This document shows positions 1-64,000 of a stretch of 64,000 bases of DNA, piece by piece (position 1 is the stretch's first letter; each line of letters starts with the position of its first letter). A program made the position numbers and the translations under genes. The notes under the pieces were generated by a model. The model did not search any database, was not told the origin of the DNA, and saw only the letters and a list, made by a program, of their open reading frames with translations. The stretch is taken from contig OZ025258.1 of NCBI GenBank assembly GCA_964019135.1, forward strand, positions 33,192,955-33,256,954. The letters are read 5' to 3'. The stretch is from Arenicola marina (lineage: Eukaryota > Annelida > Polychaeta > Arenicolidae).

Positions 1-1150
1 ATGTCTATTGGACCTCGTGCTGTAACTACCGGTTTATTGGTGAATGTCTATTGTGCCTCGTGCTGTGACTACCAGTTTATTGGTGAAAATCAATTGGGCC
101 TCGTGCTGTAACTACCGGTTTATTGTGAATGTCTATGGTGCCTCGTGCTGTAACTACCGGTTTATTGTGAATGTCTATTGTGCCTCGTGCTGTAACTACC
201 GGTTTATTGTGAATGTCTATTGTGCCTCGTGCTGTGACTACCGGTTTATTGTAAATGTCTATTGTGCCTCCTGCTGTAACTACCGGTTTATTGTGAATGT
301 CTATTGTTCCTCGTGCTGTAACTACCGGTTTATTGTGAATGTCTATTGTGCCTCGTGCTGTAACTACCGGTTTATTGTGAATGTCTATTGTGCCTCGTGC
401 TGTAACTATCGGTTTATTGTAAATGTCTGTTGTGCCTCGTGCTGTAACTACCGGTTTATTGTAAATGTCTATGGTGCCTCGTGCTGTAACTACCGGTTTA
501 TTGTGAATGTCTATTGTGCCTCGTGCTGTAACTATCGGTTTATTGTAATATGTCTATTGTGCCTCGTGCTGTAACTACCGGTTTATTGTGAATGTCTATG
601 GTGCCTCGTGCTGTAACTACCGGTTTATTGTGAATGTCTATTGTGCCTCGTGCTGTAACTACCGGTTTATTGTGAATGTCTATTGTGCCTCGTGCTGTAA
701 CTACCGGTTTACTGTGAATGTCTATTGTGCCTCGTGCTATAACTACCGGTTTATTGTGAATGTCTATTGTGCCTCGTGCTGTAACTACCGGTTTATTGTG
801 AATGTCTATTGTGCCTCGTGCTGTAACTACCGGTTTATTGTAAATGTCTATGGTGCCTCGTGCTGTAACTACCGGTTTATTGTAAATGTCTATGGTGCTT
901 CGTGCTGTAACTACCGGTTTATTGTGAATGTCTATTGTTCCTCGTCCTGTAACTACCGGTTTATTGTGAATGTCTATTGTGCCTCGTGCTGTGACTACCA
1001 GTTTATTGGTGAAAATCTATTGGGCCTCGTGCTGTAACTACCGGTTTATTGTAAATGTCTATGGTGCCTCGTGCTGTAACTACCGGTTTATTGTGAATGT
1101 CTATTGTGTCCCGTGCTGTAACTACCGTTTTATTGTGAATGTTTGTTGTG
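1..1150. repeat. 42-bp minisatellite upstream of the Cys-loop receptor exons
   Basis: About 27 head-to-tail copies of a 42-bp unit built around 'gtgcctcgtgctgtaactac' and 'cggtttattgtgaatgtcta'. The unit length is a multiple of three, so open frames of up to 176 codons run through it without being genes. It should lie in the intron before the first receptor exon visible here. A decayed remnant ('ttattggtgatggtctattg') recurs near 1399-1418. The preceding exon is outside the window, so I cannot tell whether the unit copies its donor junction. Confidence 0.93.
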
Positions 1151-1539
1151 TCTGGTGATGTCAATACCGGTTTATTATGGGTCTGGAAGAGGGGGGGTCC
1201 GGTATCCAGTGTCAATTTTTCAAAATTCTCAGTGTCGGATGTCGATTTTTGGCAAAGATTAGTCTCGTTTTTTTCTCCAAAATCTGTGTCGATGTCGCTT
1301 TTTCAGATCCCCAGTTTCAGAATTTGGGGGTCAATGTCGAATGTCGATTTTTCAAATATGCCTGTGTCGCGTGTAGCCATTTACCCTTCCAGACCCCTTT
1401 TATTGGTGATGGTCTATTGTGCCTCGTGGCATAAGCTGCTTCACATCCCTGGATCAAAGTTGACACCAAAAATGGCTTATATAGAAACAAACTTATGTCT
1501 AGTAACATTTTATCCTGCAATAATGCCTTTGGTTGACAG

Positions 1540-4500
1540 ATATGGACAGATGCGCGTCTCTCGTGGAACCCCGAGGACTTTAACGGCATCGGTAACCTGC
1601 AATTGCCCAGCAATATGTTCTGGAAGCCAGACTTCTTCCTGCAGAACGGGTAAATAGGCAAACATTGTGCCCGCATCGTGCCCGCAGTCATGGTCAATTG
1701 CATTAGTCAATTTAATTATTGGAGTGACAACCCGTGAGCCCTTAAATAATTCAATAAATCAATAAAAGTAAATATATTATAGTAAAATTGCCGCTATCCG
1801 AATTACTCCTTGACTAAGACACACATTTATCTTTATTGATTCGTTTCTGCACCATACTAATTGAGCACAGGGATACACATCACAACATACACACCAACGT
1901 GCCGTTCACGATATGATGAATTTGCAACATTGTGCTCATTAACTAATAAAAGTACTCGGTACTTCTCAGTTAATAGCGGTACATCGAATTTATGAAATAA
2001 TTTGGTCTAATGTGATACCTTGTCACGAAGCACTCAAATTTAATGATCTTTTATCAACTGACCTCATCACCTGTAATGTACAATGTTTTCTTTGATATAA
2101 TCCTTGCCTAATAAACCAAATAATAGTCAACTTTCCCCTAGTGCTCGATATGCTACACCGTCCCAGCATATTCATATATCTGGTTCTTTCAACATTATCC
2201 TGTGGGTATGTGTGCGTAAACGATACTTGTGAAGGCATATCATTGGTAAGAAGTCCGCCTTGTTGTGGTTTCGTCGACAGGGCCAATGACGATTTCTACA
2301 TGGCTACCCTGGACAAGGAGGGTCTCTGCTATCTCACGCACACCGGCCTCATAGAGTGGTACCCCATCATTATGACAGAAACCTCGTGTGACATCCACGT
2401 GGCCACCTATCCTCTAGACACGCAGGAATGCTTTTACCAGGTGTGTATGAGGACAGCAACAGCAACAGGGGCGGATCCAGGAATTTGAAAAGGGGGGTGG
2501 TCCTGCCTTGCGACCGGGTGGGGGGGGAGGGCGTCTAAACAAAATTGCGACTGGGGATCCACCATTTTTTTACGACCGGGGGGGGGGGAGGTCAATAGAA
2601 AACTTGCGCGACCGGGGAGGGGGAGGGGGGGGGGGTCCACGCCGCCTCAGATAGCATTAATTCTCAAAAAGGGGGGACTCCGGACTCCCCGGTATAGCAG
2701 TCTGTGAATTTCTCGATATTCGCGATAACGCTTTTAAGTTGTTTTTTTTCGCGCCCGGTCTTGAGCAGTCCTCGTTTTGGAGATTCGATATTCCTCTCCC
2801 TAATTCTTGGGGATTAGCGATAGCCACCCCCCCCCCCCCCCCTCTTCTTTTGCAAAAGCAACCGTTTTTCCTATCCATTCCTTTAGGTCGGTACCTGGAT
2901 GTATAACAGTAACATGGTGTCCTTGCGATGTACCAACTGCACGTCACTCGACCTGAAAAACATGATGAAGAATAACGAATGGGAGGTCGTGGACAGCTGG
3001 CTGGGCAATACCTCCTTGTCATTCACCAACAACTACACATCGCTGCGCTTCTACCTGCGTCTCCAGCGGCGCCTGTCCTTCTACACCTTCGCCCTGATCG
3101 TCCCCTGTGTGCTGCTGACGCTGCTCACCCTCATGATCTTCTTCATCCCGCCTCAGTCGGGGGAGAAACTGTCACTCGGTAAGCACTCAGCCTGAGTACT
3201 GCTCGTACTTGACGAAATTAAAATACAAAAAAAAAAAATATCATTTACTGATTGTATTGCTTCACGGGCATAACAATGTCCGTTACTTAATTACTACTTA
3301 AAACAAATAGATTTTTCATTTACTGATTGTATGGCTTCACGGGCATGAAAATGTCCGTTATTTAATTAAAATAAAACAAAATAGATTTTTCATTTACTGA
3401 ATGTGTGGCTTCACGGGTGTCACCCTTATTTATCGTCAACACTCTGTACATCAGTTTCCGCGTCTTTTTTCGTGTTTACCATAATAATAATAAAACCTAT
3501 AATAGTAATATGCGTGATATTGTTTTTAATGATGCACCTAATAGACCTGCGGCCTGGCGAACCCTGGAGACAGCCATAAAGCAGCCAAATACTATCGACC
3601 GCCAATCAACGATTGTAGTGCTTCGACACCTTTGATAACCCATCGCTTATCGTATATTATCGACCGTTCAATTCCCCACACAGATATTTTGGGCTCCGCA
3701 AACAGGAATACCAGACAATACTTAATGCCTAATCAATCCCTTGATATTTGTAGATATCGTAAATGCTGCAATGCACTGCGCTTGTTTTTTCAGGGGTGGC
3801 CACGTGGACTTCGCTGGTGGTGTTCCTCCTCATTCTCGTCGACTTCATCCCCGGAAGCTCCACTCAAATGCCTATTATCGGTTTGTTCAATATTTCATGT
3901 CCATCTTGCGTGATGAAAAATTAGCTTTGGTCCATAGCATGGCTACTTATATACATATATATCATTCAAATAGTTTTTGCGCACGTGGGTGCACGTGAAC
4001 CGTTAGAAATTAAATGATAAAGCTCTTGTCGCGCACATCAAGGCTAAACTGGAGCCAAGAAGTCTTTAGGGACAATGAAATGGGTTGAATGAAACTTGGC
4101 CCAGATGGAGGTGACAGGTGGCGAACCGATAACCGGGTGACCTGCAGCTTAGCTTCCTTACCCACTGAGTCATGCAGTGATGAGGCGGGTGGGGGGGGGG
4201 GGGGTGGCGGCTAACGTAGACATTATGACGTTTCTCGCATTCTCCCTAACACCATGTTTACCCTGGTTTGCTTATCGATCTTATGTTTTTAACCATGTCA
4301 TTGTGACTATATGAATGTTGTAATGGTTGATGCGGTCATCGCATTCTCCCTAACGCCATGTTTACGTTAAGTTCTTAACCACGTCATTGAGACTATATGC
4401 ATGTTGTGATGGTCATCCTGGGAGTCCTGACTCACCCTCCAGGTCTGTACAACACTGTCACGCTGGTCCTGGTCACGCTGTCCCTCGTCTTCTGCATCCT

Positions 4501-5203
4501 CACAACCCGGATGCACTTTGGACAGGAAAACACGCCGCCGTCCAGATGGGTTTACATGGTAACAACGCGCACAGTGCTAATAAACACGCTTGCGATATAT
4601 ATGGGGCAAGGTATAAATTGCACCGACATCAATAATCAAGCAGTCATATAACTAGTATCTACCGCCACTGTGGAATGTGACGACGCTGCTTAGAACTGAT
4701 TGCATTGTTATGAAACATTAATCTGAATTTTACGGGGTTTTTGTATCTTTGTTCAGGTTACCTTCAAAGTTATTGCCAAGTTGATATGTTCATCCATCAA
4801 ACCCGATATTGAACTTTACGGCCACAACCCCAGCGAGGTCAGCAATGATTTTTACCTGGTCGAACAGCCAAAGCCGTTCACCCTGACTAACCCTGAGCAC
4901 GCCAAGGGACACGATTCGCCCGATGGAACACACCGCCTGTCTGCGGCCCGTCGCCACCGGACACATACAGACACACACTGTACTTGCCCGCGTAGCCACA
5001 ACGGCCAATCTGAACAATGCCTGCCGGATAATAGACTCATTGGGTGGCCAAGCGAGAGGTCATCGCGTAACCTTCAAAACCACGTGGATTACAGTAAACT
5101 GTGGCAGACAATGGCGCAAGTATATGACAGATTCTTCTTCTTCATCCACGTCATGGTTACCACAGCCTGCTGCGCTGCTGTAGCCTGCATCTACTTCACG
5201 TGA
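1540..5203 (+). CDS. Cys-loop ligand-gated ion channel subunit (nicotinic receptor-like), 3' six exons
   Basis: A pentameric plasma-membrane channel subunit, incomplete at its 5' end. Exons by splice sites and phase: 1540-1649, 2281-2440, 2887-3178, 3794-3880, 4443-4558, 4757-5203 (TGA stop); 403 residues. The extracellular part shows 'SWNPEDFNGI' and the family-defining Cys-loop, two cysteines 13 residues apart (CDIHVATYPLDTQEC). M1 is 'FALIVPCVLLTLLTLMIFF', M2 follows 'GEK' and runs to 'LVDFIP', M3 lies in 4443-4558, and M4 is the last ~25 residues after a ~110-residue cytoplasmic loop. GEK before M2 is the pattern of cation channels in this family. Loop C has no adjacent cysteine pair, so it is not a classical alpha subunit; the ligand cannot be read. 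An unusual extra 'CTNC' follows the Cys-loop strand. All introns are GT-AG. Signal peptide and N-terminus lie upstream. Confidence 0.9.
2465..2660 (+). repeat. G-rich transposon-like fragment with 'gcgaccgggg' motifs
   Basis: Lies in the intron between receptor exons 2281-2440 and 2887-3178. It begins 'caggggcggatccaggaatt' (offset a few bases), then has G-runs separated by 'ttgcgaccggg' and 'tttacgaccgggg'. The same motifs occur inverted at 8805-8908, so it is a dispersed family. The start resembles ends of non-autonomous hAT-type elements, but I found no second end or target duplication. Confidence 0.5.
3241..3420. repeat. Short tandem repeat, ~75-bp unit, 2.4 copies
   Basis: Copies start at 3241, 3316 and 3390 with 'tcatttactgattgta' and include 'gcttcacgggcat' and 'aatgtccgtta'. 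Intronic, just downstream of the donor at 3179, but the unit does not contain that donor. Confidence 0.8.
4020..4185 (-). repeat. tRNA-derived SINE copy, reverse orientation
   Basis: Read on the minus strand there is an A-box-like 'tgactcagtgggtaagg', then a B-box-like 'cggttatcggttcgcc', then a tail containing 'ctccagtttagcc'. The 'cagtttagcc' tail is shared with copies at 59010-59260 and 61755-61820. Followed on the + strand by a G-run at 4190-4207. Confidence 0.55.
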
Positions 5204-5277
5204 TACTTACAGAGAAGCCACTAACCAGCGATGTAATTTAATGACTATCACCGAAACGACAACCGTTGTCGCCTCGT

Positions 5278-5960
5278 CCCTATCGGTTTTCTTACTGTAA
5301 TTGGTAGCATCGTTACGTAATACTGTCGCATGACGAGGTTGGGAACAATATGGCGGTCGGATCAACAAAGGACAACCGTTAATTTTTACAGTTTTGATAT
5401 TCAACTATTCACAAAGTCATACATACACTAATTCGCCATGCCATCGGTTTACTGTAATTGGTAGCAACGTTACGTAATACTCAAAATAAATCATGGTTAC
5501 ACCCGTTTATTGGTTTACTGTAATTGGTAGCAATACTCAAGATCAATTATGGTTACACCCGTTTATCGGTTTACTGTAATTGGTAGCAATACTCAAGATA
5601 AATTATGGTTACACCCGTTTATCGGTTTACTGTAAATGGTAGCAATACTCAAGATCAATTATGGTTACACCCGTTTATCGGTTTACTGTAATTGGTAGCA
5701 ATACTCAAGATAAATGGGTTACACCCGTTTATCGGTTTACTGCAAATGGTAGCATCGTTGCGTAACACTCAGAAGAAATCATGGTTACACCCGTTTATTG
5801 GTTTACTGTAATTGGTAGCAATACTCAAGATGAATCATGGTTACACCCGTTTATTGGTTTACTGTAATTGGTAGCAAGGTTACGTAATACTTAGAATAAA
5901 TCCCGTTTACACTAGTTGGCCTTATGTTACTGTAACTGATATCTACGTTACGTAATAGTA
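5278..5960. repeat. 56-bp minisatellite 3' of the Cys-loop receptor gene
   Basis: Around ten copies, best ordered from 5445 to 5900, of a unit containing 'ggtttactgtaattggtagc', 'aatactcaagat' and 'ggttacacccgttta'. Flanking copies at each end are diverged and carry 'cgttacgtaatac' instead of the central part. It starts ~75 bp after the receptor stop codon, so it may overlap the 3' UTR; an AATAAA inside the unit near 5485 could serve as poly(A) signal but is repeat-borne. Confidence 0.9.
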
Positions 5961-6487
5961 GCTCTAGCACATTTAAGAGACGATATCGTGTTTGACAACC
6001 GTCAAAGAGAAAGGAAAAACATCAACCATTTGACAAATGTAAGTTTTAACAATAAACACAGATATTTCCCAAGTGGGTTTATTTGCTTTCTTATATCTGT
6101 GAAACATGTGGTCACGGGTGTCCAATAGGAACGGTTGGTACCTGTGTATGCTACATTACAGAAGACCGGTATAAAGAAGGACATAATGTGTCGCAGACGC
6201 AGGATACTACAATAGAGGGTTATATGGGGTGGGCATATAGCTACCGGACGATGTTCACCGTACCGCAGACCATAAACCATAATTTACCCCAATTTCCTTT
6301 AACCATATCCAAAACTCCAGTATCGCACACGCGAAGCAAAAACTAGACCAGAGTGTAATTTGTGACGACTTGCGTTTCTTTCTCTCTTATTACTCATATC
6401 ATACATACAATCAAGCATATAAACAGTATTACATAAAAAGTCGGAATCAGTCGATGTTTTAATAAATTTACGTTCCATTCCATGTAA
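5961..6487. other. Intergenic, no gene seen
   Basis: AT-rich sequence between the 56-bp array and the Harbinger element. Short open frames on both strands show no recognisable domain or splice context. Confidence 0.6.
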
Positions 6488-8280
6488 AGCCTAGCTCACA
6501 CTGTGCCGGTGTTGGCTACGGTTTACCCCGGTCCTCCCCGGTCCTTCCCGGTCTATATACCGGGACAAACCGGGGCCATCTCGCAACATTTTGGCGCGAA
6601 AACAGTACGCCACGGTGTTACTACGGTGCATCACGGTAGGCCAAGGTTCATCCAGGTACCACTAATGTATCACCACGGGTTTTCAAGGTGTGACTAAGGT
6701 TTTTCCCGGTTTACCAAGGTTATGCCACGATATACCAAGGTGATACTACGGTCGTGCCCGGTTGTGCCACGGTTTCACTACGGTCTCACTACGGTGACGC
6801 TACGGTAACCGTGTCAGGGCGTTGCCTCATGGTTGTCAGCAGGCACTGGAACCTGTGTGCTAGGATGTCGAAAGCGTTCTCAACTATCCTTAGAGCCCTG
6901 GACAGCCAATAATTGAAGATTCTCTCATCATCAGTGAGTTGCCTTTTGGAGAACGGTTTCCTAAGCCAGGTCCTCAGGGCGAAGGCCTCATCAGCAGCTA
7001 TGAAGTTTGGTATGTCCTTGGCATCACCAGGCAGTGCATTGGGAGGGGGAGTCCTATGGTTCCTTCCTCAATGGCCTCTTTCATGTCAGAGTTGTTGAAT
7101 ACCTGGGCATCTCCGGAAGATCCATTGGCACCAACGTCCACCCAGGTGAATTTGTAGTCTGCGTCCACCAGAGCCATGAGGATGATCGCATGGAAGCCCT
7201 TGTAGTTGTAGTAGATTGATCCCGCTTTGTTTGGACATCTAATGGCTATGTGTTTGCAATCCAGAGCACCTATACATTTACGGAAGTGCCATCTCTGCTC
7301 GAATTTCTCCGCTATAGATGTCCATTCTTGTGGGGTGGTTGGACATTCTATTCCATTCTGAACTTCTTCCGCATATTCAGCTATAAAGGTTTCGCACACT
7401 TCACGAATTAACAGCGAAATGGTGTGGTCAGGTACCCGGAAGCCATACATGCGTGAGTGGTAATGATCACCTGTGGCTAGGTACCGCAGATTTGTGGCCA
7501 ACTTCAACCCAGGCTCCAGACCCTCGCGAGACCATGTGTCTTGCTTCGTGATTCTGTTCTCCAGTCGCAGAAGTAGTTGTTTAAACATTTCTGGATTCAC
7601 ACGTAGGAAGTTCTTAAAGGTTCTCCCATCTTCAACACGCAATTCGTTCATCAGACGTGTGTACTGCCCTAGTGTCACTCGCCTCTCGGCCCAAGGTCTC
7701 ACCCACACAGTTCTCTTTTCCGGGCCGTCTTTCTTTGCATTCTTCTGTTTTGCTGAAAAACTTGGAGCATCGCCATGTTGTTTGTAGCCTGCTGTCTGTT
7801 CAACTGCAGTTGCCAGTTCATCAGTTAAAGTCTGTTCCAGTAGTTGTTGACGACAAGATTTAGGATGCGTCTCCTTCCAGGGATGAAGCACCAAGTGATT
7901 TGAAACCAATGGTATCCCACTTTCATACTACCCTAGTGCTGCCGCCACTCACCGTGGCCCCAGAACGCCACAGTCATCCCCGGTTGCTTACGGATGGCCC
8001 CGGTAGCTTGCACGGTCGTACTACGTTGAAGCCCGGTTGTACTACGGTAGCACTAAGGTTTCACAAGGTTTGAAAATACCGGGGCTCGGTCCCGGTTCAT
8101 GCCGGTAGTTTTGAACAGTTCAAGACCACCGGGGCGACCTACGGTTCACCACGGTACACCCCGGATCACCCCGGATTGATTACGGACTCGCTACGATTGC
8201 ACAGGGTTGTCCAAGGTTGTCCCCGGTTTTCAGAACCGGGGTAAACCGGGACCATGAACCGGCACAGTGTGAGCTACCCT
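6488..8280 (-). mobile_element. Harbinger (PIF/Harbinger) DNA transposon, internally deleted
   Basis: 1793 bp bounded by TAA target duplications (6485-6487 and 8281-8283). The terminal inverted repeat is ~22 bp, 'agcctagctcacactgtgcc' at the left against 'agggtagctcacactgtgcc' at the right (reverse complement), two mismatches. Both subterminal zones (about 6505-6815 and 7960-8255) are filled with 'cggt' spaced every ~9-12 bp. It encodes a transposase on the minus strand but no Myb/SANT-type second protein, so it looks like a deletion derivative that relied on other copies. Confidence 0.92.
6789..7909 (-). pseudogene. Harbinger transposase (HARBI1-like, DDE_Tnp_4), frameshifted
   Basis: The open frame from 7909 down to 6998 gives 303 residues of a Harbinger-type DDE nuclease. 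The first catalytic Asp sits in 'GALDCKHIAIRCP', then 'NYKGFHAIILMALVDADY' and the second Asp in 'GANGSSGDAQVF'. The frame is then lost: one missing base near 7045 turns the expected 'LPPPNALPGDAKDIPNF' into an off-frame tail. The right frame continues with the catalytic Glu in 'IAADEAFALRTWLRKPF' and 'NYWLSRALRIVENAF', ending at a stop at 6789-6791. The C-terminus runs into the subterminal repeats, so it is shorter than the ~350 residues usual for HARBI1. This is a plain DNA transposon gene that can no longer encode a full enzyme. Confidence 0.9.
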
Positions 8281-8283
8281 TAA

Positions 8284-9544
8284 GGCATATACCGGGTATA
8301 TGACTTATAATAATAAATTTCCCTAATTTTATGTGATGGGAAATGTCATAATCAATTCTAAATTATCTTAGTTGTCGCTGTAAATAGTTCTACTTATAAT
8401 AAATAAATCTACTTATAATAAGAATTATATTTATTGTTATTTATAAAGATATATTATTAAAATATTATATTAAAAGATTCTGTAGTTAATAAACCTGTTT
8501 GATAGTCATGGATTTGTTCGCTTTACCTCTGTGAGGATTGTTTGCATATCGTAGGCCTATATTTTGAAATTACAAAGTGTCTAGTCTCGTGGGCTGTACG
8601 TCTAGGGCTTTGATCTGTATTTGTGTTGTTATGTAACATAATTGACATACTTAATAAATAGGCTATCCATTGTCTCATCTCCATCATCTCCTGTCCCAAG
8701 CTGTCAGCACAGGCCTCGGCCTGGTGGAATAATAATAATAATAATAACTGACTATAAGTAACTCTTGCGGATGTTTATTACTGTTAACGTTGAATAAAGT
8801 GCCACCTCCTCCCCCCCCGGTCGTAAAAAATTTGTGGACACCCGCGGTCACTTTCACACTCACCCCCCGGTCGCAACCCCCCCCCCCCCCGTTTCCATCC
8901 GCCCCTGCATATCAAAGATTGGGATGGCATAGGCGGCACAGAAGGTCTGTATTGACATAGCAACCTGAGCTAGAATGTAATGTGCAGGAAATTGCTATGC
9001 ATGGGCCTATATCGATACAAACACTTACTGAACCCCTAAATCTTACGCAATCAGTAGTCGTACTGGTAATTGATCGTATTATCTAAAAATATATAGACCA
9101 GCTAACCTTCGTTCATTGACTCGATTATATTTATTACCGATTACAATGGCATTAAATTTCGAATTATCGACAATGTGGTAGTGTGAATTATGTCGATAAA
9201 CGACGCCATGTGATGCTCGTGCGATATGTGTCACCAATTTTGTTTTATGACTCGCATCAAGTAAATGATGAACAGAACGCCCAAACCCACTTGTGATGCA
9301 CCAATCGATGATTCATCACAATTTTATTTTATTGCACTCGCCTCAACGACTGTGATAAATAAATCATCGTAGAATTTAAGGCGACCTTGATAGCGTACCC
9401 CATAAATAAAGACGTCACCATTAGAGATATTACTCCGAAGCTGCAGTATATTTATGGGCAATAAACCAATTTGGAGACAGTGGATTAAAAAAACAAAATT
9501 AATGCACGTTCTACATGGCTTTTGTCGTGACACGGCCGCTTTTG
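8284..9544. other. Intergenic AT-rich region
   Basis: No coding exon seen. It contains an (ata/aat) microsatellite near 8730-8748 and a C-rich repeat at 8805-8908. Some upstream control elements of the VWD gene may lie near its 3' end but none is recognisable besides the TATA box. Confidence 0.6.
8805..8908 (-). repeat. C-rich copy of the 'gcgaccgggg' repeat family
   Basis: Inverted relative to 2465-2660: 'ccccccggtcgtaaaaaatt' and 'ccggtcgcaaccccc', ending 'ccatccgcccctgcat'. Its outer end matches the start of the 2465 copy, supporting a dispersed element with a 'caggggcgga' terminus. Confidence 0.5.
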
Positions 9545-9552
9545 TATAAAAG
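9545..9552 (+). promoter_or_regulatory. TATA box of the VWD-domain gene
   Basis: TATAAAAG lies 78 bp before the start codon at 9630. Start of transcription is expected near 9575, giving a 5' UTR of about 50-55 bases. The only clear TATA box placed sensibly before a gene in this window. Confidence 0.7.
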
Positions 9553-9629
9553 AGATTGAGATTGATGAAAAAAATACGCCTTCCGAAGTACGTAGCCGAG
9601 AGAAGAAGACAAGACTAACAACTCCCAAG

Positions 9630-12600
9630 ATGATGAGGTACATCTGTATCCTGGCCGCTCTCCTCCACATCACCTATGGCAGTAAGTAATTACATATAAC
9701 ACAGTCTATATCTTTTTTCCATGACATTCCATTTCAAGCGTTGGCGAAAAAAAAGGTTTTGCTTCCAGTAATTTCAGAAATTCTAGATACTTAACTTCCA
9801 GACTTTACGCAGTCACGGATGTGTTACACAGTGTTAGGATGATGACATAATTAGACAATTAACTTTAATGAAAATTAAATCGCGCACATCAGCATAGCTA
9901 ACAGATCTCCACCAAGCTATCCCTGACCTCCTGTCACCCCTCATGTGATGCCAGTTATTCTATGCTGACATATGAAATGTTGAGTAGAAACAGGGTGGTA
10001 AACCAAAATGCTCTTGATACTGACGACATAACTTACATAACTTTGGGCTGCATATCTTACAAATATTAGAAGTATTTACTTGTAATCTAATTGTCAATTG
10101 TCTTGCTTTCTTCAACCTGATTAGACCACTAAAACATTACGAAATAGAAATAATTTATTGGCATTTCCCTGGAACTACCGATACATGTACACAGTTGTGA
10201 AAACAATCACTTCAATAAAATAGATATTAAATAGGAAAAAATATATCACTCTAGCAATATGTAACAAAATTCCTTATTTGGTCTACGACATGTAGATACA
10301 CGCGTGTTGCCATGTAACAAAAACACAGTGTGCTGTGAAATGATGTAAGCACCGTATGCTAACATCATGTAAATAAATGAAATGAAAGAGCATGGTGTTA
10401 CAGACATTTTATGCGTATGGCATAGGACATATAACGTTCTTGATTACCATGCCATCACGATTTGTAAAGCATTGCTAGGCCTACTTGTTTATCTTTTAAA
10501 ATGAGCCGGCATAAGCGCGAACTTAAGGATCTCCTTGATCAAGCATTCGCATTCGTTCACATCATCACCATCTTGAAATATGCCTTTCTAGAGCGATAAA
10601 GGTTGCCGGAAAAGTCTGAGACCTCTATCGCTCTAGAAATTCATATCACAAGATGGTAGTGATGTGAACTAGCATACGCAAACATGCAAGTAGAATAGAA
10701 CAGTTTGTCCCGATGGCCCAAATGGTGGCGGGGTTCGCCAGGTGGCGCTGCACATGAGCATGGCGGTTGGTCGGGAACAGACGTACGCTACAACACTTTT
10801 TTACTGAAATATAACCGAAACAACATGGTATTGACACACTTTCTTGGTGTCAGAAGATATGCAGAATATGTAAGCATTATCATTGCGCGCGTATGCATTG
10901 CAGCAAAAGCCACAGTCGATTCTGGACCCGGGTTTAAAGAAATTAGCATGGATACCGTTGTGCCCCTAGAGAAGCGGACTTGCCTGAGGGTACTTGCGCC
11001 AAGGTATCATGCAGAAATCATGATTTCAAGGTATCCCAGGGTCGCACGAAATATATGCCTCCAACATTATTGGAACCATTCTATTCACAAACATGAATTC
11101 CGAACATTTCAGTATCGCTGGCGGCCTTGGCATAACATTAATATGTTGTCTTCTTCTCACAGGTGGCAGTACGTGCACCGATTCCGCTGGCGGCAACTGC
11201 GTCTGTTCCTGCGATTGCGATCCCAGTGAGTAGTAATCATCATACATCCTACGGGTACATCGTACTTAATACTTTTTACATCAAAAGCCATCGGTTGGCC
11301 GTTATGACAGTCTGTCGTTACAATTCACTGCCCCACTGCCTGATTTGTCTCTCAGCCTATACCTTACCACGTCCTTCATATTCACTGCCTTCGTCCCTTC
11401 AGTCTGTGCCTTACCACGTCCTTAATATTCACTGCCTACGTCCCTTCAGTCTGTGCCTTACCACGTCCTTAATATTCACTGCCTTCGTCCCTTCAGTCTG
11501 TGCCTTACCACGTCCTTAATATTCCCTGCCTTCGTCCCTTCAGTCTGTGCCTTACCACGTCCTTAATATTCACTGCCTTCGTCCCTTCAGTCTGTGCCTT
11601 ACCACGTCCTTAATATTCACTGCCTTCGTCCCTTCAGTCTGTGCCTTACCACGTCCTTAATATTCACTGCCTTCGTCCCTTCAGTCTGTGCCTTACCACG
11701 TCCTTAATAGTAACTGCTTTCGTCCCTTCAGTCTGTGCCTTACCACGTCCTTGTAATATTCACTGCCTTCGTTCCTTCAGTCTGTGCCTTACCACGTCCT
11801 GAATATTCACTGCCTTCGTCCCTTCAGTCTGTGCCTTACCACGTCCTTAATATTCACTGCCTTCGTTCCTTTAGTCTGTGCCTTACCACGTCCTTAATAT
11901 TCACTGCCTTCGTCCCTTCAGTCTGTGCCTTACCACGTCCTTAATAGTAACTGCCTTCGTCCCTTCAGTCTGTGCCTTACCATGTCACTAATGTTCACTG
12001 CCTTCGTTCCTTCAGTCTGTGCCTTACCACGTCCTTAATATTCCCTGCCTTCGTCCCTTCAGTCTGTGCCTTACCACGTCCTTATAATATTCACTGCCTT
12101 CGTCCCTTCAGTCTGTGCGTTACCACGTCCTTAATAGTAACTGCTTTCGTCCCTTCAGTCTGTGCCTTACCACGTCCTTGTAATATTCACTGCCTTCGTT
12201 CCTTCAGTCTGTGCCTTACCACGTCCTGAATATTCACTGCCTTCGTCCCTTCAGTCTGTGCCTTACCACGTCCTTAATATTCACTGCCTTCGTTCCTTTA
12301 GTCTGTGCCTTACCACGTCCTTAATATTCACTGCCTTCGTCCCTTCAGTCTGTGCCTTACCATGTCACTAATGTTCACTGCCTTCGTTCCTTTAGTCTGT
12401 GCCTTACCACGTCCTTAATATTCACTGCCTTCGTCCCTTCAGTCTGTGCCTTACCACGTCCTTAATAGTAACTGCCTTCGTCCCTTCAGTCTGTGCCTTA
12501 CCATGTCACTAATGTTCACTGCCTTCGTTCCTTCAGTCTGTGCCTTACCACGTCCTTAATATTCCCTGCCTTCGTCCCTTCAGTCTGTGCCTTACCACGT

Positions 12601-15059
12601 CCTTATAATATTCACTGCCTTCGTCCCTTCAGTCTGTGCGTTACCACGTCCTTAATAGTAACTGCTTTCGTCCCTTCAGTCTGTGCCTTACCACGTCCTT
12701 GTAATATTCACTGCCTTCGTTCCTTCAGTCTGTGCCTTACCACGTCCTGAATATTCACTGCCTTCGTCCCTTCAGTCTGTGCCTTACCACGTCCTTAATA
12801 TTCACTGCCTTCGTTCCTTTAGTCTGTGCCTTACCACGTCCTTAATATTCACTGCCTTCGTCCCTTCAGTCTGTGCCTTACCATGTCACTAATGTTCACT
12901 GCCTTCGTTCCTTCAGTCTGTGCCTTACCACGTCCTTAATATTCCCTGCCTTCGTCCCTTCAGTCTGTGCCTTACCACGTCCTTATAATATTCACTGCCT
13001 TCGTTCCTTCAGTCTGTGCCTTACCACGTCCTGAATATTCACTGCCTTCGTCCCTTCAGTCTGTGCCTTACCACGTCCTTAATATTCACTGCCTTCGTTC
13101 CTTTAGTCTGTGCCTTACCACGTCATTGATATTCACTGCCTTCGTTCCTTTAGTCTGTGCCTTACCACGTCCCTAATATTCACTGACTTCGTTCCTTTAG
13201 TCTGTGCCTTACCCTGCACGGTTGGCGTTGATGGACCCACTGCGGTGACCACATTTGACGGCAACGGCTACACGATGGACAGCAACAACAAGTTCATCAT
13301 CTCGCGGTTTGCCCAGGATATTAACGACCAGTGCAAGGTATGTACGGCCGCCCAACCGCTTGGGTTCCTCATCGATGTTATGATTGGCAAGCTCTGGCAA
13401 TAGTCAGGCATCAGGCGACGGGTCATCGCTGTTTTGATTGGCAAGCTCTGGCAATAGTCAGGATCAGGCGACGGGTCATCGCTGTTTTGATTGGCAAGCT
13501 CTGGCAATAGTCAGGTGCAGGCGAAGGGTCACCGATGTTATGATTGACAAGCTCTGGCAATAGTCAGACATCAGGCGACGGGTCATCGCTGTTTTGATTG
13601 GCAAGCTCTGGCAATAGTCAGACATCAGGCGACGGGTCATCGCTGTTTTGATTGGCAAGCTCTGGCAATAGTCAGACATCAGGCGACGGGTCATCGCTGT
13701 TTTGATTGGCAAGCTCTGGCAATAGTCAGACATCAGGCGACGGGTCATCGCTGTTTTGATTGGCAAGCTCTGGCAATCGGATTGTTGATGTGCGTATGGC
13801 TCCCTCACCCATCACCACATCAGTGTACAACAGAATGCACGCATATGAGCCGATGCCGACACAGCCTGACGCACCGTAAGCGGCGCTATCCACACTACCA
13901 TTGTCTAGACCTAAACTACATATCTTGAAGTTGTCCTTCGCTTGCTATTTTTAGCCATCTTAGCACACATAATTATTAATTTCTTGCCAATAACTCAGGC
14001 AGGCAGGCAATCAGCTTCTGAATTTGAACACTTGGTTCCTATGACCAATTATTACAATACATTCCGTGAGAAATGCCAGTTTTAAGTATAATATGATACA
14101 AATGGCTTGTCGTACTCAACTCTTTGTGTAGAACGGCTCAAGACGATGGTAGATATTGTATGCGGGACTCAAATGCCGGGGATATGGACAGGCGAAGTCC
14201 ACAAGTGTTGACTTGGAAATAGCGTCCCCATTATAGGCAGGTTACGTGTTCTCTTGAACTATGTCAAAAATTGCTGTGTGTTTGTTTTTTCAGTTCCAAC
14301 TCCGTGCGGATACTGAGGATGGTCCTAATGGCTTACAGCAGGGCTGGGCAGGCGTCGCTTTCGGCATACACGCTAGTAACGCCGAGAAGTTTGATGTTAA
14401 CTATCGTCTGTCTCTGACGCAGAACGTGGTGGACGTCAGAGGTCGGGGCTACGGTGATGTGAGTCACATATGTATTATATGATAGTTGTATCTATCTCTC
14501 TGCTGATAGCGCAAATATATTGCACTGAGCATCATAACATATCGTAATCCTATATCAAGTAATTGCTTCTTTGTCAAAATTTCGTTAATAACTTCCACGT
14601 GATTGCATCACATCAAGCAAGACACATCCCTGATTTATACACACCAGGATTTTATTAAGGCTTTTGATAACATCCCATCCTGCCCAACTGACCAGTAATC
14701 CCCTCCTGTTGTTGTTCCCGTAAAATCAGCCGGTGATCGTCTCCACATCCGGGTGCCATCAATCCGAAACCGGAACTCACCCCTGGACATTCTGCGTGAA
14801 TTTGAGCGCTGAGGGGGTGTTCGTTGTCCGTGGAGAAGTGCCTGCCCTGGGCTGCTGGATAGAGGTCCGCTACGAGGAGGGTGTCGACGGTGCCAACGAC
14901 CAACTGACCCTGAATGTCTCCTCCGGCTACAACGGTCAGTTGAACGGGATGTGCGGCGACCGGGATGGCGATCCCGACAACGACGACCAGTTCTGTCCTC
15001 GCGACAGCGGAAACATCTCAGACGATTGCATCGACGGAGACTCACAGAATAACGGCTAA
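9630..15059 (+). CDS. Secreted single von Willebrand factor type D domain protein
   Basis: Five coding exons: 9630-9681, 11163-11225, 13201-13337, 14294-14458, 14730-15059 (TAA); 747 nt, 248 residues, phases consistent, all introns GT-AG. Exon 1 is a signal peptide (MMRYICILAALLHITYG). Exon 2 is a short cysteine-rich piece containing 'NCVCSCDCDP'. Exons 3-5 form one VWD domain: 'TAVTTFDGNGYTM' at its start, 'FQLRADTEDG' in the middle, and the calcium-site-like 'GMCGDRDGDPDNDD' near the end. No C8, TIL or other mucin/zonadhesin modules follow. The start is fixed by the signal peptide and the TATA box ahead of it. VWD domains are extracellular and often mediate assembly; the role of this small protein is unknown. 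Intron 2 is an acceptor-type junction minisatellite and intron 3 holds another array. Confidence 0.88.
10540..10690. repeat. Foldback repeat in intron 1 of the VWD gene
   Basis: Imperfect inverted repeat. The left arm 'cttgatcaagcattcgc...' to 'ctttctagagcgata' (ending ~10598) pairs with 'tatcgctctagaaatt' onward (10625-10680). Arms are ~50 bp and the loop ~27 bp. It could be a small foldback transposon; no target duplication recognised. Confidence 0.65.
11341..13213 (+). repeat. 47-bp acceptor-junction minisatellite, VWD gene intron 2
   Basis: About 38 copies of a ~47-bp unit (some 49-50) containing 'tcgtcccttcag', then 'tctgtgccttacc', then 'acgtccttaatattcactgc'. The final copy is the real acceptor: 'ttcctttag' ends at 13200 and exon 3 begins 'tctgtgccttacc' at 13201. 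Every unit therefore repeats a pyrimidine tract, an AG and the first 13 bases of the exon. A 521-bp block (11972-12492) is repeated next to itself (from 12493). Confidence 0.95.
13384..13785. repeat. 54-bp minisatellite in VWD gene intron 3
   Basis: About seven copies of a unit containing 'attggcaagctctggcaata', 'gtcagacatcaggcgacggg' and 'tcatcgctgtttt'. It begins some 45 bp after the donor at 13338 and does not carry the junction. Confidence 0.92.
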
Positions 15060-15152
15060 TGCAGGAAACGGCGAAGTCTTCAAAGTTATCATAGACTCCA
15101 CGCACCCTTTTATCTGTCAATCAATGTAGTCTCATTGCGTAATTGAACGTAG

Positions 15153-15158
15153 AATAAA
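15153..15158 (+). terminator. Poly(A) signal of the VWD-domain gene
   Basis: AATAAA 94 bp after the stop codon, the first hexamer after the coding end. Implies a 3' UTR of roughly 110-120 bases. Confidence 0.65.
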
Positions 15159-15214
15159 TATCTAGATGCAACTTGCAAATCTGTCTGCCTTTCAGTTGTT
15201 CTATAAGAAGCAGA

Positions 15215-15480
15215 ACTCCGTGAGATAAAGAACGGTCAAAGCGCGAAAGTTAGTTGACAGTCCACCAAGTGAAGTCGAGATACAACAAAACGGGCATACT
15301 GAGAATGATGACAATACTGTGACGTACTTTGCTGACACTGGGCTGTCAATTTTTGCGCTTTCCCCGGAGAGAAAATCCCTGGGATACAAAGCGGTCAAAG
15401 TCAGGACGTTGACAGCCCAGTAACGTTAGTTCGGGAGATATTAAACGATGAAAGCGCGAAAGTTGACAGCACATTAACAT
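15215..15480. repeat. Direct and inverted short repeats, 'gcgcgaaagttgacag' type
   Basis: 'gcgcgaaagt(tagt)tgacag' at 15241, its inverse 'gctgtcaatttttgcgcttt' at 15342, and 'gcgcgaaagttgacagcac' at 15454 suggest a decayed foldback element between the VWD gene and the 44-bp array. No coding sequence is seen in 15160-15564. Confidence 0.5.
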
Positions 15481-15564
15481 GGGGCTCACAGCTACAACCG
15501 CTAGATGAATATGAATATTTCAAGCGATAAAAACGGCCGAAAGCCATGTGGCCGTTTTCTCTGT

Positions 15565-18500
15565 TGGCTCTACCTTGTACCACCGCCTGCTCTCCACCCA
15601 ATCACCCAGGGCTCTACCTTGTACCACCGCCTGCTCCCGACCCAATCACCCAGGGCTCTACCTTGTACCACCGCCTGCTCTCCACCCAATCACCCAGGGC
15701 TCTACCTTTTACCACCGCCTGCTCTCCACCCAATCACCCAAGGCTCTACCTTGTACCACCGCCTGCTCTCCACCCAATCACCCAAGGCTCTACCTTGTAC
15801 CACCACCTGCTATCCACCCAATCACCCAGGGTTCTACCTTATACAATCGCCAGCTCCCGACCCAATCACCCAGGGCTCTACCTTATACCACCGCCTGTAC
15901 TCCACCCAATCACCCAGGGCTCTACCTTGTACCACCGCCAGCTCCCGACCCAATCACCCAGGGCTCTACCTTGTACCACCGCCAGCTCCCGACCCAATCA
16001 CCCAGGGCTCTACCTTATACCACCGCCTGCTCTCCACCCAATCACCCAGGGCTCTACCTTGTACCACCGCCAGCTCCCGACCCAATCACCCAGGGTTATA
16101 CCTTGTACCACCACCTGCTCTCCACCCAATCACCTAGGGTTCTACCTTATACCACCGCCTGCTCTCCACCAAATCACCTAGGGTTCTACCTTGTACCGCC
16201 GCCTGCTCCCCACTCAATCCCCTAGGATTCTACCTTGTACCACCGCCTGCTCCCCACCCAATCACCCAGGGCTCTACCTTGTATCACCGCCTGCACCCGA
16301 CCCGATCATCCAGGGTTCTACCTTGTACAACCGCCAGCTCTCCACCCAATCAACCAGGGTTCTACCTTGTACCACCGCCTGCCCCGACAAAATCACCCAG
16401 GGCTCTACCTTGTACCACCGCGTGCTCTCCACCCAATCACCCAGGGCTCTACCTTGTACCACCGCCTGCTCTCCACCCAATCAACCAGGGTTCTACCTTG
16501 TACCACCGCCTACCCCGACAAAATCACCCAGGGCTCTACCTTGTACCACCGCCTGCTCTCCACCCAATCAACCAGGGTTCTACCTTGTACCACCGCCTGC
16601 TCCCGAACCAATCACCCAGGGCTCTACCTTGTATCACCGCCTGCTCTCCACCCAAGCACCCAGGGCTCTACCTTGTATCACCGCCTGCTCCCGAACCAAA
16701 TCACCCAGGGCTCTACCTTGTACCACCGCCAGCTCCCGACCCAAATCACCCAGGGCTCTACCTTATACCACCGCCTGCTCTCCACCCAATCACCTAGGGT
16801 TCTACCTTGTATCACCGCCTGCTCTCCACCCAATCACCCAGGGCTCTACCTTGTATCACCGCCTGCTCCCGAACCAAATCACCCAGGGCTCTACCTTGTA
16901 CCACCGCCAGCTCCCGACCCAATCACCCAGGGCTGTACCTTATACCACCGCCTGCTCTCCACCCAATCACCTAGGGTTCTACCTTGTATCACCGCCTGCT
17001 CTCCACGCAATCACCCCGGGCTTTACCTTGTACCACCGCCTGCTCTCCTCCCAACCACCCAGGGTTCTACCTTATACCACCGCCTGCTCTCCACCCAATC
17101 ACCTAAGGTTCTACCTTGTATCACGGCCTGCTCTCCACCCAATCAACCAGGGCTCTACCTTGTACCACCGCCTGCTCTCCATCCAATCAACCAGGGTTCT
17201 ACCTTGTACCACCGTCTGCTCCAGACCCAATCACCCAGGGGTCTACCTTGTACCACTGCCAGCTCCCGACCCAATCACCCAGGGCTCTACCTTGTATCAC
17301 CGCCAGCTCCCGACCCACTCACCCAGAGCTCTACCTTATACCACCGCCTGCTCCCGACCCAATCACCCAGGGCTCTACCTTGTACCACCGCCAGCTCCCG
17401 ACCCAATCACCCAGGGTTATACCTTATACCACCGCCTGCTCTCCACCCAATCACCTAGGGTTCTACCTTGTACCGCCGCCTGCTCCCCACTCAATCCCCT
17501 AGGATTCTACCTTGTACCACCGCCTGCTCCCCACCCAATCACCCAGGGCTCTACCTTGTATCACCGCCTGCACCCGACCCAATCACCCAGGGCTCTACCT
17601 TGTACCACCGCCAGCTTCCGACCCAATCACCCAGGGTTATACCTTATACCACCGCCTGCTCTCCACCCAATCACCTAGGGTTCTACCTTGTACCGCCGCC
17701 TGCTCCCCACTCAATCCCCTAGGATTCTACCTTGTACCACCGCCTGCTCCCCACCCAATCACCCAGGGCTCTACCTTGTATCACCGCCTGCACCCGACCC
17801 AATCACCCAGGGTTCTACCTTGTACAACGGCCAGCTCTCCACCCAATCAACCAGGGTTCTACCTTGTACCACCGCCTGCCCCGACAAAATCACCCAGGGC
17901 TCTACCTTGTACCACCGCGTGCTCTCCACCCAATCACCCAGGGCTCTACCTTGTACCACCGCCTGCTCTCCACCCAATCAACCAGGGTTCTACCTTGTAC
18001 CACCGCCTGCCCCGACACAATCACCCAGGGCTTAACCTTGTACCACCGCCTGCTCTCCACCCAATCACCCAGGGCTCTACCTTGTACCAACGCCAGCTCC
18101 CGACCCAATCACCCAGGGCTCTACCTTGTACCACCGCCAGCTCCCGACCCAATCACCCAGGGCTCTACCTTATACCACCGCCTGCTCTCCACCCAATCAC
18201 CCAGGGCTCTACCTTGTACCACCGCCAGCTCCCGACCCAATCACCCAGGGTTATACCTTGTACCACCACCTGCTCTCCACCCAATCACCTAGGGTTCTAC
18301 CTTATACCACCGCCTGCTCTCCACCAAATCACCTAGGGTTCTACCTTGTACCGCCGCCTGCTCCCCACTCAATCCCATAGGATTCTACCTTGTACCACCG
18401 CCTGCTCCCCACCCAATCACCCAGGGCTCTACCTTGTATCACCGCCTGCACCCGACCCGATCATCCAGGGTTCTACCTTGTACAACCGCCAGCTCTCCAC

Positions 18501-20326
18501 CCAATCAACCAGGGTTCTACCTTGTACCACCGCCTGCCCCGACAAAATCACCCAGGGCTCTACCTTGTACCACCGCGTGCTCTCCACCCAATCACCCAGG
18601 GCTCTACCTTGTACCACCGCCTGCTCTCCACCCAATCAACCAGGGTTCTACCTTGTACCACCGCCTACCCCGACAAAATCACCCAGGGCTCTACCTTGTA
18701 CCACCGCCTGCTCTCCACCCAATCAACCAGGGTTCTACCTTGTACCACCGCCTGCTCCCGAACCAATCACCCAGGGCTCTACCTTGTATCACCGCCTGCT
18801 CTCCACCCAAGCACCCAGGGCTCTACCTTGTATCACCGCCTGCTCCCGAACCAAATCACCCAGGGCTCTACCTTGTACCACCGCCAGCTCCCGACCCAAA
18901 TCACCCAGGGCTCTACCTTATACCACCGCCTGCTCTCCACCCAATCACCTAGGGTTCTACCTTGTATCACCGCCTGCTCTCCACCCAATCACCCAGGGCT
19001 CTACCTTGTATCACCGCCTGCTCCCGAACCAAATCACCCAGGGCTCTACCTTGTACCACCGCCAGCTCCCGACCCAATCACCCAGGGCTGTACCTTATAC
19101 CACCGCCTGCTCTCCACCCAATCACCTAGGGTTCTACCTTGTATCACCGCCTGCTCTCCACGCAATCACCCCGGGCTTTACCTTGTACCACCGCCTGCTC
19201 TCCTCCCAACCACCCAGGGTTCTACCTTATACCACCGCCTGCTCTCCACCCAATCACCTAAGGTTCTACCTTGTATCACGGCCTGCTCTCCACCCAATCA
19301 ACCAGGGCTCTACCTTGTACCACCGCCTGCTCTCCATCCAATCAACCAGGGTTCTACCTTGTACCACCGTCTGCTCCAGACCCAATCACCCAGGGGTCTA
19401 CCTTGTACCACTGCCAGCTCCCGACCCAATCACCCAGGGCTCTACCTTGTATCACCGCCAGCTCCCGACCCACTCACCCAGAGCTCTACCTTATACCACC
19501 GCCTGCTCCCGACCCAATCACCCAGGGCTCTACCTTGTACCACCGCCAGCTCCCGACCCAATCACCCAGGGTTATACCTTATACCACCGCCTGCTCTCCA
19601 CCCAATCACCTAGGGTTCTACCTTGTACCGCCGCCTGCTCCCCACTCAATCCCCTAGGATTCTACCTTGTACCACCGCCTGCTCCCCACCCAATCACCCA
19701 GGGCTCTACCTTGTAGCACCGCCTGCACCCGACCCAATCACCCAGGGCTCTACCTTGTACCACCGCCAGCTTCCGACCCAATCACCCAGGGTTATACCTT
19801 ATACCACCGCCTGCTCTCCACCCAATCACCTAGGGTTCTACCTTGTACCGCCGCCTGCTCCCCACTCAATCCCCTAGGATTCTACCTTGTACCACCGCCT
19901 GCTCCCCACCCAATCACCCAGGGCTCTACCTTGTATCACCGCCTGCACCCGACCCAATCACCCAGGGTTCTACCTTGTACAACGGCCAGCTCTCCACCCA
20001 ATCAACCAGGGTTCTACCTTGTACCACCGCCTGCCCCGACAAAATCACCCAGGGCTCTACCTTGTACCACCGCGTGCTCTCCACCCAATCACCCAGGGCT
20101 CTACCTTGTACCACCGCCTGCTCTCCACCCAATCAACCAGGGTTCTACCTTGTACCACCGCCTGCCCCGACACAATCACCCAGGGCTTAACCTTGTACCA
20201 CCGCCTGCTCTCCACCCAATCAACCAGGGTTCTACCTTGTACCACCGCCTGCCCCGACACAATCACCCAGGGCTCTACCTTGTGTCACCGCCTGCTCTCC
20301 ACCCAATCACCCAGGGCTCTACCTTG
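15565..20326. repeat. 44-bp minisatellite, left part, with 2155-bp higher-order duplication
   Basis: About 108 copies of a 44-bp unit: 'caatcacccagggctctacc', 'ttgtaccaccgcctgctc', then 'tccacc' or 'ccgacc'. Marker variants at 16191, 17468 and 17688 recur at 18346, 19623 and 19843, each exactly 2155 bp later (49 units), so a 2155-bp block was duplicated. Open frames in all three + frames (up to 495 codons) are by-products. The array is interrupted by the LTR element at 20327 and resumes after it. Confidence 0.96.
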
Positions 20327-20513
20327 TGTTGTGTTACGGAGACGGAGACGAAGTACAGTTCGTGTCGTTTATTAGTTCTCTAAGAGTTGTTCTTTACACG
20401 TTGGTGACCAGGAGACAAGTGACCAACATGAGACTGCTCATTAGCATATGACAAAGACACTTGGTGGCTCCAGCAAGATTAGCACAGTTGGACGTTCAGG
20501 CCTTAATCCAACA
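20327..20513 (-). repeat. 3' LTR of the Ty3/gypsy element
   Basis: Nearly identical to 24673-24871. It is the 3' LTR because the coding strand is minus. Confidence 0.93.
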
Positions 20514-20574
20514 TCTCCCTTTCTTGACTCTTATGGAGCTTATTTTACAGACATTTAATAACACAGACAATAAA

Positions 20575-23500
20575 TCACACACAGTCCTTATATCGGGCTG
20601 GCGGCTTCACGAGGCGGCCGCTTCTGGTGGTCATGCCGGATGAGGGTGGTGTGACCTGTGATTGGCTAGCTATTCTGCACCGCGGTAAGGTCGGAGATGT
20701 TGGCGGCGCTGCAGGAATCGGCGACGACGACGATGATAATGGTTCAGGCTCCGGTGCCATATAAGACGGCACAGGGCTCAACTTCTTCATTTGCACCCTA
20801 TTCCTCGTCAGGACCCCTGATGATGGAGTTGTTAAGGTATACGCGCGAGGATGGCAACCTTGTGAAACTTCACCAGACTCCTGGCGGTCGGGCACCCACA
20901 CTTCATCACCTGGTAGAAGTTGTCTCTGAACCCGTGCTCGGTTGTGTCTGTCGAAGTCTTGCTTCATTTTATCCCGGTACGCTGACTCGACCTCTCGAAT
21001 CCGGCCTGCATCCGGCGGCTGGACGAGTAGTCTCTTCGCGACAACCGGCACTCTCGTACGCAGTGATCTGGCCATACACAACTCTGCCAGACTGTAACCG
21101 TTGGACAGAGGGGCGTTCCTGTAATTGAGCATGGCGATATATGGATCACCTGTCGTAGAGATTAGGCGCTTAACCGTTTGCACGGCGCGTTCCGCCTCTC
21201 CGTTCCCAGAAGGATGTCTTGGACTGCTGGTTACGTGAGCAAACCCGTAGTCCCTGCTGAATGCCAAAAACTCCTGGGCAGAGTACTGTGGACCGTTATC
21301 GGAGATGACAGTCTCGGGTATCCCGTGGCGTGCAAACACTGATTTCAAATGATTGATCACAACACTGGAAGTTGTCTTTTCCAGTTTGGCGACTTCGATA
21401 AATCGTGAGTAAAAGTCGACCACGAGGACATAGTTAGTTTTCTTATGCTCAAAGAGGTCCGTGGCAACCTTTTGCCATGGTCGGTCAGGAAGTACAGACG
21501 GTAGGAGGGGTTCCACGACATTAGTTGCACTCTTACAACACTCCCTGCAATTCTGTACTAGTAGAGCCACGTCGCGACTAACTCCGGGCCACCACACCGA
21601 TCGCTTGGCTAACTCCCGACATTTGACAATCCCTTGGTGACCTTGATGAAGCCTGTCTAAGATGTCAGGCCTCAAACTCGGTGGAATGACGAGGCGACTG
21701 CCACACAGTAGCAAGTCATCTGCTAGATTGAGCTCATCTTTGTATGGCCAATACGGTTTCGAAAGTCCCTTGAGGCACGTCTTGTCTGGCCAGCCTTCCT
21801 GCACGTATTGCATCAGCTCCCGACAGACGTCGTCCTCCTGCTGATGAGTCCGGATCTCATCCAGACGCCGGTCCGTTGCGGGCAGACCCTCTGTTATCAT
21901 CCGGACAAACGCTGCTGATTCGTTTTCCAAATCTGCATCACTTTCCACTGGCCTACAGACTGGTGCGCGTGACAATGTATCAGCGGTGTATAGATCCTTT
22001 CCTGGCACATGGACGATGTCGTAACTATACCGCATGAGCCGCATCCGGAATCTCTGTATCCGTGGCGGTAGCTGATCCATGTCCTTCATACCGAAGAGCG
22101 GGACGAGTGGTTTGTGATCTGTTTCAATGATGAACTTGAGTCCAAGGAGATATTCCTTGAACTTCTCACACTCCCAGACGATGGCTAGGGCCTCCTTATC
22201 AATCTGGGCATACCGCTGCTCGGTGGGAGACAGAGAACGTGACGCATACGCCACCGGGCGCCACTCCTCGCCGTGCCGTTGCACCAACACAGCGCCAATG
22301 CCGTACTGAGAGGCATCTCCGGAGACCTTGGTCTCGCGAGTAGGGTCATACAAAGCCAAACACGGACTCTGTGTGAGCAAGGTCTTGACTTTCGTGAAGG
22401 CTTCGTCCTGGGCTTCACCCCACTGCCAAGATGTCTTGGTACTGAGCAGCTCACGCATAGGTTTGGTGAGCTCAGACAACTCTGCCGTGAACTTTCCCAG
22501 CTGGTTTACCATTCCCAGAAATCTTCGCAGCTCGGTTACGTTTTCAGGAACAGGCAATCCTTGTACAGCAGTTACTTTCTCTGGATCGGGCGTTACCCCC
22601 TCTGACGAGACAATTTGTCCAAAACACTTGATAGAGGTCTGACTGAATACACATTTATTCTTGTTGAGGGTCACCCCTGCTTTGTCCAGACGAACCAGTG
22701 TCCTGTGTAGGTTCAGATCGTGTTCCTCTTGATCTCGACCAAACACAATGACGTCATCCATCTGTGATACTGAACCTTGAGAGCCATCCAAAATGTTCAC
22801 AATGCGCTTAGTAAAGTGCTCAGGAGCGCTACTAATCCCAAACGGGAGCCTGTTGTAACAAAACCTTCCAAATGGGGTTATAAACGTTGTGAGCTCTCCA
22901 GACTTGTCCGCCAAAGGTATCTGGTGAAATCCAGAGTTGGCGTCCAGCTTGGAAAATACTTTTGCACCTGCCAGTTGACCTAACACATAGTCTAAAGTTG
23001 GCAACATGTGCCTTTCACGCTGCACTGCGACGTTGAGTTTTGTTAGATCAACGCAAATCCTCACTTCTCCAGACGACTTAGGAACTACCACAATCGGCGC
23101 ACACCAGTCAGTCGGTTCCTCGACTGGTGAGATCACCCCGAGGTCCTGCAGTCGGCTGAGCTCCTCCTTGACTTTGGGAAGGAGGGGAAGTGGTACACGA
23201 CGTGGAGCAGATACAGCATAAGGACGTGCATCATCCTTTATCCGAATCTCATATGGGGACTCCAGCTTCCCAAGTCCACTGAACAGTCTAGGATACTGTT
23301 CTTCCACAGATGCAACAAAAGAGACAATACCAAGATCACGCGAAGCTTTGCAACTGAGTAGATTTGAAGCCTTTTCAAATACATAAATAGTCTCCGCACA
23401 ATGTTTGTCCTTGAACTTCATCTCTGCCTGGAAACAGCCAAGGACTGAGATTTGCTGGTGATCAGCACTCCGAATCACCTTGGATGAAGTTTGTAGCTGA

Positions 23501-24465
23501 GTCGCAGGAAAATTGTGATCAAACTCAGCCTTTGACATGACTGATACATCTGCTCCTGTGTCAACTCTGAATGTGACATCCCTGTCGAGGAGAGTGACGG
23601 GTACCATCCATGGCGAATTCGGACTGGTTGAGTTGACGCCTCCCAGGAAAACCTCTGGCTGAGAGTCAAACTGCCTGGACACTTCATTAACAGAATGTTT
23701 TTTTCGACATACTTTTGCAAAGTGGCCCTTGAACTTGCATTGATGACATTCAGCGTTGCGAGCTGGACACACTGAACGACTGTGAGTTGCTTTACCACAC
23801 CATTGACATTTATTTTTGTCATACTTGTGCTGGGTGGGTGTTTTCTTCTTGTTTTGAAATCCCCTTGAGTGGACAGCAAATGTTTCACCAGTCACAGCCC
23901 CAGAAAGTTCTTTTAACTGAGTCTTGACCTGAGCTGACTGGCGAGCAATATCAGTGGCCAACTTCAAAGTCAGATTTTTATTCATTTGCATTCTCTCCGA
24001 GAGTTGTCTATCCCTGATCCCGACAACAATGCGGTCTCTTATGAGTTCTTCTTTTAAGTTGCCATATTCACAATGCTCTGCTAATGTATGCAAATCTGTG
24101 ATAAATGCATCCACTGCCTCTGTGGGGCCTTGCACCCTGCCGTTGAATTTAGCACGTTCATAAATAGTATTGTGCCTCACTATAAAGTAGTCCTCAAACT
24201 TCTGTTTGACAGCATCATACTCCAGAGACTCATCTCTGGCAGCCTGGTCGCCTACAGCTAGTGTCCTGACAAACGTAAATGATGAGACAATTTCTTCTGC
24301 CTTCTCCCCCATACAATAAATGAGAGTATTTACCTGGTGTTCTTCTGTCTTAGAGTCCAGCCCAGACGCTGCTCTAAACCTGTCAAACCGCCTTATCCAT
24401 CGGGTCCACGAGTTCGGTGCAGAAAAGTCAAGCGGTTCTGGCGGTGTTACTTGAAACGACGCCAT
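20575..24465 (-). CDS. Gag-Pol polyprotein of the Ty3/gypsy element
   Basis: A single 1296-codon frame. Parts in order: gag with zinc-knuckle (CCHC-type) region near residues 220-260, retroviral-type aspartic protease, reverse transcriptase, RNase H, then integrase with its zinc-binding region and core. The order protease, RT, RNase H, integrase places it in Ty3/gypsy rather than Copia. No envelope-type frame is seen. The protein acts only in the element's own replication and is not a host gene. Confidence 0.93.
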   Translation of the reverse strand: MASFQVTPPEPLDFSAPNSWTRWIRRFDRFRAASGLDSKTEEHQVNTLIYCMGEKAEEIVSSFTFVRTLAVGDQAARDESLEYDAVKQKFEDYFIVRHNTIYERAKFNGRVQGPTEAVDAFITDLHTLAEHCEYGNLKEELIRDRIVVGIRDRQLSERMQMNKNLTLKLATDIARQSAQVKTQLKELSGAVTGETFAVHSRGFQNKKKTPTQHKYDKNKCQWCGKATHSRSVCPARNAECHQCKFKGHFAKVCRKKHSVNEVSRQFDSQPEVFLGGVNSTSPNSPWMVPVTLLDRDVTFRVDTGADVSVMSKAEFDHNFPATQLQTSSKVIRSADHQQISVLGCFQAEMKFKDKHCAETIYVFEKASNLLSCKASRDLGIVSFVASVEEQYPRLFSGLGKLESPYEIRIKDDARPYAVSAPRRVPLPLLPKVKEELSRLQDLGVISPVEEPTDWCAPIVVVPKSSGEVRICVDLTKLNVAVQRERHMLPTLDYVLGQLAGAKVFSKLDANSGFHQIPLADKSGELTTFITPFGRFCYNRLPFGISSAPEHFTKRIVNILDGSQGSVSQMDDVIVFGRDQEEHDLNLHRTLVRLDKAGVTLNKNKCVFSQTSIKCFGQIVSSEGVTPDPEKVTAVQGLPVPENVTELRRFLGMVNQLGKFTAELSELTKPMRELLSTKTSWQWGEAQDEAFTKVKTLLTQSPCLALYDPTRETKVSGDASQYGIGAVLVQRHGEEWRPVAYASRSLSPTEQRYAQIDKEALAIVWECEKFKEYLLGLKFIIETDHKPLVPLFGMKDMDQLPPRIQRFRMRLMRYSYDIVHVPGKDLYTADTLSRAPVCRPVESDADLENESAAFVRMITEGLPATDRRLDEIRTHQQEDDVCRELMQYVQEGWPDKTCLKGLSKPYWPYKDELNLADDLLLCGSRLVIPPSLRPDILDRLHQGHQGIVKCRELAKRSVWWPGVSRDVALLVQNCRECCKSATNVVEPLLPSVLPDRPWQKVATDLFEHKKTNYVLVVDFYSRFIEVAKLEKTTSSVVINHLKSVFARHGIPETVISDNGPQYSAQEFLAFSRDYGFAHVTSSPRHPSGNGEAERAVQTVKRLISTTGDPYIAMLNYRNAPLSNGYSLAELCMARSLRTRVPVVAKRLLVQPPDAGRIREVESAYRDKMKQDFDRHNRARVQRQLLPGDEVWVPDRQESGEVSQGCHPRAYTLTTPSSGVLTRNRVQMKKLSPVPSYMAPEPEPLSSSSSPIPAAPPTSPTLPRCRIASQSQVTPPSSGMTTRSGRLVKPPARYKDCV

Positions 24466-24672
24466 GAGCAGGCAGTAAAGGGTTAACAGTACTTAGCTGA
24501 GTGAACAACACTTGCTCTGCTGCGCTGCGCTGCACGTGCTTCTTTTCCCGTGTACACCGGCCCACTTTCTCCTGTCAAGTTGTTGTCATTTAGAGTCGAC
24601 AATAATTCCCTTGATAACGTGTTCAAAGAAGTAGCTGTGCCGCTGTCTACAACGGCACCACCGCTGTCACCA

Positions 24673-24871
24673 TGTTGTGTTACGGAGACGGAGACGAAGT
24701 ACAGTTCGTGTCGTTTATTAGTTCTCTAAGAGTTGTTCTTTACACGTTGGTGACCAGGAGACAAGTGACCAACATGAGACTGCTCATTAGCATATGACAA
24801 AGACACTTGGTGGCGCTGTAGCAGACTCCAGCAAGATTAGCACAGTTGGACGTTCAGTCCTTAATCCAACA
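24673..24871 (-). repeat. 5' LTR of the Ty3/gypsy element
   Basis: 199 bp, TG...CA ends, next to the start of the gag-pol frame on the minus strand. Confidence 0.93.
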
Positions 24872-25843
24872 CCTTGTACAACCGCCTGCTCCCGACCCAA
24901 TCACCCAGGGCTCTACCTTGTATCACCGCCTGCTCTCCACCCAATCACCCAGGGCTCTACCTTGTATCACCGCCTGCTCCCGAACCAAATCACCCAGGGC
25001 TCTACCTTGTACCACCGCCAGCTCCCGACCCAAATCACCCAGGGCTCTACCTTATACCACCGCCTGCTCTCCACCCAACCACCCAGGGTTCTACCTTATA
25101 CCACCGCCTGCTCTCCACCCAATCACCTAAGGTTCTACCTTGTATCACCGCCTGCTCTCCACCCAATCAACCAGGGCTCTACCTTTTACCACCGCCTGCT
25201 CTCCATCCAATCACGCAAGGTTCTACCTTGTACCACCGTCTGCTCCAGACCCAATCACCCAGGGTTCTACCTTGTGTCATCGCCTGCTCTCCACCCAATC
25301 ACCCAGGGATCTACATTGTACCACTGCCAGCTCCCGACCCAATCACCCAGGGCTCTACCTTGTATCACCGCCAGCCACCGACCCACTCACCCAGGGCTCT
25401 ACCTTATACCACCACCTGCTCCCGACCCAATCACCCAGGGCTCTACCTTATACCACCGCCTGTTCCGACCCAATCACCCAGGGCTCTACCTTATACCACC
25501 GCCTGCTCCCGACCCAATCACCCAGGGGTCTACCTTGTATCACCGCCTGCTCTCCACCCAATGACCCAGGGCTCTACCTTATACCACCGCCTGCTCCCGA
25601 CCCAATCACCCAGGACTCTACCTTGTGTCACCGCCTGCTCCCGACCCAATCACCCAGGGCTCTACCTTGTGTCATCGCCTGCTCTCCACCCAATCACCCA
25701 GAGCTCTACCTTGTGTCATCGCCTGCGCTCCACCCAATCACCCTGGGTTCTACCTTGTACCGCCGCCAGCTCCCGAAACAATCACCCAGGGTTCTACCTT
25801 ATACCAACGCCTGCTCTCCACCCAATCACCCAGGCTTCTACCT
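24872..25843. repeat. 44-bp minisatellite, right part
   Basis: About 22 further copies of the 44-bp unit, continuing the array broken by the LTR element. The copies nearest 25843 are the most diverged, as expected at an array edge. Confidence 0.95.
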
Positions 25844-27339
25844 TCATATTTGCATGCACTTTTTACAATGTGTGTATCTCCATCTAGCTAAGTTAGCATA
25901 TTTCCTAATCTACATTGGATTACAAGTTAAAGGGAACCGCCAGCCTGGCCTCTAACGCTGCTTTACCGATTCATAATATACCCAATTGTCTATCCTCCAA
26001 ATTACAGAATTTGTAGCTCACAATAAAATTTAGAAGTGACCGCCAGGCACGATTTCGCCGCCTACTCAGGCGGCAACCCTTTTTGGAGGCGTGTCTGTGA
26101 TTGACCAATCAGGAGGCGATACCCTAATTTATTCAAGCCGGAAATTGCGCCTATAGTGTGAGCAAAACAAGAGCGCGTGATAATCGCCAATATAAATAGC
26201 TGCGATTCCAACTCCAATCATGGCATTGTTGTGTAGTCAATCGTCGCAAGACGTATATCAATTTATTTGGACGGTACTTGTCCATGAAAGGCTAAGATCC
26301 TGTGCTACTACGCGGCTTGGAACTGCAGATGTTCATCTGTAAATCGCGGCCCTGATCTCTCTCTCCGCGAGTTATAACGTAAGGCGGCGCCATATGAATA
26401 GTCACAATATGCGTCACTCCTCCCGGCAAAATGGCGCTCTGCTTGACATTGCAGGGGGCGGGTTACCTTAATTTTGTTCTCCTTACCAGTCGGTCGAATC
26501 GAAGCGTTAACACTCGCCAATTTAATTTTAAGATGTAAACTTTCGGTGCAGATCGCGCTTAAATTAGGTTGGACACCCGCTTTAAAGCAATATACTTACA
26601 TGCGCCATCTTAGATTTTTTACATTTTAGAACCAAGACTAAAAGTATCTCAAAATTATGATGCATATATGTTTTAAAACTCTGAGAGTATGTAAAACAAC
26701 AATTTCAACATAAAACTGCGCGGTTTATTTAAATCGCGCACGGACGTTATAGCGAGCCGCGGTTGACAACCCACACAAACTACCGAACAGCGAACAGGCG
26801 CCCAGGCAGGGATAAAGCCGGCCACCAACTTCTGCTCCGATAACCAAATTGCTTCCTTCCGGATAGCCCACAGGCTTTCAGGATTTAAATTCAAGACGGA
26901 ATATACTTATTTGACATGGGCAAGAGTAAAACATTGCAGAATCTATTGCTTTAATGATAATTTACTACGCTAGTGGACATATCAATAAAAAAGAAATTGG
27001 CACAGCGTGACCAAAAAAAGAATTTTCCTGATGTTTACACGAGGTCGAGTCAGAATTGACACGACAGGTCAGAATTGGCAACCACACACGTAGCCCATAA
27101 TCGAAGGTTCGTACGAGAATAAGGCTGTACAGTTCTCGCGGGTTCTATTTCCGGTATAGGTGGTTTGGGGAAAAACACGGGGGCCTAATAGGGCTATATA
27201 GTTCTCGCGATCGGGCCGCGAGACTTCAATTTTGGGGACAAACAAACACACGTGCTCCATGTTGAACTATAGGCAGCTATAAGTCAATTTCTTTCCAGGT
27301 TTATTCTAAAGACTATGAGTACCATTTCACTAAACATGG
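25844..27339. other. Intergenic, no gene recognised
   Basis: A CCAAT-box-like 'gattgaccaatcagg' lies near 26101-26115 in a GC-richer patch. Open frames are short and none shows a known domain or good splice context. The region is bounded by the 44-bp array and the LINE. Confidence 0.55.
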
Positions 27340-30300
27340 CTATGAGAGATAGACGGTAAAATATTTGGAGGCGATGGAGCGCAGAACTTTGGGAATATAC
27401 AAGGAACAATTCTGGTAAACCTAAGAAACATGCCAGACGAGATTTTTTTTTAGTATCACAGGATTTAATATCGAAATTAGATAAATCTGAGATAGATAAT
27501 AAGTATAAATCTGATCACTCTCTGATCCTGTTTAAAACTAAGATTATAGATCATTTGAGAGGAAGAAGCTATTGGAAGCTAAATACTTCGCTGCTAGACG
27601 ACCCTGATTATAAATTGCTTATAAGAGAAAAAATAAAGGAAACCGCTGGAAGATATGCGCTCCAGGACAATCTCTGGATGATCCAAATATCACCTTTCAT
27701 GTTAATGATCAGCTCTTCTTTGAATTACTTAAATTAGAACTAAGAGGAACAACTATTTCTTTCTCGGTTTATTCTAAACAACTTACAAACAAGAAAGAAA
27801 AGTCACTAGAGATAGTAATAAAAAAAATGGAAGCCGATAGTGAAAATTGTAATATCGACAGACTTGAACAATTCAGAGATAAATTATATCAATTACGAAG
27901 CAAAAAAACAAAAGGATTATTAACTAGGACCAGAGTTAACTATATGAGGAGGGAGAAAAGCCGACGAAATATTTCTGTGATTTAGAGAAGTTTAATTATG
28001 TGACTAAATTAATCAGAAAATTAAATGTAGATGGCAAGGAGCTCACAGAGCCACAAGATATATTAGAAGAGCAAACACGCTTTTATTGTCGATTATACTC
28101 TTCAAAACAGGATAAGTGTCGAGGCTCTATAGATACTTTTCTGGACAGTTCTAATATAAAGCCCCTAGATGATATACAAAGGGAAGCTTAATTGCAACAA
28201 GGATATCACACAAAAAAAATTACATAATAACCTCCTAAATACTAAACCTGGAAAAACTCCTGGTCTGGACGGATATCCTTTCGAGTTTTACAAATGTTTT
28301 TGGGGAGACTTAGGCCACTTCTTGTACCGAAGTTTACAGTATGGGATTAACAACAATTCCCTCTCTAAAATACAGAACCAAGGTTTAATAACTTGTATTC
28401 CGAAACCGAAAATAGAAGTTACATACGAAACTGGAGGCCTATAACTCTTTTAAATACTGACTATAAACTCCTTTCTGAGGCAATAGCAGCTAGATTAAGG
28501 ATATCGCTCCCTAGTATTATTATTTCCACACAAACTGTTTGTTTGAAAAATAGATACATTGGGGAAAATACGCGATTAATTTATGATATGATGGAATATC
28601 TTATACAGGCAAACCGACCAGGTCTAATACTTTTAGTGGATTTTGAAAAAGCTTTCGACTCGCTAGATTGGGATTATCTCATAAATACATTAAAAGCGTA
28701 CCAATTTGGCGATAAATTTGTCAGATATATTCAAATATTATACAAAAATTCTGAAAGTTGCGTAACTAATAACGGAAGTATATCAACTTTTTTGAAACTG
28801 AGCAGAGGCTGTCGTCAAGGAGACCCAGTATCGCCATATTTATTTATTTTGGCAATAGAACCATTAGCACAATTTATAAAGCAAAATAAAGATATTAAAG
28901 CCATTACAATTGGAAATGACTACTATGTACTCGGGCAATATGCAGATGATACATTTTCACTCCTAAACGGAGAGGAGTCTTCATTAAGAGCTGCGCTAAA
29001 AGCATTTAGACTTTTTCAATTAGTCTCAGGCTTAAAGATTAACTTGGATAAAACACATGCTGTATGGATAGGAAATAAGGCTGGGTCAGTGGAACAGTTA
29101 TGTCCGGAATATCACCTACATTGGACTGATAATTTTAAGCTTCTAAGAATATATTTCAATGCAGAATTAAAGCGAATGGTCGAAATAAACTTTGAGGCAA
29201 AAGAGGTAGAAATTTACCAAATATTAAGAAGGTATAAATCCAAAGCGCTATCGCTCATAGGTAAGGTCACTGTAATTAAGACTTTACTAATCCCGAAGCT
29301 TATTCATTTTCTTTCAGTGTTAACTATAACGAATAAAATTGAAGGGAAACTTCAGCGAATGATAAATGGTTTTCTATGGGATGGTAAACGGGCTAAAATA
29401 TCTTCTCTTATATTAGCGCAGGAATATTCCAACGGGGGGTTAAAGTGTAGCCATGTTCCTAGTTTAATTAAAGCGTTAAAAGCTGTTTGGGTAAATAGAA
29501 TGCATAATTCATGTAAAGACCCCTGCTGGTTAACACTTGCGAGATATATTTTAGTCGAAAAAAACGTGGAACTCATATGGAGACTAGACCAATTGTCATT
29601 GCAAACCTACTTAAAAGATATTAACAGCACCTTCTGGAAAGAAGTATTGTACGTCTGGAGTATTTTTCAGAAAAAGAGATATACACCAGGCAATGAATTA
29701 CATTACACCTTTTGGAATGCCTGGTACATAAAAAATCATAATCTGCAAAAATTGAAACAGATATTGATACAAAATAAATGTGTACTGATTCAAGATCTCC
29801 TTGTAACGAATAAATTTATTTCCTATGACAATTTTATTGCAAAATATAATTCTACTATTAACTATTTAGACTACCTCCATCTAGTAAGAGTAGTAAAAGA
29901 ACAATGGTCACTAGAAAACATTTGTAGTAATAGCCGAGGGGGAAAAATAGATCCATTGAATGGCTTTTATAAAAAGCATGCAATTATGTTTATACGACTT
30001 TGATAGAGGATGGCTCGCTGATGAAGAAGAGAAAACTGAGATGGAATAATATACTAAAAGTAGATGATGTAAATGTTAACTGGACGGAAATCTATACTAG
30101 AACATTTAAAACTACATCAGATAGGAAATATAATGCGTTTCAATATAAAATTTTGCAACTAATCTTGCCCACTAATCACCAGCTCTATCTATGGGGTATA
30201 ACTGAGACGGATCTTTGCCCTTCGTGTAAAACTGAAACGGAAACAATAGAACATTTATTTTGGTCATGTGGGGAAACCCGGATGCTTTGGCAGCAAGTGA

Positions 30301-30771
30301 AATATTGTTTGTGGCCCTTTTTAGATATTACACGCTATCTATCGATGGAAAACATTCTTTTAGGCGTGACAGATGCAAAATATCAATTGATTGATCAAAT
30401 ATTCCTTACCGTTAAGAAATATGTTTATAAGACACGATGTTTGGGTGATAAGTTGAATGTAAAGCAATGGGTTCGTATGTTGAAACAGTTATACGCTGTA
30501 GAATATTATATAAGCGAAAGAACCCCTGGTGGAAAAAGAAGCCAAATGTATAAGTTAAAATGGGAGGGTCTTGAAAAAAATTTGCCACTGTATGACCGGA
30601 GGTGTTGCTATTTTCTGCAGGTTGAAAATAACCATATCCTATATATCTTTTTTGGGGTACTGTATAGTGTTTTGGAGGTGTGCTGCTCTTTTATCGTGTA
30701 CTGTATACTGTCTGTTCTGTGCCTTGATGAAATAAAGAATTATATTACAAAAAAAAAAAAAAAAAAAAAAA
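27340..30771 (+). mobile_element. L1-type (L1/Tx1-like) LINE, 5'-truncated, with poly(A) tail
   Basis: The right end is a poly(A) tail at 30749-30771, 13 bp after an AATAAA. Homology starts near 27340, inside the apurinic-type endonuclease domain, so ORF1 and most of the endonuclease are missing, as is usual for LINE insertions. The left edge is approximate and I could not find a target-site duplication. Confidence 0.88.
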
Positions 30772-30812
30772 TCCGTTTTCACAACACTCGAAAGCTAAAA
30801 ATAGCGTTCTAA
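27400..30812 (+). pseudogene. LINE ORF2: endonuclease tail, reverse transcriptase, zinc-finger end
   Basis: Pieces in order: the endonuclease end with 'DFFLVSQDLISKL' and the SDH motif in 'KSDHSLILF' (about 27440-27545); the pre-RT 'KTPGLDGYPFEFYK'; the RT core in 28393-30003 with 'NWRPITLLN', 'LLVDFEKAFDSLDWDYL', 'GCRQGDPVSPYLFILAIEP' and the catalytic 'GQYADDTF'; then a zf-RVT-like end 'CPSCKTETETIEHLFWSC' in 30000-30770. The frame breaks at least at ~27730, ~27960-28000, ~28190, ~28400 and ~30003 (stop), so the protein is not made whole. Class by RT motif order is L1/Tx1-like. Confidence 0.85.
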
Positions 30813-31555
30813 ATTTAGCCCTGCAACCGGGCTTTCGCGAGTTCTCCAAACTGCGAGTGACGCCACAGAGTTTCACGTGCCTCCGCGGTAACAAAAATGG
30901 CGAGAGCAAGTGATCGACTTAACCATTCCGCTGTCAAAATGTGCAGCGCATGGAGTAACAACACACGAACGCGTCATTAAACCACATGGTAAAGGTAAAT
31001 TAAGACCAGTAGGATGTTTTGGTATCAGTTTTGGATCACGAAAAGACAAAGTTCTTAATTCTTTGTAAGTTTTCTGTTTGAAGCGTACGTTGCGCCAACG
31101 TTGCTACTCGGGGAGAATCCATATGTGACGTCATAATGTCTCGTTTTTGTAGGAAATGCAAAAAAAAACGTTAGTTTCTCAGCCGTGTTGTCCCGTCGTA
31201 ACAAATATTAGTCATTGTGGTGGCACAAATGAATGAAAAATATGTCGTCTATCCGTTATGTGGGCAGCTACATTTCTTAAATATTCTTAATTATATCGCC
31301 AGGCCTTCCGCAATGGACCCACCCCTCGGCGCCTGGCTTTTGCGCAGGTAGTCTGTTTCCCAGTCTCACTCTTTGCGTAACATACACGTCACGCTTACGT
31401 CACAGATAGTCAGGATACCAGTGTGTGCAGAGATTCTAAACTCGTTCCGAACACGTGCTTCGTTGGTTTGTCCACAAAATAAGTAAACCGGAAGTCTAGG
31501 CGAACGGGGACTTTATATGTCCCTCGTCGCCTTTCCAGTCCCCAGATTATTGTTA
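30772..31555. other. Intergenic, no gene recognised
   Basis: GC-mixed sequence after the LINE tail. No exon, RNA gene or paired transposon ends found. Confidence 0.55.
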
Positions 31556-31559
31556 GGTG

Positions 31560-31830
31560 GGTAATTGGTTGTATATTCAGGACGCTTTAACCACTTTTGG
31601 TCATATCGCGTCAATGGGAGAAGGAAGGGAGTGTGGAACCATGTCTCTGAGGGTAATCACTTATTCTTTACGAAGAAGGGCATGGTATCTTTATCCTGCG
31701 ACCACACGGACATGGCCACAGCAAGGCTCAAACCACCGAACCACGTGCCGTTAGGCTCTCAGGTGGCCAGAGCACTCCATGCGAGCGCTCTAGCCCACAG
31801 GGCTATCGCGTCGGCCCCGATTATTGTTAG
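31560..31830 (-). repeat. tRNA-derived SINE, reverse orientation
   Basis: On the minus strand: 'gccctgtgggctagagcgct', then 'ctggccacctgagagcctaa', then a B-box-like 'ggttcggtggtttgagcc', then 'ccatgcccttcttcgtaaag'. The same order appears on the + strand at 36765-36960, which defines a family. Confidence 0.65.
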
Positions 31831-31834
31831 GTGC

Positions 31835-32180
31835 GCGGATTGAGGGTTAGGGGTGAGGGATTGGGGATTTGGGGTTATCGATTAGGGATTAGGGGTCAGC
31901 GCTTTGGGAATATAGGAGTCGGGGATTGAGCATCAGGGGTCAGGTATTAGACGGCCTTATAGACATTATATGGCTCAGTGATTAGAAGTCAGGGATTAGG
32001 GATTAGCTAGGGATTAGGGATTGGGATGAGGCCTTACCTAACCCAGATTATGGTTAGGATCAGGGATTAGGAGGCATGCAGGGGTCAGGGATTGTGGATT
32101 TAGTTAAGCGATTGGAGGTCAGGAATTTGATTATGGGTCAGGGATTGATGATTAGGGATTAGGGATTGAAGGTCAGGCAT
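31835..32180. repeat. Degenerate G-rich repeat, 'gggattagggatt' type
   Basis: Loose tandem of 'ggggtcagggattagggatt' variants. It resembles but is not a clean telomere repeat. No coding potential. Confidence 0.75.
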
Positions 32181-32794
32181 TGAGATGAGGGTCAAGAGTT
32201 ATAGGGACTGTTGCCTAAGGATAGAGGTTCGGTGTACGGCCTGCAGCGTGGTGCCGTTTAACGGGTGGAACGGAGACGAGGGACACATAAAACGAAACGC
32301 ACCCGACGGGTGCTTTCCGTACGTATGGCTTTCGACCGGGGGTCGCACTCCTTGCGGAACGACAAATTAATAAGGATTTGAACACTTGGTGGATTGGTCA
32401 AGGACGCGTAGAATTTAAAACCGGAAGTGGGGTATGGTTCGCCGCGATCAAGAGAAGTCCCGCATGATAATATTAAACTCTGGACGACGATTCTTCTCAA
32501 ATAAGTGGCGATAACCCATAAATATCGCTGCTCAATAAGTATCTTTTATTTATCAATATTTAGATTGTGCTGCATGTTATTTCCAAAGTAAGGATATTTA
32601 TTTAGTGGATATCCCCGCAACAAATGAAAATAGTTCGATGTGACCAATGTCGTTCCACAGCGTTCCGAGTAGGCTAACCAAAATCGTACGCGGCGGTCGA
32701 CCGTGATGCGGAACCAGGCTAAGAGCCACGGCGAAAGTAGCGCCACCTGGTGGCGGTTGAAGATTGTCGCTGTTTCTGCGGGGCTAATACACAA
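32181..32794. other. Intergenic / INTS2 upstream region
   Basis: No exon or TATA box recognised. The last ~150 bp are expected to contain the INTS2 promoter. Confidence 0.5.
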
Positions 32795-32824
32795 ATGGCG
32801 GACACTTTCGGCGAAAGCGGTTAA
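32786..32824 (+). promoter_or_regulatory. YY1-like motif and 9-codon upstream ORF of INTS2
   Basis: 'cacaaatggcggac' resembles the YY1 site often found at housekeeping promoters. If transcribed, its ATG at 32795 opens a 9-codon frame (MADTFGESG) ending at 32824, 33 bases before the INTS2 start. A second ATG at 32827 gives only four codons. Both could lower translation of INTS2. Confidence 0.4.
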
Positions 32825-32856
32825 ATATGATTTGTGAGTGAAATAACCGCAGAACT

Positions 32857-35800
32857 ATGTCTTTTTCAATACCGGTAAACCCTGAAACTTTCCAAGCTAT
32901 TCAGAATGTCGATATTGACCAACTGTCAACTCTCTCTGACGTAGCTCTGCGTCCTATTTTGCCATGTTTAGTTCGCATGTCACTCTGCGCTCCACTGGAC
33001 GCCAGCGAAAAGTGGACAGACGAGCGTCGAAAGATTCTCAAATGTTTATCGGGAATTGACGTGGTCAACAGTCTCGTGGCTTTATTGTCCATCGACTTCC
33101 ATGAACTCGAGCAAGATGCACGGAAAGAACAGCAGTTGAGGTATGTGTCAACAGTTATTCCCTACCAGAACAACACTTCACCAGCGCATCAGATTGCGTA
33201 ATTCAGTTCACAGTAGTGAAAGTGAATGTACACATTGTACAGCGCTCTCTTACCAATATAACTTGCAGGAAAAAGTATTAGCGTCTAATTTTGCGCGGTA
33301 GAATTGTTGTCAGACGTTCTGGACTGCGACAAACAACAACTTTGCACCAGTAACAACCGAAAACGAATCAAGCTCCGCCATGATTACAGTTGCACTTCCT
33401 GCCGAGAAGCGGTGCGCACTAATGTACAAATTGTGTGCCTGCCGTAACTGAAAGACTCCTTGCTGGCTTCGTGTCGCGGGGTCCCCCTGCGTGATGAATA
33501 GTATGGAGGGGGTTGATGGGGAACCCGCCTAAATGTAGCCAAAATTTCCAGAAGTTCTCTTCTAATGTTGGTTTTCATATGAAATGTAGGTTTTGTGGAT
33601 TTACTTTTTTTTAGGAATATTTTATTTCTGAAGCTGTATTTTGATGAAAAATACCCTCCCCCCCCCCCCCCTCCTCCGGCGGAAATAAAGGTAGCTGATG
33701 GTCGGAGCGGGATCAATTGCTACTTTTCTGGCATTTTCCAAAAGTGGATAGTCGTCTTAACTGTTCAGCATTCCCCATACATTTCTGAGGGAGCGGAATA
33801 CACCTGATGCCGCCAAAACCCACAAATTAGTGAGAGCAGAGGCTGACACAGGGGCGGGAGTCCTCACCCGCCCGCTTTTCTGAAACATCCCTAAGCAACA
33901 ATGAATTTGGTGCGCCCCGCCTGTTTGTACTGGATCCTCTACTTTGTTGATATCAAGCTCGGGAGGTAGGGACGGGGCGGGGAGAGGGGGGGGGGGGCAA
34001 GACTGACAAGCGTAACATTGGCGTATGGCGTACAGCGGAAGCTGCTCCACTGTCACCGTGACGGGCCGGGCCAGGGCCGCCGCTGGGCTCTGGGAGGGTA
34101 TTTAATTCATTGCTCGGTTTGGGATGGGGGGGTCCGCGGTAAGGTCCCCCCCCCCATCCGCTCGGTCGAGGTTTTACCATCAAAATTTGCTTGGTCGGGG
34201 CGTTTTAATCTTTTGCTGCAACCTGTCTATGAACGCACATTTTCAGAGCTACCCCCCCACCCCCTTCCACCCCGGTCAGAAGTTTTTAAACATCGGCTCT
34301 ATAGCTATAGGGATATCTTTTTCATCACAAATATCCACTCTCTCAGGCATCAAGGCACCCAACGGAACCCTCCCACCAACTTTGTATACGAGGCCTCCCC
34401 ACCCCCCGGCTGCCGGGTTACTGACGGTTTAAAATATTCCAAGATCCACACCCCTCTCGCTGTCATTTGCTAAGTGAGATGGTCTTGAATGCAAATTAAA
34501 CATCAGTGGAACGCTGAAAGAACTTCCACATAAGTTATGCTTTCAAAGATTTTAAAGCAACAATGTCACTGATCTGGTAAAGTCGGACCATTTGAAACAA
34601 ACGACCGATAAACTACCATGACATGCTGTTTGATGTGATGTAAAATCCGTACGTTACATTTCCCAACCAAAAATGTGCGTGCACCCAACGATTATTTCTT
34701 CCGGTACGCGTGAACCCTAATCAAAACATGGCACCAGTGGCAGGCAGAAAAGCTCCAAAACAGCTCGCCGAACGAATAAGTTTTCAAAGCACACAAATCA
34801 AGTAAGGACACGACTGGATTTTTTTACCAACTAACAGAGAATAGGTTACTTTATGTAAATATGTAGTTCATTGCTAAATATCGAGGTGATCAGTTTTATG
34901 ACTGTGTAAAGCCCGCCCAGATTTTAGGCGGGATTCTGCTAACGGAAAGAGATTGCTAGGGGATGTAATGTAGTTGCGCCACTGGACCCATATCGGAGCG
35001 GACTACGTTACATCTATGGAACTAAGTTCACAGGTGCTTTGATCCGTACCCTAGTCTAGAACCACCTAGCCCTGAAGAACCCAGGCCTCGCTACCGCTCG
35101 GCCAGGGTCCTAAAGTGCAGCCTGCAAAACCGGTTAAATGCATGATATTACCAGAAAGTCATTTAAATGTATTTATTTTTAATAATCTATTTGATTTTGG
35201 CAGCAGTGTCAATGTACTGCTTCAGGACCCTAAGGAGGAGCTTGTGACTCCTGGGTCCCTCGGGGCTAGTATTTACCCACAAAATGATACTAGGCAGATT
35301 AAAGTGGAGTGGTTTCAAATTGCTGAGGATTTACAGGCTGTGCTTCAGGACCCTAGCCAAGCGGTAGCGAGGCCTGGGTTCTTCAGGGCTAAGAACCTCC
35401 TAGCTCTGTAGCCACCGGCAGCAGGGCCATGGATTCTTAAACTTGGCCTGTTATCCAAGAGCCTGGGGTGGTGACAACTTACTCAATAGCCATAATCTAC
35501 ATTATAGTATCAGGGACAGACATTAACTTAGATGCTGCCTGTCCTGTCGGCATGTGGTGTTGAGATTCACCTGCCCCCCTATAAATTTACCTGTCATATC
35601 AAATTTAGAAACAACAACGTTGATACAATTAATAAATAATTTATTTACTGTGTTATTTGAAAGTATTTCAACGATTCGGCAATGTTATGTTCAGAAATGT
35701 GAGTGCCTATGATGTGAGTGCACAATTATGTTATGTTATATTGTCATGCCAAAAAACGAAAGCTACCATGCAGTTATTGTTCACATTGATCAGTTAATCA

Positions 35801-38800
35801 ATGCCTGTAGGTTTTTTGCTCAGCATAACTGCTGAATATTGCTAAATAGTGAGAGATCACAGTCTAAATCTTCACCTGCCCCATCGGGCATATAACCAGT
35901 AGTCTGACCTGCCCGACCCTGTAATTCAACTGTCCGGGGCAGTCGGTTATGTCTCTCCTTGAGTATTGTAATTCTGAATAATATACTTTATGGTGATTTT
36001 CAGAGGAAAGCAAGGTGGCATGCAGACTGAGAGTATACTTATTGCACAACTAGAGCAAGGTTTGGCCTTAGAGTTTGAACGGAGTGATGCTGCAAGAAAA
36101 CTGAGGCTGTTGCTGTCAGAACTACTCTTCATAATGTCACAGGTATGTCCATGCAAAAGCCAAGTGATAAATATGATATCACATATCCTTTAAGCTTTTA
36201 AACCTGAACTGCCGCAGAAGCAGGTTGCGAAAGTACTGTAGAGATCACAGTTTCTGATAAAACTGTATATAGCTGTGTATTAATATATGAATGAAGTAAT
36301 ATTGATCTCCTAAAGTATATGCCAGCATTGGATTAGTTGGTCATGTTGTTTGGGGACCTTAGATGAAGGACCCTCCACCAGGAGAGTTCTACCACAAGCC
36401 TTCTGAACTGTTTGAAAGCGAAGTCTACCTGGAGGAAGTCTCAGACGTGCTGTGTATTGCCCAAGCAGGTGAGTTCACAAAAATCACCACAAGCAAATAC
36501 CACATTATGTCTGGATAATTCAGTGCATTTAAACTCAGAGGAAATCTCTACAGCAGGTTATCTCTAGTAATAGATTGAGTGTAATCAACATGCTCATGCA
36601 TGTAATTGGCGTACAAATGTATTATAATTAATCCTAGGAGTCCTTCACAATTCCTGTGCAGTAATACCATATATTGTGTCAACCTCGCTTCAACCAATTC
36701 CCTGGACAAATCAAGGTCGTTTTGATTTCCCAATAGCATATAGAGGCAGTGAGGGACCACCCCAACAGCTCAGCGCGTTAGAGCACTTGCATTGAGCACT
36801 CTGGCCACCTGAGAGCCTAACAACACGTGGATCGATGGTTCGAGTCCTGCTTTGAGCATGACAAAGATTCCATGTCCTTCATCGCAAAGAGTAGGGGGTC
36901 ACCCTTGGTACATGGCTCCGCTCGCCCCTTTCTTAAAGCATCCCGAATGCAACCAACCATATAGGCAATGGCGATTTGACCGTGACCGGCTCCGATGGTG
37001 TGGGCTATTGTTGCCCTATCAATAAGTAGCTGCTTGATTGTTGGCCATGACGTCACTATATTGCCAGCCGTGGCATTGGACTGAGACACGGCCGGATATT
37101 TTATTGGCAGGCTGAACAGCAGACACAAGTGCATGAAGTGATGCCCCGGCATTGAAACCTGCCAGTAAAATATCGAAACTCTATTTTGCCTACCGTGTTG
37201 CAGTCCAATGCCCATACTATACTTACGATTAAGTAATCCAGAATATTACATATGTTCCGGATGTTGAAGCGGCCAGAAGCATTTTTGACCTCTATGACAG
37301 TGGAGCCAAAGATACGCTGGGTGGCCATCTGACCACAGGGCGACATGTCTTTTCGCTATAAAGTGAGACCGAACCACAGGGCGACGGCCGATTAGCATTG
37401 GTCTGATCGGCTTGTGGCCTAGTAGGCAGCGCGTTCGGCTGTTGTCGAGTGTGCCCTGCCAGGCACGCTTTTTTGTCCAAGGACTATGGGAGTTATTCCC
37501 GCAGACATGGCTCCCTCTTCGATGGCCATTGTCATTTGTCGCCAATGGCCTATAGCGTCATTCTTAGCGGCATCAAAGTGTCCTACTAAACCAACCAACC
37601 ATCATCTGATCGGCAAATTAACAGTGTTATCACTGTCCGACCATGAACCGTTGTTATTTTAGCCTTGTAGGGAATTGTACTCTTTAGACACGGCGCGCCA
37701 AGCCGGCGGTCCGGGGTTCGAGTCCCGGTGACGACACCAGTCGCTGTAGCTCAGTGGTTAGAGCTGCCGGTGCGCCAAGCCGGCGGTCCTGGGTTCGAGT
37801 CCCCGTGGCGACACCAGTCGTTGTAGCTCAGTGGTTAGAGCTGCCGGCGCGCAAAGCCGGCGGTCCTGGGTTCCCTTCCCAGTGGCGACATCCTGAGGTT
37901 CTCATAATTTTTTATATAAATAAACCTCCGAATTCTCTGTGCCAAAACCCTATTGATTTTTCGTGATTCGGTGGTGCATTATGACAAATCAGCAGTATCA
38001 CTAAGCTCAAACAGCCAAACCTCTACACATCAACACAATGACCTAAGAACTTCAAGAAGAGAACTAATGGTGTCCTATCTGTAACTGATACATGTAAACC
38101 GCAACAAGTCACTTTTTGTTGTCCTCTCCCAGAGTTGCCTTCCCTGCTGCCCGTAGCAGACATTGCGGAGGCCCTGTTGCACGTTGACAATGGCGCCCAG
38201 CTGACTTGTCGTGTCGTGGCCAACGTACCAGACTACTTCTTCGAAGGTATGAATATTACTCACAAGCTGCACCCAATCCGTTAATTTAATTCATTATTTC
38301 AAACACTTTTTTTAATTGGTGACTCAGTGATCCCTGTCTTTATACTAACCCTCCATTTTGCGATTCCCTCCCTCATACAACCTTTTGTCCTGGAACGGAA
38401 CTCCACTTTGACTCGTTAAACACCTCAATTACACTGCAATGAATTGTAACTGCCTGCGTTATAAGACCACGTCGGGTGGTATACAATGAATCTCTGTGTA
38501 CTTGGTCACAAAGTGCCCCAACTGTACAGGAGTATAAATCGCGATTTTCATTTCATTTACTTCTGTATTCCACGCGGAGAAGTACCTAAGATGTTCCTTG
38601 ACGAATCGGGTCGATTTATAACTTAATTAATTCATAAGTCATATATGTCATATTTCACTATGAGGAGCGAATAATTATAATGTTGGTCTACCAATACATA
38701 ACTTCTTCACGTGTGTGTTGTTTGTTTGCAGTGTGCCAGAGCCTTATTGCTAACGGGGAGCGGCAGGACGAGGAGTCGGTGGGAGGGCTGCGGCGTGCAG

Positions 38801-41800
38801 AGACACTGAGAATGATCTGTGAGATGTGCCCCAGCGAAGCTCTCAACGTGCGAGCCATGTGTGTGAGTATCGTCTCAACGTGCGAGCTATGTGTGTGAGT
38901 ATCGTCTCAACGTGCGAGCTATGTGTGTGAGTATCATCTCAACGTGCGAGCTATGTGTGTGAGTATCGTCTCAACGTGCGAGCTATGTGTGTGAGTATCG
39001 TCTCAACGTGCGAGCTATGTGTGTGAGTATCATCTCAACGTGCGAGCTATGTGTGTGAGTATCGTCTCAACGTGCGAGCTATGTGTGTGAGTATCGTCTC
39101 AACGTGCGAGCTATGTGTGTGAGTATCATCTCAACGTGCGAGCTATGTGTGTGAGTATCATCTCAACGTGCGAGCTATGTGTGTGAGTATCATCTCAACG
39201 TGCGAGCTATGTGTGTGAGTATCATCTCAACGTGCGAGCTATGTGTGTGAGTATCATCTCAACGTGCGGGCTATGTGTGTGAGTATCATCTCAACGTGCG
39301 AGCTATGTGTGTGAGTATCATCTCAACGTGCGGGCTATGTGTGTGAGTATCGTCTCAACGTGCGAGCCATGTGTGTGAGTATCGTCTCAACGTGCGAGCT
39401 ATGTGTGTGAGTATCGTCTCAACGTGCGAGCCATGTGTGTGAGTATCGTCTCAACGTGCGAGCTATGTGTGTGAGTATCGTCTCAACGTGCGAGCCATGT
39501 GTGTGAGTATCGTCTCAACGTGCGAGCTATGTGTGTGAGTATCATCTCAATGTGCGAGCTATGTGTGTGAGTATCATCTCAACGTGCGAGCTATGTGTGT
39601 GAGTATCGGCTCAACGTGCGAGCTATGTGTGTGAGTATCGGCTCAACGTGCGAGCTATGTGTGTGAGTATCGTCTCAACGTGCGAGCTATGTGTGTGAGT
39701 ATCGGCTCAACGTGCGAGCCATGTGTGTGAGTATCGTCTCAACGTGCGAGCTATGTGTGTGAGTATCGTCTCAACGTGCGAGCTATGTGTGTGAGTATCG
39801 GCTCAACGTGCGAGCTATGTGTGTGAGTATCGTCTCAACGTGCGAGCTATGTGTGTGAGTATCGGCTCAACGTGCGAGCCATGTGTGTGAGTATCGTCTC
39901 AACGTGCGAGCTATGTGTGTGAGTATCATCTCAACGTGCGAGCCATGTGTGTGAGTATCGTCTCAACGTGCGAGCTATGTGTGTGAGTATCGGCTCAACG
40001 TGCGAGCCATGTGTGTGAGTATCGTCTCAACGTGCGAGCTATGTGTGTGAGTATCATCTCAACGTGCGAGCCATGTGTGTGAGTATCGTCTCAACGTGCG
40101 AGCTATGTGTGTGAGTATCGTCTCAACGTGCGAGCCATGTGTGTGAGTATCGTCTCAACGTGCGAGCTATGTGTGTGAGTATCAGCTCAACGTGCGAGCT
40201 ATGTGTGTGAGTATCGTCTCAACGTGCGAGCTATGTGTGTGAGTCTCATCTCAACGTGCGAGCTATGTGTGTGAGTATCGTCTCAACGTGCGAGCTATGT
40301 GTGTGAGTATCATCTCAACGTGCGAGCTATGTGTGTGAGTATCGTCTCAACGTGCGAGCTATGTGTGTGAGTATCATCTCAACGTGCGAGCTATGTGTGT
40401 GAGTATTGTCTCATCGTGCGAGCTATGTGCGTGAGTATCGTCTCAACGTGCGAGCTATGTGTGTGAGTCTCATCTCAACGTGCGAGCTATGTGTATGAGT
40501 ATCGTCTCACCGTGCGAGCTATGTGTGTGAGTCTCATCTCAACGTGCGAGCTATGTGTATGAGTATCGTCTCAACGTGCGAGCTATGTGTGTGAGTATCA
40601 GCTCAACGTGCGAGCTATGTGTGTGTGTATCGTCTCAACGTGCGAGCTATGTGCGTGAGTCTCGTCTCAACGTGCGAGCTATGTGTGTGAGTATCATCTC
40701 AACGTTCGAGCTATGTGTGTGTGTATCATCTCAACGTGTGAGCTATGTGTGTGAGTATCATGTCAACGTGCGAGCTATGTGCGTGTGTGTATCATCTCAA
40801 CGTGCGAGCTATGTGTGTGAGTATCATCTCAACGTGCGAGTTATGTGTGTGAGTATTATCTCAACGTGCGAGCTATGTGTGTGAGTATCGTCTCAATGTG
40901 CGAGCTATGTGTGTGAGTATCATCTCAACGTGCGAGCTATGTGTGTGAGTATCATCTCAACGTGCGAGCTATGTGTGAGTATCGTCTCAACGTGCGAGCT
41001 ATGTGTGTGAGTATCATCTCAACGTGCGAGCTATGTGTGTGAGTATCGTCTCAACGTGCGAGCTATGTGTGTGAGTATCATCTCAACGTGCGAGCTATGT
41101 GTGTGAGTATCGTCTCAACGTGCGAGCTATGTGTGTGAGTATCGTCTCAACGTGCGAGCTATGTGTGTGAGTATCATCTCAACGTGCGAGCTATGTGTGT
41201 GAGTATCGTCTCAACGTGCGAGCTATGTGTGTGAGTCTCATCTCAACGTGCGAGCTATGTGTGTGAGTATCGTCTCAACGTGCGAGCTATGTGTGTGAGT
41301 ATCATCTCAACGTGCGCGCTATGTTTGTGAGTATCGTCTCAACGTGCGAGCTATGTGTGTGAGTGTCATCTCAACGTGCGAGCTATGTGTGTGAGTATTG
41401 TCTCATCGTGCGAGCTATGTGCGTGAGTATCGTCTCAACGTGCGAGCTATGTGTGTGAGTCTCATCTCAACGTGCGAGCTATGTGTATGAGTATCGTCTC
41501 ACCGTGCGAGCTATGTGTGTGAGTCTCATCTCAACGTGCGAGCTATGTGTATGAGTATCGTCTCAACGTGCGAGCTATGTGTGTGAGTATCAGCTCAACG
41601 TGCGAGCTGTGTGTGTGTATCGTCTCAACGTGCGAGCTATGTGCGTGAGTCTCGTCTCAACGTGCGAGCTATGTGTGTGAGTATCATCTCAACGTTCGAG
41701 CTATGTGTGTGTGTATCATCTCAACGTGTGAGCTATGTGTGTGAGTATCATGTCAACGTGCGAGCTATGTGCGTGTGTGTATCATCTCAACGTGCGAGCT

Positions 41801-44800
41801 ATGTGTGTGAGTATCATCTCAACGTGCGAGTTATGTGTGTGAGTATTATCTCAACGTGCGAGCTATGTGTGTGAGTATCGTCTCAATGTGCGAGCTATGT
41901 GTGTGAGTATCATCTCAACGTGCGAGCTATGTGTGTGAGTATCATCTCAACGTGCGAGCTGTGTGTGAGTATCGTCTCAACGTGCGAGCTATGTGTGTGA
42001 GTATCATCTCAACGTGCGAGCTATGTGTGTGAGTATCATCTCAACGTGCGAGCTATGTGTGTGAGTATTATCTCAACGTGCGAGCTATGTGTGTGAGCAT
42101 CGTCTCAATGTGCGAGCTATGGGTGTGAGTATCATCTCAGCGTGCGAGCTATGTGTGTGAGTATCATCTCAACGTGCGAGCTATGTGTGTGAGTATCATC
42201 TCAACGTGCGAGCTGTGTGTGAGTATCGTCTCAACGTGCGAGCTATGTGTGTGAGTATCATCTCAACGTGCGAGCTATGTGTGTGAGTATCATCTCAACG
42301 TGCGAGCTATGTGTGTATCATCTCAACGTGCGAGCTATGTGTGTGAGTATCATCTCAACGTGCGAGCTATGTGTGTGAGTAACGTCTCAACGTGCGAGCT
42401 ATGTGCGTGAGTATCATCTCAACGTGCGAGCTATGTGTGTGAGTATCATCTCAACGTTCGAGCTATGTGTGTGTGTGTATCATCTCAACGTGCGAGCTAT
42501 GTGTGTGTGTATCATCTCAACGTGCGAGCTATGTGTGTGAGTATTATCTCAACGTGCGAGCTATGTGTGTGAGTATCGTCTCAATGTGCGAGCTATGTGT
42601 GTGAGTATCATCTCAGCGTGCGAGCTATGTGTGTGAGTATCACCTCAACGTGCGAGCTATGTGTGTGAGTATCATCTAAACGTGCGAGCTATGTGTGTGA
42701 GTATCATCTCAACGTGCGAGCTATGTGTGTGAGTATCATCTCAACGTGCGAGCTATGTGTGTGAGTATCATCTCAACGTGCGAGCTATGTGTGTGAGTCT
42801 CGACTCAACGTGCGAGCTATGTGTGTGAGTATCATCTCAACGTGCGAGCTATGTGTGCGAGTATCATCTCAACGTGCGAGCTATGTGTGTGAGTATTATC
42901 TCAACGTGCGGGCTATGTGTGTGAGTAGCAGCTCAACGTGCGAGCTATGTGTGTGAGTCTCGACTCAACGTGCGAGCTATGTGTGAGTATCGTCTCAACG
43001 TGCGAGCTATGTGTGTGAGTATCATCTCAACGTGCGAGCTATGTGTGTGAGTATCATCTCAACGTGCGAGCTATGTGTGTGAGTATCGTCTCAACGTGCG
43101 AGCTATGTGTGTGTGTATCATCTCAACGTGCGAGCTATGTGTGAGTATCGTCTCAACGTGCGAGCTATGTGTGTGTGTATCATCTCAGCGTGCGAGCTAT
43201 GTGTGTGAGTACCATCTCAACGTGCGAGCTATGTGTGTGAGTATCATCTCAGCGTGCGAGCTATGTGTGTGAGTATCATCTCAACGTGCGAGCTATGTGC
43301 GAAAACGGATCATTTCACCAGGAGTGTTGTGTCATGAATGTGTTTAATTAATTAGTATTTGACATGTTGAATGGAAACTCTTTACGAAACTCTAAATGTT
43401 TCACGTGATCTTCACATTTATCTCCTGATCTCGCCAGGTTTCCCAGTGCAGAATGCCCAGTCTGACAGTGGCCTTGACCTTGCACCACTGCCACGAGAGT
43501 CTGGAGTCGGAATCGATGAGCGACGGCTGCGGTCTCCATGACGACAAGACGGAGGAGGGACTCAGCGACGTGGTGGCCTTCGTCAGCGGACTGCTGCTCG
43601 GCAGCGACCTGGACGTCCGCAACTGGTTCTCGCAGTTCATCAGGATCGGTCAAAAGGTGAGCCGGACTCTCGCGGAATTCTGAAGGAAGACTGCTGCGCG
43701 GGTTGTAGTATACGGGGGTAAAGAATGGATAACGGCGACAATGTAGGGGAAATATTGAGCATTGAATGTAAAATATATCGTCAAGCGGTAAGATTTTGAA
43801 ATAAAATCAAATATAAAGGAATAAATTGGGTCAAGAAACCTCCCGAGACAATAAAAAAAATGATCCTGACCCAAGGGGGAGTTCCCGTCGTTACATAGAC
43901 GCCAATAGGTAATAACTGTTAAGGAGACTGTTAGTAGACATACACGACATTAATGATCACCGCGTTCAAGGGCATAGTATAGAGGCCAGAGAGGCTGGTC
44001 AGCTGGAGTATCTTGGTAACGTTATGTTATTGGTGTGCGCTCTCCAGAGGAAAGACCTGTCGTCGATGCTGCCTCCGCTTCGCCAGGAGCTCCTGGAACA
44101 GCTGATCGACGTGGTGCCGGACCGGATCGGGGAGGTGACCGAGCGCCAGGTCGTCCAGGGCTGCGCCTTCATCCGTCTGTACTGCGCCCTCAAGTGTATC
44201 GCCGCCTTGAGGTGAGTTAGAGGGGAGGGGAGGGCCTTCATCCGCCTGTACTGTGCCCTCAAGTGTATTGCCGCCTTGAGGTGAGTTAGAGGGGAGGGCT
44301 GGGCCTTCATCCGCCTGTACTGCGCCCTCAAGTGTATCGCCGCCTTGAGGTGAGTTAGAGGGGGGGGGCTGGGCCTTCATCCGCCTGTACTGCGCCCTCA
44401 AGTGTATCGCCGCCTTGAGGTGAATTAGAGGGGAGCGCTGCGCCTTCATCCGTCTGTACTGCGCCCTCAAGTGTATCGCCGCCTTGAGGTGAGTTAGAGG
44501 GGAGGGCTGGGCCTTCATCCGCCTGTACTGCGCCCTCAAGTGTATCGCCGCCTTGAGGTGAGTTAGAGGGGAGGGCTGGGCCTTCATCCGCCTGTACTGC
44601 GCCCTCAAGTGTATCGCCGTCTTGAGGTGAGTTAGAGGGGAGGGCTGGGCCTTCATCCGCCTGTACTGCGCCCTCAAGTGTATCGCCGTCTTGAGGTGAG
44701 TTAGAGGGGAGGGCTGGGCCTTCATCCGCCTGTACTGCGCCCTCAAGTGTATCGCCGCCTTGAGGGGAGGGAGAGGGGAGTGCTGGGCCTTCATCCGCCT

Positions 44801-47800
44801 GTACTACGCCCTCAAGTGTATCGCCGCCTTGAAGTGAGTTAGAGGGGAGCGCTGGGCCTTCATCCGCCTGTACTGCGCCCTCAAGTGTATCGCCGCCTTG
44901 AGGTGAGTTAGAGGGGAGGGCTGGGCCTTCATCCGTCTGTACTGCGCCCTCAAGTGTATCGCCGCCTTGAGGTGAGTTAGAGGGGAGGGCTGGGCCTTCA
45001 TCCGCCTGTACTGCGCCCTCAAGTGTATCGCCGCCTTGAGGTGAGTTAGAGGGGAGGGCTGGGCCTTCATCCACCTGTACTGCGCCCTCAAGTGTATCGC
45101 CGCCTTGAGGTGAGTTAGAGGGGAGGGCTGGGCCTTCATCCACCTGTACTGCGCCTTCAAGTGTATCGCCGCCTTGAGGTGAGTTAGAGGGGAGGGCTGG
45201 GCCTTCATCCGCCTGTACTGCGCCCTCAAGTGTATCGCCGCCTTGAGGTGAGTTAGAGGGGAGGGCTGGGCCTTCATCCGTCTGTACTACGCCCTCAAGT
45301 GTAGCGCCGCCTTGAGGTGAGTTAGAGGGGAGGGCTGGGCCTTCATCCGTCTGTACTGCGCCCTCAAGTGTATCGCCGCCTTGAGGTGAGTTAGAGGGGG
45401 GGGGCTGGGCCTTCATCCGTCTGTACTGCGCCCTCAAGTGTATCGCCGCCTTGAGGTGAGTTAGAGGGGAGGGCTGGGCCTTCATCCGTCTGTACTACGC
45501 CCTCAAGTGTATCGCCGCCTTGAGGTGAGTTAGAGGGGAGGGCTGGGCCTTCATCCGTCTGTACTGCGCCCTCAAGTGTATCGCCGCCTTGAGGTGAGTT
45601 AGAGGGGAGGGCTGGGCCTTCATCCGCCTGTACTGCGCCCTCAAGTGTATCGCCGCCTTGAGGTGAGTTAGAGGGGAGGGCTGCGCCTTCATCCGCCTGT
45701 ACTGCGCTCTCAAGTGTATCGCCGCCTTGAGGTGAGTTAGAGGGGAGGGCTGGGCCTTCATCCGCCTGTACTGCGCCCTCAAGTGTATCGCCGCCTTGAG
45801 GGGAGGGAGAGGGGAGGGCTGGGCCTTCATCCGCCTGTACTGCGCCCTCAAGTGTATCGCCGCCTTGAGGTGAGTTAGAGGGGAGGGCTGGGCCTTCATC
45901 CGCCTGTACTGCGCCCTCAAGTGTATCGCCGCCTTGAGGTGAGTTAGAGGGGAGGGCTGGGCCTTCATCCGCCTGTACTACGCCCTCAAGTGTATCGCCG
46001 CCTTGAGGTGAGTTAGAGGGGAGGGCTGGGCCTTCATCCGCCTGTACTGCGCCCTCAAGTGTATCGCCGCCTTGAGGTGAGTTAGAGGGGAGGGCTGGGC
46101 CTTCATCCGCCTGTACTACGCCCTCAAGTGTATCGCCGCCTTGAGGTGAGTTAGAGGGGAGGGCTGGGCCTTCATCCGCCTGTACTGCGCCCTCAAGTGT
46201 ATCGCCGCCTTGAGGTGAGTTAGAGGGGAGGGCTGGGCCTTCATCCGCCTGTACTGCGCCTTCAAGTGTATCGCCGCCTTGAGGTGAGTTAGAGGGGGGG
46301 GGCTGGGCCTTCATCCGCCTGTACTGCGCCTTCAAGTGTATCGCCGCCTTGAGGTGAGTTAGAGGGGAGTGCTGGGCCTTCATCCGCCTGTACTACGCCC
46401 TCAAGTGTATCGCCGCCTTGAAGTGAGTTAGAGGGGAGCGCTGGGCCTTCATCCGCCTGTACTGCGCCCTCAAGTGTATCGCCGCCTTGAGGTGAGTTAG
46501 AGGGGAGGGCTGGGCCTTCATCCGTCTGTACTGCGCCCTCAAGTGTATCGCCGCCTTGAGGTGAGTTAGAGGGGAGGGCTGGGCCTTCATCCGTCTGTAC
46601 TGCGCCCTTAAGTGTATCGCCGCCTTGAGGTGAGTTAGAGGGGAGGGCTGGGCCTTCATCCGCCTGTACTGCGCCCTCAAGTGTATCGCCGCCTTGAGGT
46701 GAGTTAGAGGGGAGGGCTGGGCCTTCATCCGTCTGTACTGCGCCCTCAAGTGTATCGCCGCCTTGAGGTGAGTTAGAGGGGAGGGCTGGGCCTTCATCCG
46801 CCTGTACTGCGCCCTCAAGTGTATCGCCGCCTTGAGGTGAGTTAGAGGGGAGGGCTGGGCCTTCATCCGCCTGTACTGCGCCCTCAAGTGTATCGCCGCC
46901 TTGAGGTGAGTTAGAGGGGAGGGCTGGGCCTTCATCCGTCTGTACTGCGCCCTCAAGTGTATCGCCGCCTTGAGGTGAGTTAGAGGGGAGGGCTGGGCCT
47001 TCATCCGTCTGTACTGCGCCCTCAAGTGTATCGCCGCCTTGAGGTGAGTTAGAGGGGAGGGCTGGGCCTTCATCCGCCTGTACTGCGCCCTCAAGTGTAT
47101 CGCCGCCTTGAGGTGAGTTAGAGGGGAGGGCTGGGCCTTCATCCGTCTGTACTGCGCCCTCAAGTGTATCGCCGCCTTGAGGTGAGTTAGAGGGGAGGGC
47201 TGGGCCTTCATCCGTCTGTACTGCGCCCTCAAGTGTATCGCCGCCTTGAGGTGAGTTAGAGGGGAGGGCTGGGCCTTCATCCACCTGTACTGCGCCCTCA
47301 AGTGTATCGCCGCCTTGAGGTGAGTTAGAGGGGAGGGCTGGGCCTTCATCCGCCTGTACTGCGCCCTCAAGTGTATCGCCGCCTTGAGGTGAGTTAGAGG
47401 GGAGGGCTGGGCCTTCATCCGTCTGTACTGCGCCCTCAAGTGTATCGCCGCCTTGAGGTGAGTTAGAGGGGAGGGCTGGGCCTTCATCCACCTGTACTGC
47501 GCCCTCAAGTGTATCGCCGCCTTGAGGTGAGTTAGAGGGGAGGGAGAGGGGAGGGCTGGGCCTTCATCCGTCTGTACTGCGCCCTTAAGTGTATCGCCGC
47601 CTTGAGGTGAGTTAGAGGGGAGGGCTGGGCCTTCATCCGCCTGTACTACGCTCTCAAGTGTATCGCCTTCTTGAGGGGAGGGAGAGGGGAGGGCTGGGCC
47701 TTCATCCGTCTGTACTGCGCCCTCAAGTGTATCGCCGCCTTGAGGTGAGTTAGAGGGGAGGGCTGGGCCTTCATCCGTCTGTACTGCGCCCTCAAGTGTA

Positions 47801-50800
47801 TCGCCGCCTTGAGGTGAGTTAGAGGGGAGGGCTGGGCCTTCATCCGCCTGTACTGCGCCCTCAAGTGTATCGCCGCCTTGAGGTGAGTTAGAGGGGAGGG
47901 CTGGGCCTTCATCCGTCTGTACTGCGCCCTCAAGTGTATCGCCGCCTTGAGGTGAGTTAGAGGGGAGGGAGAGGGGAGGGCTGGGCCTTCATCCGCCTGT
48001 ACTACGCTCTCAAGTGTATCGCCTTCTTGAGGGGAGGGAGAGGGGAGGGCTGGGCCTTCATCCGTCTGTACTGCGCCCTCAAGTGTATCGCCGCCTTGAG
48101 GTGAGTTAGAGGGGAGGGCTGGGCCTTCATCCGTCTGTACTGCGCCCTCAAGTGTATCGCCGCCTTGAGGTGAGTTAGAGGGGAGGGCTGGGCCTTCATC
48201 CGCCTGTACTGCGCCTTCAAGTGTATCGCCGCCTTGAGGTGAGTTAGAGGGGAGGGCTGGGCCTTCATCCGTCTGTACTGCGCCCTCAAGTGTTTCGCCG
48301 CCTTGAGGTGAGTTAGAGGGGAGGGGAGGGCTGGGCCTTGATCCGCCTGTACTGCGCCCTCAAGTGTATCGCCGCCTTGAGGTGAGTTAGAGGGGAGGGG
48401 AGGGCTGGGCCTTCATCCGCCTGTACTGCGCCCTCAAGTGTATCGCCGCCTTGAGGTGAGTTAGAGGGGAGGGAGAGGGGAGGGCTGGGCCTTCATCCGC
48501 CTGTACTACGCTCTCAAGTGTATCGCCTTCTTGAGGGGAGGGAGAGGGGAGGGCTGGGCCTTCATCCGTCTGTACTGCGCCCTCAAGTGTATCGCCGCCT
48601 TGAGGTGAGTTAGAGGGGAGGGCTGGGCCTTCATCCGTCTGTACTGCGCCCTCAAGTGTATCGCCGCCTTGAGGTGAGTTAGAGGGGAGGGCTGGGCCTT
48701 CATCCGCCTGTACTGCGCCTTCAAGTGTATCGCCGCCTTGAGGTGAGTTAGAGGGGAGGGCTGGGCCTTGATCCGCCTGTACTGCGCATTCAAGTGTATC
48801 GCCGCCTTGAGGTGAGTTAGAGGGGAGGGCTGGGCCTTCATCCGCCTGTACTGCGCATTCAAGTGTATCGCCGCCTTGAGGTGAGTTAGAGGGGAGGGCT
48901 GGGCCTTCATCCGCCTGTACTGCGCCCTCAAGTGTATCGCCGCCTTGAGGTGAGTTAGAGGGGAGGGCTGGGCCTTCATCCGCCTGTACTGCGCATTCAA
49001 GTGTATCGCCGCCTTGAGGTGAGTTAGAGGGGAGGGGAGGGCTGGGCCTTGATCCGCCTGTACTGCGCATTCAAGTGTATCGCCGCCTTGAGGTGAGTTA
49101 GAGGGGAGGGCTGGGCCTTCATCCGTCTGTACTGCGCCCTCAAGTGTATCGCCGCCTTGAGGTGAGTTAGAGGGGAGGGCTGGGCCTTCATCCGTCTGTA
49201 CTGCGCCCTCAAGTGTATTGCCGCCTTGAGGTGAGTTAGAGGGGAGGGCTGGGCCTTCATCCGCCTGTACTGCGCCCTCAAGTGTTTCGCCGCCTTGAGG
49301 TGAGTTAGAGGGGAGGGCTGGGCCTTCATCCGCCTGTACTGCGCCCTCAAGTGTATCGCCGCCTTGAGGTGAGTTAGAGGGGAGGGGAGGGCCTTCATCC
49401 ACCTGTACTGCGCCCTCAAGTGTATCGCCGCCTTGAGGTGAGTTAGAGGGGAGGGCTGGGCCTTCATCCGCCTGTACTGCGCCCTCAATTGTATTGCCGC
49501 CTTGAGGTGAGTTAGAGGGGAGGGCTGGGCCTTCATCCGCCTGTACTGCGCCCTCAAGTGTATCGCCGCCTTGAGGTGAGTTAGAGGGGAGGGCTGGGCC
49601 TTCATCCGCCTGTACTGCGCCCTCAAGTGTATCGCCGCCTTGAGGTGAGTTAGAGGGGAGGGAGAGGGGAGGGCTGGGCCTTCATCCGCCTGTACTGCGC
49701 CCTCAAGTGTTTCGCCGCCTTGAGGTGAGTTAGAGGGGAGGGCTGGGCCTTCATCCGCCTGTACTGCGCCTTCAAGTGTATCGCCGCCTTGAGGTGAGTT
49801 AGAGGGGAGGGGAGGGCCTTCATCCACCTGTACTGCGCCTTCAAGTGTATCGCCGCCTTGAGGTGAGTTAGAGGGGAGGGCTGGGCCTTCATCCACCTGT
49901 ACTGCGCCCTCAAGTGTATCGCCGCCTTGAGGTGAGTTAGAGGGGAGGGCTGGGCCTTCATCCGCCTGTACTGCGCCTTCAAGTGTATCGCCGCCTTGAG
50001 GTGAGTTAGAGGGGAGGGCTGGGCCTTCATCCGCCTGTACTGCGCCTTCAAGTGTATCGCCGCCTTGAGGTGAGTTAGAGGGGAGGGGAGGGCCTTCATC
50101 CACCTGTACTGCGCCTTCAAGTGTTTCGCCGCCTTGAGGTGAGTTAGAGGGGAGGGGAGGGCCTTCATCCACCTGTACTGCGCCTTCAAGTGTTTCGCCG
50201 CCTTGAGGTGAGTTAGAGGGGAGGGCTGGGCCTTCATCCGCCTGTACTGCGCCTTCAAGTGTATCGCCGCCTTGAGGTGAGTTAGAGGGGAGGGGAGGGC
50301 CTTCATCCGCCTGTACTGCGCCCTCAAGTGTTTCGCCGCCTTGAGGTGAGTTAGAGGGGAGCGCTGGGCCTTCATCCGCCTGTACTGCGCCCTCAAGTGT
50401 ATCGCCGCCTTGAGGTGAGTTAGAGGGGAGGGCTGGGCCTTCATCCGTCTGTACTGCGCCCTCAAGTGTATCGCCGCCTTGAGGTGAGTTAGAGGGGAGC
50501 GCTGCGCCTTCATCCGTCTGTACTGTGCCCTCAAGTGTATCGCCGCCTTGAGGTGAGTTAGAGGGGAGGGCTGGGCCTTCATCCGCCTGTACTGCGCCCT
50601 CAAGTGTATCGCCGCCTTGAGGTGAGTTAGAGGGGAGGGCTGGGCCTTCATCCGTCTGTACTGCGCCCTCAAGTGTATCGCCGCCTTGAGGTGAGTTAGA
50701 GGGGAGGGCTGGGCCTTCATCCGCCTGTACTACGCCCTCAAGTGTATCGCCGCCTTGAGGTGAGTTAGAGGGGAGGGCTGGGCCTTCATCCGTCTGTACT

Positions 50801-53800
50801 GCGCCCTCAAGTGTATCGCCGCCTTGAGGTGAGTTAGAGGGGAGGGCTGCGCCTTCATCCGTCTGTACTGCGCCCTCAAGTGTATCGCCGCCTTGAGGGG
50901 AGGGAGAAGGGAGGGCTGGGCCTTCATCCGCCTCTACTGCGCCGTCAAGTGTATCGCCAAATATTGATAGAATGTACATATTTTGGACAGAGTATGATAC
51001 TAGTAAAATTAAAAAATCAAAATGTAAATATAAGTTATTGTAATACGTGCCTTTATTATCGTATCGGTTCCTATATGTGGACATTCTTAACGGATTGTAG
51101 CGTTTGTATGGCTATTGATAAGGAAATAAATGTGTCTTGTGACTAGTGATGCTGATGGTAATGGCATGGTGTGTCTTGTGACTGTAGTGATGCTGATGGT
51201 AATGGCATGCAATATTTGACGTCGCAGTAATTAAGGCTTCCGCCGTAACGACCTTGACCTTTGTGATGTGTTGTAGGTTTAACGAGGAAGAGATTCGGGT
51301 CTTGGTTCGGCTGATCACGTGTCATCCTCAGCCCAGCGCGGCCGGCGTTCGCTTCGTGTGTCTAGGACTGTGTATGGTCCTGGCCTGCCCCTACCTCCTC
51401 GGGTCAGTGGGCTTGGTGTTGCTATTCTCCAGAACTGCCTTCTTTTTAATTCACAAAGAAGTGGAATCTTTGATTGGTTGATAGACTAAATCCTAAATGT
51501 TCATGAGAAGCAACAAATTTACGGCCTTTTTGGGGGACAGCCTCCTTAAACTCATAAGCAAACTAAGCGGCAGACCAACAGGTCGTGGGTTCGCGCCCTG
51601 GCACCTGCACCTGTTCCTCCAAATCTGTTTCGGTTTTCCATAAAGGCTTTTGGCCTAAAACATGGCCACTATCATTTCATTTACTGCGTTGTTATACACA
51701 CATACATAAACCTTACTTATGCATATATGCATTTGGTGCCATCTCCTGGTTCCAGCACCCCAGATCAAGAGAAGATGGCGGTGGACTGGATCAAGTGGCT
51801 GGTCAAGGAGAGCACGCACTTCGAGAGGTAATGGCAGCCACGCGCCGTGTCGTCTGCTCGCGTGTGGCGGGAAACCTGTCGATACTTGGCCAGACTGGCG
51901 CGAGTCCTGGGGAAATAGTTTGGCGTTATTGTTTCAAAGATTTGAGATTAATGTTATTCCCAGGGTAATGACCTAGAGTGTATAGAATTACTGAGTTTTT
52001 CTGCATTACAATCAGAAGCTTTATCTTTCCCTTTACATAGATCAGGTAGCAAGTTTAATAGTGTGTGCAGAATATATCATCATGCGTTGATATTTCATAA
52101 AGACATTGACTAATATGATACCCAGAATGCATTGCATATGCAGAGGCGCCTCTGGAATAATCTTAACTATGAGTTGCGAAGTCGTCCATTGAACGGAACA
52201 TTGCATCGAATTGGAGATATGAATATCGAGCATGGAAATTGGTTCAGATGAATTTCCATTAGAATGTCGGCAGTGTTCATTGGCAATCTCGGATCTCTGT
52301 AAATATTATCTGGCGTACCTATTGGCGAGATAGTGCTCCAGTCATCCGATCTAATGACGTCATCTGGTTGCTAGGGTTACCATGATCAACGCGAAGATGA
52401 CGATAATTTAGCGTATATTTTTTTCCCGGGTTTTGAACATGCACATCCTTATTTACGTTCGGATATTAGTAGTTTCTTGGCAATTGTAACTACTATTTTT
52501 ACCATTCTGCTTGCAGAGTTTGCGGTGCCGGGGCCTCTTTTGGAGAGATGCTCTTGTTGATAGCTATCCATTTCCATAGCAACCAGAATAACGCTATCGC
52601 AGACCTTGTTTCTGCTACGCTCGGCATGAAGGTAACATGGCTTGTTGTGTATTCCCGTAGTGCCTTGAACTTTATACGTGTATGCCAAGACACAAATTAC
52701 GATGGCTTCATTACAATAGAAAAAGGTTGTATTCTGGTACTTTCTTTGTGCAAGTTTCAAAGGAAATATGCTCGATCTTGAAGTGACTTGCAGTGATCAC
52801 AAGTGACTTTGTTTAATTGGTTTAGAAATATGTTTAATGAGATAAAAATACAGCTGTCTGAAGTCGGATGTTGTTTTCAGAGCGCCGTGAAGGCTAACGC
52901 CTTGTCGAAGCTGAAAGCTATATTCACTCAAGAAATATTCACTGAAAAGGTACTGTAATGACATTGTGAAATAATTCATGATAATTAGTAGCTAGTTATT
53001 TTGAAATATCGTTTAAACAAAAGAGGTAGTGAAGGTAGTATTATATGGTCAATCTTTAACTGACTTGTGCAATTAAGCAGTTCTGTCCATGAAAGGAAGT
53101 TCTTGTGCCAGGTGCACATGCTGTGAAATTCTCCTCCAGGTGGTGGCGTCACATGTGGTGAATGTTTCTCGTTTTCTGCCAGGTGGTGGCGTCACATGTG
53201 GTGAATGTTTCTCGTTTTCTGCCAGTTGAGGACGTCACATCCTGTGAATGTTTCTCGTTCTCTGCCAGGTGGTGACGTCACATGTGGTGAATGTTTCTCG
53301 TTTTCTGCCAGTTGAGGACGTCACATCCTGTGAATGTTTCTCGTTCTCTGCCAGGTGGTGACGTCACATCCTGTGAATGTTTCTCGTTCTCTGCCAGGTG
53401 GTGACGTCACATCCTGTGAATGTTTCTCGTTCTCTGCCAGGTGGTGACGTCACATCCTGTGAATGTTTCTCGTTTTCTGCCAGGTGGTGACGTCACATGC
53501 TGTGAATGTTTCTCGTTCTCCTCCAGGTGGTGACGTCACATTGTGTTAATTTTTGTCGTTCTGTGCCAGGTGGTGACGTCACACGCTGTGAAGGTGTCTG
53601 TGACGAGGAGACTGAATGCCAACATACCCGGCTACCTACCGGTCCACTGTATCTACCAGCTGCTCAACAGCCGCGCCTTCTCCAAGCACAAAGTCCCCAT
53701 CAAGGTGAGCTTAACACGTAATATCGTTGAGGTCACTCATTACTATAACGCTCTTGGGCCGTGAGATAAGAGCCGCCTTGGTATGAACACGTGCTTCAAG

Positions 53801-56800
53801 GCATGCCATCTAGACGTGCTTCAAGGCATGCCATCTAGACGTGCTTCAAGGCATGCCATCTAGACGTGCTTCAAGGCATGCCATCTAGACGCTGAAGTGA
53901 CACCGAGCGTATGCGACATTATTAGGCAATTATGTGGGAAGGTAAGTTTTATGATATTTTTCTCAGTTACATGTTTTAGTATGGCTATGTTTTGCCCCAG
54001 TGATGGTTTCGTTATGAGGGTCGTCGGTGAGTGAGGGGGTCGGACAGCGAGATAGCTCTCAATAACAGTCACTGCGTAAGGCAAGAAGAACATTCCAACA
54101 TGAACAGATCAGCGTATTCCTTTGTGTTTCGACATCATGGAGCAATAAGGGTTAAGGACAATTTAAATTGATGATTAGTTTATTAGGTTATAACAGTCCT
54201 CCGATTCAATTAGCGCACAAATAATGTATGCAAGTATTTTTGAATGGGCGACGGCTGTTCGATTGAATAGGAGACAGTTGAAAACTGCTATTTGGTCAGG
54301 GGAAGTTTAAAGAACAGTCAAATAAACTTGGTTATTCCCATGAACTGAAACTTTCCAGCTGTTCTGAAAAGAGGTAGCCGCAAAGTGAGATGGTCCGTAA
54401 GCGATGGTCCGCGTTATAGATGTCTGTATTAATCAGGCATGGGGTGATTACATTGTAAATGTAATCGATTACGATTACTTGGAAATTTTGTGATTACGAT
54501 TACAGGAAATATGAAAGTAATCGATTGCGATTACGATTACATTGAAAGTAATCGTGATTACAATCATGATTACTTTCTATGTGTTTTCATAAATGGGCTC
54601 TGAACTAGACCTTTAAGTAGATATTTCAACAAACAGTGAACATTGGAATAGCGAGGCCGCACATATTTGACGGGAACGAGTTCAGAAGCAGGCGATTTAA
54701 TTACCAGCAGTTTGTATGAATATTAGGCAGCTTGGTTGGGAGAGCGGCGGATTCCTGATCATAGGGCTGTGCATTCAATTCCCGACGGGAGCAATTGTTG
54801 AGGGCATTTAATAGGTTAATATTAGTATAATAAGTTATTTTAAATAATCTTAATTAATCAAATCATAACTATGAAAGTCATTATATTAGTTATATTAAAT
54901 AGTAACTTTAATGTAAAAGCACACATATATTTGTTTATACAGATCCATATTCGTATCTTCATTAGAAGGAGGTATGGTGCGTAACACAACTTATGTTATT
55001 GGCCTCTATGTAAAATGGCAGGTAATAGAGGAAACCACAATGCTATAGGACACGGAAATGTCTATACCATACGTTGCCGCACCCCAGTACTGAACCCAGT
55101 CAAGTGGGTTTTATAACAACACCTCTTCCAATCCATCTACACAGAGAACCACACTATTCCATCAAGCCCCCACCCACCCACTCCCAATAACACAGGTGGC
55201 TCTGGACCATCCCTAGTTATCCAATGCAAACAAGATAAGTATGGGATTAGAAGGGGGTCTACTTCGGTTACCCGGCCAGCTTAATTGTTATGTCTGGTTA
55301 TGTCTCGGATGCGGCGGAAAGGACCCGAAGGGTAGGGGGTGGTTGGGAGGGGGCGGGGGGCGTCTCTACAGTAGGACTGCAGTGACCAGTTTCCATTTAT
55401 AATACTGGCGACATAGAAAGTGTGAAGCTCATTTTGGAGACTAAAACAGCCTGAGTGAACATTGTAAAGTAATCATCAAAAGTAATCATGATTACGATTA
55501 CATTAGCAATGTAATCGATTACGATTACGATTACATTGCTTTTAAAACCAACGTAATCGATTACGATTACTTGGAAAATGTGATCGATTACAATCGATTA
55601 CGATTACTGATTACGATTACCCCATGTCTGGTATTAATGTTCTCAGTAACGATATTGGCGTGGTAACACACGGTACATGCCACTGTGCGGTATATCTGCC
55701 ATGCTGAGGCTGCCTGGTTCAGTGTTTGATCGCTGCCGTCTGGTGTCCCACAGGACTGGATCGTCAAGCAGCTGCGTCACTGCACCATCCCCATCCACCC
55801 CCTCATCCCCAACCTCATCGAGGCCTACATCAACTCCATCATTCTGCCCAGCAACAAGACGGACCGCACCAACCAACCAATCACGGAGCAGGAAATATTA
55901 GCTGCATTCAAAGACTCCGAACTTGCCCAACATTTCGTTCGCAAACCAAAGCTTGAATCAAGTAGCAAAGACGACGCCATGGAAGTGGACGCCGAAGGTC
56001 AAAGTGAAGGTCACGGGGAAGGATCGAAGAATTCCACTTCCGAGCTGCTCTTTGTCTACTACGTTCTTCTGTATCAGGACATGTTGTTAAACAACATGAA
56101 AAATATAGGTATGTGACACATCCACTTGGTTAAGGTTTGCAGGCTCTCCATTGATCCTACTTTTCCTACTTTTTCCTACTTTTTGGTATTTGCTTTACTA
56201 GTCATAATTTCAAAATTTCGTAAATTGCTGTAGAATGAGGATATCACTTGTATTATTGCAAAAGTCAGAGGTATTTTGTTTTTGTCTCATAATATATTTT
56301 TAAGTCAGCACTGGTGTCTGTCAAGTTTTAATGACGATAATCCGGTGCAGCTGAGCAGGATATAAGAAATGTTCTAAACAAATATGTTCTCAATAATATA
56401 ATTTTTTGTCATTTGTTGATTTGGAATAATGTTGCAAATTGGTCAATGTCTGCCGTCCCTTAGTGATTCTTGAATCTAAATTTCGTACTTTGTTTATTGC
56501 ATTTCGATATGTTGTGTTATATGGGATTCTGTTTTTCTTTCCCCCAGTAGAGGCTGTTTGTTTTTGTGCATGACGGCCTTGCACATAGTGTGTTGTGTAT
56601 GAAACACGGTCATAAGTTGGTGTACACAACGACGTACGGACCCTGGTATATTTCGCCATGCTCACATCCTATTCGATGGCGAGCTATTCGCCCCCGGTGC
56701 GCGAGCAAAGTGATTGCCTCGTTATGGTAGCGAGATGGCGTGACGTTAGCCATGGCCAGTGTACTACTATAGAATAATGCAGCAGGTTTCTCTGACATTC

Positions 56801-59800
56801 GGTTGTCTGTCTGTGTGCAGTGTCGACGAGACGCCATGTTAAGCCATACTCGCCGGAGCTCCTGGCCCAACTTCCCGTCAAGGTGCTGCTGCAAGAGGCT
56901 CAGACAAGACAGAAGCTTTACGCCGGCCTCTTCCCGTCCTTCCTCAGGCAAGATTAACATTAAGAATAACGTCTTTATTTTTTATTCATCTGCCTTCATA
57001 TGCCATTGGCCAAAGAAAACCCAAAGAACTAACATGTACGTAGTGATAATATAAAGCCTGTTTCATATGTTTCTGATTTCTGGCCACTACTAAGGAAACT
57101 ATTCCAGAACATACGATAGAAGCACTTCTTTCAAATGTGCGATAGAGGAAAGCCGCTAACTTGCTAATCTGTTTTCCTTTATTTGATTTATATATTTTCT
57201 GTTTTGGCGCTATTATGTAAGCTACAACGCAATCTGTATAAGTCAAATTGACAAATATCGAGCAGCAATGTTTTTCTTTATGTAAGCAATATTTATTCAA
57301 TATTTATTAACTTCGGTCGCAAATGACACCCATCCCAGCAACAAAAGCAAGACCAGGTGTCCCATGTTGACCTGACTGTGGCCTGCCTGCTGCTGCTCAC
57401 CGTGTGTTTGTCCTCAGGCTGGTGGCGACCCGCTTCCCCGACCTGTGTCTGGTCGAGGACTGGCTGGACGAGAGTCTGCAGCGCTACGTCCCCGCCTCGG
57501 CCACCGTCAAACCGCCGCAGCTGCCCTGTAACCAGGACAACGTGCGCAAAGGTGAGCCACTCTCATTGGGGGTCTTGGAGACTTCTGAGTCAATATTTAA
57601 TAAATTAATAATTTAGTCAATATTGAATAGTTTAGTCAATATTGAATAATTTAGTCAATATTGAATAATTTAATCAATATTGAATAATTTAGTCAATATT
57701 TAATAATTTAGTGAATATTTAATATACATCAAAATTTGCTCCACGCTCACACTGGATTTCGTATCAACCTGGAACTTATAACACTTATATAACGCTTATA
57801 ACAATGTTTATGTATTGTCTTCTGGCCCCCCCCCCCTCCCCCAACTTGCCGCAGCCCTGAGTGACTTGAGCACCAACCCCACTCCGGCGCTGATCCTGTT
57901 GGGTCAGCTGGCGGCCACGCCCACCAAGGATCTGCTCCAGTACATAGACATCCTCCTGGCGCGCCTTCCGGATCTGCTGCGGCCGGACGTCCCCGTCAAG
58001 GTCCGGGATCTGGTCAAGCGGATCTGGTTCAAGCTCAACGCCGTCACGCCCAGGAAGTACGTGCGAGGGGCCTGGGACGGGGCCTTGGGTGGGGCTGGCC
58101 CTGGGGCGGGGCCTGGGGCGGGGCCTGGGGCGGGGCCTTGGGTGGGGCTGGCCCTGGGGCGGGTCCCGGGGCGGGACCGGGGCCGGGGCCGGGGCCGGGG
58201 CCTGGGGCGGGGCTTGTGCGGGGCTGGCCCTGGGGCGGGGCCTGGGGCGGGGCTTGCGCGGGGCCTGGGGCGGGGCTTGTGCGGGGCTGGCCCTGGGGCG
58301 GGACCCGGGGCGGGGCCTGGGGCGGGGCCTGGGGCGGGGCCTTGGGTGGAGCTGGCCCTGGGGCGGGGCCTGGGGCGGGGCCTGGGGCGGGGCCTGGGGC
58401 GGGGCCTTGGGTGGGGCTGGCCCTGGGGCGGGGCTTGTGCGGGGATGGCCCTAGGGCGGGACCTGGGGCGGGGCCTGGGGCGGGGCTTGTGTGGGGCGGG
58501 GCCTGGGGCGGGGCCTTGGGTGGGGCTGGCCCTGGGGCGGGGCCTGGGGCGGGGCCTGGGGCGGGGCTTGTGCGGGGATGGCCCTGGGGCGGGGCCTGGG
58601 GTGGGGCCTGGGGCGGGGCTTGTGTGGGGCGGGGCGGGGTCTGGGGTGGGGCCTGGGGCGGGGTCTGGGGTGGGGCCTGGGCGGGGCCTGGGGTGGGGCT
58701 TGTGGGGCAGGGCCTGGGGCGGGGTCTGGGGTTTGGGCTTGTGTGGGGCGGGGTCTGGGGTGGGGCTTGTGTGGGGCAGGGCCTGGGACGGGGTCTGGGG
58801 TGGGACTTGTGTGGGGCGGGGCTCGGGGCCTGGGGTGGGGCTTGTGTGGGGAAGGGCCTGGGGCGGGGTCTGGGGTGGGGCTTGTGTGGAGCAGACGACT
58901 GGAGGCGAGGGCGGGACCCCCCAGATGCTATTATATCTACAGGATGGCGTGACAATGGCCGCAAATGACATTTAACTTATGCCCCTGACTTTTTCAGTTA
59001 ATGGAGAGTATGGTTAGCGCACTATGCCGCATATCTGGGGGCCCTCCCTAGTATAGTTATTAGCGCACGACACCGCAGATCTGGGGGGTTTCCCTGGTGT
59101 TGTTAGCCTCGCATGTCGTCCTCTATTCGAATCCGGGTCCGGGCTCCTGGGATTTATCATTCATTTTTCATCGTCCCTGGGAGTTGTCCTTTTAGTCCAG
59201 TTTAGCCCTTCACTAAAGAAAACGCGGCCCTAAAACACCAATTAATTTAATTTTTTAATGATAACATTAACAATATATTCAGGTGTCAACAGTTCAGTCG
59301 ACGACTGAAAAGAAAACAGACTGAAGAAGAAGGTATATGTTACGCTGAACTAGTGGAAAGCGTCTGGGAGACCGTTCGCCTTGTGTATGTGTGTGTGTGA
59401 GCTGTGCTGCCAGCTGGTGGCGCTCTGGCATAACGAGTGTGCGTTGTGGCTTCAGACTGCGCGTGGAGACGGTGAACGCTCTGCGCTGTAGACAGGAGGG
59501 CGCCTTCAGCGTGACGGCCTACAGGGAGAGCGACCTCATCCAGGACCCCCTCCTCGTCCTCAGGTGTGACGACCGGGTCTTCAGGTCAGGCCTCAACCTC
59601 ATCAGCGCCGTCTATACGGAGATGCGGATGCGCATTATAATTTTGTATTTATAGTGTGTTATTTTATGTATTTGTATTGTATTATTTTTTGCATCTATAT
59701 TGCATCCCTTTTGGGTTCTTTGTGTGCTGAGTTCCTCAAACTAACAGATTTACAAATGAAGGTGGCGCGTTGGTATGAGAATTTTGATGACAAGCTGCGA

Positions 59801-62800
59801 ACTGCAATTAAAAGAATTCGCCGGTAGTGAACTATATGTACTGCCACACAATACTCTAATTTGTTCCGATTTTAAAGTGTGATATAATGGGACTGTTTAC
59901 TGTACGGCGCCCGACGTCTCTGACGGGTGAATTGTTGATTGACGGTTGATTGGTTAATGAATCTGTATTTTCCATGTTACAGGTGTTCTCAAGTACTGGA
60001 GATTGTCATTCGCATCTTGAGCGCATTTCTCCAGATGTCTCGCTCGCATGTGTCGGAACATATCCAGGTAACGTGCCCCATTGGTCCACCCTGACTGACA
60101 AGGCAAATCATCAAGCATGTCGTCTCTCTGTTTTTCGCCAATTGAAAAAACGGAAAGCACAGCAAGGAAAGTCGATTTTATGAAATTTAAAAAACAAAAA
60201 AGAACTATTTCAAGATTTTGAATAATTAACATCCGCTTGTGTGTTGGCAGTCGCACCCGTTGACCGACAAGTCGAGCCAAGGTCAAGGTCAAGGTCAAGG
60301 GACGCAGGCCCAGGATCGTGAGGAGCTGAAGGACGCTCTGATGGCGGCCCAGGACAGTGCCGCTGTCCAGATCCTCATCGAGTGCTGCCTGCCGCTGACC
60401 GACCAAGAAAAGGTCAGCGCCGCACACACTCATTAACAGTACATGTATAACAATAACATTTATAGTATATTTCGTACTATAGGCTGGCCTCCAGCCAAGG
60501 TACATAAACAAAACAAAAGAACAAAAACACTCATGACAGTGCATTCAAACGATATGAAAAGTGAATGCGGGAAACTTCAGTAACCACTCTGGTATTTTCC
60601 TTGACGAGGCCAGGCTTACAAATTTACAATCTATTTATGATATATGATGATCTGTTTATTTATACAATCTAATGAAACTCGAGTTAAGGATATGAACACT
60701 TATGACATTATGCACTTCAGTGGTATTTGTTAACGTGTCGCAATGCATTATGGGATACCGCACGTGACGCTGGACTATGCATGTCTATAATCGTAGTCTC
60801 GAGGTGAATAGTTCCTGTATCAGTAAACTGGTTAGTGACATTAACATGTGTCATACGAGGGACCACGTGGTCGATGTACGACCCAGAGCTCTGGAGCGGA
60901 TGTGACGTCATTGACACGTGGCGTACTGGGATATTGCGTTTTGACTCTTGAAGTTGCAGATTTTGTTTAATTTCTGGAGTTCTCTCACTGTTGCAGACGG
61001 GTAACCTGTTGAACAACTTGCGAGAAGTGCAGTGTCTGATCTGCTCCCACCTCCACCAGATGTTTATTGCGGACCCCAACCTTGTGAAATTGGTTCACTT
61101 CCAGGTAAAAATACAGTATAGATGTATGTAACGTCGGTAGAAAATAAACAGGGTGATGATATATAATAGTATTGCTGATATCCGTGTAAGACGATGAATT
61201 TGCAGATTTAGTTGCGGTTATATCGAGTTGTAATGCGGTATTGCGCTTATGACTGAAGCCTAGCTGTGACCGACACAGCTTGCCGCAGGTCGTCACATGT
61301 GTGACCGATGGTTTGGTCTTGATCATTACTCGCTGGTCTCCTGACGTTTTGTGTCAGAGCCCGCCGTGGTGGACCACTCCATCTCGCACGAGACGCGCCC
61401 ATCCATTCTTATGGGCCGCCACATCCTCTCAAAAATGTATATCGATGCCGCAAGCCTTCAAGTCTATTTAACCGACAGGAGTGTATGCACTGTGTATTGC
61501 TGTGAGCACGTGACCTTCCACCTCTAGTATACGCGCGTCTCTCCCGCAGGGTTACCCGAGCGAACTCCTGGCGGTGACAGTTCCCGGCATCCCGTCCATG
61601 CACATCTGTCTGGACTTCATCCCGGAACTGCTGGGGCAGCCCAGCACGGGGCAACAGGTACGTGGTCGCCATGGTAACGATGGAGATGCGCAGGCTGCCA
61701 CGGCGTTATAGTAATCACGCAGGAAGCCACAATTCATCCCTTCATACTTTATCCTTCCAGGAGTGGCTTTGCCCAGTTTAGCCCTATGTGTCAAAGAATG
61801 CGGCTTTAAATCAATTCATATAATTTCCAGTATACGTTTACCCTTCACCCCCACCCCCCCCCCCCCCCCACTCACGCCCGGCTACCAACCCAAGCAGTCG
61901 TTACAACTATTGCATTTAAAGTTGCATATCGAGCTCTTTCCCGCCAAAACTTAAGAAGTCAAAATACAAATAACAATCAGTCCTTGAATCTTCCAAGATT
62001 GCTTTTGTCTATATTTCACGCATACCAGATGCCAAACGAAATGGAGTCTCTTAGCCTTGCCCGTGATATCAATTTACCACAGGTTTTTAGTGGTAAACGT
62101 CATCACTTTGTGTGCCTCGCGATGCTTTTTATAATTAGCAGTGCAGTGACAGACTTCTGTGGTGTCCTGGCATAGACACCTTTGCCACATCACAGCCGAA
62201 ACGGCGATGTTTATTAGGTTTTTGAATTTATAGAATGAAACAATATATATGTCGGCTGGGCTTAGTTTGGGCGGGAAAGAGCTAGATATGCAACTTTAAC
62301 CAGATGTGGTAATCAACGCAAGTCACGGAATTTAAAGTCACTTTATCGTTTAACTGTGTCGTTTTTCTTTATCTCGCATTGTGAGCCGCCACCTTCACAC
62401 AGTCTGGGATGTGCTTACTGTTTTCAGATATTCGCCATTGAGTTGGTGTCCTACCTGTCCCTGCAGTACTCGCTGCCAAAGTCCATGGCCGTGGCCAAGC
62501 TGGCCGTCAACGTCATGGCGACCCTGCTCGGAGGTCAGTCAGTCAGTCAGTCAGTCTCGAAGCCTAAAGTAGGCATGGTAGTTGTTCTTTCTGGTGCCAA
62601 TAGAAAAACCACGTTTTATTTGCTTGGCGACTGAAAAGTTAACTCCAAAGTGTATGTCACCGGAAATTTATGCATTGGGAGTAAGTTCAATGGGGTTGTC
62701 ACGCACTGAAAATTAGACTCGGATATTTGATATAATGCATTAAGAGTAACTTCAATGTGGCTATATAACATGGACTCCTAAGTTGTTGTTTAGCAGGTAA

Positions 62801-63272
62801 ATGAAGTGTTATTGTTAACATTAGCCACGATATACAAATATGTCCGAACCATCCGGTGTTTGTGACTGGACTCCATGTCCTTAGTGGGACCTTTATAGCT
62901 CGTGTCGCTACTGACTGGACAGACCCTCCATTTCTGCCTCCATGAAGCTGTGGATTCATATACATCGTTAGCTTGGGCAACTCGTTGGCGCGGTTTCGCT
63001 CGTCTGTGTATAAAGGTGACTTAAAGCACCAATCCACGTGTCAGTTTCCCGTGGTTTCACTGATACACGATATGCAGCCGGTTTGTATGTTTGGTTTTCA
63101 GTGTTGCCTAGCGACACGCGCCCAGACTTCTTCCTGCCCACGCTTCCCGCGCTCCAGAGGATTTCGCGCGCTTTCCCTCCACTGTCAGACGACATCATCT
63201 CGTTCCTCATGCAGCTCGGGCGCGTGTGTCACTCCCACATCGCCAGTGTCACCAACCGACGCGACATCGGCG
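32857..63272 (+). CDS. INTS2: Integrator complex subunit 2, exons 1-23 (C-terminal end beyond window)
   Basis: Nuclear scaffold subunit of the Integrator complex, which cleaves snRNA and nascent RNA polymerase II transcripts. Exons: 32857-33140, 36004-36142, 36363-36468, 38133-38246, 38732-38862, 43438-43656, 44048-44211, 51277-51402, 51756-51827, 52517-52631, 52881-52949, 53570-53704, 55754-56108, 56821-56947, 57418-57551, 57855-58056, 59456-59584, 59983-60067, 60251-60412, 60997-61104, 61550-61657, 62428-62533, 63102-63272. These total 3361 nt, ~1120 codons, in one consistent frame. Against human INTS2 (recalled, ~1204 aa) matches include 'LPCLVRMSLCAP', 'VNSLVALLSIDFHELEQDA', 'NGERQDEESVGG', 'VSGLLLGSD', 'HSNQNNAIADLV', 'AAQDSAAVQILIE', 'IPSMHICLDFIPEL' and 'LAVNVMATLL'. 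A helical-repeat protein without a catalytic site. Exon 13 has an acidic linker and exon 19 a (GQ)n stretch. Intron 14 is GC-AG; the rest are GT-AG. About 50-80 C-terminal residues are missing. Confidence 0.96.
35067..35402. repeat. Foldback repeat in INTS2 intron 1
   Basis: 'ctagccctgaagaacccagg' at 35067 through 'cagcctgcaaa' (~35129) is matched in reverse by 'tttacaggctg' (35331) through 'ctgggttcttcagggcta' (~35390), over ~63 bp with few differences. A related direct copy of 'cttcaggaccctaa' lies inside at ~35221. It has the form of a foldback or MITE-like element. The rest of intron 1 (33141-36003) holds C/G homopolymer tracts and no exon. Confidence 0.75.
36765..36960 (+). repeat. tRNA-derived SINE in INTS2 intron 3
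   Basis: A-box-like 'agctcagcgcgttagagc', then 'ctggccacctgagagcctaa', B-box 'ggttcgagtcc', then 'ccatgtccttcatcgcaaag'. Same family as 31560-31830. Confidence 0.7.
37400..37600 (+). repeat. Decayed tRNA-derived SINE in INTS2 intron 3
   Basis: A-box-like 'gtggcctagtaggcagcgcg' followed by a diverged body ending 'ctactaaaccaaccaacc'. No clean B box remains. Confidence 0.45.
37685..37890 (+). repeat. Tandem tRNA-like units (2 whole, 1 partial) in INTS2 intron 3
   Basis: The central unit 37740-37812 (73 nt) folds as a tRNA: acceptor stem gtcgctg/gtggcgac, D-arm 'gctcagtggttagagc', A box 'tagctcagtgg', B box 'ggttcgagtcc'. Its anticodon arm is an unusually strong 6-bp stem (gccggt/gccggc) with loop 'gcgccaa', lacking T33. 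A similar but T-arm-damaged unit follows at ~37818-37890 with loop 'gcgcaaa', and a 5'-truncated one precedes. The missing U33 and tandem arrangement argue for tRNA-derived repeats or pseudogenes rather than a working tRNA. Confidence 0.65.
38846..43305 (+). repeat. 32-bp donor-junction minisatellite, INTS2 intron 5
   Basis: About 139 copies of a 32-bp unit, 'ctcaacgtgcgagctatgt' followed by 'gtgtgagtatcgt'. The first copy is the end of exon 5 (ctcaacgtgcgagccatgtg then t) with its donor gtgagt at 38863. Most copies keep the donor gtgagt; a minority read gtgtgtat. Exon-type 'cgagccatg' variants are scattered at 39361-40140. A ~990-bp block (31 units) starting near 40401 recurs near 41393. Confidence 0.97.
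44149..50958 (+). repeat. 69-bp donor-junction minisatellite, INTS2 intron 7
   Basis: About 98 copies of a 69-bp unit. The unit is the last ~54 bases of exon 7 ('gccttcatccgtctgtactg' ... 'tatcgccgccttgag') plus the donor gtgagt and 'tagaggggaggg'. The true exon end is 44211. The 69-bp period is 23 codons, which is why minus-strand frames of up to 686 codons cross it. A few units lack the donor (ggggagggag replaces ggtgagttag). The last partial copy ends at 50958. Confidence 0.98.
51131..51212. repeat. Two-copy tandem repeat, ~41 bp, INTS2 intron 7
   Basis: 'gtgtcttgtgact' and 'agtgatgctgatggtaatgg' occur twice in succession, between the 69-bp array and exon 8. Confidence 0.75.
51556..51680 (+). 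repeat. tRNA-derived SINE fragment in INTS2 intron 8
   Basis: B-box-like 'aggtcgtgggttcgcgccct' followed by 'ccataaaggcttttggccta'. The A-box part is decayed. Confidence 0.45.
53110..53569 (+). repeat. 43-bp acceptor-junction minisatellite, INTS2 intron 11
   Basis: Eleven acceptor sites spaced exactly 43 bp, from 53139 to the real one at 53569, with one partial copy before (~53111). The unit is 'gtggtgacgtcaca', '..ctgtgaatgtttct', 'cgttctctgccag'. Exon 12 starts 'gtggtgacgtcaca' and continues 'cgctgtgaaggtgtct', so ~30 of 43 bases are exon-like and the rest is the pyrimidine tract and AG. Confidence 0.96.
53785..53892. repeat. 25-bp tandem repeat, 4 copies, INTS2 intron 12
   Basis: Unit 'gtgcttcaaggcatgccatc' plus 'tagac', highly uniform. 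Confidence 0.9.
54434..55630. mobile_element. Non-autonomous hAT-type element in INTS2 intron 12
   Basis: 1197 bp flanked by the 8-bp duplication GTATTAAT (54426-54433 and 55631-55638), the size typical of hAT. Ends: 'caggcatggggtgattac' at the left, inverse of 'gattaccccatgtctg' at the right. Both subterminal zones (54450-54570, 55475-55615) carry many 'gtaatcgattacgattac' blocks in both orientations. The interior is non-coding and includes a SINE-like insertion at ~54725-54830 (head 'cttggttgggagagcggcgg'). Confidence 0.88.
56948..56953 (+). promoter_or_regulatory. Non-canonical GC donor of INTS2 intron 14
   Basis: Exon 14 ends 'ttcctcag' at 56947 and the intron begins gcaaga. The phase joins correctly with exon 15 at 57418 (acceptor 'gtcctcag'). 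No GT nearby keeps the frame and the conserved protein sequence. Strong exon-side match (CAG) is usual for GC-AG introns. Confidence 0.85.
57598..57735. repeat. AT-rich ~19-bp tandem repeat, INTS2 intron 15
   Basis: About seven copies of 'tttagtcaatattgaataa' with small changes. Confidence 0.9.
58062..58895. repeat. GC-rich minisatellite, INTS2 intron 16
   Basis: Dense G-runs on the + strand built on 'ggggcctggggcgggg', 'cttgggtggggctggccct' and 'gcggggcttgtgtgg' in nested periods of 12-36 bp. It starts a few bases after the donor at 58057 (aagtacgtgcg) but the units lack a donor. It opens frames in most registers on both strands; none is a gene. Many G4-forming stretches are possible. Confidence 0.93.
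59010..59260 (+). repeat. tRNA-derived SINE in INTS2 intron 16
   Basis: A-box-like 'ggttagcgcac', B-box 'tattcgaatccgggtcc' at ~59118-59134, body 'cctgggagttgtccttttag', tail 'ccagtttagcccttcac...' . A tail-only relative sits at 61755-61820 in intron 21 ('cccagtttagccctatg'). Confidence 0.65.
61916..62299. mobile_element. TTAA-flanked inverted-repeat MITE in INTS2 intron 21
   Basis: 384 bp. The ends 'ttaaagttgcatatcgagct' and, inverted, 'ttaaagttgcatatctagct' continue as 'ctttcccgcc' for ~38 bp with three or so differences. TTAA at both ends suits a piggyBac-type insertion, though the family is not certain. The interior is non-coding. Confidence 0.75.
62534..62556 (+). repeat. (gtca)n microsatellite forming the INTS2 intron 22 donor
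   Basis: Exon 22 ends at 62533 (ggag) and the intron opens 'gtcagtcagtcagtcagtca', so the donor motif gtcagt is itself repeated every 4 bp. Confidence 0.8.
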
Positions 63273-64000
63273 GTAAGTCGTGTGTCACTCCCACATCGCC
63301 AGTGTCACCAACCGACGCGACATCGGTGGTAGGTGTCGTGTGTCACTCCCAGTGTCACCAACCGACGGGACATCGGCGGTAAGTGTCGTGTGTCACTCCC
63401 ACATCGCCAGTGTCACCAACCGACGCGACATTGGCGGTAAGTGTCGTGTGTCACTCCCACATCGCCAGTGTCACCAACCGATGCGACATCGGCGGTAAGT
63501 GTCGTGTGTCACTCCCAGTGTCACCAACCGACGCGACATCGGCGGTAAGTGTCGTGTCACTCCCAGTGTCACCAACCGACGCGACATCGGCGGTAAGTCG
63601 TGTGTCACTCCCACATCGCCAGTGTCACCAACCGACGCGACATCGGCGGTAAGTGTCGTGTGTCACTCCCACATCGCCAGTGTCACCAACCGACGGGACA
63701 TCGGCGGTAAGTTTCGTGTGTCACTCCCACATCGCCAGTGTCACCAACCGACGGGACATCGGCGGTAAGTTTCGTGTGTCACTCCCACATCGCCAGTGTC
63801 ACCAACCGACGGGACATCGGTGGTAAGTGTCGTGTGTCACTCCCACATCGCCAGTGTCACCAACCGATGCGACATCGGCGGTAAGTGTCTTGTGTCACTC
63901 CCAGTGTCACCAACCGACGCGACATCGGCGGTAAGTGTCGTGTGTCACTCCCAGTTTCACTAACCGACGCGACATCGGCGGTAAGTGTCGTGTGTCACTC
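63222..64000 (+). repeat. 58/50-bp donor-junction minisatellite, INTS2 intron 23 (continues past window)
   Basis: About 14 copies up to the window edge. The unit is the end of exon 23 ('cgtgtgtcactcccacatcg', 'ccagtgtcaccaaccgacgc', 'gacatcggcg') plus the donor gtaagt. The true exon end is 63272. Longer units are 58 bp; shorter ones lack ~8 bp inside 'cccacatcgccagtg'. Nearly every copy keeps gtaagt. Confidence 0.96.

Follow-up and report, generated by a model that had tools for sequence, protein, structure and literature searches.

The INTS2 locus

The window analysed here is a stretch of 64,000 nucleotides from the annelid Arenicola marina (C11:33192955-33256954), and the assembly searched with it comprises 867,369,267 bp in 762 contigs. 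The window harbors a gene encoding Integrator complex subunit 2 (INTS2), which continues into the adjoining stretch, and a neighboring gene with a VWD domain (Table 1). The INTS2 model, in which 21 exons (2-18 and 20-23) were spliced together, forms an uninterrupted reading frame of 971 codons, and its introns are all of the GT-AG type except for one GC-AG intron, which seems to be intron 14 (window position 56948). The first 524 residues of the model match residues 2-516 of the PDB chain 7cun_B, 'Integrator complex subunit 2', with an E-value of 3.7e-172; we take this entry to be the human protein. As a Pfam match to INTS2 locates the first exon, the exon numbers 5, 7, 12 and 23 of the original prediction fit, and the assignment of the second gene is supported by a match to PF00094 that scores 29.2 bits, above the cut-off of 22.9, and was obtained with pieces that were joined approximately. 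A search of the assembly for the INTS2 family returned this locus only (19 matches).

Among the best 120 of 902 hits, the closest relatives of the INTS2 protein derive from Paralvinella (61% over 91%), Owenia and nemerteans; none of these 120 bears an amphioxus name. A search with a LINE ORF yielded no close match among its 120 listed hits, the identities being 36 to 55%. In a tree of 39 rows, which includes deuterostome but no cephalochordate rows, the window gene adjoins Paralvinella (SH-aLRT 94) within a set of six that also contains Ridgeia and Capitella (support 99), and Owenia joins at 83. An amphioxus host was thus rejected, since the relatives are annelids and nemerteans and the tree places the host among the annelids.

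Table 1. Exons and junction arrays at the INTS2 locus and junction arrays in other genes. Positions without prefix are those of the window; the prefix L denotes other stretches of the assembly.
Feature	Position	Strand	Unit and copies	Remarks
VWD-gene acceptor array	11362..13213	+	47 bp x39	~34 bp intron (ends in acceptor AG) + ~13 bp exon
VWD-domain exon	13201..13337	+		acceptor inside last array copy
INTS2 exon 1	32914..33147 (C11:33225868-33226101)	+		approximate; Pfam INTS2 match
INTS2 exon 5	38732..38862	+		spliced model and PDB match
INTS2 exon 5 donor array	38841..43299	+	32 bp x140	~22 bp exon + 10 bp intron
INTS2 exon 6	43438..43656	+		spliced model and PDB match
INTS2 exon 7	44048..44211	+		spliced model and PDB match
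INTS2 exon 7 donor array	44157..50958	+	69 bp x98	~55 bp exon + 14 bp intron
INTS2 exon 8	51277..51402	+		spliced model and PDB match
INTS2 exon 11	52881..52949	+		spliced model and PDB match
INTS2 exon 12 acceptor array	53129..53599	+	43 bp x11	~11 bp intron + 30 to 32 bp exon
INTS2 exon 12	53570..53704	+		acceptor inside last copy of 43-bp array
INTS2 exon 19	60251-60412	+		read separately from spliced model
INTS2 exon 23	63102..63272	+		spliced model
INTS2 exon 23 donor array	63223..64000	+	58/50 bp	~49 bp exon + 9 bp intron
INTS2 last exon	L009:341-547 (stretch after window)			read by eye
Gamma-glutamyltranspeptidase (GGT) exon donor array	L029:4269-4913		65 bp x9.9	exon by PF01019, E 1.7e-16
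Predicted exon donor array	L010	minus	61 bp x28	
Myosin donor array	L030:2654-4171		42 bp x35	10 bp exonic
Myosin donor array	L035:3805-4006		81 bp x2.5	28 bp exonic
Myosin donor array	L036	reverse	~36 bp x6	13 bp exonic
Myosin donor array	L036	reverse	32 bp x11.7	15 bp exonic

Splice junctions as tandem units

The original prediction had described five tandem arrays straddling exon-intron junctions in these two genes, and TRF located all of them at the expected places (units of 47, 32, 69, 43 and 58 bp). The repeated unit is indeed the splice junction itself: each of the five units contains exon bases together with a donor or an acceptor, the feature that defines the minisatellites known from amphioxus as mirages (PMC3087553, PMC3902484, as far as the accessible text of these papers goes). 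The arrays at INTS2 exons 5, 7 and 23 are of the donor type, those at INTS2 exon 12 and at the VWD-domain exon of the acceptor type. The four INTS2 arrays occupy 12,510 bp of the gene inside the window, and the one at exon 23, read by eye, ends about 50 bp further on in the adjoining stretch. As had been proposed, the units are unrelated to each other, the longest matches common to the five being 7 bases. A mobile satellite as the source of the 69-bp unit was rejected, because a 40-mer of this unit has exact matches nowhere else in the assembly (54 of 54 at the INTS2 locus); the unit arose locally.

An alternative is an assembly artefact in which one junction was repeated in silico. The copies differ from one another, with 41 distinct variants in 139 copies, 34 in 97 and 14 in 39, and like arrays occur on four contigs (C4, C7, C11 and C20), which makes such an artefact hardly credible.

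Further tandem repeats are found in and around the window. A 54-bp array of 7.6 copies (13369-13777) starts about 31 bp past the donor of the VWD exon and is entirely intronic, and a G-rich 12-bp array of about 63 copies (58067-58894) begins 10 bp past the donor of INTS2 exon 16, which is not included. Downstream of INTS2 lies a 45-bp array of 36 copies (L009:4426-6059). An ORF of 1305 codons on the minus strand (20575-24492), presumably of the Gypsy type, is flanked on both sides by the same 44-bp minisatellite (15566-20327 and 24871-25844), an arrangement suggestive of a retrotransposon insertion into the array. At 37691-37890 there is a 77-bp repeat of 2.6 copies with the motif GGTTCGAGTCC, which we take to be a tRNA-like B-box.

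The presumed spliced copy and the fate of the other copies

Across INTS2 exons 5/6, 7/8 and 11/12 the conserved protein is continuous only via the copy joined to the exon, which is the first copy of donor arrays and the last of acceptor arrays. Judged by this continuity, the exon-touching copy would be the functional junction, in line with the earlier proposal that a working junction is preserved at the array edge. Splicing at the next copy would cause a frameshift in the arrays of exon 5, exon 23, exon 12 and the VWD gene and an immediate stop in the 69-bp array, which is in frame. As the other copies tested, the first few of each array, either shift the frame or add a stop, the protein would be made with the edge copy only.

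The remaining copies are probably intronic decoys, most of which retain GT or AG. The dinucleotide is intact in 288 of 299 full copies with the edge copies counted in (134/139, 91/97, 11/11, 13/13 and 39/39 in the individual arrays), compared with about 279 expected from the mean dinucleotide conservation (a hand sum). Decoys retained as useful, be it as spare splice sites or for the regulation of intron removal, would explain why all of the 11, 13 and 39 counted copies in three arrays are intact. Against such a use, the splice dinucleotide ranks only 14th of 32 and 50th of 69 among the adjacent column pairs of the two largest arrays, a fraction of 0.37 to 0.78 of the column pairs varies no more than it does in all five arrays, and GG replaces the donor GT in 4 of 10 counted copies of the GGT array outside the window; we consider retention for use very unlikely. 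No clear purging or protection of decoy splice sites was detected in the five window arrays, and in the two largest of them the splice columns do not stand out from the rest; the decoys thus seem to be tolerated. A codon-position pattern in the exonic columns of the four INTS2 arrays was not significant, with third positions somewhat more variable (permutation P 0.17).

Minisatellite load and junction arrays in other genes

For the determination of the minisatellite load, twenty 10-kb stretches were taken every 2.1 Mb from the single contig C11, and arrays with units of at least 15 bp and at least three copies were counted. The 49 arrays found cover 70,175 of 200,000 bp (35%). By the same script the window contains 12 arrays of 21.6 kb in total (34%), a count in which merging omits the exon 23 array and the G-rich 12-bp array. 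Coverage per C11 stretch, with all TRF rows counted, ranges from 0 to 10 kb with a median of 2.8 kb, so that a gene with several arrays in its vicinity does not stand out here. Three stretches (L013, L019 and L027) consist entirely of one tandem array each, with units of 39, 23 and 44 bp.

Junction arrays are also present in other genes. Two were found in the C11 sample, one at a GGT exon and one at an exon that remains predicted, as it has no match in Pfam or PDB. A third candidate (L011) scored 13.8, below the threshold of 15 for the edge score used below, had no Pfam match and was not counted. Myosin genes were identified by Pfam PF00063, the DNA around 43 of 77 matches was used, and the exons, derived from HMM and tblastn matches moved to nearby AG or GT, are approximate. 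Four junction arrays were detected there, in three genes. All six arrays outside the window are of the donor type. A 28-bp array of 83 copies (L030:4795-7110), which begins 4 bp inside a myosin-II exon and carries ACAG|GT in nearly every copy, was regarded as borderline because of its 4-bp exon overlap and excluded from the strict count.

No junction arrays were found in the myosin stretches L031 to L034 and L037 to L039. Two of these (L032 and L033) hold a myosin gene that resembles those with mutually exclusive exons, as one part of the motor domain is encoded by each of three sets of four exons. On the reverse strand of L036, at 652-1000, several copies have the appearance of a 12-nt in-frame micro-exon between an acceptor and a donor.

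Preference for junctions

Of the eight INTS2 arrays with at least three copies, four lie across a junction, where 0.78 would be expected (P 0.003), and with all 13 rows of at least two copies the four compare with 1.33 (P 0.03); in this expectation units may start anywhere except wholly inside an exon, and the locus itself was ascertained, having been picked for its striking arrays. For the C11 sample an edge score was used which ranks the five window arrays at 19 to 50 and whose codon table was trained on INTS2. At a score of at least 15, two of 41 scored arrays (of 44) lie at a junction, with 1.01 expected from 1500 random positions. Thresholds of 5 and 10 gave 6 against 2.10 and 3 against 1.31, and thresholds of 20, 25 and 30 gave one array each against 0.87, 0.60 and 0.49. 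Among the 26 arrays of the myosin stretches, 4 span a junction compared with 1.72 to 1.87 expected (P 0.09 to 0.11). Without L036, which represents one whole gene in one stretch and was not chosen blind, long open frames having suggested arrays there, 2 of 17 remain against about 0.88.

Combined, the DNA outside the window yields six junction arrays with 2.74 expected (P 0.053). Inclusion of the borderline 28-bp array raises this to seven (P 0.018), a generous value, as the expectation presupposes an exon overlap of 6 bases or more and this array has 4; exclusion of L036 leaves four against about 1.9 (hand sum, Poisson P about 0.12). A two-fold excess at junctions outside the window is therefore possible. 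The conclusion of the original prediction that five such events by themselves point to a junction-seeking process is not supported, given that the locus was ascertained and that the excess is smaller elsewhere.

Such a process would favor junctions as seeds of duplication, for example through GC-rich exon edges, R-loops at 5' splice sites or AG|GT-like microhomology. The INTS2 counts and the combined count outside the window point in its direction, and array units are slightly rich in strong donor motifs: 4 of 44 units carry a strong 5' splice-site motif compared with 1.1 in matched non-array segments, with P 0.04 at one of five thresholds and 0.08 to 0.38 at the others. Composition alone could also favor exon edges and so produce the excess, as arrays are GC-rich like exons (53.5% GC in arrays against 45.0% in non-array DNA, and 57.2% in INTS2 exons). 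On the other hand, the excess beyond INTS2 is not significant at the strict count and shrinks without L036, the C11 sample taken alone gives 2 of 41 against 1.01, and the five window units share matches of at most 7 bases. Seeding at junctions is thus rather unlikely.

With respect to the junction type, donor arrays outnumber acceptor arrays outside the window by 6 to 0 (two-sided P 0.03), or 4 to 0 without L036, and by 9 to 2 when the window is included (P 0.07). In the approximately annotated myosin genes, arrays sit at 4 of 67 donors and at 0 of 67 acceptors. Donor arrays may thus be commoner, a tentative reading given the small numbers. In splicing, the AG that comes first downstream of the branch point is usually the one chosen. 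An upstream acceptor copy would be caught first by scanning, and so be harmful, and a downstream donor copy would be passed over, which would fit such a bias.

Origin of the arrays

Taken together, the arrays are probably mirage-type minisatellites that arise largely as a by-product of a genome rich in tandem repeats, with tolerance at junctions explaining most of their distribution. The genome would make tandem duplications everywhere, some of which fall across exon-intron junctions. Where the copy continuous with the exon keeps splicing normal, the duplication would be nearly neutral and further copies could pile up inside the intron as decoy junctions, with unequal exchange or slippage expanding and homogenising the array. 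Since duplications lying wholly within exons alter the protein, they would usually not persist, and junction arrays may thus be what becomes visible of a process that is random for the most part. Tolerance of arrays at preserved junctions had been offered in the original prediction as the alternative to a junction-seeking process, and with about 35% of the sampled bases in minisatellites it accounts for most of what is seen. Against it, every set contains more junction arrays than expected, strongly so in the ascertained INTS2, although outside the window the number is near chance. It is conceivable, and in our view improbable, that minisatellites arise or survive preferentially at junctions, and at donors in particular, and that some percent of exons carry a bank of splice sites feeding new exons and introns.

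Comparison with known systems

No report of junction minisatellites in annelids was found in the literature searched, which lacks most subscription journals; what is new is the phylum and the abundance of these arrays. The known range of mirages, a cephalochordate host, is not matched here, as the host is an annelid. Their occurrence in this phylum suggests that such arrays may arise wherever the minisatellite load is high. They offer ample natural material for studying how the spliceosome selects a single donor among a hundred that are nearly identical, why the donor type seems commoner and whether such arrays feed the gain of introns or exons.

Two other systems share single features with the arrays. 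In a potato gene, a new intron is reported to have arisen from a single duplication that crossed the border between intron and exon (PMC4974935). Here, too, duplications crossing such a boundary duplicate splice signals; in contrast to the potato gene, many copies lie within an old intron. In earthworm metallothionein, the minisatellites of intron 1 have units that average 178 and 181 bp, and one clone carries duplications of the fourth exon that are absent from the transcript (PMC12783039). Both are cases of intronic minisatellites in an annelid gene. The earthworm units lie inside the intron and, in the accessible text, are not described as including a splice junction, whereas the units described here include the junction.

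The closest counterparts are the amphioxus mirages, which in the accessible text of the two reports are described for Adh3, the globins BflGb6 and BflGb9, TnC, PGBD5 and other loci (PMC3087553, PMC3902484). Donor and acceptor types both occur there, and the globin paper proposed that mirages feed intron gain (PMC3087553). Boundary copies are described there as escaping homogenisation; in the present arrays the divergence of the edge copy is above average in four of the five in the window, barely so in two of them. As in amphioxus, the units straddle a donor or an acceptor, the copy taken to be functional lies at the exon outside the repeats and many units contain a decoy AG or GT. The coexistence of donor and acceptor arrays, for which novelty had been suggested, is only partly new: both types are known from amphioxus globins, there in different genes as far as described, and here they occur in one gene. 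Compared with the accessible amphioxus descriptions, the present arrays further differ in their annelid host, in copy number, with up to about 140 compared with the 3 and 6 units of the BflGb6 haplotypes, in a length of up to 6.8 kb, in the presence of four arrays in one gene and in the estimation of their frequency in DNA outside the window.
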